Origin: Macrotrachela quadricornifera | Lineage: Eukaryota > Rotifera > Eurotatoria > Philodinida > Philodinidae | Direction: 5' to 3' | DNA length: 64,000 nt | Assembly (NCBI GenBank): GCA_022393335.1 | Contig: JAJEKB010021302.1 | Span: 433,529-497,528 of the forward strand | Part shown: one piece after another, positions 1 through 64,000 of the stretch | Numbering within the stretch: the stretch's first letter is position 1 | How the letters are laid out: each line of letters starts with the position of its first letter | The notes under the pieces: model-generated | Seen by the model: only the letters and a program-made list of their open reading frames with translations | Told to the model about the DNA's origin: nothing | Databases searched by the model: none | Translations under genes and position numbers: made by a program

Positions 1-4
1 AAAC

Positions 5-1861
5 ATGTCAACATTTGGCACTATATTTCAGGTGACAACCTTTGGTGAAAGTCATTGTGCAGGTGTTGGATGCATCGTGCAAGGAGTTCCGTCACGATTG
101 AAATTAGCCGAAAGTGATATACAACAACAGTTAGATCGTCGAAGGCCAGGACAATCAAAATTGACTACGCCACGTAATGAAAAAGATTTAGTGAAAATAT
201 TATCTGGCACAGAGGCAAATTTGACATTAGGAACACCAATTTGTCTCTTTGTTCCAAATCAAGATCACAGACCAGGTGATTATGTTTCCATGCTTGATAT
301 ACCGCGTCCATCACATGCTGATTATACTTACCAGAAGAAATATGGTATTCGTGCGGCAAGTGGCGGAGGACGATCTAGTGCAAGAGAAACAATAGGACGA
401 GTAAAGTTCACATAGGATAGTAACAAGACAATAGATCATTGATTGGATTCATTTATTGTAGGTTGCGGCTGGTGCTATCGCTGAAAAATGGTTAGCAGAA
501 AGTTACGGAACAGAAATTGTTGCCTATGTGAGTGGGATTGGACGAATTCAAATACCAACAGAAACCGAAACATTATTCAAGCAATCAATGCTACATAGGA
601 CACAAATCGATCAAAGTCTAGTACGTTGTCCAGATGAGAAGACAGCAGAATTAATGATTCATGAGATAGAAGCAGCGTTAAATGATCAAGATTCAGTAGG
701 TGGTATCATAACATGTATCTGTCGAAACGTTCCCGTTGGTATTGGTGAGCCCGTATTTGATAAACTAGAAGCCATGTTAGCACATGCTATGCTCTCAATA
801 CCCGCTACTAAAGGTAATTCAACGTGAGAGACTTCTCTCGCAGTGTACTCGATTTTAATCTTCTGTGAGGGATTTTCTTACTTTGATAATGTCTAATGAC
901 TTCTAGTGCAGAAATCGAGTTTTGATCTTTTCGAATCCGTAAATATCGCGCACTACAAATAAGATATATTAAAATACCAATGAAGTTCCATGAAAGTTGT
1001 GTTGTAAATTCTACGATACGGTACAAACTGATAGATCCTCTCCATAGAGGTGTTTTACTAAAGTAGTCTTTTTCCGTATCTGATCTATAACATTCGAACG
1101 GACATTCAAAGGATATGACTAAGATCTGATGTCCCTTTATTTGCTTTTGTTCTGCAATCGGTTTTAAATCTTAACATGTTCTCAGCCTAGTCTTAGAATG
1201 CTCGAATCTGTTTTCGAAACGAACATAACAGAAGAATTTAATCATCTATTCTAAGTTACTTGATTTACGCAAAAAATTGAAGATCAAGTACAAGATAATT
1301 GAGTCAAAACTAGACTAAAATCAACGGTTCAGATTGCACATAGCATATCCTGAGTTTTGTTTTTCTCGTGCAGCCGAATAAATAAAATTGAACACTGATC
1401 AATTGATAATTCAAAGTGCGTTTCTGGAAGTAGAAGCCGTTCAATGAAGTGATTATTTTTGTATTTTAGGATTCGAAATTGGAAGTGGATTCGATGGAAC
1501 AAAGATGAGAGGATCTGAACATAATGATATGTTTATAAGTGATACAACTTCCAACAACAAGAAATTAGCAACTAAAACGAATAATAGTGGTGGTATTCAA
1601 GGTGGCATTAGTAATGGTCAACCAATTGTCTTTCGTGTCGCCTTTAAACCACCGGCTACTATTGGTAAAACACAAGAGACTTGTACCTTTGATGGTGAAC
1701 AATGTTCGTTGAATGCAAAAGGACGACATGATCCATGTGTTGTTCCAAGAGCAGTGCCCATTGTTGAGACAATGGCAGCGTTAGTTATAGCAGATCAAGT
1801 ACTACTTCAACAAGCAAGAAGTAATAGCTGCTGCGCCGTTCAAGAGTTACCTGATAATTAA
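5..1861 (+). CDS. aroC: Chorismate synthase, three exons
   Basis: Last shikimate-pathway step: converts EPSP to chorismate with reduced FMN. Exons 5-400, 462-813 and 1470-1861 join in frame (GT-AG introns of 61 and 656 bp, phases 0 and 1) to give 379 aa, normal for the family. Seen: GESH at residues 14-17 (His17), RRRPGQS at 45-51, RPSHADYTY around His104, the glycine-rich [14 protein letters not shown] ending exon 1, GFEIGSGF across the exon 2/3 junction, [10 protein letters not shown], and [16 protein letters not shown] near the C-terminus. The N-terminus ([17 protein letters not shown]) looks like fungal/eukaryotic Aro2 enzymes. The ATG is only four bases from the window edge, so the promoter is outside. 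First of four aromatic-pathway loci on this strand. The spliceosomal introns argue against bacterial contamination. The longer second intron holds no gene I can see. Confidence 0.95.
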
Positions 1862-3038
1862 TGCGTCTTATCATAAAGTCTTTAAAAATTTTATTTTAGG
1901 AAATGAACTGATCAGAAATTCTATAACACGAAAAAAACCTATATTGACATTAAAAAAAGTACTAATAAATTTCCGAATATTCGTAATAAAATGATTGCTA
2001 GTTATTTAATACGAAATCTTAAAAGGATCCAAAATATTTATTGTATACGATATCGTAGAAAAGACAATTTGCTGAATGAATGTGATATTTCTAGCTTCAA
2101 AGACGCTTCTCTCGCACCAACTTTTAGTGTTTTCAATACTAAAGTTGATAATTTTTAATATTCTGTGTCATTTCCTCATGTAGGTGAAGTTAGCAGCATA
2201 TTCGAGTAAAACCAGGAGTTCGAAAGTACAACTTGATGAACTCTATTCGACGACGTTATTAGAGTTTCTATACATCACACTGTATTTTTAAAAAGTGTTA
2301 AATGACAGGAATTTGAGTTCAGATTTAATCATAGATGAAAAACATCGTCGAATATTTAGGTAGTAATTTGAAAGGATATTTTTTAATTTATTGGAAGCAT
2401 TCATGTTGATAACTTATACTGTGGTTAAGCCTAGCGATCGTATTCATTTAATGCAATGAATCGTTTTTTTTTTATGATCATGCATTCTGATTGAACTGTG
2501 AGGATAGCATTAGATGCATGAATTCAGAATACATTTTATCAATTATTGACAAACTTGAATCTGTTTCGATTATATTTAATGATCAGAATCTTTCTTTCAC
2601 AAGATCACATCTAAACTACAATAGAGATTCCCTAAAGCAACATGAAATATTTCAAAAATATGTTGTTATAAAGAACATTGAATAATGACTTTCTACGAAT
2701 TATTATAGTTTCCTAGATTTTTTTACTCTTTATGTTCGAATTGTGTTTATTTATTATTCGCAAAAGTTCATCAACTACTCTTTTACGAGTATAATTATTA
2801 TATTTGCTGATGTAAAACTCAGTTTTATTAATCATCAACTCAAACGACAACAACTATTTCTTGCAGCTCTTAATCAGGGTCATTAATTTGAAGGTTAAAA
2901 GAATCAGATGATTGCGAAGAAGATCAACCTGATCTTTCTATTGAATTTAAATCGAAAACAAAAGATTCGTGACAATCAATGTTCCAGAGATGGGATCAGT
3001 TGAATTTTTTCCTTAACCGAATCTTGAAAACTTTAAAC
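1862..3038. other. Intergenic, no gene seen
   Basis: AT-rich spacer after chorismate synthase. The only open frame (about 64 codons near 2491) has no recognisable motif. Nothing else supported. Confidence 0.5.
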
Positions 3039-3811
3039 TAACGAGGAAACTTCCCCAGGTGTTCAAGCCCGCTAGATTCTATCTTTTGGCGTTAGATAGA
3101 CCTCAATGAAATGTGAAAATCCTCAAGAGGATTCGTGCGCTAGTGTCTTTATCCCCGACGTATCGAACTTTCAAGGTGTATACAAAAAGGGGATTGAAAT
3201 GAAAATGATCGGTTTTGGAAAACAGTAGAGCATCAGTATTCAGGTGAACAATTTTTAAAGCTTCATGCAAGTTGTTCTGGATTAAGAGTTACATCATATC
3301 GTATCAATACCGCTTCTATTGGCTGTTCATCTGGCCATAAAACAACCAGAACTCTTCATTTCATATTTGTCAACAAGACATGATGCTATGCTAACGAAGA
3401 AAATGAAAAGTAAGATAATCAATAGTGTGCCACCATTTTTTTCCATCAGCCATTTTTTTCTAATGTGTAACGATATCATATATGAAATGGAGAATTCTGA
3501 GCGTTCTGTGGACTGATGAACAACGAGTAGAAGTGATATTGATACTATATGATATAACTTGTAACCCATAACAGGTTGCATGGGCAGTGCGCGCAACTTT
3601 AAAGAATTTCTACCTGAATATTCTACTGTTCTCCAAAACTGATCATTTTTCATTTCAGTCTTTTCTCGTGTAGATCTTGAAAATTCGATAGCTCGGAATA
3701 AAGACGCAAGCGCACGAATCCTCTTGAGGTTTTTCATACCTCATTGAGGTCTACCTAACGCTAAAAGATGGAATCTAGCGGACTTGGACATCTGCGGAAG
3801 TTCCCTCGTAA
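3039..3811. mobile_element. MITE-like element, family TAAC-GAGG, copy 1
   Basis: Long imperfect terminal inverted repeats of at least 100 bp. The left end runs TAACGAGGAAACTTCCCC and the right end, read on the other strand, TTACGAGGGAACTTCCGC; both continue through CCGCTAGATTC, TAGACCTCAATGA and CTCAAGAGGATTCGTGCGC. Related copies lie at 23819-24151 and 40350-40552. The open frames inside lie within the repeats and look spurious. No transposase, so non-autonomous. Target duplication unclear. Confidence 0.75.
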
Positions 3812-3999
3812 GTGGAACTGAATCTAATCTAGGAACAATAAAGTTTATTGATGTAAATAATCAGCTTCATGATTTTCCTTTTTGAGAATAGACGCACGAG
3901 CACTTGTTTACATTCCTCTCATCCTCTTCTTGTTAGCTAAATGAGAAGAGAAATCGCCAATAATTGCCATTATAATAATAAAAAAAGCTCATCACATAA

Positions 4000-5090
4000 T
4001 CAGAAGACGAAAAAAATCATCTGTAGGCATATCAAAAACTAATGAATACTTCGACGCAGTACAATTTAGAAGAAATGATCTCATACATTCGTCAAAATCT
4101 GCAGGCAGCGCTCGGAGTACACCAACATCTTATGGAATTCCCATATCTGCAGCATCTCAAATCTTCACTTGAATCATCAAGATTGCAGTCACCAAAACGT
4201 AATGGTACATAAGTATCACAACAACAACGTATTTTATTGAACGGAAAACCAAAAAAAAAATACAAAGCAAACGAATTCATCAGTCGTTTCAAACTGTTGC
4301 AAGTAAGCTTCCACGCTTTCTAATTGAAGATCACTTCAAACAACAAGGAACTTCGGTAACATTTTCTCATGTTGATCATACAGACAATGAATTAAAATTA
4401 GGAGCGAGCAATAAAGAATAATACGCAACATTGATGTCTACTGAAAAATAGCCAACACAAATTAATAATATTAATATCAACGTAATAAAGCCGAAATTTA
4501 CTTCTGATTCTTTTGCCCTTGTCGTTCGTCACGTGCCACTACAATACAATGATGAATTCATAAAAGATGAAATTGAACGTAATCTTCAATCAGCCGAACA
4601 CGTTAGGCGAATTCAATATCGTTTCAAACGAAGAACAAATGATTTTCGTTTTATTGTGAAAGACGTACGAGAATATAATTCAACCATAAAATTAGGTAAA
4701 AGATCAGTTTAAAACTCTTTTTTGCATAATCACATCCACCCTCACCCTCAACGAGAATTAGAGCACCCTCGCTGTCGTATCTGTCTGAATAATCTCGTTG
4801 ACGGACAGTCACATGATTGTTCGAATAGCGTTCGTTGTGCACAATGCGATGGAGCACATCATTACTTATCTAGTGAATATGAAGGCATTGGCGGGCCGGA
4901 CCATAATTTCAGGGGGGCAATAAGCACTTTTTCGCTGAAAAACGCTTGTTTTCATGACGTTTTTCTTAGAGTCCCAGCCAAAAAATTTTTTTAGGGGGGG
5001 GGGGCAATTGCTCCTCCTCGCACCCTCCCCTGGCCCGCCCATGTATGAAGGAAAATACTCAGTGTATAAACGAAAAATTAAATGATTTTT
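4000..5090 (+). pseudogene. Decayed non-LTR retroelement ORF1 (zinc-knuckle gag-like) fragment
   Basis: Pieces in different frames read as one decayed protein. First comes SKSAGSARSTPTSYG (about 4090), then KLPRFLIEDHFKQQGTS (about 4308-4358). A long block from SFALVVRHVPLQYNDEFIKD (about 4510) to DFRFIVKDVREYN follows, and last a Cys/His-rich stretch with CRIC and CAQC pairs (about 4765-4860) like a gag zinc knuckle. Several stops and frame changes make it dead. A 158-bp MITE (4886-5043) with an 8-bp target duplication splits the C-terminal part. The layout resembles ORF1 proteins of LINE-type elements that I associate with bdelloid rotifers; that link is from memory. No reverse transcriptase follows. 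Confidence 0.6.
4886..5043. mobile_element. hAT-type MITE, 158 bp, with 8-bp target duplication
   Basis: Flanked by perfect 8-bp direct repeats TATGAAGG (4878-4885 and 5044-5051). Ends are inverted: CATTGGCGGGCCGG on the left, CATGGGCGGGCCAGG read inward from the right. It contains a run of 11-12 G. The 8-bp duplication fits hAT insertion. It sits inside the ORF1 relic. Confidence 0.75.
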
Positions 5091-5949
5091 TTTGACTTTT
5101 TTTCATAGTTTCAAGCACCTAGCTCCAATCCAAATAGTGATTTTAATAGCCAATGAAATTTTCTAATGATCTTTTCTAGATAACTAAAGAAGAATCACTC
5201 GCAGAGTATGTTAGAAGATATATAAATTTCATCTAGGTCGCTCTCCTTTTTACAACGATATATTTTATTGGAATGCATTTCATAAGAGTAAAAACAATCA
5301 TTTAAGCCATTTTTTCAAATGAAATGAGTAAGACGTGCGTGAGAGACATTAATGTTTACTCCTTAAATGGCTTGAATTTTTATCGAATTGAAGCATGTCA
5401 TATTACCATTAAATGATACTCTTTCTTTCTGTCTTCTAATACTATTACTACTTTGTCAATATATTATCATTAGTATATTTTTCTTTTCATTTCTTTTTTT
5501 CCTCACATACATATCTAAACGTGGGATTATGTAAATCGAATATACGGCCTTGTGTTTATATCACTCATGATGGTGTTTAACGAACAGCTATGAATGCTTG
5601 CAATACTCATTGTAAACGCAATTCAAGCGTTACAATAAAGAAGCGAATTATAAAAATGTGAATAATAACATTTGCGTTTTGTAAAAAGACATTCAAGTAT
5701 ATACAAATCTTTATAATTTATTTCCATTTAATCAAAAATAATCTCTTTACAATCCTTTGAAAGAAAAAATATAATAATTTTACATTAATTTGATTTAACT
5801 TCATCTGATTAATAAAGTGTTTGTTGATACTTTTTATATGAATGATTGAAAACCATTTTATTGGCCAAGAAATTCTCTTTCTACAGCAGCACTTGATGCT
5901 GGTACACATAAACACGAGCAGCTACTTTAGATAAAATTGGATAGGATTG

Positions 5950-7150
5950 ATACATGTTTTTTCAAAATAATAATGGACTGTATTCTTCTTCATTAGATTC
6001 AGGTGAATTTATTGATTTATCTGATCCATATGTAATATACAACGCAACTTTCTCGTTTTCACCCTCATCGTTAACATTAGAATAAAAGTCACTGATGGAT
6101 TTAATAGGATTATTTGTTGATAATTTATAATCATTATTATTATCAAATATATCGATTTCGTTGTTCGATCGATAAATGTTTCATTTTACGAGTCTTTGGA
6201 TGTAAAAATATTGCTGTCGAATGAATAGTATGGTACTGAATTTTTTCTTTTGTTATTTGTTCAGTTCTTTGATGAAAATATTGAAATCCTGAATCAAAGA
6301 AAATTTAAAATATTAATTTAGAAAATGTCAAAAACAACTAACCTTTATCTGTTTTGAAATCAACAGGTTTTATTTCAAGTGAAAAATTGATGATATATAT
6401 ACTGGAAGTAATAGTATGTATTGTTGATATTTTTGATGTATTTAATTTACTCTCTTCAAAAATTTCATTAAGATCAGTTAAAGATTTGTTGGTACTCTCC
6501 AGACAATTCAGTAAAGAAAAAGCCATCAAACAATAATACATTGTCTATCTCCGAGATCCTGATTCAGATCCATCTATCAAAAAAATAATAGTATTTTTAA
6601 AATTGATTTGTTATTTTCTAAATGATATAATTTAGCAAAAAATGAAAACTGCTATGCAAATTACCTTCTTGACATATTTGACTAGTTCTTTACATTGAAT
6701 AGTTGCTGAGGCGGTGGTAAGTCATACAACAAATAATGACAAATTTTTCTAATGCTTTAAGCAGATTGCTACCACCATCACAAACTTATATGATATCTGA
6801 CATAAATCGAATTAACTCATACAAGCATAATTCTTCTTCTAAAACCTAAACAAATATTTGAGAATCATTTCGAAAAACGCAAAAGTACAATAAATTTTAC
6901 TTTTAGAACATTTGCTGCTCTTTTGTTAGGTTGTCTTTAAGGTAAACAAAATAAATCGAAAGAATTTAGTTTCTTGTGTGCAGTACGACCTAAATATGAT
7001 TTCTTTTTTATATTCATCTGACCACAAATCTGGTGAAAGAGTAAGACGACGTTGTCGAGCAGATTTTATTCCATTTCGACAAGATAAAATTGAAGAAGCG
7101 GATACTGGACGACAAAGAAAAACTAAAAAGTAAAATAAAAAAAATACAGA
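5950..7150 (-). pseudogene. Decayed hAT-family transposase (minus strand)
   Basis: Reading the minus strand from about 7150 downwards: LSPDLWSDEYKKK, then a CDGGSNLLKALEKF block (about 6800) like the second catalytic region of hAT transposases. Next a MYYCLMAFSLLNCLE exon (6541-6345), spliced by a typical short intron to GFQYFHQRTEQ, then IHSTAIFLHPKTRKMKH, and a C-terminal stretch ending EEEYSPLLF (about 5965). Stops and a frame change interrupt it. The first two blocks parallel LVISPDMWTDKYKQY and CDRGSNIVKALEN of the plus-strand hAT relic at 59.5-61.9 kb, so both derive from one family. No terminal repeats were found around this copy. Confidence 0.6.
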
Positions 7151-8534
7151 ATATTGTGCAATATTTAAAAGTTAATCTACATATGTTAATACATTGTTCT
7201 ATAAGATCTTTTAAACCACCATCTTAGTTCTATTTTAGATTGATGTTTATCTGATGGAACTGAACATTTGTAATTGATGAATAAGAATAAGTTTGAAAGC
7301 AAGATTTATAAGACGAAAACTGCTTTATTATTTGTTATATATTCGGGGCTATTGTCTTGGCTGGCAAGTCAACCTATAACCAACAAAGTGCATTAGATTT
7401 TTTTTTCAATAATTGTATATTCACCTTTTTGTATTTCAAAGTAAGTATTATTGATTCTTTTGTATAATGTTCAGTAGATAAATTAATTGATGATGAAGTG
7501 AACAATTTTGTTAGATTGTGCACTAGAAGAACAGTTCCCAACGTTTTATTAGGAAATAGTACTTGCTGATTTAATTGAGTATCATCGACAAAAATTGAAT
7601 ATTAGCAAGGACATATTGAGCAGTAGCAACAGAATTTTAATACCATCAACAAGAAGTTAAATACCACAATAATGAGGAAATGGTATTAAAAAAAAAGAAC
7701 GATTGCATACAGATTATTCATCGGGTCATCACATTGGATTATGACTTGCTTAGCTCTTACAACCAATTAAAAAATGTGTACTATCATTTGGGTAACAGCT
7801 TGAATAAATGTATTTTGTGAGAGATTTATTATTTTTCAGGACGTAGTTTTGTCGATTTGTTAATCTAGTGACCAATGGATATTTTGGCTTTTTTCGACGA
7901 ATGGTATTAACGAAGGAAAATCCAAGACTACCAGTCGATAGAATTCATTAAGTTGTAATTTAGAACTTTTTAAAACGATTGGACCACCTTCCTAGACGAA
8001 TATTTGTTGATTTTACTGGAATATACTGCTAACTTCACCTAAGTCAATAAAATAGAAATTTCAGTCTATGAAATGATATAAAGAAAGTTAAGAAAATACT
8101 TTTGCTTCAGTAGAAAATTTGATTTATAAGATAGATATGTTGGAGTGTCCACATCATATTTTTACATATTATATGTAGAACTAAGAAAGCATTATTTTGA
8201 ATATGAATGATCATTTGTATATTTACAACACATCATTTTTTCAATGAGCTTTTCATCACGAAATCAATGCATAAAAAACTCCGTTAACAATAATGATTTG
8301 TAATGATGCAGAAAATATAATATTTCTTTGTGCATGTTTTAGTATATTAATATATGACAGTACATTTCAAGATGATGAACAGGCGTCTTTTGTATACAAT
8401 ATATAAACTTATAAATATTTTTATTCACTTTTTCAAACGTATTTTAAAATAATGCCCTTTGATTTCGTTACGATCATGATATTCGATTGCCTTTTGGACG
8501 TTGATAATTTTTTTTATCTTAAGAACGAACAAGC
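7151..8534. other. Intergenic, no gene seen
   Basis: AT-rich spacer with no open frame of note and no motif I recognise. Confidence 0.4.
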
Positions 8535-8775
8535 CATGCGGTGTGTTCGTGTACACTATACAAAGTGTTCGTCTGTATCGTAGGAGGTTTTTTGTGCACA
8601 TTATACAGTATATGTTTGTGTGCATGATGCGTGGCTTTCTCATCAAATCATACAGTGTGTATGTGCGCATGGTGTTTGGCTTACGTGTACATCATACTTT
8701 ATGTTCGTGTGCATTTTATGAAGCATTCGTGCGCATCATATACCTTGCTCGTGCACACTATGAGATACCCTCATG
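8535..8775. repeat. Degenerate minisatellite (about 29-30 bp units)
   Basis: Repeated variants of TTCGTGTGCATCATAC and TGTGCGCATG at roughly 30-bp spacing. The open frames on both strands here come from the repetition and are not taken as genes. Confidence 0.55.
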
Positions 8776-10226
8776 CATAGGGTCCCCCGAATAAATACCG
8801 ATACATTTTTTTAAAGGTAATATCATTTCGATACGAAAAGGTAAGAATGTAACAGTATAGAATAATTAACCCTATGAATATCAAGAGGTTTCTTTATTTC
8901 CGTTAATTCAATCCTATTCGTATACTCTTCGCGATACATTGAAAAATCTTGATATCTATTTCTTTCATTTTATGAAGAATCTTAATGATTTTAGTGCTCT
9001 TTTTTGTCTCCTAACTTTCCTCACTTTAGAAAGATCAATAAAAACTATTCTAGTTTGTTATAATAAAAATAAACTATATTATTTGTTAAAGGTGAGTAAT
9101 ATATTCTATGAGTCTATTATATATTTCGAACAGTTATATTCTTCACTCTTCCGAATTCCTTGATGAATTTAGTTGCAGACTTTCGATTTTTGCCAATCTA
9201 TATGACTTTATTTACGTTTTATGATTATTTTAATGCTGTTCTTTAATTCTTCTAATTCAAAATAAAGAAAAATGATGTGTTTACATTTCGAACTACGAAT
9301 ACAGGTCAAGCACGAGTATGAACATTCCAAGAAATGCTATAATAAAGGGCGAAATAAAAAATGTCGTAAAATATAGCAAAAGAGCAATCAATCTAATTCC
9401 AGCGCACTCTCAACCTCATTCCACACTTTCATCTTCACCCTAAACCTGTGTCTTCTACGCACATATGACTGGTATACGCAAAAGCTGCGTTAATAGCACT
9501 TTCTATATTGTTTTTCGATCCTTGTTATATGTGTCACCACGGGTACGGGTGTGAAAAATTGTACCAGTGCAGTACTCTAATATCAAGATCGAGTCTTGCC
9601 TAGTGCAACAGAAACTAGAGAATCATGCGTTGCATTGTTTCATCTCAAACGTAACCTTTGTGCTATCGGGTTTTCTTTCTGGATAAACTAACCCGATGTT
9701 CGTGCTTTATGACGCAATAACTCAGAAAATCGAAGAGGCATTAAACGTTCATCAAAACATTGTGGGAAATCTCGATAACCGTACATGATATACTTTCACT
9801 ATTTCAAAAGAAATCTGTAAGAAAGATATCTTTTATTTTCGAATCGTTTTTTTTTTGTGAGATAATTAAAGTCATTTGAAAGGTAGCGATTCAGAAAGCT
9901 TCATCTATGTGAAATAGAATACTTAAATTGTTGAAACTCTTGACCCGACACGCATAATAAGTACACTTTTTAGAGGAATCTTTAGACACCGTGTGTTTGA
10001 CTATCTATCATTGACCAATAATCTGATATAGGGTCAGCGCTACGAGCATTTGGTCGAGTAGGCCATTTTACTGCAAATTAGATTTTGAGCAAGTCCATTG
10101 AAAGAATAAGTTTTCATATATCCTTATCACAGATTGCGATATGTATATTTTAGATATTGAATACAACGCCGTTGTCACCGTCGATAATATCAATCTCAAA
10201 TTTCTGACACAAAATAACTATTCATC
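8776..10226. other. Intergenic / upstream region of DAHP synthase
   Basis: No gene seen. It holds the presumed 5' region of the DAHP synthase gene, but I find no convincing TATA box or other core element. Confidence 0.4.
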
Positions 10227-11333
10227 ATGACAGACACCCTTAATATTAAAGAAGATACTTGCCCAAAAAACTCAGTGCGCTCGGAACTCTTACCCAGCCC
10301 AGGTGTCTTAATATCTCACCATCCATGCCCACCACATCTTCAAAAATTTATTTCAACGAAGCGTCAAGAAATATCGGATATTATTCATGGTATCGATGAC
10401 CGTTTGTTAGTTGTTATTGGTCCTTGTTCCATTCATAATATTGATGAAGGCTTAGATTATGCGAAAAGATTAAGTGCTATGGCTAAACTTTACGAGTCAA
10501 CATTACTGGTTGTAATGAGAGTGTATTTGGAAAAACCACGCACGATACTTGGTTGGAAAGGTCTTATCTATGATCCACATCTAGATGGAACGAGCAATAT
10601 CGATCATGGCTTAGAAATATCGCGTAAACTGCTACTCACCGTCAACAATTTAGGATTGTCCTGCGCTACTGAATTTTTACAACCAATGATTGTTCAATAC
10701 ATAGCTGATCTGGTTAGTTGGGGTGCAATCGGTGCTCGTACAACAGAATCACAGATACATAGAGAGTTAGTGAGCGGTATAAATGTACCGACTGGTTTTA
10801 AGAATGGAACCACTGGTTGTGTAAAAACAGCAGTGAATGCTTGTGTTTCAAGTCAAATGTCGCATGCTTCATTTTCGATTAATGATACTGGCAGCATTGT
10901 TGGCTATCATACACCAGGCAATAATGATGTACATGTGGTATTACGAGGTGGCACTTTAACAGGTCCTAATTATTCAGCAGAGCATGTCGTTCTTACTCAA
11001 AAATTATTGAATGAAAGCCATGTGAAGAGTAAAATTATGATTGATTGTTCTCATGGAAATTGTATGCAAGATGGTGAACGTCAAAAAGATGTAATCGCTG
11101 ATGTTTGTCAGCAAGTGGCTAAAGGTGATAAATCAATTATGGGTGTCATGATTGAATCAAATCTGGTCGGTGGTCGTCAGCAATTTATCGAAGGAAAGAA
11201 ACATTTATTGGTTCCTGGTAAATCAATAACCGATTCATGTTTAAGCTGGGAGACGAGCGTAATACAATTACAGATCTTATCAGATGCTGTTCTTGAACGA
11301 CGAGCACATAACGACGAATTCAATCATAATTAA
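10227..11333 (+). CDS. aroG: Class I DAHP synthase (3-deoxy-D-arabino-heptulosonate 7-phosphate synthase)
   Basis: First committed shikimate-pathway step: condenses phosphoenolpyruvate and erythrose-4-phosphate. A 368-aa intronless ORF, normal for the AroF/G/H and yeast Aro3/4 type. Seen: GPCSIH with metal-ligand Cys67, MRVYLEKPRT with Lys103/Arg105 of the PEP site, GWKGLIYDPHLDG, GAIGARTTESQIHRE, GFKNGT, VVLRGG, DCSHGN (metal His), GVMIESNL (metal Glu) and GKSITDSC (metal Asp). All four expected metal ligands are present, so the enzyme looks active. The wording around MRVYLEKPRT and GKSITDSCLSWE looks more like bacterial AroG/AroF than yeast, so a bacterial origin is my inference; the exact paralogue name is uncertain. 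It lies between chorismate synthase and AROM on the same strand. Confidence 0.95.
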   Translation: MTDTLNIKEDTCPKNSVRSELLPSPGVLISHHPCPPHLQKFISTKRQEISDIIHGIDDRLLVVIGPCSIHNIDEGLDYAKRLSAMAKLYESTLLVVMRVYLEKPRTILGWKGLIYDPHLDGTSNIDHGLEISRKLLLTVNNLGLSCATEFLQPMIVQYIADLVSWGAIGARTTESQIHRELVSGINVPTGFKNGTTGCVKTAVNACVSSQMSHASFSINDTGSIVGYHTPGNNDVHVVLRGGTLTGPNYSAEHVVLTQKLLNESHVKSKIMIDCSHGNCMQDGERQKDVIADVCQQVAKGDKSIMGVMIESNLVGGRQQFIEGKKHLLVPGKSITDSCLSWETSVIQLQILSDAVLERRAHNDEFNHN

Positions 11334-12534
11334 CAATTGAACAGACTGTACATCATCGCTACTCAATTTCGACTTATGAACTCTAACCGAATCAATGACA
11401 TTAATAATAACTGTTACTTTTTTTATCTCAAACTAACCTTAAATGGATAAAGTAAATATTCGTTTGTTCTTAGGTAGAGTACAATTATTTCTCTTGTCTT
11501 TATTCATTTCACCATTATCTCACTTATTCCAAACAAATTAGAGTTTTTGAAACTGCTGCACATACTACATTTTAGTTTCTTAGTTTGTCTTCTCATTATG
11601 TTAAAGTTTAGGAGATTGCAAAATTTTAGCAATTATATCTCATGCAAAACCACTGATCACGTCATAATTTGATAAAATACGAGTGTACTTTGTACACTGC
11701 GATACTATCATTTTTTCCCGAATCATGAATAGTTCTACTTTAACCAAAGTTCGTAATGTAGTTAATAGAAATAACGAAGGAAAAATCGTAAATGAATAAA
11801 AATACATAATTTTTCAGAGATATCAGAATGTAAAGATTACAGTATCACAGAATAGAGTATAAAATACGAACGACTAAATTACATGAGTTAAGAATATCAA
11901 GAAGATATTCGCATATCGGTTTTGATAGTATCGATATTATTATGTATATCATCCAAAGTCGCATACATATTGTCAACTTAGTATTTGTAAAAATACAGAT
12001 GTCTTACGTGCTCATTGCACGGAGGTAAGTTTTTTCATAGTTTGCTTATTGTATTTTACATTCTGATGTTCATTGTTGAAAGTATTTTAATAAATATGAA
12101 CTTTTATAGATAAACGATTGTTTTAATTATTTACTTACGTGGATTTATATTCTAACTATTTCGCAACATTCGATGGATGGTTTTTGATGTTTTTTCGAAC
12201 ATTTGAGTTTTAGTTGTTTAATGAAAGTTATTGTCGTTCTATTTTTGATCAACTGCCCAGACAATTCAATTGGAAAATACATTTCTTCTTCTATCAACGG
12301 TTGACAACTATCAGATATCTCAGTAAGTAGCTTTGCATACCCAGGCGTATATTAATGATCTGTAAACGACGGTAAACCGGTAAAAAACGGCATGTTTACA
12401 GTGGCCCGACATTTTTTATTAACGACTATCGGCTAAATACACATATACGGATACATTACGGAACGTTTTACGAACCATGTATCGTACATCATTTACATGG
12501 CGTTTTTAGTCGTTTTTAATATGCATCTTATTAT
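11334..12534. other. Intergenic, no gene seen
   Basis: AT-rich spacer after DAHP synthase. No open frame or motif that I can support. Confidence 0.4.
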
Positions 12535-12970
12535 CAGGGACGTCCCCAGGGGGGGAATTGGGGGGACCGATCCCCCCCCCCCCTCCCAAGTTTTAGATAC
12601 CTGGAAGAGGACGGTGCAGCACGAGTGGGGGATTTGGGAAAGCATACCGCCTTGCATTAGAGAAATTCGATCACACCTTCCTCCAAATTCGGGAACAATA
12701 TCTCTTGACTTCTCTTCGATTTTGGGTGAACATATCCTTCAGTTTTCTTCTATTTTCGACAAGAAATTGTGTCAAATTTGTTGAATTGTTGGAAGAAAAC
12801 ATTGCTTATGTCGTCTGCAATTTTGGAAGAAATTTTCAATGCACTTTTCCAGAGTTTAGAGCAGTTTTTAGTGAGCTTCCTCTAGTTTTGAGTAATTTTG
12901 TGCAAAATGTCTCTGCAATTTGTAGAGATTCGAACCCCACCTTTTTCTCATCTTGGATTAACTAGTGCAG
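12535..12970. repeat. Repeat-like segment with G/C homopolymer tracts
   Basis: Begins CAGGGACGTCCCCAGGGG, followed by a G6 run and a C run of 12-14, then T-rich sequence repeating TTTTGG/TTTTCG words. The start resembles a hAT terminal repeat (CAGGGA), but no matching right end or 8-bp duplication was found. The open frames here have no recognisable domain. Confidence 0.35.
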
Positions 12971-15328
12971 CACCATTTCTCAAAATTACGGAAGTGTGTA
13001 AACTATTTCTTTCGTTAATTTCGAAAGACTTGAACTAAACTTTTCTTCGACTTTGTGACAATTTTATATAATAGGATTATTTCACCGTCGGAAGAATGAT
13101 TAAAATTCCTGAGAAACATGATCTTTCTGTGACAAATTAATTGTTTTTTAAAATATCTAGTTTTTCTATTTTTTGGAAACTCAGCATCAGCTATAAAATT
13201 TATCATACCACCAGATAATGGATACATTGTTTGAGAATTTTTGCGAGCGTTGCCACCTTTGGCGACAAAAATGACTAAAAAATGTTTCTGTTAGTAAAAG
13301 TTACTCGATCATCAAGAAGCTTTCAAGAATCAACATTAATTTTTGCTGCGCAAAGAATAGTTTTGAGTTTATCTAGGAATTTATGAACTTATCTCAAGTT
13401 TGACTTTTTATCTAGACGTCGGCTGAAAGCTACAACATTTTAGCGTATTCCTAATTATAAAAAAATAATTCACATAGTACCACTCTAATTTCGACTGTTT
13501 CGGAATGCTGCTGTGTTGAACTTCGAATTTCTTCCATTTTCGGGAACCATCAGTTTTGAATAAATCGCGCGCTATTGAAGGGATATAGATTGGACAGCTT
13601 TTACAGGCGAAAAACTAGCTCTCTCCTATGATGAAAATTTGATGACTAGAATCTTGCAAGATCGCATCTGATTATACACGACTAAAGCCTTTTTCACCAA
13701 AAGCAATATTTTGGACTGCATTACTTTTCTGCATTTAAAGTGTCTAAACAATTCAAAACATTTTAATTTCAATCATTCAACTTAACGAATAGGAGATAAA
13801 GTTCATATGTACCTTCTACACTGATACCCATACTCACTAAATTGATTCACTAGCCACAGCAACATAGTTACCTGTGACTACAATATAATAATTATCATTA
13901 TCATAAAAAATTTTTCTTCGTCAATACAATTCAGTAAAGATGAACAGGCATAGAAACGTGAACTTAGTGTATTATCTTACTTTTTATATAGATAAGTGCA
14001 CATCATTGTCGATTGCAGAAAGCAATTTATATACATATTTTTTATTATCTTCATATTCAGATACTTCAAACATATAGTCAACAAGGTAAATATCAATCTT
14101 GAAAATTAAATTCCTAGTTTTTATTTAGATGTGTTTTGCTTAACATCGTCAAAATGGTAAATATAAATTAGATGCATAGCTGCGGTAAAGTTTGGTAAAA
14201 TGTGATGAAAAGCGAGGGTGAGGGTGATGAAGAACGGGTAGTTAGAAATGGAAAAATGTCAAAGATTAGCACAGAACGATAAAAAACTCTATTGAAACCT
14301 TATCTCTGGCGAATTGAATTTAAAGCTAGATCTTGGAGGCTACCGGAATTTGTTCAGTATATGAAAATTTTTGCGCACCCTCACCCTCAAGATATAGAGA
14401 GTTAAAAAAACCTAGAATATTAATCTACTTTTGTAGCGAGAGTTAAACCTTATTTTTCCAAATGAAATAATGAAAAAACTATCATCCAAATTCAATATAC
14501 AAAATGAAACATCCTCAAGCCTCATGTATAACTTCGTTACGGAGATTGTGTTAGCGCAGATTTGTGACATATTCTTTGCACTGTCATGATCTTCTTAAGA
14601 AAATTATATACGAAGCTCGAGAATGTTTTATTTTGTGCTAACACATGACTTCTATTTGTAGTACGTGTTGAAATATTAATATAATCTATGAGGGCGAGAA
14701 TGAGAATGAGAACGAGTAAAAATGATCAAAATACGAAAGTGAACCTATGTAACGAAAAATTTAAAGATGAACTGGGTAGTTTCGTTACTACGACATTCGG
14801 TATATGATGTTATAGCTATACATTGCATCACCACAGTTATTTCATATCACATAGTACACCATTATATAAGAGAGTAAGGAAAGGAAAGGAAAGAAAGAAG
14901 AGAACACATACAATATAGATGGTGAGATTTCTTCATATAAAATATATTATGTAAAAGCAGTGTGCATATCAGCTCAATTTATAATTTTGAACAGGTAAAA
15001 ATCGAGATATTTCAATAATCATTGATTTTTCTCTAACTGAAAAGTTGCGCCGAAGAAATCAAACTTGATATTCAGATAGAGAATGATTGAATACATATAA
15101 ATATATATACTATTCTTTTAAACGTAGTACGAGGTCAAACTTACTATAGGATCGATATCTTCAAAGTTTCATTAAGGTTTCGGTATTAATCTTCACTTCT
15201 GTCATAGTCATTGGCCATGATACATCCTTTTCTCACATATTTTGTTGTTCGCCTCTGATTTTGAGTGAGAGAGGATGTATTCGAACGCGATGTATGCATG
15301 AGAGAAGGCGTTGAAAGTGTTAAATATA
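12971..15328. other. Intergenic, no gene seen
   Basis: AT-rich. It contains short G-rich or C-rich telomere-like words: GAGGGTGAGGGTGATG near 14215 and CACCCTCACCCTCAAGATAT at 14376-14395. No coding region supported. Confidence 0.4.
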
Positions 15329-15846
15329 TAGTGGGTAACAAAATTGATCAACCACATGATTAATAAATTTTATTTTCTTTATATCTCAGAAATGAAAAGG
15401 AATGCAGAAGTTAGGTTTTCATCATGTTGTCGCCCGCAATGTAGAGTACTCATATAAAATCTAATGAGAAACTATAGTTTTTTATCATTCCGAGAAAAAA
15501 GTTTTTTCAATTTTAATACCTTGTTGGATGTTCTTTCATACGAGAGCAATCATACAAGCGATTGGGAACCGATTCAACCAACTTTTTGGTTACACCTCTA
15601 TCAATATTATGCCATTCTAACTGAAGAAGTTCTCGATGCACTTTCTCATCTTTTGATTGCTGTTTTTTCATACGACGTTCGAGCTCATTTCAAAGATGTT
15701 CGATTGTGTTAAGATCTGAAGAAAACGGAGGTCAAACCAAACTTTCCACTTGTTTCTCATCAAGCCGTACATTTGGGAGCGCATTCTTCTTGTGATGTTC
15801 GTCATACTAGAATCTTGCCATCTTATTTGAAGAATGTACTTCAAAT

Positions 15847-16732
15847 CAGAGACATGCGGTCCGGGTCGGGTGAGATAGTCAAAAAAAACACGGGTCTCAG
15901 GCGGGACGGGGCTAGACTTCACGGGTTCGGGCCGGGTAAAGAATTTCTTCGAAGCAAAATGAAGAACCGTAAAAAGATTATAAATAGATGCTATTTTTCT
16001 ACATGTGTGGTGAAAGTAAAAAACGATTCATTCATTCTTTCCAACTAATTAGTTGTATTCTCACTTGTTATTTGTTCTTCGGTTCCGTCGACAATTGATG
16101 ACATTGTATTAGTTCAATCAGCTACAGCTCACTTAAAGGACCATGTATAGACTCTGTCTTCTATATTTTTTGTAACAAATTGATTCATTAGGACCTCTCC
16201 CCCCCCTAAAAAAAGCCAATTTTGGTTAAAAAATTTAAAAATGGAGACAAATGCAGAAGAAGATAGCCCATTTTCAGATCTTCCAGATATGATATAAATT
16301 TTTTCCAAACAACCCTTCTTTGGTGAAAAATTTTGATGATTTATGTAACTAGACACCCATTTTTGGCGCATTTTTTGAGTCATTGAACTTGTGATTCCGT
16401 TTTCCGCTAAAAAAAGTATGAATTTAAAAAAAGGACTCTATAGTGCCCTGCCTCTTGAGATGCTCTCTCAGACAAAAAAAATTAAATATATTGATCAAGC
16501 TCGAACTGAGAAATCCTTGTACGAAAATGAGCTATTTTTGACCTTTGTTTCGTCAATATCTCTGTCAAATTTCAGCCCATTTGAACGTTCCTGGGCTGAG
16601 ATTGATTTTTGAAGTAGGGGTAAGGGCTTGATTAAAATAAAACAGTGAAAATAGCTTAAATGATAAAATCAAATTTTCTTCGGGTTTACGAGTTTCAGCG
16701 GGCATGAAAAAACACTGCCCCGCACGTCTCTG
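15847..16732. mobile_element. Non-autonomous hAT element nested in the Tc1-like copy
   Basis: Ends CAGAGACATGCGG (left) and CAGAGACGTGCGG (right, inverted). Flanked by near-perfect 8-bp duplications CTTCAAAT (15839-15846) and CTTCAAAC (16733-16740). The left end is rich in CGGGTCGGG words. No transposase. It carries another repeat copy at 16188-16631. Confidence 0.8.
16188..16631. repeat. Dispersed repeat family R3, copy A
   Basis: Ends are weakly inverted (AGGACCTCTCCCC and AAGCCCTTACCCC). Inner words are shared with 48080-48418 and 63097-63819: GAGTCATT.AACTTGTGA, TTTAAAAAAAGG, ATATCTCTGTCAAA and GGGCTGAGATTGATTTT. Probably a non-autonomous transposon; third level of nesting here. Confidence 0.6.
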
Positions 16733-17510
16733 CTTCAAACGTTTAACTCGGTTTGCATTATTTACATATAATCCAACTTCATGCGCACTGTTTGACTTGA
16801 TATTTTTATTCCCAACTCTTGCTTAATCTCATGTTTAACAGATGATGCTGATTTGCGACGATCGACTTAAGTTTTCCGTTTACGACCTTTACCAGCCAAA
16901 TGAGCAACACATCTTGTTTTTTTATATTTCACAATCATTGAATGAATAGTATTTCTTGAACAAAGCATATTGGTTATTATTTCACGTTCAGAATCACCAT
17001 TTAAATAATATTTTCTAACAAGTTCCCAAAATTCGTTCGAATACTCTCTTCGTAAAGGAGATATGAATGTGTAGTTAAATAGACGAACATGTATATATAC
17101 TAACTGAACTAAGGAAAAAGAAACATTTTTTTTCTTTGGTTGATTAATTTTGGTATGATAACAAACTATAGATTTTCAATAAAAATCAACAAAATGAGAT
17201 TTTGATTTGAAATTCTTTATGTAGGTACTATATATTGCGGGCCACAATAAGGTGAAAACCTAACTTTTGTAGCCCCTTTCAATTTCTGAGATATAAAGAA
17301 AGCAAAAATTATTAATCATGTGGTTGATCAATTTTGTTACCCACTGTATATTGTTCTGTTCTTGTGTGTATTTTCTGTGGTGTACTTATATTCTTTTTTG
17401 TTTGGATTTTGGTTTGGTTATGGAATGAGGTTTATAAGATTCTTCGTTTTCTTTTAGATTTCTGTGAACTATTGCCTTAAAAACACTTTTATTTCATACT
17501 TAACTCGAAC

Positions 17511-20500
17511 ATGCAGAAACAGGATGCAAAAAAATTACTATCGATAGATACGTACGATATACGTATTGGCTATGATTTACTTCATTCTCTTCCAGACTTT
17601 GTAACAACACTGGTACCACAATGTGATAAATATGTATTGATCACAGACGAAAATCTATTCCAATTTTATGGGAACAAGATTATCAGCAGTTTTAAAGAGC
17701 ACGCGATCGACCTTCTATACTATACTGTTCCAACAGGTGAACGTAGTAAAAGCCGAAAAGTGAAATCAAATATTGAAGACTTTCTGTTCGCTAATAATTG
17801 TCATATTGATACTGTTTTATTGGCATTTGGAGGTGGTGTGGTTGGTGATTTAACTGGTTTTGTCGCTGCGACGTATATGCGAGGTGTCAATTACATTCAG
17901 ATTCCCACCAGTTTTCTATCGATGATTGATAGTAGTATTGGCGGTAAAACAGGTATCAACGTAGAAAAATATGGAAAAAATCTGCTTGGATCATTTCATC
18001 GTCCTAAAGCTGTTTTCATTGACATTCAATTTCTAGAAACATTATCGAACAGAGATTTCTGTAATGGAATGGCTGAAGCAATAAAGATTGCATTGATTGC
18101 CGACGAACATTTGTTTACATTTATTGAAACGAATATAAGTGAAATTCTTAACAAGAATACAGAGATTATGATGAAACTTATATATGAGTGCATAAAATTG
18201 AAGGCAGACGTCGTTACTCAAGATGAAAAAGAAACTTCTGGTTTACGTTCAATTTTGAATTTTGGACATAGTATTGGACATGGCATCGAAATATTAGCTG
18301 ATGGTAAATTATTGCATGGTGAATGCGTATCGATCGGTATGGTGTTAGAAGCAGAACTAGCTAGAAATAAAGGTTTTCTATTGAACTCAAATGCTGTTAT
18401 TAGTCGTTTAAACAATATTTTGAAAGCTTTTCGCTTGCCAACAACTTTACCATCTGGTATGTCTTTTAAGGAGATAGTTGAAAAAATGTCCATAGATAAG
18501 AAGAATCGACATGGCAAGAAACAAATTGTTATATTGACAAGTATTGGTTCAGTGAAATCGTCGCCACGCTATACAACAGCCATTGATGATCAAGATCTCA
18601 TCAATCTATTGGATACAAATGTTCAATTAATTGTAGATACCATTAGTACTAAGGCAACGACAGTGAATGTACCGGGTAGTAAAAGTATCACAAACAGAAT
18701 CTTATTGTCATGTGCATTAGGTATTGGTGAATGTCGAATTCATGATCTACTTTATTCTATTGATACTCAAACAATGTTAATTTGTCTACGACAATTAGGA
18801 GTACATTATTATTGGGATAAAGATGAAACTCTTGTCGTCAATGGAACAGGTGGAAAATTAAATGTAAAAGATTCTGTAACTTTATATTTAAATAATTCTG
18901 GTACATCTAGTCGATTTTTAACAACTTTATGCACTATTTTACCTGCTGAAACTGAAATTATTCTCACTGGAGATGAACGATTGAAAGAACGTCCAATTGA
19001 AGATTTAGTGGATACACTACTCCAAAATGGGAATCATATTGAATATTTGAATGAACATGGTTGTCTGCCAATAAAAATTCGAAGTAATGGTCAATTCAAA
19101 GGTGGAGAAATGATGATTAATGGTGATGTATCATCGCAATATATTACAAGTCTTTTATTAATATCACCATTTGCTTCAACATCCATTGTATTAAAACTAA
19201 ATCAAGCTAAACCAATTGTTAGTAAGCCATACATTGATATGACAGTTGATTTAATGAAAACTCAATTTGGTGTTCTTATTGATGATAGTGAATCATTCTC
19301 ATATTGTATACCTAATTCAGGATCATATAAAAATCCACCTAATATACAAATCGAAGGTGATGCCTCATCAGCCAGTTATATGCTTGCAATGGCTGCTGTT
19401 CATCCTGGTCTAACAGTAACTGTGACAAATCTTGGTTCCAAAAGTACGCAAGGAGACAGTCAATTTTGCAAAATATTGGAGCTTATGGGATGTCATGTTA
19501 CACAAACTGAAACAACAACAACATTAACTGGTCCAAAACAATTACAAGCTATTCCTCATGAGATTGATATGAATACAATGACTGATACATTTATGACATT
19601 AGCATGTGTTGCTGTCTTCGCTCATGGTCGAACTCAAATAAGAAATATAGCAAATCAACGTTTGAAAGAATGCAATAGAATTAAAGCTACAGTGACTGAA
19701 TTACAAAAATGTGGTATTACTGCTTCAGAAACAGAGACTGGATTGGATATAGAAGGCAATAATAATCAGAATATAGCACAATCTGCAAAGATTCATTGCT
19801 ACGATGATCATCGTATTGCTATGGCATTTTCTATAGCGGCTAGTCGTGGTAGCAATATTTGTATTGCTGATAAACGTTGTGTGGATAAAACATATCCAGA
19901 ATTTTGGCTGCATTTAGAAAAGGTGTTTGGTTTCAAAGTTTTATCACCAACATTAATCGCTCCTAAAATGGTAGCAAGTACTAAAAGTAAGCTCGATCTT
20001 TTGATTTAGCACTTTACTAGTAGATTGAATAGTTCGCTTACTTCTTCTCATCGACATTGTATCTTAGTTACAAAAGTAGGCAAAACCACGTCTGTCCTGT
20101 TCTCACCCTCAGCTGAAATGGCTTCATTTATCATAAAAAACTGCCTCTAGAATCGTTTAAAATAAACTTTCAATATTTATCTGTATGTGTCAGTTAACGA
20201 CTCTTTCTAACTTTTTCCTATCGAAATGAAACCGGATTTATACGGTAGTTTTTTTTTTTAAAAGCTCCGAACTACGTCTGAGATACAGTCAAACGTACCT
20301 GCTCGAAAAAAATTCCACTTCAATAGGATAAAATCCGATGGGAATGTCTGTAGCAAGATGAATGCTTCTGAATAAGTAGAGGTTCATCAAAATATTTCTT
20401 GATTCGTGGTGCATTTTTTAGACCATTCTCATGCTACAATATTTTTAATCGGCATGCCATGTTCGGGTAAATCAACTCTTGGTAGATATACGGCTAATAA

Positions 20501-22544
20501 ATTAAACTATGTATTCATTGATCTCGATGATGAAATCAGTAAAGAAACCGATGGGTGCTCAATCAAAGAATATATTGAAAAAAATGGGTGGCAAAGCTTT
20601 CGTTCATTAGAACGCAAAGTATTCAAACAAATTATTGAGAAAACATCGTCACTTCCTAATCATGTTATCATTTCATGTGGTGGCGGTTGTATCGAGTCTG
20701 TCGAAGTGCGTGAAGAATTATGTCAACAACCATTTGTTATTTATATTAATCGTGATATAAACGATGTCAAAGAAATATACCGGGCAGGTGATCCCAATGT
20801 TCGAACATGTATGGATCTGGATAAAAAATATCAAGAACGTCATCCACTTTATCGTCAATGTTCAAAGTATGAATTTTGTCTATTAAAGGACGATCGTGAT
20901 TGGAGAAAAAATGAAATAAACTTTTTAAATTTTACTAAACGAATTATCAATAAAAAACCACAATTACCTGTTTCTGATGATAGTTTTTTCATATGTTTAA
21001 CGTACAAGAATCTGTTAAATGTTTCCACAGATAAATTTGCAGCTCTAATTCATGGATGCGAAGCAATCGAACTACGTGTTGATTTATTAGAATCTTATGA
21101 TGCTGATTTTATTGGCCAACAAATAGCTTACATAAGAAAATGTACATCTTTACCTATTATCTATACCGTACGTAGTCAAGCAAATTATGGTAAATTCGAT
21201 TCTGATGAAGTAGCAATCTTCAAACTATTAGATTATGGAATTCGTTTTGGATGTGAATTTATTGATATGGAAGCTAATTGGAGTGATAAGATTAAAAAAT
21301 CTTGGCTAAATACAATTGAAAACAAACATTCATTCATTATCGCTAGTTTACATATGGCATTATCTGCATTCGAATTTGATCGAGTTATTCATCAGTGCAC
21401 TGGCAATGGTCGAGTTGATATAGTTAAAATTGCGATAGACATTCATAACGGTACATCAGTATCCGAAGATGTTCTACCTATTTTTATTCAACTGAAAGAA
21501 TTTTTTAAGCAATCAAAAGATCTCAAAATTATTTTAGTCGCAATGAGGGATCAAGGAAAATTGACGCGTATACTAAATCGATTTATGACTCCTGCCACCC
21601 ATGAATTGTTAGATTATCCAGCTGCTAAAGGACAATTAACAGTAAAACAAATTCAAGAGGCTCGATATGCAATGGGTATAATTCAAGAAAAGCAATATTA
21701 TATTTTTGGAACTCCTGTTCAACATTCATTATCTCCATGTATTCATCAAACTGGTTTTGATTACTTTTATTTACCATACAAATATGAAAAATATGAAACA
21801 AATGATGTCTCAATTGTGGAAAATGTTATGAAACAATCAAATTTTGGAGGTGGTAGTGTCACTATTCCATTGAAAGAAGATATTTATGCATTATTAATGT
21901 CTGATCCAAATAATGTAGTGAGTGATTCAGCAAAAAAGATCGGTGCAGTCAATAGTATTAGTAAAATTGAAGATGGTAAATTTTATGGTGATAACACAGA
22001 TTGGAAAGCTATTCATAAATTAATTACTGAACAGATATCTGCTAAATGTTCAGCACTTATCATTGGTGCTGGTGGAACTGCACGTGCTGCTTTATATGCA
22101 TTGAGTCAAGTTGAAGACGTTCAGATTATATATTTGTATAATCCTCGCAATCCTGAAAAAGCAACTAATTTGACACGTACGTACAATAATCAAAATATAT
22201 TATCAGTAACAAAGGACGATGTTAACAAGCTAGAAAATATACGTGTTGTCATTAATACCTTACCATCATCAATTAATTTCACATTGGATAATCTATTTTT
22301 TGAGAAAAACTCTTCATTGAACCATGGTTCTATTTTATTTGATGCCAACTATATGCCGTATCAAACAGCATTAATAAAACAAGCACAACCATATAACTGG
22401 AATATTATTTATGGCATTGATATGTTGATCGAACAAGGTTTAGAACAATTTCAAATTTGGACAGGAAAAGCGATCGCTGTCGCTCCAATTATAAGAGAAA
22501 CCGTACGCAAAACTTATCATAAAATCGCTGATCAAAATGAGTAA
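17511..22544 (+). CDS. AROM: Pentafunctional AROM polypeptide (shikimate-pathway steps 2-6), two exons
   Basis: Exons 17511-19986 and 20422-22544 join in frame to 1532 aa, close to fungal AROM (about 1590). (1) DHQ synthase, ~1-380: GGGVVGD at 107-113, DSSIGGKTGIN, GMAEAIK, FGHSIGH, HGE. (2) EPSP synthase, ~385-822: VPGSKSITNR (Lys391), NNSGTSSRFL, GDERLKERP, GDVSSQY, MTDTFMT, LKECNRIK, CYDDHRIAM. (3) Shikimate kinase, ~827-990: Walker A GMPCSGKST at 836-844, IDLDDEI, SCGGGC. (4) Type I dehydroquinase, ~1005-1250: His1136 in ASLHMA and Schiff-base Lys1161 in DIVKIA. (5) Shikimate dehydrogenase, ~1253-1525: SLSP, VTIPLKE (Lys1310), GDNTDW, GAGGTARAA from 1374. All key residues inspected are present. 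The second exon has no in-frame ATG before the kinase, so splicing is needed. The AROM fusion is known from fungi and several protists, not normal animals; transfer from a eukaryotic donor is inferred. Confidence 0.95.
19987..20421 (+). other. Phase-1 GT-AG intron joining the two AROM halves
   Basis: Donor GTAAGC after ACTAAAA at 19986; acceptor GCATTTTTTAG ending at 20421. The junction codon A+AC gives Asn826, and both flanking frames continue without a shift. If the intron is retained, translation stops at 20007-20009, seven codons after the donor, leaving a DHQ synthase-EPSP synthase protein. It is 435 bp, longer than the 53-61 nt introns elsewhere here. Confidence 0.88.
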
Positions 22545-23818
22545 ATAGCTAATTCTTTTGACCCTTGTTTTTTTTCCTTTTTTAACTAATATAATAGAAG
22601 ATAATTTATCAAATAGAACATTGACTCTGGTATGAGAGAGAGAGGAAAACTAGAACGAAAAAATGACTTCAAAGATTTTTAAAAATATCATCACGATGGA
22701 GATGTCGCTCCATTTCTTCTTCTTCTGCTCGATCGTATGGCTATAGATGAAACAACATTTTCTGAGATTATCTCCAGGGTTGAAAACAATCACATGACGA
22801 GCAGTGGAGAATCGGCTGATATGACCTGCGAAATTTTAGCCCATTTGATTTTATTTCTATAATAATATCCTTCTTCATAACAATAAAATCCGCCCAACAT
22901 ATATGTACGAGAAGGAGGGAAAAACTCACTGCATATACATAAATAACGGTGAAAAAAGAGGCTCAAAAAAAAATTCGAAATCTCAAGCGTTACCGGTCCC
23001 GAAAGGGTTAAAAACCGTCACGATTTCTTGATTTAATTGCTCATGTACATAGATGAATTTCTCACTGCTATTAGTTAGGATGACTGTATTATTGTTCTCG
23101 AAGTTAATGTAAGATACTGTTTGAAGAATTTTCAATTGGGCATAGCACAGAAGTAGGTAAACAAGTTCTGAATACTACTTCTGTAAATCGTAATTTTGTT
23201 CATGCCATTTATAAAATCGAACAATTGATAAGGTTCATATATACTAAAACGTACTAATTTCTAATTGTAAATCAATGTTATAACTGATAATGACTTGTTA
23301 TTGTTTGAACTCTATTTTTCTCCACAGCCAAGTATCCTTTCGTGGAGATATGATATTTTGCTGCACATGTATTCAATGCGGAGCTAATTTTAAGGCTGCC
23401 ATAATAATCGATTATTAGCCTATATGAACTTTAGAATCTATAATATGTACAGTCATACACAACAGTATCAACTAAAGTATTCATAATGTCTATCACAGAC
23501 GCGTATCATCGTTCGCGAAATATCCGAAATAAATGGTATTCTTTTTTCTTTCTCCTTATTTTTCTGAACTTTGTCTAGTTCTTGATGTATATTTCGCATA
23601 CGATATGTATTTCAATTACATTATTCTTGTTCTAATTGCGATTATCTTTTCTTGTTTCTCTTTGATACATTTTGTTTCAAATACGTGTATTCGTTCGAAA
23701 AAATCCAGTTTATACACGAACCATCATTAACATCCTAACCCGATGGCGACAAACTACAGAAAATGGAAGCGAATAGAGTCAAAAAATTGCCTCTACTCTG
23801 CAAAACCTCATTTGGTCC
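22545..23818. other. Intergenic, no gene seen
   Basis: Downstream of AROM. An AATAAA word lies at about 22882. Short open frames lack recognisable motifs. Confidence 0.4.
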
Positions 23819-24151
23819 TAACGGCGAGGAAATCGCCCCAGATGATTAATTCCTTTAGGTCCCATCTCTTGACGGTAGGTAGTCCCTAATGAGATATGAA
23901 AAACTTCAAGAAGATTCGTACCCATAGATCTTTTATTTACAATTATAGGTATTTTACTGAAATATTTGCCTGTAGAAAGGTATCTACCAACAAACCGAAT
24001 GTCGATATTTCGAGCGGAGATTTTGCTCACAAATAGGTCTATTGGTAGGTAGAACGCCTTTGAGATTTTTCATACCTCATTGAGGTCTATCTACCGTCAA
24101 AAGTTGGGATCTAAAGGGCTTAATTACTTGGGGTAGTTCTCTCGTCGGTTA
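23819..24151. mobile_element. MITE-like element, family TAAC-GAGG, copy 2
   Basis: Inverted ends TAACGGCGAGGAAATCGCCC (left) and TAACCGACGAGAGAACTACC (right, inverted). The inner block ACCTCAATGAGGTATGAAAAA is shared with copy 1 at 3039-3811. No transposase. Confidence 0.7.
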
Positions 24152-24578
24152 TTTACAGATCTACATGACTCAAAGAAAATTTAAAATAAAAGATACATAA
24201 TCGTGATCTCGAAAAATTTCTAAATTGTCCTACGCAGTGCAATTCTGGTGCTCTTCATATTGATGTGCTTGAAAGTTACCTTTGATTTGGTTGTAATCTA
24301 GAATATTAAAATTTACTTATCTTATACAATGAACGATGAGTGACTTGTAGACAGATTTGTGATATGAGATATTTTCAGTACAGATTTAAAAAAAAACATA
24401 ATTCCATTTGTAGCGTATTCTACGTTCTATCGGAAAATACGTAGGAAAAGATAATAACGACAGAAAAATAAACTCTCTCTGCTGATGTCGTATGACTTCA
24501 GAACGCAGTGTAGTACGAAGCCGACGCCCTTTTATTCAACCCACCTATTTTCGGGAAGAGGAATCGTAGATAAGCTTT
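24152..24578. other. Intergenic, upstream of the prephenate-dehydratase-like gene
   Basis: No gene seen. No convincing TATA box just upstream of the ATG. Confidence 0.4.
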
Positions 24579-25247
24579 ATGAAATTGATTCAAGATAATA
24601 CGAGAGTAAATCTGAATGAGATATGTTATTCTTTAGATAATCTTGAAACTGTAAAAAGAAAGAAGTCTTCAGAACTCATGATTAAAATCGGCTATCAAGG
24701 TACTGAAAACAGTAATAATCATATTGCTGCTGAAAAATTTGTCGAATCAAATCAAATGGAAAATTATATCCTTATTCCATTAATCAGCTCTGAAAATGTG
24801 GTGAAGCATTTGTTCAATAAAGAGATCGATCTGGGCATTATGGCAGTTTCAAATTCAACCGTTGGAGAAGTTAGAGAAACTAAAAACGCTATTGATAATA
24901 AAAATTTAACAATGATTTCAAAAATCGAATTTCCTATTAAACACACCGCCTTTAAATTAAAGTCAAGTCTTTCTAAGCTGAATGTTAAATATGTGGCCTC
25001 TCATGAAGCGGCTTTAGGGCAATGTAAAAATAATATTAAATTGAATTATCCCAATACCGAAATAATACCGATAAAAAACAGCGGTTTGGGTCCACAAATG
25101 CTTATCGATGGTGAACTCGATTCTTCTTCCATCATCCTTTGTCCATCAAAAGCTGGTGAGAAATATGGTCTGGTGATGGATCACGAAAATTTATCGGATA
25201 TGAATGATAATGTAACGTCCTTTGGGATATTTAAATTGACTGATTAA
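24579..25247 (+). CDS. Prephenate-dehydratase-like protein (no ACT domain)
   Basis: A 222-aa intronless ORF with its own ATG. From about residue 35 it follows the prephenate dehydratase fold: KIGYQGTENSNNHIAAEKF opens like the family's YQG..GA..EAA motif. Then come SSENVVKHLF, EIDLGIMAVSNSTVGEV (the P-I-E-N-S region), SHEAALGQCKNN (the HPQAL.QC motif), and a C-terminal AGEKYGL followed by NVTSFGIF. Prephenate dehydratase converts prephenate to phenylpyruvate for phenylalanine. The family's catalytic Thr-Arg-Phe motif reads Thr-Ser-Phe here, so activity on prephenate is uncertain. No ACT domain, so no obvious phenylalanine feedback. It resembles short bacterial prephenate-dehydratase-domain proteins, hence a bacterial origin is inferred. 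It lies 2 kb after AROM on the same strand, which supports an aromatic-pathway role. The first 34 residues are unassigned. Confidence 0.75.
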   Translation: MKLIQDNTRVNLNEICYSLDNLETVKRKKSSELMIKIGYQGTENSNNHIAAEKFVESNQMENYILIPLISSENVVKHLFNKEIDLGIMAVSNSTVGEVRETKNAIDNKNLTMISKIEFPIKHTAFKLKSSLSKLNVKYVASHEAALGQCKNNIKLNYPNTEIIPIKNSGLGPQMLIDGELDSSSIILCPSKAGEKYGLVMDHENLSDMNDNVTSFGIFKLTD

Positions 25248-27135
25248 CTCTTTTATTCTCATAGTAAAACGTTGTTACTTCTAATCTTTTCGATGTTACT
25301 CTTCTTTTGTGTAGAAAAATCTTATATTTCATGTATTTTCACAATGCAAACAAGGTAAATAAGAAAGAAAAGCAAATGTCTAAAAAAGAGATAATTTTCC
25401 TTCTGATTTGCATAAACCATTTTTTTCGAAAGTTTTCATCAGCTATTGGAAGTTTCAAAAAATTTTCGAATATTGAGGAAATGCACTCTAAATCCTATTG
25501 CACTCGAGTTACTCCTTAGTATAAAACTGAAACTTATACGAACGATGAGGACACTAAAAAAGTCTATATTCTTATCATTTAGATCTCGATGAATCAAATA
25601 AAAGTTGGCACAAACTTTAAATTTTCAAATGCTTCCTTCCGAAAGTTTTGAGTATCACAAGAACGTTTTCGGTAAAAAACTGACATTCATTATTTAATAT
25701 GTCATTTCGTTTTTGCACTTTCTTCAACATATTCTGACACGTCGTTATCATGAGAGATTTCATTCCTATTCGGAAAAACTATATTTCTAAGGACATACAA
25801 TGAGACTTATTTCATGGAAAACATCTCCCATATCTGAGTTTTGATGTTATATCTTTATATGGTAATAAATAACTCTTCAGTCAAGGGTCCAACGAGTCAA
25901 AGTGACAAATGTTACTTGTGTTTATTATAATCAATTATAGACGTTAGACATTTTACATCTACCTTACCACTACTTTTTTCTTTCCTTTAAATAATATCAT
26001 AAATTATGATACAGTTATCAAAATACATTTTTCTGTAAACAAATGTAAGTTTGAAACCATGTTTTCATTATCGTTCCATTCAAAGTCGTAGTTCTGTTTT
26101 TGTCTTTTCCATTATAAATATAAAAATTGTAGATGCAGCCACTCACAGATGTCATAATACCAATATGCTAGGTAACGGTAAGCTACATGTCAAGATATTC
26201 ACCAGAGTAATCATATCATTATACAATCTTTTGTCATATAGTTGTACATCTGGAAATTTTGCAGTGTGGATGAGAATAAATCAATTTATGTTTTGAACTT
26301 TCGGAGTAGGAAGCATTGTGGTAGATGCTTGTTTTTGTAGGTTAAAATGGACAGTGTTCACGGAATTGTATTATATTTTTACTGAGTAAAAATAATAGGT
26401 AGGAATCGTTTGCGATTTTCATTTCCGCGTGCATGAGGCGTACTTTCTGCGAACCACCCAGAAGTTTACTATTCTCATCATCATGCTGCCGATTGTCATC
26501 AAATCACGTCTCCATTCCCACCCTCACCCTCACCCTCAAGATATGTGCTGTTTCGAATGACATGCTATTCAAATGTAATAAGCAATAAATGGCAAAGATA
26601 TAAGCAAAATACTGGAGATTGTTTTCTTCTTGGTTTCGTAGATTTCTTTCCTTGTCTCAATGCCTGTAACTCCGTCAAATTAAATCACAGAATTTTAAAG
26701 CATTTTTTATAACTCCAACTCTTATTAGTAGATGCCCGGCTCATTGGTAGACTCTTTCGTAAGAAAAATATTTCGACTATAATTTGTGTTTAACGCGGCC
26801 TCAATACTTAATGTTTTTATAGATGACATAGATACACTTGACTTGATAAATCCACATCATTTTCATTAAAATTCCTAGGACACATTAGGGAATGTTCTCA
26901 TGTTGGATAGACAGAAGAAATGATTATTCTGAGACGAATTATTTGAATGAATTAACACACAAACAATCGGACTTAATCAAAAATTGTTTTGTAGATTAAA
27001 CTAAACTATTTTTAAATATGAATTTCGATTTGGTTTTATTCTCTCAAAGATTGTATTCAATAACAATAATCATAGACTTTTAAATTAATAAAGATTATAT
27101 TTAAGACATAAAAATCAAAAAGAAATAAAGATATA
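25248..27135. other. Intergenic; contains a telomere-like repeat
   Basis: No gene supported. Three CCCTCA units at 26521-26538, followed by AGATAT, match the word at 14376-14395. Short open frames near 25307 and 26051 show no motif. Confidence 0.45.
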
Positions 27136-28038
27136 CAGTAGGGTGCAAAAATAATTGCCGTTAGTATTTCACAAATTTTTTCTGCTAAACACAACGAATA
27201 TTGAAAGTTCTTTTATATGTAGATAATAGATATAACAGGGTATACAAATATGATCAATAATAGTTAACTGTCTTTTCCTTCAGTTAAAAAATCAGTATAA
27301 CATATAGCTTCATCGACGCATTCAAATAACTTACGGTCATCTTTCCTATGTACATGGATTATGTTTTAGCCTAAAAGAGGTGCTTGAGAAAAAGTTAAAG
27401 AAGGTATGAACCTCGTTTTGAATCAAGATCTTGTAGCCGAAGTTTCAGCTCGATGCAATGTCTTCTAGTGTTTTAAGGCGAACAAGCGAGCCAGCATCAC
27501 CTTCGCAATTTGTGACCTCTCTTTGACTTTGAAGATGAATTTTGAGAATTGTGCACTTGGAACAAAATTTCATCTAATAGCTAAGGTCTGTCTACTTTGA
27601 AAATTTAAAGTCGTTCGAGTAAGCTGCTGTCAAGATACGGGAAAAACGAGTTGGGGCGCCATTTTTGCTGGTCGTTCTATGCGCCGTAATATTCTATTTG
27701 CTTCTAAGATTGCATATAGTTCGAGCTCATTTACATATCGTTAGATAGTATAAATAGAAGTCTTCGTCAAGAGTCCGATTTTCGCAGCTCAGCGATTATC
27801 CTGGCCGCGGAAGTGTAAACTGAACGTATGCTATACTTCAGAAGCAGTGGAAACTCGAATCATGATGTCTCTCACTCTATTGAACAATCCTTTTTCTTTG
27901 AGGAGTTTCACGCTCAATGCAACCCATAGTATATCCTTGATCGCTGATAAAAGTTTGAGAAGAATTCGTTCATGCGTTTAGCAGATATGGCTAGAGGAAA
28001 TATATAATTGCAGTGGCAATTATTTTTGCACCCTACTG
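27136..28038. mobile_element. Non-autonomous Tc1/mariner-type element, 903 bp
   Basis: Perfect 24-bp terminal inverted repeats (27136-27159 and 28015-28038) starting CAGTAGGGTGCAAAAATAAT. TA duplications lie at 27134-27135 and 28039-28040. No open frame of note inside. The CAGT start and TA target fit the Tc1/mariner superfamily. Perfect ends suggest a fairly recent insertion. Confidence 0.88.
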
Positions 28039-29416
28039 TATATTTAATATGAATAATAAATTATTCTTATTGAGTAATTATATAAATTTGATTAAATTTT
28101 TAAAAAAAATATGTTTATAAATAAAAATGAATCTAATCGTTTGTACAACATGAATAAAAGAATCCACTTTGATGAATTAGACATTGTTTGATAATATTTG
28201 CATATTGATTATATACATCACCACACACGACTCCATCATTACCACAAAATCGTCCAAGTTTTGTCATATCCACTGAAATCTTCACTTGTTAAATTGATTA
28301 AACTTACACCGCCAGCTTTGTATTCTACTACCGCTGGGTTTTTGTAAAAGTTAGCCAAAAAGCAATATTTAAATTAGTAAAAAGAAGTATTAGGATGGAA
28401 ATTTATTTTTATTTGATTAGTTATTTGTTTTAAATTGATGTGATCATTACAATCTTATAATGTAAGTATTTAAATTGCTGAGCTAAAACATGAATCATAT
28501 TCGAATTAAAAAAAAAAGTTTTTATCATGGAACTAACGAATTTAAAATATGAACTGTCCATGGTGAATGTTTATCGTTTACCACAAAATGTGGACTCCTA
28601 AATCTATTAATAAATTCAACTCATATTTGTGAATAATAAGATCGGAAAGGTAAAACTGATAGCCACGCAGGAACTTTTATATAGAGTTTTTTAAAACCCA
28701 TGTGTTCAACTGCGATCACACTGCGACCCGTAATTGCGAAAAACTGCGCCGCAGTTTCTTCCAATTACGGGCCACAGCGTGATCGCATTTACGCCGCAAC
28801 TGCAATAAAAAAATCGCACTTGTAACAGAAGATGCCCAGTTAATCTCAGCATTTTCTAAATAAATAACAAATTGATAAATTAATGAAAAACTAATAAATT
28901 AATGTAAATAATTGATAAACTAATAAAAAACTAATAAATTAATTTAAACAATTGATAGTTTAATAAAAATTTAATAATATTTATTAAATTAATAATTTAT
29001 TAAAAAACTAAGAACAAGTAACGTTCATCGGAATTCGATTCACTTGGCCCTAGACTGATGCGCTCTATAACTGAATATTGGTATATTTGTGTATAGAGGA
29101 CAGTTGATCAATATTCGTCATAAGTAAAAGGCGTATCTCAGTGAATTTTGTATGGAGTTATTTCATTTTCAATACAATAAATCAATTTTCTTTTGTATAA
29201 AAAAATACTTGCCATTATGGTGTACTTTTGTTAATACAAAGACTATAACAAATTCAGGTTCGTTTACCATTACAGTCTATATGTCAAATGTCGTAATCGT
29301 TTAATTATATTTTAATACATGACCTTTTGTATTTAAGATAATTGTATATTTTTATTGAATAAAATGGATAGAATTTCGTTAGTGTCTTTAGTTTAACATA
29401 TTTGATTACTGCAGAC
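28039..29416. other. Intergenic, AT-rich, with one hairpin
   Basis: No gene seen. 28860-29010 is made of repeated AATAAATTAATxxAAA words. A GC-rich hairpin lies at 28711-28787. Confidence 0.45.
28711..28787. repeat. GC-rich inverted repeat (hairpin)
   Basis: Arms TGCGATCACACTGCG...CCCGTAATTG and CCAATTACGGG...CAGCGTGATCGCA fold around AAAACTGCGCCGCAGTTT. It stands out in very AT-rich surroundings. Most likely a small palindromic MITE; no tRNA or rRNA features seen. Confidence 0.6.
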
Positions 29417-30120
29417 CAGAGATGCCGGAAATCTTCTTTTGGTCAGCCCATGGGTTACCCATGGGCTGGTCAGCATCTCTGTGGGTGGGTTTAACCCAAC
29501 TCTATATTTTTTTTTCAGCCCATGGGTCATCGGGTTGGGTTGAATAGTTCAAACCCAACCCATTGGGTGACCCAATGGGTAATGTGGCCTATGTTGATTT
29601 TGAATGTTCTATTACATATTGATCAGAGCTAGGACGAGTACAAGTACAATTTTGAAAGTACAAGTATTTACTTTTTACTTGAAAAAGTACAAAAAATACA
29701 AGTACATGTACTTTCGTCCTAGCTCTGATATTGATACATACACAAGTTTTAGTCTGCGTTTGTAAAAATTATTCACACCATGTAAGAATGATCTTTCAGT
29801 AGATTATGAAATAAAACTATGTTTTTATTTGTATATGAATAAAAAAAACAATGTTTACCATAGTAATGTTTATAGCAACGACATCTTTGATCAACAAATT
29901 TTTCTTTTACTACTTTTTTTAGAAATATAGTTAATTTCATGGGTTAACCCATGGGTAACCCTCGGGTGATCCAATAAAATCTGCCTCCAAATTTTGGTGG
30001 GTGGGTCAGGGTTGAGATTCTCGAAATGCCAGCCCAACCCGTCGGGTTGGGTATGGCCCAACCCATAAGCGACCCAACCCAGTGGGTGTCGGCACCAACC
30101 CAACCCGTCTGACATCTCTG
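29417..30120. mobile_element. Non-autonomous hAT element with GGGTTGGG-rich ends
   Basis: Ends CAGAGATGCCGG (left) and CAGAGATGTCAGACGGGTTG (right, inverted), with perfect 8-bp duplications CTGCAGAC at 29409-29416 and 30121-30128. Inside are many GGGTTGGG and CCCATGGGT words. A second hAT MITE is inserted at 29624-29727. The apparent 79-codon minus-strand frame is made of these repeats. Confidence 0.85.
29624..29727. mobile_element. hAT MITE 'CAGAGCTAGGACGAG', short copy (104 bp)
   Basis: Perfect ends CAGAGCTAGGACGA and their inverse, with perfect 8-bp duplications ATATTGAT (29616-29623, 29728-29735). The interior repeats AAGTACAAGTA words. Nearly the whole copy matches the ends of the 341-bp copy at 60572-60912. 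Confidence 0.88.
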
Positions 30121-30305
30121 CTGCAGACATATTAATTACTGATGCGTGTTTATTCTGTTATACTTAGTTTGTATCATACGTCTTAGTTGGCAATGTTTTC
30201 TTTTTATGAAAAAGCATTGTTGACATGAAAAACTACTGCATTCTATATTATCATATGAAAAATATATTCACGTATTTTCAAGTAGTATTAATTTACAGTT
30301 ATATA

Positions 30306-30527
30306 TCAGTTTGTTCTTACACATAAATAAAAGAAAACGTTTCCCAAGTGTTGTTGTAAAAGTAAAATTTGTTCGTTCGGATTGTAATTATTCGTAATTG
30401 AAGGATGTAAGACTTGACAAATGGGAAAGACTTCGAAATCAATACCATCGCGTTGAAGATCATACAAATGTGCACAGGTTTCAAATAAAATTTTGTATAA
30501 ATTGTTATATTCATCGATGATGATCAT
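30306..30527 (-). CDS. Possible exon or gene fragment, function unknown
   Basis: A 73-codon minus-strand frame from an ATG. The sequence looks protein-like: IDEYNNLYKILFETCAHLYD, then FEVFPICQVLHP and PNEQILLLQQHL. An in-frame stop lies a few codons upstream of ENAWCM, so it is either a terminal exon or a remnant. I do not recognise the family. It is near another minus-strand protein-like frame at 31259-31663, but I could not join the two. Confidence 0.3.
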   Translation of the reverse strand: MIIIDEYNNLYKILFETCAHLYDLQRDGIDFEVFPICQVLHPSITNNYNPNEQILLLQQHLGNVFFYLCVRTN

Positions 30528-31258
30528 ACACCATGCGTTCTCCTTCGAATTATTTTATGCACGTGTGATTATAATATAACCATCATCGTATTGTTTGCAT
30601 GTTCGTATGCAATATGATTTATAAGTATCGCTCTAAACATTTGCAGATTAAACATATAATTTTGGTAGTTTCATTAAAAAAGTATACTAAAAATATTTAT
30701 TTTTTTACCATATTAAACAGAGGAAAAATACTAAATAAGTAATTACGGGTGTCGTGCATAATGAAGAACAAATGTTTAAAGACTACGTGAACAAAAAATT
30801 TATTAAAGATCAGAAGTTCGACAGCGATTATCTTTTAAAATCTATGGTATCTAATACGTGGAGCATGATGAATATAATAAATAAAAGCATACGAAATGGC
30901 TCTAAGACAGACGATGACAATAATGAATACCGAAATTTCCACCATACATGTATTCTAATTAATGCTTTAGTATATCATAAATAACGATAAACGAAACGTA
31001 GTTGATAGAAAATAATATAGTGAGAAGAATAATCTCTTCAGAGAATGCAAGAAGTGAAGATGAACAGAACACTCTTTTATTTTCTTATTTTTAAACATAT
31101 TTTAATATTTTCTATGACTTTACAATATTTTAAGTTCACAAGTTTAGAAATAAAAGAATTTAATGAATATTTTATTTGTTGTATACATAAATATTATACT
31201 TATACAGTTATATTAGTATTGATGAAACTTTATAATTAAAATCAAATCGATATGTATA

Positions 31259-31663
31259 TTAAAAGTTTTGATTAATAAACATATTTACAAATTTTTTTTG
31301 TAGTTGGAAAAAATCATTATTAGATCCGAAATGTTCATTTGATAATGAATAATACTTTGATTCATTAATATTTGATTCATTTATTGCTAAAGATAAAAAT
31401 TTTTCTATTTCAAAATCATGTGGATATAAAAATCTAAAATTTCTTTGACAGTATTTACCAATACGAAGTGCACTACGACCAATCGTCGACAAATCATTTG
31501 TTAAATTAAAACAAATAAACGCGCCTCTGTTTAATGTACGAATAAATGACCATGTGCAAAGTACGATTTTACCATTATATGAGACTTGTATAATATCTAA
31601 GTCGAATGCAAATAAATACGATTGAATGTATGATATTGATGGATGATAAATAAATTGTAACAC
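31259..31663 (-). pseudogene. Protein-like fragment, resembles a 'DxD..YDG' ankyrin-associated domain
   Basis: A 134-codon minus-strand frame with no ATG at its start. A stop, which could also be a splice acceptor (CAATAG), lies just upstream. FDLDIIQVSYNGKIVLCTW, RTLNRG and ALRIGKYCQRNFRFL recall, from memory, a region found in some ankyrin-repeat proteins (pattern DxD..Y[DN]G..V then a basic RxxKY..R.F). No ankyrin repeats are visible. Could be a last exon or a relic. Confidence 0.3.
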
Positions 31664-32149
31664 ATTTTTTTTTGAATTATTTGATTCTACTAAAACCAGC
31701 TATTGTTGAAGCGAATGTAATTTCAAGTTGATATACTCGTCGCTTTAATAAGATACTCTGTTTGACAATATATAAATTGCTTAACTTTTCTCGTACAGTA
31801 GTCTATGTATAACAAAAAGGTTCGATCGAAAATCATACAGAATTTCATATTGATGCTAAACTTCTAGTAAAAATAAGTTCTCATAGATGTGCTATAATCT
31901 CTTTATCTGTAGACATTAAGTTGCATGCCATATTGCTGATATGAAAAATAATGTATGTATTTATACTGAGAAGTTTCAAGCATATTGATATTTCGATCGA
32001 AACGGATAATTAAATAGCTTTTTGAAAAAGTTATTCACTTAAAAAATTTTCCTTGTAATTTCTATCATATTATTAATAAAAACAACAAATTTTTTATTAT
32101 CATATGATCGTTTGTGCGATGATTATCAAGTGGAGTTTTTGTCCATGCT

Positions 32150-32470
32150 TCTAATATGACCACTGTTACTGCAATCACCGCGAATATTTTGACTACAATT
32201 GTTATTTGGTCATATTTACCAAAAGTTATTATAGGCAGACCATTGGAACCATAGTTTTTAAATGGTCATTTGTACCATAGTTACTACGGTCCGTTTGACG
32301 ACTATGGGCATTTCGACCACAGTTATTAAAATGCTTATTCGTACGATAGTTACTAAGGGATCATTTGTACTGTAGTTGTTGAATGGTCATCTGTATCATA
32401 GTTATTCTGATCATTTTGACCGTATTACCGACAGACGGACAGACAGACAGACACAGGTGAATTTCGTTTT
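32150..32470. repeat. Degenerate minisatellite ending in a GACA tract
   Basis: Repeated variants of GGTCATTTGTACCATAGTTA at irregular 30-36 bp spacing, followed by GACAGACGGACAGACAGACA. Non-coding; possibly the end of a transposon. Confidence 0.55.
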
Positions 32471-32509
32471 CTAGACCCTAGTCTTCCAGTTTAGGGAACA
32501 AAAGTTTAT

Positions 32510-33120
32510 CATAAACCAACTTCTGAACTATATTATTTACCATATACATCAAATCATCTACATCGATATCATCTTAATGTACCTTATAGTACTTTATTAA
32601 GGGCTGCACGTCTTTGTTCGAATGTGTATGATTTTAATCAAGAACGTCTTCGAATTGATGTTTCATTATTATTAAGTGATGATCCACCGGAACTAATTAC
32701 CGACCAGTTCAGCGATTTTTTTGAGTTAATCATGCAGAACGTGTGTTAAAAAAATTAGATCAACAAGCTTATCAACGATTACATCAGAAATTACTTCATC
32801 AAATGAGAGAAAATCAAAATAATAAAACAATATAAACACAGGAAAATTTTATACATTACGCAAAAAGCCTTGGGATACTACAATAATGTATCCGCGATAT
32901 ACATTTGAAAGTGGACCAAAGCTACAATTCTCAAATCAATTCTATAAATGGTAGAAAAACCATTATCAACATCCAGAATCTTCCGTCAATAATATCAATA
33001 TTCGATTAATTCCAAAAACTCATTCTTCACTAGAAAATCTTTTAATACATAGAAAACCACCCTCAACATTACTCAAGACAATGGAACTTTAAATACATAA
33101 TAACTGACAAGTCATTTTCT
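32510..33120 (+). pseudogene. Retroelement fragment (reverse transcriptase C-terminal region)
   Basis: From about 32515: ELYYLPYTSNHLHRYHLNVP, then YSTLLRAARLCSNVYDFNQE (to about 32650), then a decayed stretch with stops, then IRLIPKTHSSLENLLIHRKP at about 33003-33062. This order of blocks resembles the C-terminal part of rotifer reverse transcriptases (LINE or Penelope/Athena type), an assignment from memory. Catalytic motifs are not present in the fragment. Confidence 0.45.
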
Positions 33121-33863
33121 TCTTTTTCACTTACCTCCTCATAAATCAACTATTTTGTACAATAGATTTTTATACTACGTTTTTTTTCTTTTGTTTAGCA
33201 AACATATAAACACATATAGATGCATTAATTACAGTTTCAATATTAGCTATTGTAAGGTTCTAATAAATCCAACATATCAAAAATAAAAACAAAACTAATA
33301 ATCTAATTTAAAACTCAATAACTCATAAAAAGAAAATAACAAAACATAGTTATATCGAACCACAAAAAAGTTAATTCAACACTATAATGCCAATATAGAA
33401 AACAAAAGAATTGAGATAAAAAAAGTTTTCTTCAACAGTTTTAAACAAACAAAAAGGCAAAAAATCATGAAATCGGAAATCCCTTAAGTAAGGACGAAAC
33501 GACATAATACTTACTATCTCAATCTATTGATATTTTTTCCAAATGAAATCATATAGATATATTACCAACTGATGACTTCCTTTAACAAAAGACGAAACGG
33601 GTCTTGGCACCTGTTTGCACCCACCCTCACTCTCACCCTCATCATTCAGATATCGCATTGAGCTAAAGTAACCGATAAGATCCTGTAGCAAGATCAAAAT
33701 ATTTAATTAGACTTCTGGGGTACAATTAACTGTTTGGTAAAATTGAAATGTCAGAAACTAAGTTTTTCTTTTAAAATACTTTTATCAGTGCGTACATAAA
33801 AGAACTTCAATAATAGAAAACATGAAGAAAACCAGCGAAAGTGATACGTTCTTGTCTGTGTCT
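33121..33863. other. Intergenic, no gene seen
   Basis: AT-rich. It contains a C-rich telomere-like word (CACCCACCCTCACTCTCACC) near 33620-33645. Confidence 0.4.
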
Positions 33864-34439
33864 TTAACCTATAACACCTCCCATATTTACACATTGTGTT
33901 TGTCCTGATATCGTTGTAGTAGAACCTATTGTGCATTTGCGGCACTTCGTTTGTTCATACAGACCATTATAGTATCCAACTTCACATGGTTTCGGCGCTA
34001 CTTTTGCATCTAAACATTCGTACCCCAAAGGACACTTTGTACAGTAAGTTGCTCCCTTTTTGGTGTTGTAATAACCTTTGGGACAGTGGCGACACTTCGT
34101 CTGGCCGTAGAGATCTGCGTAGGTACCAACGGGACATGGTTCTGGTAAGCTGGTGGAATTTTCACAGAAATGGCCTAGCCCACATCGAAGACAGGATGTT
34201 GATCCGGGTTTGATCTGGTACCAGCCAAGCCGACAACGACGGCAGCTGCTTTGTTCGTACAGATCAGTGTAAGTCCCAGGGTCACAGAAGAGCATGGTTT
34301 TATAATCGGGACAGTAGGACCCCATCAAACATTTTCGGCAAAGTGAACCACTTTGATAAAAGCCCAGTGCGCAGATATTGTTTTCTGTGATAACGGTTGA
34401 GCTGAACATAAATAATACAAAACCGAATAGAGCGGTCAT
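33864..34439 (-). CDS. Secreted cysteine-rich protein with ephrin-receptor/TNFR-like repeats
   Basis: A single-exon 191-aa ORF. Residues 1-18 (MTALFGFVLFMFSSTVIT) look like a signal peptide, so it is probably secreted. The rest is about four cysteine-rich repeats of 45-50 aa with the pattern CxxGxY...CxxCxxGxY (CDPGTYTDLYEQSSCRRC; CPVGTYADLYGQTKCRHC; CEVGYYNGLYEQTKCRKC), as in ephrin-receptor-like or GCC2/GCC3 domains. No transmembrane segment is seen. A TATATAA box lies 66-72 bp upstream. A second secreted cysteine-rich gene starts 658 bp away in the opposite direction. Ligand and role unknown. Confidence 0.8.
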   Translation of the reverse strand: MTALFGFVLFMFSSTVITENNICALGFYQSGSLCRKCLMGSYCPDYKTMLFCDPGTYTDLYEQSSCRRCRLGWYQIKPGSTSCLRCGLGHFCENSTSLPEPCPVGTYADLYGQTKCRHCPKGYYNTKKGATYCTKCPLGYECLDAKVAPKPCEVGYYNGLYEQTKCRKCTIGSTTTISGQTQCVNMGGVIG

Positions 34440-34504
34440 TTTCTTATTTAGATTTAAGATAGTGTTAAAAAGTATAGCTATAACCTCCTTTGTAAATTGA
34501 GATG

Positions 34505-34511
34505 TTATATA
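34505..34511 (-). promoter_or_regulatory. Putative TATA box
   Basis: TATATAA on the minus strand, about 70 bp upstream of the ATG at 34439. Position fits a core promoter for the cysteine-rich secreted gene. Confidence 0.5.
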
Positions 34512-34732
34512 CTCTCTTACTTTATGTCTCTCAGTTGTGTTATCTGACTCATAAAAGTATTTTTGAAATCTTGTGCGCAGTTATATCTTCTTTTAATATT
34601 TTCTTTCTCTCGTAGTTGACTAATTCCGAAAGATATCATGTTTCAGGTATGAAGCTTTGAAGTGTTTGTCATATATCTAGAAGACAAAGGGATGTAAGAA
34701 GAAATAATAATTCTTAACGCATGGGTAAAAAG

Positions 34733-34887
34733 GAAAATATTTGTTTTAGAATTTGATAACAAGAAAAATATTCATTTTAGAATTTGATAACAAGAAAAAT
34801 ATTTGTTTTAGAATTTGATAACAAGAAAAATATTTGTTTTAGAATTTGATAACAAGAAAAATATTCGTTTTAGAATTTGATAACAAG
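34733..34887. repeat. Tandem repeat, 5 copies of 31 bp
   Basis: Unit ends GTTTTAGAATTTGATAACAA; copies end at 34763, 34794, 34825, 34856 and 34887 with one to three differences. It sits in the shared upstream region of the two divergent secreted genes, 5' of both. Confidence 0.92.
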
Positions 34888-35097
34888 AAAAATATATCAG
34901 TGAATAAACAAAACTCCGTCAAAACATAATAGTATATTAGAGAGCAGCACATCTGTAAAACGTCTATTTAAATCTACAGCAACTTTAACCTGCCGTACAT
35001 CATTATTTTTACAAACAATAACATGCTAGTTAGGAACATTGATATTTTATGTGATTTGATTAGCATCAATTCACTTTCTTTTTTCTAGTTTAGAGGA

Positions 35098-35646
35098 ATG
35101 ATTCACATTCAGTTTCCACTGCTACTGTCAGTTTTGATTGCATTCGGTCGCGTCGGTTCATCACCTTCAGAAGTTCAAGATGCAGTTAGGAATGGCAATG
35201 ATGAAATCTGCGATCCACATACGTTAACCACTTATGATTATCCTGGACTTTTGACAAAAATTGACGTGGTTTTAACAAACCCATTGAAAACGCGGATACA
35301 TTTCCGCTTGGTAAATAGTACAAGGGAAGTAACATTCGAAGGTATTGTTTTTGGTGGTAACGGTTTCCAAGGTCCAGAAGCACTAGTTGCCTGCAGGTCA
35401 ATGGGATGTAGCAAAGTGGCTTCTCTCCATAGTACAGGATGGATTCAGACACAATCTTGTAAATTCACGTGTCCCGACGGTGCGAGTGCTCTGCAAACCT
35501 GTCGCTACATGCTAAATTACGTAAAGTGTCCAACAGACGCCATGAGTTTGAAGGAATGTACGAGTAAACCTTGGTCGCAATATGCAAATTATCAACCACA
35601 ACAATATGGTGTTAATCTAGTCTGTACAGAATGTGGCGAAGATTAA
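35098..35646 (+). CDS. Secreted SRCR-like (scavenger receptor cysteine-rich) protein
   Basis: A single-exon 182-aa ORF. Residues 1-21 (MIHIQFPLLLSVLIAFGRVG) form a likely signal peptide. The C-terminal ~100 aa match the SRCR pattern: EALVACRSMGCSK (the A-x-V-x-C-R-x-L-G-C motif), then CPTDAMSLKECTSKPWS (C-x-G-x-E-x-S-L-x-x-C) and YGVNLVCTECGED (G-V-x-C). A central insert with extra cysteines is atypical. SRCR domains bind extracellular ligands and are often immune-related; no function is shown here. Divergent from the cysteine-rich gene at 33864-34439 with a 31-bp tandem repeat between them. A few bases before the ATG read TTCTAG, so an upstream non-coding exon is possible. Confidence 0.75.
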   Translation: MIHIQFPLLLSVLIAFGRVGSSPSEVQDAVRNGNDEICDPHTLTTYDYPGLLTKIDVVLTNPLKTRIHFRLVNSTREVTFEGIVFGGNGFQGPEALVACRSMGCSKVASLHSTGWIQTQSCKFTCPDGASALQTCRYMLNYVKCPTDAMSLKECTSKPWSQYANYQPQQYGVNLVCTECGED

Positions 35647-36711
35647 AACTTCAGTCGCGAGTTATTCATATCTTTTTGTAAAATATCAGGTTTTTTTGAC
35701 CCGTTCAATGGACTATTTTTAAAAATAAACGGAAGAACTATTCAAGGCTAGGGATGTCAGCGTCCCGTTACCAGCCGTTCCATTCCTTAAGAATAGAACG
35801 CTGTTAAAACTGGATTTTCTAGTGTTTTTTGAATACATTCAGCTTCTTATAAACGTTTACTTGCGTCTTCATTCGATATCTCCATTCGTTGCCTGTTCCC
35901 AAGAATGGCGGACGCAATCTCGTTCCCCATTCACGGAAACGAAGAATGCAAAATAAAAATAACCTTATTAAGTAATGAAGGCAGACATGCACCAACTCTA
36001 AGTTTGAGTTTGACTAAATATGATTAAGTTGTGAAACAGTCTCGAAAAACAACCAATCAATTTTGACAAGCTATTTTGGGCCCCTCTTACTTCTCAAGAC
36101 TGACCAAGACAAAGTCGCTACCACTTTTGAGGGGTGAGAGTGTGAGGATCAGGGTGAGGATGTGAGTTTACAACAGAAAGATTCAAGCAACCATACGACG
36201 CCTTGCGATCCTTACTTAAGAGATCTTCATGAAGTATGTTTCGAATCTTTACTATATAATAATTAGGATACACCTATATATTTCATAATATTGATTCATA
36301 TGGAAGTACAAATGTACAGTCAACATGGAAAAGAATAAATACAAAAACGACCCTTCCACATAACGGTATACTCTGGTAAGAGAAGCTGACCTACTCAATC
36401 TGCCAAAACCAATATGAACATCGTGTAGAGCAATGTTGATAAAAAATAGAAATACATATTTCTTTATATGTTCATGTTAATTCTTGGAAGAAAAAATGCT
36501 AGGAAAGCAATGTGCCGTATAAGAAGTAAAAATCAATATTTATTAAAATTTCTCATTTTCGAGTTTTTCATATCTATAAATCTGTTCTTTTCGAAAGCTC
36601 TCACATCAATTAATAATGCTTTCAAAGCTCTGTACAATGATGGCAAGGGATCAATGATTTTGCGTTTGTTCAGGAATTTATTTACGTTTATAAATGTAAT
36701 CCATTAGTAAA
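35647..36711. other. Intergenic, no gene seen
   Basis: Contains CTAGGGATGTCAGCGTCCCG at about 35749, whose first ten bases recur at about 62878. Also GGGTGAGAGTGTGAGGATCA near 36133. No coding region supported. Confidence 0.4.
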
Positions 36712-36880
36712 GGTGATTCCGTCATGAAAATTCCTTATAATTCACTTCTAGCCAAGAGTAATTATCTTTTTAGTCCAAAAATCGGTGCTCTAAATACAGA
36801 TTTTTATGCTCTATGCAACCAACGAATTGAGTGTTTTTATGAACATTTTGGTTGGTGAAGAGCATCGTGACGGATTCACC
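36712..36880. mobile_element. Short inverted-repeat element (MITE-like)
   Basis: Ends GGTGATTCCGTCATGA (left) and GGTGAATCCGTCACGATG (right, inverted), 169 bp apart. No clear target duplication. Confidence 0.5.
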
Positions 36881-37907
36881 ATCGAACGATTAAGTTTTCC
36901 CTCAAAATTTTGAAATATTATCATTTCCTGCAGTTATGAGCCTGAGCGGATGTGAGAATGTGTAGAAGTGATGCTACAACCTGATTAGCTAATTTAATAG
37001 ATGCTTTATAGTGATTTCTATGTATTTTCTAACACATAAGTGATCTGAAGGACATTCAGCGTAGATAGCGACCAGTCCTAGCATAAATTTGCTGAATCGT
37101 TCTTGTGGATTTGCCTGATATTTTCACAGTAGATAGACGTAGTAAAGTTAGGTAGAGACACTTTCTCTAATAACGACGGGAAATAGTTCACATCTCTTGT
37201 TTGACTCCGTTCACAGCCGTTTTATACTCAGCTGAAAATATTTTCGTATTTAGATAATCCTAGGAGTTTCCTCTTTCGAATAGTATGATCACGGCCTTCC
37301 TACATCGTTCTGCAGTGGAGATATCAGCGGTCTACGATCGAGGACTCCATCCGTCGTTATTAAGTGCAGTTTCCTTAATTACGACGGCAAGCCAAATTTT
37401 TTCCCAAATAACGACGTTCTAAGGAAATTTCAGCAAAAATATATCTTTTTCGGTAAAACGTTTTCGTATTTTCTACGAGGAAAACAAGGGTAGGTCTCGC
37501 TGACAATTTTATAGAGCATGTCAAGTTCTACTTGTATCTAAAGGTTCACGAAGATTCAATGTTCATATCATGAGGTACATGGCTTCCAGTGAAGACAACT
37601 AAGATCGATCAAAAAAACATATTTTTAATAACGACGGCTAGCCAATTTTTTTCTCAAATAACGACGGGAAGCTGTTTTTCATCATACAACTTTTTAAACG
37701 AAATCAAGTCAACACTTAATAAGTGAAGAAATAGCAAGAAAAAAAAGAAAGAAAAATATTTTTTAATAAATTTTTAATAACGAAAGAAAAAAACAAAGAT
37801 AAATAAATAAATAAATACATAAATAAATAGATAGATTTTATATATGATAAACACGAGGCCTTTCGAATGTATGTCTTTTTCAAGTGATTGTGACTATCTT
37901 TCTCATC
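36881..37907. other. Intergenic with a recurrent AATAACGACGG motif
   Basis: No gene. The word AATAACGACGG or a one-base variant occurs near 37169, 37351 (inverted), 37378, 37407, 37627 and 37657. Two of these pairs share GCCAA(A/T)TTTTTTC between them. Confidence 0.45.
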
Positions 37908-39332
37908 TACACTCTAAAAAAAATTGGTGTTCTACCGAACTTTGAAGGTCTAACACTGTTTTACGAAACGATTTTAAGTTCTGTAGGATGAAAAACGTTT
38001 CGTAATTTCCATACAAAACCTTTTTAAGTTCCGAAAACTGAAAAAAGTTCTGAAGTTTTACTACGAAACCCTCTGAAAGTTTCATGCATCGCGTACTGAA
38101 CTTCAGTAGATTTGCATGTTTTGTACAAAACCGTTGACAGTTCCGTAACAGCATCTAAAAGTTTCGTATAAGTTCGACGAAGCCATCCATAACTTCATGA
38201 GTGCTCTAATAGTTTCGGATACATTGTACGAAACGAAGCACGGTTTCGTAACAGATATGCCAAAACATTACATCATTAACGAAACTATGAACAGTTTCGT
38301 CCCATGTATACTGAACCAATTGATGTTTTACGAAACCACTGATAGTTTTGTAGCACGCCTAAAAGTTCCGTATTTCTTATACGAATCTATGGAAAGTTTC
38401 GTAAAATATCGAAAGGTTCAGCAAACATTGTACGAAACTGTTCATAGTTTTGTAAATGATGTAATGGTTCGGTATACCTGTTACGAAACCATAGCTAGTT
38501 TCGTACAATGTATCAGAAACTATTATAACACTTTCGAAATTATGAATGCTTCGTGGAACATATACGGAACCTTTAGATGCAGTACAAAACTCCTCATGGT
38601 TTCGTAACATGCACATGGAACCTTCAGATGACTGATGAAACTGTTATTAGTTTCGTATAAGATATACTAAACTACTACATGGCTTTCGAAACTATTAATG
38701 GTTTCGTAAAATATGCGCGGAACCTTTGCAATCCTTACGGAGCTATTCATGGCTTCGTCAAAGGTATGCCGAACCATTACATTATTTACGAAACTATGAA
38801 CAGCTTCGTACAATGTTTGCTAAACCTTTTGATATTTTATGAAACTTTCGATAGATTTGTAAAAGAAATACGGAACTTTTAGTCGTTCCACAAAACTATA
38901 AGTGGTTTTGCAAAACATCAATTGGTTCAGCATATATGGGACGAAACTGTTCATAGTTTCGTTAATGATGTAATGTTTTGGTACGTCTGTTACGAAACCA
39001 TGCTTCGTTTCGTACAATGTATCCGGAACTACTAGAGCACTCACGAAATTATGGATGGCTTCGTCGAACTTATACGGAACTTTTAGATGCTGTTACGAAA
39101 CTGTCAACGGTTTTGTACAAAACATGCGAATCTACTGAAGTTTAGTACACGATGCACGAAACTTCTAGAGGGTTTCGTAATAAAACTGTGAAACTCTTTT
39201 CAATTTTCGAGGTGACGGTGAGGTTCTGTATGAAAATTAGGAAACGATTTTCGTACCACGCAAACTAAAATCATTTTTAAAACAGTGCTAAAACTTCAAA
39301 GTTCAGTAGAACACCTATTTTTTTACAGTGTA
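37908..39332. mobile_element. Large foldback element built from ~63-bp palindromic units
   Basis: Outer ends TACACTCTAAAAAAAATTGG and TACACTGTAAAAAAATAGG (inverted) continue as GTTCTAC.GAACTTTGAAG. Inside, short hairpins of the form ACGAAAC-n-GTTTCGT recur about every 63 bp. The whole array is an inverted repeat of two ~700-bp arms meeting near 38630: translations from the plus strand at 38197 and the minus strand at 39044 are nearly identical. A relative lies at 40560-40783. No transposase, so non-autonomous. The open frames inside (repeating YET..SFV) are by-products of the repeat. Confidence 0.8.
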
Positions 39333-39602
39333 CTAATCCAAATAAGTTTTGAATGAAGTATGTTTAGATGATTCATAGGAAGGTAGAGACAGCACTAAAA
39401 CATAGATCTTAAAAATTACAGATACTGCAACGAAATAGTCGGAAGTAGTTATGAGGTACACTCTTTGATAGGTCTCAAAAAGTTGCACGTACTACTCCTG
39501 AGATAACCGTCGAAAAGTTACTAACGGTACGCTCAGATTGTCCTCGAAAAGTAACTAATGATACGGTGAAGTAGCCGTCAAAAATTTAACAATAGTACTG
39601 TT

Positions 39603-39873
39603 AAGGATGCGTTAAAAAATTATAGAACCTTTTCGTTCGCTACTCATTCATCGTTTTGCTTTGCCAGTGAGGGCTATATATATATGCGAGCGAAGTCATA
39701 AAAAATTATGGTGAAGTAGAGCATGTTTTAAGTACCGAAAAGGATGCGTTAAAAAATTACAGAACCTTTTTGTCCACTACTCATTCACCGTTTTGTTTTG
39801 TCAGTGTGGGCTATATATATACTAATAAATTCATGAAAATTTATCATCATATAGAACATGTTTTAAGATTAAG
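39603..39873. repeat. Tandem duplication, ~137-bp unit, two copies
   Basis: AAGGATGCGTTAAAAAATTA starts at 39603 and again at 39740. Both copies continue through AGAACCTTTT, CTACTCATTCA, CGTTTTG, GGGCTATATATATA and end CATGTTTTAAG. Confidence 0.85.
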
Positions 39874-40349
39874 TATTTGTGCGAATGTCTTGTTATATTG
39901 TAGAAGACATCCTGCATATCCGAATGCACATAACCAAGTAAGGACTGTTTTGATAATCTAGTATCCTAATTAATGAATTAATTGTATATAGTTTTAGGTT
40001 CGGTGACAACACTACCGAGCCCAATATTTTCCGAAATCCTACAAATTAACCAGTAAGTTTGTTGAATCCAAATAAATGAACTTCTTTTCTGTTACAGATT
40101 GACTTCAGTATGAGACTCGCGGATATATTTATCATCCAATCCAAATAAAATCGTGTTTTATTTCAAAAGCATCTTTGTATCCAATTATGGGTAAGTTTTA
40201 TTGTAGAAAATAAACATACTCGTTTTCTCTTTTTAGGTCAACCCACATATGAGCTGTATGAGTAAGTTTATTTTATTATATAAAATTAATTCATTTACTC
40301 TTTATTGTAGACTAATTCGAGAAACTACTTGACGATTAAGTGTTATTTT
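39740..40349 (+). ncRNA. Candidate spliced transcript with tiny exons, apparently non-coding
   Basis: Four consecutive consensus introns: 39938-39997, 40053-40097, 40191-40236 and 40262-40310 (60, 45, 46 and 49 nt). All have GTAAGG/GTAAGT donors and pyrimidine-rich TTTTAG/TTACAG/TTGTAG acceptors. They separate exons of 55, 93 and 25 nt. Joined exons have stops in all frames, so this is either a non-coding RNA, an untranslated region or a dead gene. Intron sizes match those of coding genes here. Extent and strand are inferred from splice signals only. Confidence 0.4.
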
Positions 40350-40552
40350 TAACTGACGAGGGAAGCTCCAGAAGTATTCAAGCAATTTAGTCTCTGCCTT
40401 GCATCTGTAAGTCGATCTGATTTAGATATGAAAAGCTAAATACAGTTCGTGCAAATTTGCACTTAGCTTTTCATACCTAAATCAGATCGACTTGCAGATG
40501 CAAGGCAGAGACTAAACTGCTTGAATACCTCTGGAGCTTCCCTCGTCAGTTA
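40350..40552. mobile_element. Palindromic MITE, family TAAC-GAGG, copy 3
   Basis: Near-perfect palindrome: TAACTGACGAGGGAAGCTCC at the left, and its inverse at the right. Arms of about 90 bp run through TAGTCTCTGCC and CAGATCGACTT to a centre near 40455. Same end motif as copies 1 and 2. Confidence 0.8.
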
Positions 40553-40559
40553 TTGGGTC

Positions 40560-40783
40560 GGTAACAAAAAAAAGGTTCAGTGGCAATGAGCACGCACTAA
40601 ACATTTTTTTCCGTTGGTGTGAAAGGTTTAGTACGAAACCCTCCTCACGGAACCTTTTATTGCAGGTGTCCAGAATTGGTTTTATACGAAACCTGCTTTT
40701 TACGAAACCAATAAAGGTTCTTCCCGTGTGTCGAGGGGAAGATCCTTTTTTGGTTCGGTAAAACTCCTTTTTTTTAGAGTGTA
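40560..40783. repeat. Fragment related to the foldback element
   Basis: Carries several GGTTTCGTA/TACGAAACC words and ends TTTTTTTTAGAGTGTA, matching the foldback terminus at 37908. The left terminus is missing, next to the palindromic MITE. Confidence 0.6.
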
Positions 40784-41369
40784 TCGATAAGCCACCAAGC
40801 ATTATTGTATGGCATAGGATAATTTACAGTGTAACAGCTCCAGTTGTGTTACATATACTCTAAAAACAGTTATTATTGAAAACGGGTGCATGCAAATCTC
40901 AGCCGGCGGATGCGACTTAACTTTTTTGCATGAATAACACAAAACATTTAAAAAGAGTTCAGAACTTGGGAAGCCTTTTCGATTACCTTCTATCCACCTT
41001 TAAAGGATCTCTGAGACTAAGCAACTAGGAAACCGCAAACGGGTTAGGGACGTGAACAAAAAGGCCTAAAATATTTTTTGAAAGTCACGAAACCTTGTGG
41101 TTCCCGCAATTTCAATTATCTGTAATCCTTAAGCTGATTTCAAACAATACAAAATAAATGTCAGAAGTTCCAAAAGCTTTTAAAGGTTTTTCGAGAGGAA
41201 TTTGGAAGCCTAATTCGATCGATAAATATTCCATAGCTTATTTTAAGCTCTCTCGAGAACGGTTTTTTTCCAATATCACTTGTTCAATCGCAGCTTTCAT
41301 ACACTTCAATAGAGCAGCTCACAAGGACTTATTAGTCTTTATTTAGTAGATTTTCAGGACCTATTCGCA

Positions 41370-41650
41370 CCCCGATAGGACATCGCTACAGAAGCTATGG
41401 GTAGCCTTGTAGGATAGCCATTGAGAATCTATGAATCGCCTACACTATAAGGCTGCTGGACCTATGGATACTCCCATAATATAGGACCGCGTGACTCAAG
41501 GATACCTTTATAATATATGCCTTGAGGACTCAAGGATAATTCCATAGTAAAGAGCTTGAAGAACGATGGATGTTCACGTAGTATGGGCCTTTAGGACCTA
41601 CGAGCACTCCTATAGTATGGTTTGAGCGGTTATGGACAGTCATTAGTATT
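41370..41650. repeat. Degenerate tandem repeat, ~45-50 bp units
   Basis: Repeated variants of GGACCTATGGATACTCCCATAG and ATAGTATGGGCCT. Similar words (CCATAGTATAGCAG) occur near 62850. Non-coding. Confidence 0.5.
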
Positions 41651-42593
41651 GGAGTATATCAGTTTCAATTTCAGTCAAATCTAAAATCAACTCCGATCAA
41701 ATCCAGTTAAACCCAATTCCAGAATTGGATTTGGTGCATGCCTAATGTCGGCGCCAGAATATAAAGCACCTGGCTGTTTTTTGAATAAATTTTCACATGA
41801 ACAATATAGAGACTTGTGGCTTTCAGCATTCGATAGCCAAGACTCAAGAGCATATTTTTATGCAGATATATGTACTGAAGTGTGTTCTATGACGTAGCAA
41901 AAATTGTACTTTGATATCGTTTTACGCGCTTAAGTTATTCAAAATGTAAGAAGTCTGAAAAAAAGTGTCCTCTTGTCAGAACGTTGTGCCAAAAAGGATT
42001 AAGTTGTTCTTAAACTCCAATCGGTAGTCACTATTATCCATATAATAAACATTCCTTTGATTTTTCCATACGACTACCTAGAAAAAGAGTTTTAGAAATG
42101 TGTATAGGTCATCCTATGCCATTTTGTAGAACCCTCAATAAATGAAAAAGCTGTGTCACACAATTCCTGCAGAATTAAAATGTGAAACATGATATACTAG
42201 CTGTTGCTAATTCTCAAAAATCTAGTCTTTTTATGTATAGCTGAGTATGCTTCAACATTATTTCTTACTTTAGACGATAGAACTTCAATAAGAAGATACT
42301 ACATTAATATTTCAACTTGAATTGAACAATACATGACCTCTGATAGTATTCTAAAGCCATCTGTGACGCTCTATAGCAACTTATTGACGTTGATTCTACT
42401 ACGTAGAAACAATGATTTGTCAATTTTTCTTGTACAAAAGAATTTTAAATAGACCTTTATTACTGATAAAAACTGTTGATCGTTTGATGAAGATATTTAA
42501 AATTCTTATCAAAATAATGTTTATCGACTATTCTGTTTGATATAATGTCTATTGATATTCAATAATTTTTTTTTTGTTTTATTTTATGTTACA
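41651..42593. other. Intergenic, no gene seen
   Basis: AT-rich region 3' of the minus-strand ART-TPR gene. No motif supported. Confidence 0.4.
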
Positions 42594-44851
42594 TCATAAT
42601 TTACATTCATTAATATTTACAAATATATTTTCAAGTTCTATTGATTTTTCTATCTGAACAGTTTTTCTTGCTTGTTCAAGATCAATTTCTGCTGATACAC
42701 GATCTGGATGTCCACTTGGAAGAATCTGAAGATAAACTTCGACTGATCGTTCTAAATAGTATAATGCTTCTTTTGTTAAATCTATATCTTGATAGATGTG
42801 ACCCAAATTATTCAGAACTTCAGCTAATAAATATAAGTCAACCGTCCTTGTACGATCAAGAATACGAAGTGCTCTCGAATATCGATCGAGTGCTTGAGAA
42901 TATTTTCCACAATCTTGATAAATATTTCCAATCATAGCTAAAGTTTTGATTGTACTAGTCTCATTAAAAGGTATCAAAGTTTCTTGTAAACTCAATGCTT
43001 GTTCACCATTGACAATTGCTTGATCATATTGTTGACGAGACCAATGTATATTTGAAATTCCTATGAGATTATTTGCAATAGAGATACTGTCTGAAGGATT
43101 ATTAGTTTCTCGCAATATTAATGCTCGTTGATGGCAAGTTAATGACATATCAAATTCACTACGATAATAATAAAGACTTCCAAGATTGGTCAAAGTTTCC
43201 GATACATCATCATCATTCTATTACAAAAAAAAGAAAACATTAGAAATTATTCTTTGAGACTAAGTAACTATACCTGTTGCTGTATTTTGAGAGCTTGACA
43301 ATAACATTCGAATGCATAATTATAATCTCCTTTCTTATCAGCACACAATTGTCCAATAGCATTGAGTATTCGAGCCGAAACAGGATAAATACGTCGATAA
43401 GCAATCAAAGCAAGATCGATCTCTCCTCGATCGATATATTTTTTTGCTTCTAATTCATAATCAATGGTAATTGAATCTCTAGAATATATTTAATTAAATA
43501 AATCTTTATAGAATTTATTATTGAAAAATACTTGATTAATTGTTTGCATGTTAAAAGATGATCAAGTAATGTTTCAATTGTTTCATCATTATGTTTTGCA
43601 AGATAATCTTGAGCAATTATCTTTCCTTCTTTACCTGCTGTTTTTAATTTAATAATTGTTAATTGACCACGATTAACACACATAACACGAAATGCCATAC
43701 ATATATCAAATACAACACATGATGAAAGTGTATTTGATATTTCAATGAATTGATCTGTTGATTCACAATCAATTTCGAATAGAACAGATGAAAGATCAGA
43801 ACGATAGATAGGAAATGAAGCAAGATTCAATGCATTTGTTCTTGATTTAATTGAAGGAAAAAATCCATTTGTACAAACTAATTTACCAATATGTTTTTCG
43901 AATTGATTAATCTGTTCATTGGATAATTTCATACCACGATAAACTTGAATATGAAATTTATTTTTAGAAACTTTTTCAAATAAACGAGTTGCATCAGCAA
44001 ATAGAAAACGACAGAGATTCAATTGTTGTTTATTTGAAGAATTAATTGCATGTTTGAGAAAATCTAGGGGAAATGAAGAACGAAAACACCAATTGAGTAC
44101 ATCGACTGATTGATATGATTTATCAAATTCATTGATAATTTCAATCGTTTGTACATTGTTACGATAAGAATTTCGTATTGTTTCAACAAAATCATGTTTA
44201 TTTGATGTTACTTTTCGATTTTTAAGCTAAATTAATCAAAAAATGAAATGAAATATTCAAATAAAAGACTTTTTCTCTCACTTCTTTTTTCCATAATTGT
44301 CTCCAGAAGAACATATTATCTTCTTCAAATATAAATTCTTCATTTTGTAAATGTTCAAAAATATTTAATATTTCTTTGATTTTATGAATAAGTTTTTCTT
44401 GAAGAGTAAATACACCATAGAATTTTGGAAAATTTTCCATTAGATTTTCATTATTAGAACTAAGTATAAAAATCGCTTCAACAGAAGAAAAATCATGTAC
44501 TATTGATATTAATTCATTATTATTAGAAGATATAATAAGAAATATTTTCTCTTTTGAATATTCTATTTCTTTAAAACAAATAGATGAATCATTATAAACT
44601 CGAATAGAACCATTTATTGATTGAAGTGAATTAATTATATTATTTGTTTCTATTATTTCAAGATTTAACCAAACAAATACAATACTTTCAGAATTATTTT
44701 GTGTAAAATTGTTCTTGTGATCAATACTGTTTACATTTGATTTCGATTTTGAACAATGAAATAATTTAGTAGTAAGTAATCGTCCATCATCTTTATTGAT
44801 TGCTGATGGCAATAATTTTGACATAGTTAAAGAAAAACGTTTGCGATTCAT
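42594..44851 (-). CDS. ADP-ribosyltransferase-fold plus TPR protein, four exons
   Basis: Exons 44851-44282, 44226-43532, 43478-43274 and 43217-42594 join in frame to 697 aa; introns are 55, 53 and 56 nt, all GT-AG. Residues ~55-165 (IVFVWLNLEI...IFLIISS...GVFTLQEK) form an N-terminal module I associate with bdelloid ART proteins. Residues ~240-400 follow the ART fold: QVYRGMKLS with the R of the R-S-E triad near 287, then GFFPSIKSRTNALNLA, VLFEIDC and FRVMCVNRGQLTIIKLK. The usual catalytic E-x-E before the FRV strand reads CVVFDICMAFRV, so the glutamates seem absent and the transferase may be inactive. Residues ~430-690 hold about five kinesin-light-chain-like TPRs, e.g. AEVLNNLGHIYQDIDLTKEA. 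Predicted cytosolic; partner unknown. No catalysis is demonstrated. Confidence 0.82.
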
Positions 44852-46460
44852 TTTTTTAAAAATAATTTTATCTAAAATTTTGATTTTATATTACAATATA
44901 AATTAGAAGTTTACATTCATTATAAACTTACCAAAGATATCTTTGATTTTTTTTCTTTCACCTTTTTTTGCAGGTATTTATATAACACTGAAAAATAATT
45001 ATTTTTGACCTGAGAATAATATTTCTATGTCATATTTTCTTTTTTTTAACAACAATGACATGTCAATATGATCATCTTATTCAGAACTGGGCGTATGTCT
45101 TTGTTAAAATGTAATTGAATTTATTATTGTTATATGTAGAAATAAAAATCAATTCGACCTTAGCAAATGTACATTCATACTATTCTATAAACTCCTACGT
45201 TTTGATATAAAAAGAAATGTTGATTATTAATTATGTAGAAGAAAAAGAGAACGAGTGATGTATTGAAAATAAGCAAACTTAATGTAAAAGAAACCTTTAC
45301 TTTCATTTGAATAATAATAAAATCTTATTTAGAATTTATGTTATATCATTCTATAGTTGACTATTATGTGCTTCAGAAATCTATTTCAAAACAGAAGAGT
45401 CATGACCATTTTTTGAATAACTTTTCATTAGCTTTCGTGATAGGTTAAAATCAAATTAGACCAAAATGTAGCACAAATCATCTTTTATTTATACTAAAAT
45501 TTTCAGATCTTTGCGTTTTATTCTCTTTCTCGTTGAGAAGAGTCTTAGAAACATAAATTGTTTGCTTGTATGTCCGCACAGGGACAAAAAAAACATTGTA
45601 TTAATATTTACTGTCAAACTTGACCAAAAGATAATCGGGGTCGAGGAATTCGAATCTGAGGTCAGTTTTTTTGAAATTTTTTTACAAGGGTTGACAGAAG
45701 GGTACTCAAGAGGAAGAATTCAAATCTGAAGTCAGTTGCATAAAATTTTTTTAAAGAAACAACAAATTTTTAACAAAAAGCATTTGTTTTTTATGAAGTG
45801 TGGTCAAAGGCAGTTGATGTCGAGCTACTTGAATCTTGCTTCGATTTTTTTAATTTTATAAATGAATAGCTTGATGGTAGTTTAGAAAGATGATTCCTAC
45901 GAGAAAGGGCTGAGCGAATCTTGTTCTCTTGAGTTCTTTTTTCTTACATAATGATGTTAAAATATGAAAATTCTAACAAAAATAAGATATCTCACTGCAA
46001 ACAACCCTAAACCTAATGAATTTTATAGAGATCGGCGTCTTTCATTCTTCTATTTTGAAATAGATAAAAGTTTGAATAATCAAATTTATGCTGTACTGTT
46101 TGTTTTTCATTTCGTATGCATTGATATTAGCAATCGAAATATGATTAAAAAATTCTTTTTAATTGAATTTTTGTCAAGCTTTCAATTTATTTTATTCTTC
46201 TAGATCGAATTTTTTTTAATTAAAAGTCTCGTTCGATTGTTCTTTTCTTTTCATTCTATTGCATTAATCGAAAAAAAAGTAATTTAGTTACCTAAGAAAC
46301 TTTTTGTCATGAAAAAAAAAATGATTTTCATCAAGAAGAGTCTAACTCAATAAATTTATTTCTATTCATTTATTCAACACTGGAATTAGAGATGCAAAAT
46401 CTACTCGTATGCCTTGTTATCATGTTGAAAATTTTTTTGATAAATAATCAAAGTCAATTA
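44852..46460. other. Intergenic, no gene seen
   Basis: AT-rich. It holds two imperfect copies of GAATTCGAATCTGAGGTCAG about 70 bp apart near 45650-45735. Short open frames carry no motif. Confidence 0.4.
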
Positions 46461-47671
46461 ACGGGTGGGCTATAAAGAATGATGGTCTCCGTATTTCTTT
46501 AATTTCTCCACCAATTTTCATTCATCCCATCTGTTTTTTTTTTGAACAAATCAGTGTTCGATTCTCTAGAAAGTTGGGTATTTTATTTTGAATTTGGTTA
46601 GATTAGTTTCATTCCATATTATGAAAAGTAAAGACCTTCAAAAGCTTGTTCTTTCAAAGTACGAAAATGGTGACGGGCCAACAAAGATTTTTCGAGATCT
46701 CAACGGTACCATTAGTCTTCCGACAATTGAACGGTGGTGCAAACGCATCCATGACACCGGTTGTATCAATCTATCAAAATCATCTGGTCGCTCGAGAACA
46801 ATTCGAACGAAAGCAGCCATCCGAAAGATTAAATACCAGGTGCAACGACGAAAGTCTGTGTCCTCGCGAAAACTAGCTCGTGATTTGCGTATTTCTTGAA
46901 CAAGTGTTCGTAGAGTGCTCAAGGATGATCTAAAACTTGAGGCCTACAAAATACAAAATGAACCATTGCTCACCGATGAGCATAAAGAAAAAAGAATAAA
47001 GTTTGCTAACTGGATACGAACAAACTCCCGAAAAGAAAACACAAACCAAAGGGAGTATTCGGCAAAAACGTAAATTTCCGCAAAAGGTTATGGTTTGGCT
47101 TGGAGTTTGCTCTAAAGGTGTATCACCTCTAGTGAGTTTCGAGAGTGGCACAGTCGATCATGATCGTTATATCAAGGAAGTGCTTCCAGTCGCTCTCAAG
47201 TATGGCAATGACATGTTTAAAACGATTGGACCTTCTAACAAGATGGTGCGAAGCCACATATCCATGCAAAAATACAGGAATGGTGTGCCAAAAAATTTCC
47301 CTTTTTCATTGACGGGGATCATTGGCCTCCAAACAGTCCTGATTTAAATCCATTGGACTACTGTATATGGGACGAATTCGCACGAATGATCAAGTGGAAT
47401 ACAGTGACATCTAAAAAGACACTGATGGTGGCGTTAAAACGTGCAGTCAAAAAAATTTCAAAAGATGTTGTCTTTGAAAGTTGCTCGTCTTGGACTAATC
47501 GATTATATCGATTATCTCAAGATAAGGGAAATTATTTAAAATAATAAAAATAGCTATTTTTGTAGAGAATTGAACGACGAATTTTTCAAAAAACAAATTA
47601 GATCGAAAGTGTAAAAAATAGCAGAGAAATTCAAGAAATACGGGGACCATCATTCTTTATGGCCCACCCGT
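46461..47671 (+). mobile_element. mariner-type transposon, 1211 bp, dead
   Basis: Inverted repeats of about 39 bp with two mismatches, starting ACGGGTGGGC at both ends. TA duplications at 46459-46460 and 47672-47673. Contains the transposase pseudogene at 46621-47544. Confidence 0.93.
46621..47544 (+). pseudogene. mariner transposase pseudogene
   Basis: N-terminal helix-turn-helix part (KYENGDGPTKIFRDLNG, SLPTIERWCKRI) is intact from ATG 46621 to a stop at 46897-46899. Reading continues in frame (TSVRRVLKDDLK) to KFANWIRTN, where a deletion has removed the block with the first catalytic Asp. FPQKVMVWLGVCSKGV follows in another frame. The block with the second Asp is degraded. The last part, WPPNSPDLNPLDYCIWDE to LYRLSQDKGNYLK, is well kept in a third frame. 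With two catalytic blocks damaged it cannot be active. Confidence 0.9.
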
Positions 47672-48998
47672 TAGAAGTTATAATAATGGAATGTAATATT
47701 ACTTAATTGTAATTCAACATTTTTTTTCGATTGTCATTAATATTATTTTAAGATATTTTCTACTATTTGAATCTATTCTAAAATTGAGTAAATTGTTTAT
47801 TGAAATAAAATTGCAAAGAAAATATGAATAAAATAAGAGAATATTTGTGTATTTAACATATACTTTGCAATAATATTATTAAATAATAATCTTCTTCAAA
47901 ATAAATTATACAAACATTCAAAAAACCTTCATTATGTAATCTTTCATTCAATCATGATGAAAACTCAAGAGGAAAGTGTTGTACCTCAGCACTTTTTACT
48001 AGAAAAGATCCATTTGCGCTATATGATTGTTGGTTGTAGTTCAGCATGAAAATGTGCATTTAAAGAGAAATATGTGTTTGGACATCCATCTTGGCGCCTT
48101 TTTCGAGTCATTAAGCTTGTGATCCCTCTTTTCTGCTAAAAAGGTAAGAATTTTAAAAAAGGAGTTTGAGATGAACTTACAAACAAAAAAAATTTTAATA
48201 TATTGGCAAAACCTAGACTGAGAAATCTTTGCGCCAGAATGAGTTATTTTTGACTCTTGTTTGGTTCATATCTCTATCAAACGTCAGTAAGTCAACCTGA
48301 GAATTTTACCATAGCCACTCCATTCCAATCCCAGCATATGCTCCAAATTTTAGCCCATTTAAATGTTCCTGCGTTGAGATCAATTTTTGGGTGACGGCGG
48401 GATGGAATTTATTGCCTTAGTGACTAAGGAAAAAAAAAGTTTCTGGATCATAGCCCCACTTTCATCTATTCTTTCCCATTAGTAGCCAAGAAACTAACTT
48501 TACTTTTAATGGAACACGAAGAATATCATAAGCTCACACCACAGTAATTTCAATTTTCGCATTCTTTTTGATTTTCTAGTCTGCCTCAATTCCTTCATTT
48601 CATTCTCAAACTCCTACACCCTGTGATTTACGCTTCTCCACATATTTTCACATATCATTCTATTATTTTCGCAATTCTACTAATTTCCAAAATGCCATGA
48701 GGCATAAAACGCTTTACTAATGCACATTATTAAGGACTGCCTAAAAATAGCTTATTCTTTCCACCATCATGTCTCCTCACATCTCTTCGCGTGTATTTGT
48801 CCTCACCCTCACTTATCCCTTCTCTCAAGTAGAAACGACAGTATTTTTTTCACGGTATTATTACATTAACTATGAGTAACATTCTTCATAAACTTGTAAA
48901 GCAGAAATTGTGATAAAATACATCTATATTTATTTTTCTTTTCTCAAAGTTGGAAGATTTTTTCGTGAAAGTTTTCTCTTACTTCCTTCTCAAGATGC
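47672..48998. other. Intergenic, with repeat R3 copy
   Basis: No gene. It holds repeat R3 copy B (48080-48418) and a CCTCACCCTCAC word near 48803. Confidence 0.45.
48080..48418. repeat. Dispersed repeat family R3, copy B (partial)
   Basis: Shares TTTTTCGAGTCATTAAGCTT, TTTTAAAAAAGGAG, ATATCTCTATCAAACGTCAG and GTTGAGATCAATTTTTGGG with copies at 16188-16631 and 63097-63819. The left end seems truncated. Confidence 0.6.
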
Positions 48999-49005
48999 TA
49001 TATAA
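48999..49005 (+). promoter_or_regulatory. Putative TATA box
   Basis: TATATAA 82 bp upstream of the ATG at 49087, a plausible core promoter position. Confidence 0.5.
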
Positions 49006-49086
49006 GCAGCATCATCACTCTGAATTCTACAGTATTTCACTTTTGCCGACCAGCAAATAGAACTTGCCCCGCTGCAAAACATCGAC

Positions 49087-49587
49087 ATGGCATTTCTTCA
49101 AAGTAACGAAATTGGTATAAAAGATGTTGGTCAAAGTGCAACAGTCCCTGAAAATGATGTAGCAAAAGTAATGTACTATCTTAATTGTGTCTGTTATGCA
49201 ATAGATTGCAATGATGATCCAGATATACGTCGTTTTACGAATTATAACAATTGGCGAAGTTTATCAGTAGATGAACAAAAACAATTACTCATACTCTGTT
49301 ATACTCTCAGTCCAGATATCTTCAATAATAAAGTCTTCTTTCAAAGTGATGCATTATGTCAAAATTCATCAAATAAGTTCTATGAAATTAGTCAACTTCG
49401 CCATCAAGTTCTCGCTGTCTCAACTATCATGGTTGCTGGTCGCACTCGACAAGTGAACAAGATAATGACGTACAAAATGTTCTGGATGCGCTATTATTAT
49501 TTGGAACCAATGAAGCGCTTAGCTGCACGTTTCGCTGAACAAGAACGACAAAATCAGCGTCGATCATCAACTTGTACTATTTCATAA
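49087..49587 (+). CDS. Conserved-looking protein of unknown function, 166 aa
   Basis: A single-exon ORF with ATG and a TATA box 82 bp upstream. I do not recognise a named domain. It has an ordered middle part (MYYLNCVCYAIDCNDDPDIR, NWRSLSVDEQKQLLILCYTL) and a basic, aromatic C-terminal helix (MTYKMFWMRYYYLEPMKRLA), then a polar tail. The last four residues are CTIS, which fits a CaaX prenylation box with Ser at the end (farnesyl type). The protein may therefore be membrane-anchored; this is inference. No signal peptide or transmembrane segment. Neighbours give no clue to its role. Confidence 0.7.
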   Translation: MAFLQSNEIGIKDVGQSATVPENDVAKVMYYLNCVCYAIDCNDDPDIRRFTNYNNWRSLSVDEQKQLLILCYTLSPDIFNNKVFFQSDALCQNSSNKFYEISQLRHQVLAVSTIMVAGRTRQVNKIMTYKMFWMRYYYLEPMKRLAARFAEQERQNQRRSSTCTIS

Positions 49588-52500
49588 ATAGAGCACAATT
49601 ATTTTTTTTTTCATATTATAATGAAGCATGACCTTCATGAATACGTTTCCTTCTAAAAACTCATCCGTGATTGTATTGCTATAAAGACAGAATCAAGTCT
49701 CTGTTTCTTTCTTTCTTTCTTCCTTTCTTTTGCACTTCCTACTTTGCGAACAACAGAACGGAACAAACCGTTTTGATGGTTGCAACCATTTTCATTTCAT
49801 CCTTCATATAACCTGTGTATTTGTCAATTATACGTTACCGCATTATAACTTGGAAACAAATGCAGTGCATTGAAAAAAATAAATTTTTCTTACAATATGA
49901 CTCGACACGATTTAAGCCGTCTATAAATGCAGAATAAGCCCCTTTTCATTTCTTTCCTCCGCATTTTCTAGAGGGGAAGTAGCGTTCGTCGAATGTCGAA
50001 TGATTATCCATCGAAAGGATTTTTCGTCAAAATCACTAAAATAGTATTATTTACTATTTAATTAAGTGTATGTTTAAGGAGGTTTATTTTACAGAAAGTA
50101 CGACATATTTGATTGAATGTTTTATTTATGAGGTAATGGATGAAAAATATGAATACTCATGAGCATTTTGAAAGAAAGGTTTGAATGAGTTGTTAAATAA
50201 TTTTTGATACTGTCAGTAGTAGATTCACCAACAATTAGTCTTAATTTTTGTGCTTCATGCTACATCGAGCACGATGTTGCATATGCTTTTGCCATTATTC
50301 TACTGTGTTGATGATGCTATAAAGGTATAAAAAATTTTTTTTTATATCTGAAGTCATGTTGTAAGCGGTATTTGAACGATCGTTTGTTATGTCCATGATT
50401 ATCTTGGTTTGTTGATCAAATATATATCAGGCAAATATACTGTTGAGCTTTGTTAATCCTAAATCTTGATAATCACACGTTTTCGAGAAAGCTTTCATTG
50501 AAAGACAATTTTTGAACAAAATAATTTCATTTGTGAGTGTTTGTTCCTCGTGAATCAGTTTTTAAATCACTTTTGCTGAATGAATCTGAACATAAATGTA
50601 TTTATAAGGTTATATCATACATGCAACGGTGACAACTAATTTTTAGGCACCATTAGTCACTATTGTCCTGGAGGCGTATAAATTAATTTCAATCAAAAGT
50701 TTACCTACAATGTATTATCTACTCTGTCTTCCTACTTTTTAAACTTGTCATAATCTGAACAGAATGGTTTTACTTTTTTTACTGTCGCATTACTTGCTTC
50801 TTTTGATTATTGTTTTCTAATTTTCGGGTAACAGCTAGCACAGCGTCTTTAGGTACTACGGTCAGACTCTTCTATCTCTTCGATTTTATGATCCATAAAT
50901 TTGCGCTTCAGTCAACTTGTTGAACGTTCTCTCGAACTAGGTTTTAGATGTTCGAATAGTACGCCGAGAAGGTAAGATGGCGCAAGACTATTACGAAACT
51001 GTAGCATCGTCATACAGTTGGTATCATAATTTTCTTTGTAAATCCAATAAGCATTTATTATTGATATTGCAAATATCATCTCAAATGTCACATTTTAATA
51101 CGACTTTCTAGACCGTCTAAGGCATGTATACGATTTTGATATCCGATCGGATAAATCTATATCTTGTTTTTCTTTGTTGACTCACACCTTTACCCTTCAT
51201 GCAAATGGAAGGAAATTTTTCTTCTTTATTTCCTTGTTACTGTACAATACATAAAACACAGAAAAAAACAATCTCGAATAACTATTCAGTTCGATGTGAT
51301 AAAAGACCTATCGTGCGCATGAAGATTAATATGTTGAAGCTATCCCATGTCATCAAAATCGCCTTGTTTTGGACGATTAATCGACGATTTTTTAAAATAA
51401 TGATGTTAAACCTTGATTTCAAGAAAAAAATCACCAATTAATCGCGATTAATCGGGGATATTGGTACTGAGTTGCCACTAAATCACGGATTTACTGAATT
51501 TAATATTTTTCAATTCCGAAGAGTAAACAGCAATTCTAAACGAGCCATTGACGATTCAAATCAGTAGCTCTGTTATGTGAAAAATGATTATTCATAAAAT
51601 AAATTTCTACTATTGATGGGATTCTATGAATAAAAGACCTTTTTTTTATTTTGACACACCACTTCATAAGTGTCTTACTCCTGCCAGAGGTAAAATTCGA
51701 CTGTTGTACTACCCATTTCAAAGAAAAAAGGCGGATGAAAACGTATCGAACCATATAAGACAATAACTTTTAACTTGAAGTTTTGAAACTGTTTTGCAAT
51801 AATTGTATAAAGCAATCTCTTAAAAATAGGTCTGAGTTTTCTAGAAAAAATTAGAAAAAAACTCAGAAAACTGAGTTTTTGTATAGAAATTGCTGGCAAA
51901 ATAGACTCGAATTGTCTGATATAGTACTTTCATAGAGCAGCAGTCTTTTATTCTAACATGGCTATAGATCACTATTTATTTATGAAATAAGTTTCAACAA
52001 TTTTATATGAATCGATGCGTCGAATTAGCTTCTTTACAATGGTGAAAACGACAGCTTTCTATCTTGTTCCTATCAAAAGTTATTCAAAAAATATCCACCC
52101 GCCTTTTATTTTGAAATGGACAGTAGTGACACGAAAAACCATACTCAATCTGTCGTTTAATATCTGTGCAAGCCGGCTTCAACTCGGCTCACTACACTCG
52201 AATATTAGTAAACTGAGATAGTCGTGTCGTTTAATGGTGCAAAAAGATGTGAAATGAGAACTTATCTGAATTCTATTTATTTTTGTTCTACCTCGTGGAA
52301 GGCTTTTGCATACTCTTCACGTTTTGTTTCTTATCTTTAATACCATCTAAACACAAAAAAGTGTCCTCGCGCTCGCAATTGTTATGTCGTCATTGTTTTC
52401 AAATGAAACTTTCATTTGATAGATAATACAGCTATTTTTATTCCATTTTGTTACTTTACCATATAAGGTTTGTGCCATCGAAATCAATGATGCCGACCGA

Positions 52501-54140
52501 AAATCTAGACTTCAGCGTAGGAGATGCTAAAATTTCTTACGTGTATAGATCATCCTTCGAATGAAGGAACGCGTGTAGAGGCACAGCAGTACTCTTGAAT
52601 TCATTTATCCCTATCCCAGAGCATTGCATGAATATGAGTGAATTGAAACTTTTTGGGTACAATTGACCAAAAAAAAATGAAAGTAGGCTTAAACAGGTTT
52701 TAAGTAGTGCATTTTATTATACTCTATGCCTGTATTACACGGTAAAAGTTTCCCAACACTTTATTGGATATTAAGGGGAATAGGCGATGTACAGTTCAAT
52801 TTCTGTTTAATTTAATGGTAAAATTGACTTTATTTGTTAAAAATGCTTAAAACATTTTTTTAGCTTTGCATGAAAAACGAGTAGTCAGAACGATTCCCAA
52901 TGTACTCAGATTTGATCACAGAATTTTACTGAGTTAAATTTTAATTGAAAAGAACGTTTTCAAATCGATTTAACTAGAAATATCTACGAAAAAGTGTAAC
53001 TCTACATTTTTTAGTATAATTTAGATTTCTCTTGAAAGGTACATGATAGAGAGCTGAAATTTTCACCACTTAAAGAACTTTTTGTTTTACATCTACTGTA
53101 AAAATTTGAGTCAAATCGGATGACCAGTTCGAAAATTATAAAAGAGGTAATAGTCAAATTGTAACTCTACAAAGTGAGCACACGACCCATTTTTTCAAAA
53201 GTTCTCTCTCTTCTCATACGTTCTTTGCTCCATCAGCTCTCTTTGCGATAGAGCTAGAATTATGTTTGTGTAACTCTACGCAAAAATTCACAAGTGTCTG
53301 TAAAATGATGTGATCGTTAGATGAAGAGAAAGGAAAGGAATAAAATTCAAACGAATTTTATATTTTGAAAAAGCGTCGAACGCTGTACAAACTTGCCTAT
53401 TTGTATCTTTTTTCTCTTGTTTTATTGTAGTCAGAAAATCACCATTTCTGTACACGCGTCAACAAAAACTGACGTTTTTTTTATCATATATTCCTTATAG
53501 GTCAGCCCCAGTATGGGCTAGAGCACTGAAATTTTGTGTGGGTGTGGGATGGTTAAAGGCTAATATTGTGTAAAAAAATCGTTTAAATTGGTTGAGTAGA
53601 AAACAAGTTGTTGACCAAATAGAGCTAAAATCTGAATTGTACCAAAAAGTTGCAATTTACTCATATATATATATATACTCCTCTATGAGGGATGCATCGT
53701 ACTTTGATACTTTAATACACTTCAAATACGTTAAAGTAGCTGAAAGTACTCTGAAGTCTAAAAATGTACCGTTTTTATCTTTATGGAAGACACGCTGATG
53801 AAGTTGTCACTCGATGCGAGTAATTTGACTCTAAATCGTTTACATATGATAGACTGATTTCAAGAAAATAGTCATATTCTGTCAAACTTGACTAAAAGTC
53901 TTCTTAGCCGAGATATCCAAATTCATAGGTAATTTGTTAAAACTTTGAAGATTGGTTTTTCCGACCTGTAAAGGTCCACCTATAATAGATTTAGTGAAAT
54001 TTCGAGAATTTCATTTCGATTGGCGGAGAGAAACACACTAGCAATATAACGCTTTGACAACTCATCCTTTCCTTTTTTTCTTCCCACCTTTTCAGATTTT
54101 TTTACAAATTGTCAGCGGGATCAATTTTCTTCATATTATA
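49588..54140. other. Long intergenic region, no gene seen
   Basis: 4.5 kb of AT-rich sequence. It holds a CTTT-type microsatellite near 49705-49732 and a short AT dinucleotide run near 53665. Open frames of 60-80 codons (e.g. 51199, 52015, 53592) lack motifs and some lack an ATG. Confidence 0.45.
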
Positions 54141-57100
54141 ATGTTTTTTGATGTGTTCTTTTCTATTACACCTACACCTGTCGATGGCAAATGCCCTTCA
54201 GAGCGAGAAATGTGGCAAAACGCATTTGATCAGATTCGGTTAGCCGACGACCTTGGATATGGAGTTGCTTGGTTTGCAGAGTCGCATCTATCTCATCATG
54301 CTCAGCTGCAAAACAATAATCCGGTGTGTCCAACATTTGAGGGCGAAATAGGACTAAATACAGACTTTCCACTACTTGCAAGTCGAGTTTTGAGTATAAC
54401 AAAGCATATTGGAGTGGGTTCTGCCGTTCAGAATATTTTGTCTAACGGTGGACCTGTTGCAAATGCAGAGCGTATTGCACAACTTGTCTCTATGCATCAT
54501 GCTCTTTCTGATTTTCCGAATCGAGAAATTCATGTTGCTTTTTCTGCGGGAAGATTCGAATATGCTCGACGTGGATTTGGTATTCTGCCTCGGAATGAGT
54601 TAGAAGCACTGGTCTGGGACGAACTTCAGCCCTTGATTTTTCAAGAAGCAATGGAAGTATATCTACGATTACTGAGAGGAGATGTTTTACAATCTACTCA
54701 CTTAATACCCTGTGTGTTAGCATCTGGTAAAGTTGCGGATCAGGCAAAGTGGTCGGCATTGATTCGTGCACTGAAACAACGCGAACAACTCAATGTTGTT
54801 GAGAAAGAAAAGCAAGATGTGGACAAAATGGGTGAAAAACTGGCGTGGTGTATGGATGTTCGGCGAATCGATGATTATCAAGTGCAGTTTCCGTTTCGAT
54901 TTATATATCCTGATCAACATATTGGAGTGATTTCAAAACTGTTCGATGCTTCTTGTTTGCGATTGTTACTTGCGTCACATGATCCATTATTGCAACGATT
55001 AGCAAACAAGTGGCTCCCTGTTCAAGTTGCAAATCTATCAGTTACAGCTCCCGAAATTATTGAGCAGACGCATGAATTGATGAAAGAGGCCTATCATCCA
55101 TCTGGTGGAAAATGGAAACGTGAATATATGCCTCGCACTGTACTTGTATTTCTAAATGCAGACTCTGACCTCACACAAGTCGAACAGAATCAAGCTGCAC
55201 ATTGTGCAGCAATTAATGCTCTCAAAGCGTATTGGAAAGCGGTCGAAGGAACGATCCTTGATGAAAATTCTCCAGTACATAATCTGCGAAATGCCGTATG
55301 GGGATGTCCAGTACAAATTGCATCTCAATTGAGAAACGGATATCATCCTGAAGATCGTCTCATGTTGTGGTTTGATTTTTTCAATCATGATTCAGCGGCT
55401 GTGTGCCGGTCAATGCGTATCTTCATGGAACAAGTTGTTCCTCTTATGCAAGATGGAGGTACGTTGGATTTGATGCAACCAGAATGGATTGTGATGAATA
55501 GTTTCAATGCCTTACAACAAGAAGATGAACATCACCAATCAATCACTACTCTTCGACGCAGATCATCTGCTCTTTTTCGACGCAGATCATCTGTTATTCT
55601 TCGACGTAGATCAACTGTTACCACTCGACGTGAAATTGTTCTCATCATTGATCTTCTTCCTCCTACTGAAGGTATCAATGAAGCACAGTGGACAAACGAA
55701 TGGCTTACGAACAGTAGTCCGAGTATTGAAACGCAAATTTTCGAAGCTATCAATGGTTGTTGGCCAACTCATTCAGACTTGATTGGATGTTTGGGTGTTG
55801 TAATGACTGGATCGCCTTTTTCATGTATGAATGATTACCCTCATACAGAATCGCTCTTTGCCTTCTTCAAGAAAGTTATTCAACTGGAAGTCCCTATTCT
55901 TACCATTTGCTACAGTGCTCAAATGTTGGTTCGTTGGCTTGTAGGCAAAGAATATGTTAAGCGTTTGTCAGAGTCGCTCGTTGGTTTCGTTCATATAGAA
56001 CCACTTCCAGATCGCGGTCTTGGTCGTTATTTTTCTCTGTTGAACGATGTGATAGATGGATCGATGATTTCTGCAGTCTCACAAAATGATGCTTTCGTTT
56101 TGCCGGACGAATTCAAGGAGTTTTCTGTCCACATTGGATCAACAGTACAAAAAACTCGATTTGTTCACGGAGCATCTGCAACTAAATGGAAATATCAAGC
56201 ATTCAAACTTGTAGGTTTACCCGTTTGGGGCATTCAATTCCATCCTAACTGGTCTGCAGAGGCAGCCGAAAACGTATTCCATTTTCATAAGTCAAGCGAT
56301 CCGAACGTCGTGGTTGAAAGACAAGGCATTATCGACGAGGATAAACGGCACGATGTGGCCCAACAATTTTTGTCAGCATGTCGTCACCATATGGTGCTAA
56401 AATTGGTAATTAGCATTCAAATGTCTGGTCTTACGAATCTTTCGATTTCAAGCTATGTTGCTCGAAAGTATGAAGCTGTTGCAGCGTCTGAAATGCAGCT
56501 TCAAGGTGTACACTCCCAAAGTAATGGATTGGTGCTTCCCGGATACATTTCGTTATCTGGATCTGCAATGCGAATGGCGTATCGAGTGATTGTCGTGCCA
56601 AATACATCGCATAGTTTGAATCTGGAGAGTGAACTTGATGCTGCTATCAAAAATGTCTTTAACAAAGTGAATATGATAGTGAACAATTGGAACAGCGAAT
56701 CCGAAATATCTAAAATTGTAAAGAATTTTCAAAATGGTGCAGAAAGTGTAATTTTGTCACCACTGTTGGCACGTATTTTTCGAACAGCCTTTGAAGTCCA
56801 TGAGGTAACGGATAAAACTTTCGATCCTACTGTTGGTGGCATCAAGAAACTTTGGAAATCGTCAGGTACATTACCTCCAACCGATATAGAAGTCTTTTCG
56901 TCAGCAATGGGACTTTCACGGTTGTATTCCCTATGTGCAGGCGACAACAACAATCCTGTTGAGTTGCATAGAATAAAGTGCAATACAGATCACACTGAAG
57001 CATGTATTGACTTAGATTTGTGCTCTATTGCCAAAGGATTTGCCATGGATCTCTTATGCGATATTCTCCAAGACATGGAAATCGAAGATTATTCTGTTCA

Positions 57101-58724
57101 ATGGGCAGGTGAAATTCGCGTTCGTGGTTTGGATCCATTCGAAAATCCGTGGAAAACTGTCATTGTGAGGACACCTTTGTTATATGGATCGTATGATCAT
57201 TCCGAAAGTCCCTTTAATATGTTCGATGACCGATTCCTCTCTGTACAAGACATGACAACGATGGATAGTGATTCATCCGAACTGACACTCACCGGTACAG
57301 AAGGACATGAATTAGAGGCGTCATATGATAATTTTCAATCGGAACTTTTACCATCGGATAAAAAATCAACCTTTGTAGTAGATTTGGTGCCACAGTATGA
57401 CTCCCAAGACATTTCATTGGCAACGAGTGGTACTTTGTACGAAACGTTGGGTGATGACCGCAGTCATATTATCAATCCAAGGACATTGCAGCCTATGCAT
57501 ATTACAAAGAATTCACCAGTTTGCGTCACGGTCATATTAGGATCAACCAAAACGCCCGCTGTTGACGCTGAAACAAACAGTCATAGGAATGATATTTGTG
57601 CTTGGGCAGATGCTCTTGCAACTGCTGCAATGGTAGAATCATCGGTGTTTGATTGTGCTCAATTCTTATGGAACATTGCAAATCGATTGAATAAGTCACC
57701 TCTTCCGCTTAAGTATTCCTTGCTGGATTTTTACATTACAAGCAAGGATGGACGTACATTTGACAAGTCATCCGTTGCGGCTCGATTGTCATTGCAAACT
57801 AGATTGTTACTGACGAGTTTGCCGCTACCAGTCTGTGTTCTGACAGCAAGGATTCCGTTTGCAGTCACTTCTCTATACTCCAAAGTACGGGTACATGAAG
57901 AGCCGCAGAAGGCCCAAGACGTGGATTCGACACTGATGACGTTTGCATGTGTGTGTACGTCCGCCTTTGTTTCTGCAGAAGGATCATTTTCTGTTTCCTT
58001 GACTACACGAAATCGATTGTGTCGCTTGTTAGCAAATGGAGAAGGATGGTTTCTAACGAAATTAACTGCTTATTTCTTGTCTCCAGAACAGAAAGAGTTG
58101 GCACATGCAATCATTGATCAGTCACATTCGGCAGTACTGAGTCCAAACATGCGCCAAGGACTACAACAAGGTGCAAGCAGAATCGTCCGGGTGCAATTGA
58201 CTGAACATCATACCATTGGAGACCACATCGTGTTTCAGGGATCTTGTCTTAAACAGGAATTTTACGACACGAGAATCTTGTGCTATACTAAAAAGCACTA
58301 CTTTGAATCGCAAATGAAGACTATTCATGATAGTCTTCCTCAGCCGAGTTGCACTTTGACTCGTACTTGTACTTCTGCTACAGGTTTACGAGAACTAAAA
58401 AGTTTTGTGACCCCTATTGCAGTGGGAGTATGTTCTTGCAAACCACCCGTTATGTATATAATTACTTCAGCGAACGAGATTCTACTGGGAGAAACGCTGT
58501 CTTTAAATTTTGGATTAAGCTTACAGAATGAATCTGAGACAGTATCAGTGGCAACTTCAACAGCAATCGCAATGGCAACACCATCAGTCCAAGTTACAGC
58601 AGTGGTGTCCACAATTACATCTATTGTAAAGCCAGATTTGTTACTTGTCATGATGGACATTATTGGAATATCTTCAACTGTAACAACATCTGATGATTCA
58701 TCACTAGATGTTAAACATCTCTAA
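54141..58724 (+). CDS. Four-domain flavoenzyme fusion: luciferase-like monooxygenase, class I GATase-like, ApbE-like, flavin reductase-like
   Basis: Intronless, 1527 aa from ATG 54141 (the frame is open further upstream, but low-complexity and without an ATG). (1) ~1-430: luciferase-like monooxygenase; VFFSITPTPVDGKCPSE, ADDLGYGVAWFAESHL and HVAFSAGRFEYARRGFG. (2) ~465-496: linker with three LRRRSS-type repeats, possible basophilic kinase sites. (3) ~497-725: class I glutamine-amidotransferase-like; nucleophile Cys590 in ICYSAQM and His701 in GIQFHPN, but the usual Glu after HP is Asn703. (4) ~806-1165: ApbE-like FAD:protein FMN transferase; DLCSIAKGFAMDL, LATSGTLY, SHIINPRTLQPM, ADALATAAM. 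(5) ~1220-1400: flavin-reductase-like FMN-binding fold; FACVCTSAFVSAEGSFSVSL, TRNRLCRLL. Then a Ser/Thr/Val-rich tail. Luciferase-like enzymes use reduced flavin made by a reductase, so the fusion may be a self-sufficient monooxygenase with built-in flavinylation. Substrate unknown. Absence of introns suggests bacterial ancestry. Confidence 0.85.
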   Translation: MFFDVFFSITPTPVDGKCPSEREMWQNAFDQIRLADDLGYGVAWFAESHLSHHAQLQNNNPVCPTFEGEIGLNTDFPLLASRVLSITKHIGVGSAVQNILSNGGPVANAERIAQLVSMHHALSDFPNREIHVAFSAGRFEYARRGFGILPRNELEALVWDELQPLIFQEAMEVYLRLLRGDVLQSTHLIPCVLASGKVADQAKWSALIRALKQREQLNVVEKEKQDVDKMGEKLAWCMDVRRIDDYQVQFPFRFIYPDQHIGVISKLFDASCLRLLLASHDPLLQRLANKWLPVQVANLSVTAPEIIEQTHELMKEAYHPSGGKWKREYMPRTVLVFLNADSDLTQVEQNQAAHCAAINALKAYWKAVEGTILDENSPVHNLRNAVWGCPVQIASQLRNGYHPEDRLMLWFDFFNHDSAAVCRSMRIFMEQVVPLMQDGGTLDLMQPEWIVMNSFNALQQEDEHHQSITTLRRRSSALFRRRSSVILRRRSTVTTRREIVLIIDLLPPTEGINEAQWTNEWLTNSSPSIETQIFEAINGCWPTHSDLIGCLGVVMTGSPFSCMNDYPHTESLFAFFKKVIQLEVPILTICYSAQMLVRWLVGKEYVKRLSESLVGFVHIEPLPDRGLGRYFSLLNDVIDGSMISAVSQNDAFVLPDEFKEFSVHIGSTVQKTRFVHGASATKWKYQAFKLVGLPVWGIQFHPNWSAEAAENVFHFHKSSDPNVVVERQGIIDEDKRHDVAQQFLSACRHHMVLKLVISIQMSGLTNLSISSYVARKYEAVAASEMQLQGVHSQSNGLVLPGYISLSGSAMRMAYRVIVVPNTSHSLNLESELDAAIKNVFNKVNMIVNNWNSESEISKIVKNFQNGAESVILSPLLARIFRTAFEVHEVTDKTFDPTVGGIKKLWKSSGTLPPTDIEVFSSAMGLSRLYSLCAGDNNNPVELHRIKCNTDHTEACIDLDLCSIAKGFAMDLLCDILQDMEIEDYSVQWAGEIRVRGLDPFENPWKTVIVRTPLLYGSYDHSESPFNMFDDRFLSVQDMTTMDSDSSELTLTGTEGHELEASYDNFQSELLPSDKKSTFVVDLVPQYDSQDISLATSGTLYETLGDDRSHIINPRTLQPMHITKNSPVCVTVILGSTKTPAVDAETNSHRNDICAWADALATAAMVESSVFDCAQFLWNIANRLNKSPLPLKYSLLDFYITSKDGRTFDKSSVAARLSLQTRLLLTSLPLPVCVLTARIPFAVTSLYSKVRVHEEPQKAQDVDSTLMTFACVCTSAFVSAEGSFSVSLTTRNRLCRLLANGEGWFLTKLTAYFLSPEQKELAHAIIDQSHSAVLSPNMRQGLQQGASRIVRVQLTEHHTIGDHIVFQGSCLKQEFYDTRILCYTKKHYFESQMKTIHDSLPQPSCTLTRTCTSATGLRELKSFVTPIAVGVCSCKPPVMYIITSANEILLGETLSLNFGLSLQNESETVSVATSTAIAMATPSVQVTAVVSTITSIVKPDLLLVMMDIIGISSTVTTSDDSSLDVKHL

Positions 58725-59251
58725 CACGCTTTTGGCAAATGTCATTTTCTTCGACACGTATTGAATTTTAAAGAACGAGGATGCTTAAGTCACCAAATTG
58801 TCCCCTCGTGAATATCCAATCCATTCAGACAATTTTTTCTCTAAAAGGTGGCCCTCTTGATCATTCTTGTTTAATCCTTGGAACGAAGTTTTCAATATCT
58901 AGTACTATGAGAGAAATGTCGATCGAACTTGATCGATAATAAACAGTTGTAATCGACGATGTCTTACATTGTGCACTCTATCCATTCATCTTTTTGTTTC
59001 TTTTCATAAAGTACTTTTCTTCAGTGGTAAATAGATGAATAAAAGGAAAGACGACCATGTGATTATCTCGACTGACTGAAAAAAACAGGAATTTTGATAA
59101 AATTCTTCCACGAAGAGAGCTAATCTAGAGGATGTGAATAGAAAAGCACACTGTTATCGCGATTTCGACCTTGCTTAAGGATCTCATCAGACAGTTTAAT
59201 TGTATATGGATTCTTTTCTAATGATCCATCAATCACAAATAAACTTCTAGA
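58725..59251. other. Intergenic, no gene seen
   Basis: Short spacer between the fusion gene and the hAT relic. No motif supported. Confidence 0.4.
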
Positions 59252-59526
59252 CAGAGCTGCACGGGGCAACGGGAGACCCACGGAGCGGGGCGGAGAGGAG
59301 CTGAGATATTAGCATATTTTTCTGTACAACTGGAATACTTCAAATAGATGTCGTTAAATATCAACAATTGTAGTAAAGAGCGAAAACAATATATCTGATT
59401 GATTTATCTATATCCAAAGAAAAGAAAAAAATTTCTTTATGTTGGTCATCTTTCATGAATATTGTTGTTTGTTTGTCCATAAATTAAAAGAGCAAAAGTC
59501 TGTCGGTTCAATCTTCATTCTCGTTA

Positions 59527-61895
59527 ATGTCTTCTCCAATTCGATCACCTGATTCATCAGATTGTGAAGTTATTCTACCTTGTGATAAATCAACTACTTC
59601 AAATCCAACAACAACATTAACTACTACTTGTACTCGTCCACCATCAAGTGCACGAGCGTTATTTACTCAACCCATTTCAGCTCGCATCAAGTACAATACA
59701 TTCAATATACGGATTTTTTTGAAAGAACAACCAGAGAAATACATGATTGTTGATAATACAAAAGTAAAAAATGTCAACCCATCACCATGTTGGAATCAAT
59801 TTGTATTACCAGCAGTCGTGGATGAAAAGAATAAATACACCATTATCGAAAATTTCGCATCCTGTCGAGCATGTCTTAAAATTTACGCATTCGCTTATGG
59901 ATCTACGAAATCACTTCTTGCACATAAATGTCCAAAGCAAAACCCCGCATCAGCGTCTTCATCAAATTCCGAAACGCCATCATCTCCTTCTTATCATACT
60001 GAATCTGTTTAATTTAAAGATTCTCCGTCTCCTACAAATAATCGAAGTACTAGATCCAAGAAGGAAACTTTAACACGTTTATTTACTAGATGGATTTGTA
60101 AAAGCGCTCGCCCAGTTAACATGGTGGAAGATCAGGGTTTCATGGATATTATCCAGCAGTGTCTTAATTAGAGTGGTGGTAAGTAAATTTCAAATTCGTA
60201 CTAAGTGTTGTGATATTTTCATTTGAATATTTCAAGGTCCATTTCTGAATCATATTAATGCTGCTGATATCATTCCATCAAGAACAACAATTACACCAGA
60301 GATCTCGCGACAAGCATCTGAAGCTCGTCAACATCTGAAGATTGAATTAATTCAGGCAGCAAAAGAAGGAACTCTTGTAATTAGTCCAGATATGTGGACT
60401 GACAAATATAAACAATATAGTTATCTCGGATTAACTGCTCATTACGTCGACAGTAATTACAACTTGCACTCTGTTGATCTCTCATGCGAACCGTACAATG
60501 AAATTGACAAAAGAGCTGGTAATATTTTGAAGGTATCTAATAAAAAGGTTTTGTGATTCATATATTGTTTTCAGAGCTAGGACGAGTACAAGTACAGCAA
60601 GTAAAAGTATTTAACTTGTACTTACAAAAATGTACTTGTACTTGATTTTGAAAATTACAAGTATTTTTCTGAAAGTACAAGTACAATACTTTGTACTTAA
60701 ATACTCGTACTTTCAAGTATTAAAAGTATTATTAGTACTTTTTGTACTTGAAAGTACGAGTATTTAAGTACAAAGTATTGTACTTGTACTTTCACAAAAA
60801 TACTTGTACTTTTCAAAATCAAATACAAGTACAATTTTGAAAGTACAAGTATTTACTTTTTACTTGAAAAAGTACAAAAAATACAAGTACATGTACTTTC
60901 GTCCTAGCTCTGATTGTTTTTCTCAACTTCTCTTTTTTACAATAGGCAATCGAAGCTGCTCTCGAACGTTTTGAAATTGATATTTCAATTTATCATATCC
61001 TCTTCGTATGTGATCGTGGCAGTAATATTGTGAAGGCATTAGAAAATTACAAAACGCTTAATTGTGTATGTCATAGAATGAACAACGTCTTGAAACGTTC
61101 GTTCTATAGTGCAGGCACACGAGAAAGACTAAAAAAAGATAAAAATAAAGAGGTAAAGAAGAATGAGAAATATCAATCTCTATCAATTGTATTGAATAAT
61201 GAAGATAATCGTCTAGAGGATTTTGATGATCGAGATTCAGAGGAGAGCAATGATGATGATGATATCTTGCTCGACACTCAGTATGTTGAGTTAGCACTTC
61301 GAAGTTTGTCCACATCACCATCTGAACTTGATTATATCAATATTCCTGAAGAGGATTTGCCAGCTTGTGCTAAACATGTACTCTCAACAATTATACAATC
61401 CAAACAATTGTGTCGTTATGTCAAAAGTGTAAGTCCTGCATTTCATTTGTCTTTCCACTTCGTTTTATTTTCATAACATGTTATCGTTTTTTTCTAGGTC
61501 AATTTAAATCAAACGCTGCAAGATAGGGGGAAAAAACAATCAAACAAGAAATTATTGTACGATGGTTCAGTATGTCTCAATTACTCGAAAGTATTTTGTC
61601 TTCTTATTCAACATTCACAACAATTGTTAGTGAAAAAGGAATTATCCATATGTTACCAGTCATCGATGTTACAATACTCGCAAGTCTAGTCGCGTTCTTT
61701 GAACCATGGAAAAATGCCGTGAAGCGATTACAAACAACATTCAAGCCAACTCTTCATCTCGTTGTCACATCGTACTGGTATCTTATGAAAAATTTGGTTG
61801 TTAAAAAGGAAGAAGCGGCTAATAAATCATTGAAAGGTAAAAAAAAATATTTAATTAAGAATAGGGGTGTTACTTTATCTTTACTTAATAAATAA
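59527..61895 (+). pseudogene. hAT transposase pseudogene with BED finger
   Basis: A BED-type zinc finger at residues ~90-140 (NPSPCWNQF, ASCRACLKIY, LLAHKCPK). Then GPFLNHINAADIIPS, the LVISPDMWTDKYKQYSYLGL block, CDRGSNIVKALENYK, an acidic insert, and MLPVIDVTILASLVAFFEPW. Introns are 60179-60236, 60533-60945 (carrying a MITE) and 61429-61497. In-frame stops at 60010-60012 and just before 60179, plus a frame change near 61530 in a G/A run, break it. The C-terminal hAT dimerisation region is missing. Dead copy; same family as the minus-strand relic at 5.95-7.15 kb. Confidence 0.75.
60572..60912. mobile_element. hAT MITE 'CAGAGCTAGGACGAG', long copy (341 bp)
   Basis: Perfect ends CAGAGCTAGGACGAG and inverse, with perfect 8-bp duplications ATTGTTTT (60564-60571 and 60913-60920). 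The interior is palindromic and made of AAGTACTTGTA/TACAAGTACTT words. It sits within an intron of the hAT transposase relic, so it was tolerated there. Confidence 0.9.
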
Positions 61896-62064
61896 AAGTA
61901 AAGATTTATTTTATCTTTATTTTTTAAATAAAAAGTATCTATATTTTTAAATAAAGAATATCTTTTTTTTAAATGAAGAACATCTTTTTTTAAGTGAAGA
62001 TTATCCTTATTTTTTAAATAAAGATTATTTATATTTTTTAAATGAAAAGTATCTTTTTTTTTAA

Positions 62065-62678
62065 ACCTTTCGCTCCCGGCGACACATATATGTGTGCAAA
62101 TGTATTTATCCCGTAAAATTCGTATTAGTATTTGTTTGAACCGTTTAGAAAAGCTTCTTATCGGTTGTTAGAAAGTGCCATAGTGATACATTTCTTCTTT
62201 CTTTCCTTTCTGTTGATATCTTTACTTATACACATTCTACAATGCATTCGTAGTTTATAAACTGCAAAACGATTTATCGCCTCACTTATTTGATTTTCGA
62301 CTCGATCTGATCAGAGAAATTTTAACAAAGTTTGGATCACAGAGATCAATTACTATCGGAAGACCACCGGCAAGGCCTCCTTCTCTCAGTTTAACTGCTC
62401 GGTATTTTCCTGCGCTCATTCCACAAACAACTCAACTAGAACAGCCTCGAAAACGATGCGTGTTATGCTCATCTCATGATTTTCGACGCGTTACATGTGT
62501 CCTGACTGCGATGTGCCATTATGTATTGTTGACTGCTTCTAAGACTATCATACAAAGACGAACTATTGATGTTTTCCGAGCCAAGACTGAGTTTTCTTTA
62601 CGAAAAAAAATTAAAATCGTATTTAAAAATTACTTTTAAAAACCTTAGTTTTCTCAAAAAAAGCCAGGAGCCAAAAGG
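62065..62678 (+). mobile_element. piggyBac-type element, internally deleted
   Basis: Left end TTAA (62061-62064) then ACCTTTCGCTCCCGGCGAC; right end, inverted, CCTTTTGGCTCCTGGC with flank TTAG. TTAA target use and CCTTT ends fit piggyBac. Only the C-terminal part of the transposase remains. Confidence 0.7.
62262..62560 (+). pseudogene. piggyBac transposase C-terminal fragment
   Basis: FRLDLIREILTKFGSQRS, GRPPARP, LTARYFPALIPQTTQ and a cysteine-rich tail (KRCVLCSSH, then in another frame YMCPDCDVPLCIVDCF and YHTKTNY). This order is typical of the piggyBac C-terminus with its cysteine-rich domain. A frame change and a stop are present. Confidence 0.75.
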
Positions 62679-63096
62679 TTAGGGGTATGACTTGATTTCT
62701 GGAAATTTAGTTTTAGGGTAAGATAGACTGACCATAGACGTATTCATTCCAATATTTGAACTTTGGAAAATAGAGATATCGGTCATGTCCGCCTGGTTCC
62801 CCACTGTGCCCGTATGGCATAGTAGATGATGACCCAATGGTACCTCCATAGTATAGCAGTTGACGGCAAAATGATATCTAGGGATGTAACAAACCCAAAG
62901 CTTTGGATTTGTTATGGAGGATTTGGATTTGATTTTGAGATTTGGATTTGGTTTGGGTTTGGTTTGGATTTGGAATGTAATGTTTGGATTTGGATTTGGC
63001 AGTGAAGTTTGGATTTGGGTTTGCATTTGGAACCTAATATTTGGATTTGGATTTGGATTTGGCAGTGATATTTGGATTTGGGTTTAGATTTGGCTT
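62679..63096. repeat. GGATTT-type satellite-like stretch
   Basis: 62880-63090 is a run of GGATTTG/GGTTTGG hexamer-like words on the plus strand, with spacers such as GGCAGTGA. The flank begins CTAGGGATGT, as at about 35749. Non-coding; the open minus frame is repeat-derived. Confidence 0.6.
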
Positions 63097-63819
63097 AAGG
63101 CCTCACTCCCCTGAAAAAAGCCAGTTTTTGGCAGAAATTTCGAAATTGAGATAAATGCATAGAGACAGCCCGTCTTTGAATCTCTCAGAAACAGTATGAA
63201 TTTCCTTTTGACCCCTTGTTTCGAGTAAAATTTTTAATCATTTTCGCGATGTACTACTCGTAAAACAGGGTTTTTTTCTAAAAAACAAAAAATCTTTTTC
63301 ATTTTTCTTAGAACGTGGGTTCGACGGAGCACCTCCAACAACATTCCATCGCGGTACTATATAAAGTCATATATTTTTTTTATTTGAAAGCTCGTGTTCA
63401 GAGCTGGCCTATCTCGTGGTCCGTTTCTTAAAATAATACATTTTATTGCTATATAAGAAGCCATCTCTATGAAAACGCACCATTTTTAAAGGGTTTTTTT
63501 GAGTCATTCAACTTGTCACCCTTTTTCTTCGCTTAAGAACTAAAAATTTTAAAAAAAGGGGCGACGTTGTAGGCTAGCTCTAGAGAAAAGCTTTCTAACA
63601 AGAAAAAATTATATATATAGTGAGGGTCCACAGATAAATTTAGGAGATGAGATGAGCTATTTATTGAACCTTGTTTGGTTCATATCTCTGTCAAACGTCA
63701 GAGTATCGAGCTGAAAGTTTAACCACAGCCTCCTCACGTCAGTACCAACAAACGTTAAAATTTTCATTTTTACAGCATCTACGTGGGCTGAGATCGATTT
63801 TCTGGGGGAGGGTGAGGCC
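63097..63819. repeat. Dispersed repeat family R3, copy C
   Basis: The longest copy, with inverted ends AAGGCCTCACTCCCC (left) and GAGGCCTCACCCTCCCCC (right, inverted). Shares GAGTCATTCAACTTGTCA, TTTAAAAAAAGGGG, ATATCTCTGTCAAACGTCAG and GGGCTGAGATCGATTTT with copies A and B. No transposase. Confidence 0.65.
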
Positions 63820-64000
63820 TCAATGAATGAAAATGTCACTAGAAAAGCTACGAAACTATGTTAAAAAATCTGACTTTTATTTAAAAATTATGACTAAAAT
63901 TATTTGCACGTAGTTGTATAGTTGGTAAGATGTAGGTGAAGGTGAAAATGCCTTTTTCCAAACACAAACTCAGATACTTCTTAGAATTATGAAAATTCTT
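63820..64000. other. Window end, no gene seen
   Basis: AT-rich; nothing supported. Confidence 0.4.

Follow-up and report, generated by a model that had tools for sequence, protein, structure and literature searches.

Shikimate-pathway genes clustered in a chromosome of the bdelloid rotifer Macrotrachela quadricornifera, and a fusion-protein family that probably uses chorismate

Introduction

Textbooks describe animals as lacking the shikimate pathway. A stretch of DNA from the bdelloid rotifer Macrotrachela quadricornifera raises the question of whether an animal chromosome encodes the whole route to chorismate and, if so, what becomes of the chorismate. The window analysed here is this whole stretch of 64,000 nucleotides, which corresponds to positions 433,529-497,528 of a 1,974,356-base contig (C4631) in a genome of 450 Mb.

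Results

An initial annotation of this DNA had placed four genes on the + strand, encoding chorismate synthase (CS), DAHP synthase (DAHPS), a five-domain AROM protein and a prephenate-dehydratase-like (PDT-like) protein, and all four were located there, on the one strand and within a span of 25 kb. The E-values of the matches rule out chance as an explanation of the gene identities. The further claim, that a bdelloid rotifer holds the full gene set of the chorismate route, is borne out by the seven activities encoded, the 1.97-Mb contig and the bdelloid relatives described below. Its statement that the catalytic residues are present was evaluated by alignment to E. coli K-12 proteins, with residue numbers that we take to be those of E. 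coli; nearly all of the positions checked were kept, the exceptions being AroD E86, which is N, and one of six PDT positions.

The CS gene consists of three exons at 5..400 (ATG at 5), 462..813 and 1470..1861 (including the stop codon), separated by predicted GT-AG introns at 401..461 (61 nt) and 814..1469 (656 nt), and encodes a protein of 379 aa. It matched solved enzymes over its full length, with 490 bits to PDB 1r52 and 485 bits to 7rca, both presumably eukaryotic enzymes, compared to 310 bits for the next match; the identity of the gene is based on the alignment to 1r52. A decayed extra CS sequence of 55% identity, containing stops, was seen on contig C4341.

The DAHPS gene (10227..11333, +) is a single exon without an intron and encodes 368 aa. 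It belongs to the class I AroFGH type, scoring 427 bits with TIGR00034, where the cut-off is 173, and the metal and substrate positions of AroG are kept at nine of nine places, as they are in all 22 relatives checked.

The AROM gene is divided into exon 1 (17511..19986, +), which contains the 3-dehydroquinate synthase and EPSP synthase domains, and exon 2 (20422..22544, +), which contains the shikimate kinase, 3-dehydroquinase and shikimate dehydrogenase (SDH) domains. Once the predicted frame-keeping GT-AG intron of 435 nt (19987..20421, GTAAGC...TTTTTTAG) is removed, the five domains lie in a single frame in the order DHQS-EPSPS-SK-DHQD-SDH, and the resulting protein of 1532 aa aligned to PDB 6hqv across residues 30-1508 with 985 bits. 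The positions checked were kept in AroB (6/6), AroA (13/13), AroE (4/4) and AroD (4/5), and the P-loop, the GGG motif and the aligned Asp and Arg positions of the shikimate kinase domain were kept in an alignment read by eye. Thus, among the catalytic positions checked in the five domains only AroD E86 differs, being N in the rotifer and Q in the one fungal AROM row compared. A decayed extra copy of the EPSP synthase sequence, with stops, is present on contig C2803.

The PDT-like gene probably starts at 24678 and ends at 25247 (+), because 16 aligned relatives lack the initial 33 residues of the open frame, which begins at 24579, either completely or for the most part. It matched PF00800 with 103 bits (cut-off 25), and its predicted structure (mean pLDDT 86.6) has the PDT fold, the top PDB match being 6vh5 with a TM score of 0.63 by query; places 7 to 9 in the list of fold matches are taken by GqqA, for which a quorum-quenching acylase function has been described, and a function of this kind is possible for the rotifer protein. 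A BacA-type prephenate decarboxylase was tentatively put aside as a candidate, given that Thr and Phe of the T-R-F motif are kept along with other PDT residues. Viral contigs scanned with the PDT-like and fusion sequences gave no relative.

Two more genes lie 2.9-7.4 kb ahead of base 1, outside the window, and are therefore absent from the initial annotation. The first (C4631:428669-430603, -), about 3 kb upstream of CS and divergent from it, encodes a PchB-type isochorismate-pyruvate lyase fused to a PchA-type isochorismate synthase, and the second (C4631:426122-427826, -) encodes an aromatic-type PLP decarboxylase. A paralogue of the fusion with an intact synthase gene was found once, on a 16.5-kb contig (C1224) apart from the cluster. 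Both exceeded the TIGR00543 isochorismate synthase cut-off of 224.75 bits, the clustered copy with 246 and the C1224 copy with 336, and fell below the stricter equivalog NF005459 (279 and 378 against 475 bits). Judged by 14 positions in EntC numbering that were our own presumptive choice, some of them not catalytic, the C1224 copy keeps 13 and the clustered copy 6, with E197 and R347 among those lost. The single-domain salicylate synthase model of the Irp9/MbtI type (TIGR03494) gave only 64.5 and 101.6 bits against 325.

The N-terminal piece of the fusion alone matched only PchB chains in the PDB. In the two fusions this domain scored above the CM_2 cut-off (PF01817, 53 and 62 against 27 bits) and below that of the PchB lyase model NF005475 (83 and 114 against 126 bits), and of 14 PchB positions compared, just 8 were identical in each copy. 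R14, R31, K42 and Q90, which we take to be the polar PchB sites in PDB numbering, are kept in both copies. The lyase/mutase domain of the clustered fusion looks intact despite the loss of synthase residues, and the clustered protein therefore probably acts either as a lyase or, weakly, as a chorismate mutase. In an isochorismate synthase tree made by a quick method to look for the donor of the fusion, branches were long and the nearest rows, without firm placement, were Bacillota. The tree contained 55 of 75 loci (20 near-duplicate or short loci omitted), two rotifer rows, EntC and Azospirillum PchA; a first contig scan had confirmed none of 298 pattern matches, and a second yielded the 75 loci.

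The initial annotation had suggested that chorismate could lead to folate and other precursors. A genome-wide search for Chorismate_bind domains, which covers TrpE and PabB, found neither of them, its matches being three genes for fusions and a single further gene, located on a contaminant contig; it thus gave no support to folate or tryptophan precursors being made through PabB or TrpE. CM_2 domains were found in the genome in the fusions only, with no CM_2 mutase outside them; the fungal/plant-type mutase model TIGR01802 gave no match, as did its control. Because these domains, CM_2 entirely and Chorismate_bind nearly so, reside in the fusions, the most likely fate of chorismate appears to be isochorismate and salicylate, with perhaps some conversion to prephenate and phenylpyruvate through the clustered fusion. 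None of 11 matches to 2,3-dihydroxybenzoate-AMP ligase was above the cut-off (10 of 234 candidates were scored), and so no known user of salicylate was found; a siderophore route through this ligase was rejected on the same result.

A different end product is conceivable, namely that the cluster makes phenylpyruvate and phenylalanine by means of the clustered fusion as a mutase with a dead synthase domain, the PDT-like enzyme and a host aminotransferase, with the decarboxylase making an amine from phenylalanine. We regard this as a real but somewhat doubtful possibility. It would account for the clustered fusion having lost synthase residues and kept the four polar sites of its AroQ-fold domain, and for the mutase-type Asp found in both rotifer copies at PchB position 51 of the published numbering (A50 of the PDB chain), but position 55 of that numbering (54 of the PDB) is Ile in both copies, which is hydrophobic like the V54 of PchB and not the Glu of mutases. 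In the part of PMC12329711 available to us, wild-type PchB is described as having weak chorismate mutase activity that complements Phe/Tyr auxotrophy. The PDT-like family can be read in both directions as well: among 21 sequences (that of the window and 20 of its 21 relatives), N160, S208, T278 and F280 were found in all and Q215 in 20, and yet the Arg of the T-R-F motif is missing from all 21 (T-S-F in the window gene), no ACT domain was matched in a Pfam scan, and the best NCBIfam PDT score was 77 bits against a cut-off of 219. The PDB entry nearest to the decarboxylase is 4obu, followed by DOPA and tyrosine decarboxylases, which is in favour of this reading; the genome-wide search that found no CM_2 mutase beyond the fusions counts against it.

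A second copy of the cluster is present on contig C4285, with the same gene order and collinear with C4631, in pieces of 91-96% DNA identity across 33 kb. Its CS has splice places identical to those of the window gene, and its AROM exons align to the same boundaries. Stops are absent from the CS, DAHPS, AROM, fusion and PDT genes in both copies, and the pooled dN/dS between them is 0.17. The individual values are 0.04 for DAHPS, 0.09 for CS, 0.15 for AROM, 0.22 for the fusion and 0.25 for PDT (counted from M34), with p values from 0.0043 to 3e-26; therefore, the cluster genes are under purifying selection. This result and the intact frames make it unlikely that the cluster is a decaying remnant kept by drift without a working pathway, as do the environmental relatives, at 57-83% for the second half of AROM and 62-85% for DAHPS, and the nine positions kept in the 22 DAHPS relatives. 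Signs of decay do exist, and they consist of the broken extra copies of CS and EPSP synthase, the degenerate synthase domain of the clustered fusion, a dN/dS of 0.41 for the SDH domain taken alone, which was not significant, and the loss in Rotaria-clade AROM of the shikimate kinase GGG in three rows and of the P-loop in two rows that reach that site.

Protein relatives were searched for with DAHPS, the AROM second half and PDT, as the initial annotation had proposed, and all three were found in environmental contigs and five named bdelloids, including Adineta (PDT), Rotaria (DAHPS, AROM) and Didymodactylos (DAHPS). Beyond the bdelloid-type DAHPS matches, the next listed were mostly bacterial or unlabelled, at 47-53%. 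In the DAHPS tree, 19 rows formed one bdelloid clade with a support of 100, in which Didymodactylos and Rotaria fall outside the rest, and the AROM second-half tree also contained one bdelloid clade. Contamination of the assembly by a fungus, protist or bacterium, of which the initial annotation had named the first two as a danger and which the non-animal type of the genes and at least one bacterial-looking contig (C1163) might suggest, is very unlikely because DAHPS and AROM each form one bdelloid clade, and it was rejected given the contig size, the collinear copy on another contig, the predicted introns and the bdelloid relatives of three genes.

Discussion

Taken together, these results make it fairly probable that the locus is an aromatic pathway cluster that reached the bdelloid lineage long ago by horizontal transfer and became fixed in the chromosome, and that its chorismate is used by the fusion family. 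DAHP synthase would form DAHP from PEP and erythrose-4-phosphate, AROM would carry DAHP through five steps to EPSP, and CS would convert EPSP to chorismate, which the rotifer PchB-PchA-type fusions would consume. The C-terminal domain of the C1224 fusion would produce isochorismate, from which its N-terminal domain would release salicylate and pyruvate; the clustered fusion, if a weak chorismate mutase, would supply prephenate to the neighbouring PDT-like enzyme. More tentatively, we suggest as a serious possibility that the animal makes salicylate de novo by a pathway of bacterial and eukaryotic-donor origin, in which one fusion duplicate is the salicylate maker and the clustered one a mutase or lyase feeding the PDT-like enzyme. 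We infer expression, enzyme activity, products and any defence role from the sequences.

If true, the textbook statement would have an exception open to direct testing, a bdelloid able to make chorismate and, with some probability, isochorismate and salicylate too. It would also be a case of an animal in which a pathway of many steps was reassembled, apparently from more than one donor and with its linkage kept. The end product could act against fungal pathogens of bdelloids, and if the salicylate reading is correct these animals would produce for themselves an antimicrobial or a defence hormone like that of plants, and would not depend on aromatics from the diet to make such products. Given the fusion, and given that its two copies have decayed unequally, the end product becomes a question for enzyme assays. 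For work on living animals, PMC12650600 is relevant, as it reports that bdelloids still await axenic cultivation although a defined medium has been published.

The cluster can be compared with several known systems. DAHPS resembles the bacterial AroG-type enzyme in its TIGR00034 score and nine conserved positions, and differs in that the bdelloid rows make up a single clade whose stem is long (0.63). AROM and CS resemble those of fungi and oomycetes, with five domains in identical order in a single protein and CS nearest to 1r52 and 7rca, but the rotifer AROM sits in a rotifer chromosome, and in the AROM second-half tree it joins an oomycete and a EukProt row at a support of 88 (not starred) and does not group with the named fungi. 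Shikimate enzymes were reported earlier in the genome of an animal, Nematostella (Starcevic 2008), and according to the part of PMC4237138 available to us those genes were traced to a Tenacibaculum-like bacterium apparently hosted by the animal; in contrast, the rotifer genes have predicted introns, a 2-Mb contig and relatives across bdelloids. For Adineta, acquired Val/Ile and defence genes are described in the available parts of PMC3499245 and PMC11258130, so that bdelloids with acquired biosynthetic genes are common to both cases. The pathogen-induced acquired genes of Adineta include shikimate-pathway matches (PMC11258130, 2024, same part), and these portions of the two papers describe no complete shikimate pathway, cluster or salicylate gene. 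Lastly, the rotifer fusion has the two domains of the bacterial pyochelin/salicylate route (Azospirillum, Burkholderia), with the lyase first; PchB and PchA are separate genes in all nine bacterial loci that have both, whereas the rotifer has them joined in one gene, the clustered copy of which contains a degenerate synthase domain.

Cluster Genes and Conservation of Catalytic Residues

The four genes reported in the initial annotation, encoding chorismate synthase (CS), DAHP synthase (DAHPS), five-domain AROM, and a prephenate-dehydratase-like (PDT-like) protein, were all located where described, on the plus strand, by exon mapping and domain matches. CS starts at base 5 of the window, with exons 5-400, 462-813, and 1470-1861 separated by two introns (61 and 656 nt, both GT-AG), and its alignment to PDB 1r52 spans residues 1-371. 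DAHPS is a single exon (10227-11333). AROM has a spliced frame of 1532 aa with a GT-AG intron of 435 nt between 19986 and 20422; in a domain profile search, its halves encode DHQS, EPSPS, shikimate kinase, type I dehydroquinase, and shikimate dehydrogenase (SDH). The PDT-like gene occupies an open frame at 24579-25247. All 16 aligned relatives lack all or most of its first 33 residues, and its two genome copies show four gap positions across the full frame and none from residue 34 onward; therefore, the start is probably at 24678.

Fetched E. coli K-12 proteins served as the reference for residue checks, with positions picked by E. coli numbering. It was found that the residues were kept at every position compared with AroB (6/6), AroA (13/13), AroG (9/9), and AroE (4/4), at four of five for AroD, and at five of six for PDT. 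The AroD exception is E86, which is N in the window AROM; the single fungal AROM row displayed has Q there. Reading of the shikimate kinase alignment by eye showed that this domain retains its P-loop (GKST), both Asp residues of the pair, and its GGG motif, as well as Arg at the aligned positions. Against PDB, the best chain for DAHPS, which we take to be bacterial, scored 343 bits, and 1hfb and 1og0, presumably yeast, scored 289-291 bits. The PDT-like protein is predicted to adopt the PDT fold (AlphaFold2 mean pLDDT 86.6), with 6vh5 as the top PDB match (TM 0.63). Within its family (the window protein plus 20 of 21 relatives), N160, S208, T278, and F280 are present in 21/21 and Q215 in 20/21, and the Arg of T-R-F is missing from 21/21.

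A Second Copy of the Cluster

The rotifer genome (450,031,034 bases in 5,695 contigs) holds the same cluster genes in the same order on contig C4285 (508,263 bases) as on C4631 (1,974,356 bases), where the window occupies 433529-497528. The DNA pieces shared by C4631:425753-459193 and C4285:332384-300717 are 91-96% identical and end just past the PDT-like gene. Beyond that gene, the fetched stretches C4285:275000-300700 and C4631:459200-497528 had no megablast piece of at least 500 bases in common, and there may be a rearrangement breakpoint just past the cluster.

Neither copy has a stop in DAHPS, CS, AROM, PDT (from M34), or the upstream fusion gene described below. The dN/dS values between the two copies (Nei-Gojobori) were 0.04 for DAHPS, 0.09 for CS, 0.15 for AROM, 0.22 for the fusion, and 0.25 for PDT (from M34), and the pooled value was 0.17 (162.5 synonymous changes per 1993 sites and 104.5 nonsynonymous changes per 7334 sites). 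Seven single domains gave 0.09-0.23, except for SDH (0.41, p 0.16, not significant). Decayed copies were also found: C4341 carries a CS copy with stops, and C2803 an EPSP synthase copy, of which one piece contains five stops and a second piece a single stop. Two open 454-aa frames (C4890:61586-62602 and C898:77843-78799) had a weak EPSP synthase family match (37 bits) and are perhaps another carboxyvinyltransferase relative.

TPR genes flank the cluster on the minus strand at window 42594-44890 and at C4631:412174-416691, the latter TPR-like by eye only. Pfam TPR families matched 42597-43217, and the part initially annotated as ART (43453-44226) had no Pfam match. Transposase-like fragments at 46570-47544 (+) and 60227-61895 (+), which resemble mariner/Tc1 and hAT elements by eye, gave no Pfam match in the four pieces tried. 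An open frame of 1560 aa at 54042-58724 (+) has class-I glutamine amidotransferase and ApbE domains, with a luciferase-like monooxygenase domain slightly below its cut-off; this odd fusion was probably also acquired.

Relatives of the Cluster Enzymes

Protein searches covered DAHPS, the PDT-like protein, and the second half of AROM. Among the matches listed, the nearest named relatives were Adineta ricciae for PDT-like (76%), Rotaria socialis (64%) and Didymodactylos carnosus (60 and 59%) for DAHPS, and Rotaria sp. Silwood1 (46%) and Rotaria sordida (43%) for the AROM half, and so were bdelloid throughout; environmental proteins in the same lists reached 83% (AROM half, PDT) and 85% (DAHPS). 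In a DAHPS tree built by a quick method from 71 of 120 listed matches, the window protein, and E. coli AroG, 19 rows including the window, Rotaria, and Didymodactylos formed a single clade (support 100); five bdelloid-type matches had been left out as near-duplicates or fragments, and the tool warned that long branches meet at the base. The AROM tree (the first 50 of 161 matches plus the window) contained a single clade of 12 rows (support 100), adjoining an oomycete and a EukProt row (support 88) and apart from named fungi.

Elsewhere, judging from identical longest-contig sizes in the match lists rather than from maps, DAHPS, AROM, and PDT appear to share a contig of 112,609 bases, DAHPS and AROM share contigs of 18,031 and 6,048 bases, DAHPS and PDT share one of 10,261 bases, and AROM and PDT share contigs of 9,354 and 15,271 bases.

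In three Rotaria-clade AROM rows (P0009, P0010, P0011), the shikimate kinase GGG motif was lost in all three, the P-loop was lost in both rows that extend to it, and P0011 carries Tyr in place of SDH Asp102; four dehydroquinase residues were retained. In this clade, the pathway may have been broken or put to another use.

A PchB-PchA-Type Fusion Upstream of CS

A genome-wide search for Chorismate_bind (PF00425; 14/14 controls positive) gave four places, on C1224, C4285, C1163, and at C4631:428702-429475, the last of these 4 kb ahead of the window and so beyond the view of the initial annotation. The 12.4-kb contig C1163, where the neighbouring genes look bacterial, is a probable contaminant of the rotifer assembly; its bases 1-10000 hold hybrid histidine kinases, intronless genes, and their own isochorismate synthase. 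The other three are fusions of one family; counted from the first Met, they are 641 or 661 aa long. The clustered gene lies at C4631:428669-430603 (-), between 4859 and 2925 bases ahead of window base 0 and divergent from CS.

A CM_2 domain (PF01817) precedes Chorismate_bind in the C4631 and C1224 fusions, both of which were domain-scanned, and the genome-wide CM_2 search (13/14 control genomes positive) gave only the three fusions. The excised front domain matched only PchB chains in PDB at E up to 0.001 (C1224 84 bits, clustered 63), and the first matches of the back domain were isochorismate synthases. The back domain passed TIGR00543 (C1224 336 and clustered 246 bits, cut-off 224.75); scores fell below the cut-offs of both equivalogs, NF005475 for the lyase (114 and 83 bits, cut-off 126) and NF005459 for the synthase (378 and 279 bits, cut-off 475). 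Beyond the fusion is a two-exon PLP decarboxylase gene (C4631:426122-427826, -) with exon identities of 96.5 and 98.8% between copies; its best PDB match was 4obu (226 bits), followed by DOPA and tyrosine decarboxylases.

Divergence of the Fusion Copies

By EntC numbering, which agrees with the letters of the fetched entC, the unclustered C1224 copy keeps 13 of 14 synthase positions, whereas the clustered copy keeps 6 of 14, with E197, G214, R347, and E373 among those lost. Five bacterial sequences agree at 95 synthase columns; 78 of these are conserved in C1224, 58 in C4631, and 55 in C4285. Relative-rate comparisons with each of five outgroups gave 39-51 unique changes for the clustered copy versus 15-23 for C1224 (p 0.00006-0.018), and the end branches in the isochorismate synthase tree were 0.47 and 0.094, respectively. 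The clustered fusion can hardly be a good isochorismate synthase.

The lyase domain retains R14, R31, K42, and Q90 in all three fusions but has diverged as well: two bacterial PchB proteins agree at 55 columns, of which 31 are conserved in C1224 and 25 in the clustered copy. The rate difference between these copies in this domain was not significant (p 0.17, 0.08). A 2025 paper (PMC12329711) associates lyase activity with a hydrophobic side chain at position 55 of PchB (Val) and mutases with Glu at that position, gives Asp as the commonest residue at position 51 in the mutase-dominated family, and reports that wild-type PchB is a weak mutase and complements Phe/Tyr auxotrophy. The rotifer fusions have Ile at position 55 and Asp at 51. 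The former is hydrophobic and the latter is mutase-type, so the sequence agrees with either lyase or mutase activity.

Discussion

We propose that DAHPS, AROM, and CS would produce chorismate, which would be drawn off by the fusions. On the simplest reading, the C1224 fusion is predicted to make salicylate as a single protein. The clustered fusion may use isochorismate from the other copy or, alternatively, may supply the PDT-like enzyme with prephenate by rearranging chorismate.

A role in defence may be inferred, helped by one sentence in a 2024 paper (PMC11258130) stating that, among the acquired genes that a pathogen induces in Adineta, some match phenylpropanoid and shikimate pathways; the matches behind that sentence may include some of the genes described here. 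In the literature searched, mostly open-access and comprising neither bioRxiv preprints nor supplements, none of the titles or abstract openings listed referred to this pathway in rotifers.

As far as the searches reach, the PchB-PchA-type fusion appears in the rotifer only. In a first genome scan, none of 298 pattern matches was confirmed, and no single place in 613 plasmid records covered 80% of the fusion query, a threshold of which a diverged fusion could also fall short. Burkholderia and Azospirillum gave the best plasmid matches; the Azospirillum genes annotated as isochorismate lyase and isochorismate synthase are adjacent, and an NRPS gene precedes them by a few genes. A second scan found both parts by BLAST at 9 of 75 bacterial or archaeal loci, and in all nine the parts are separate frames with the lyase first, whereas in the rotifer they are one fused gene.
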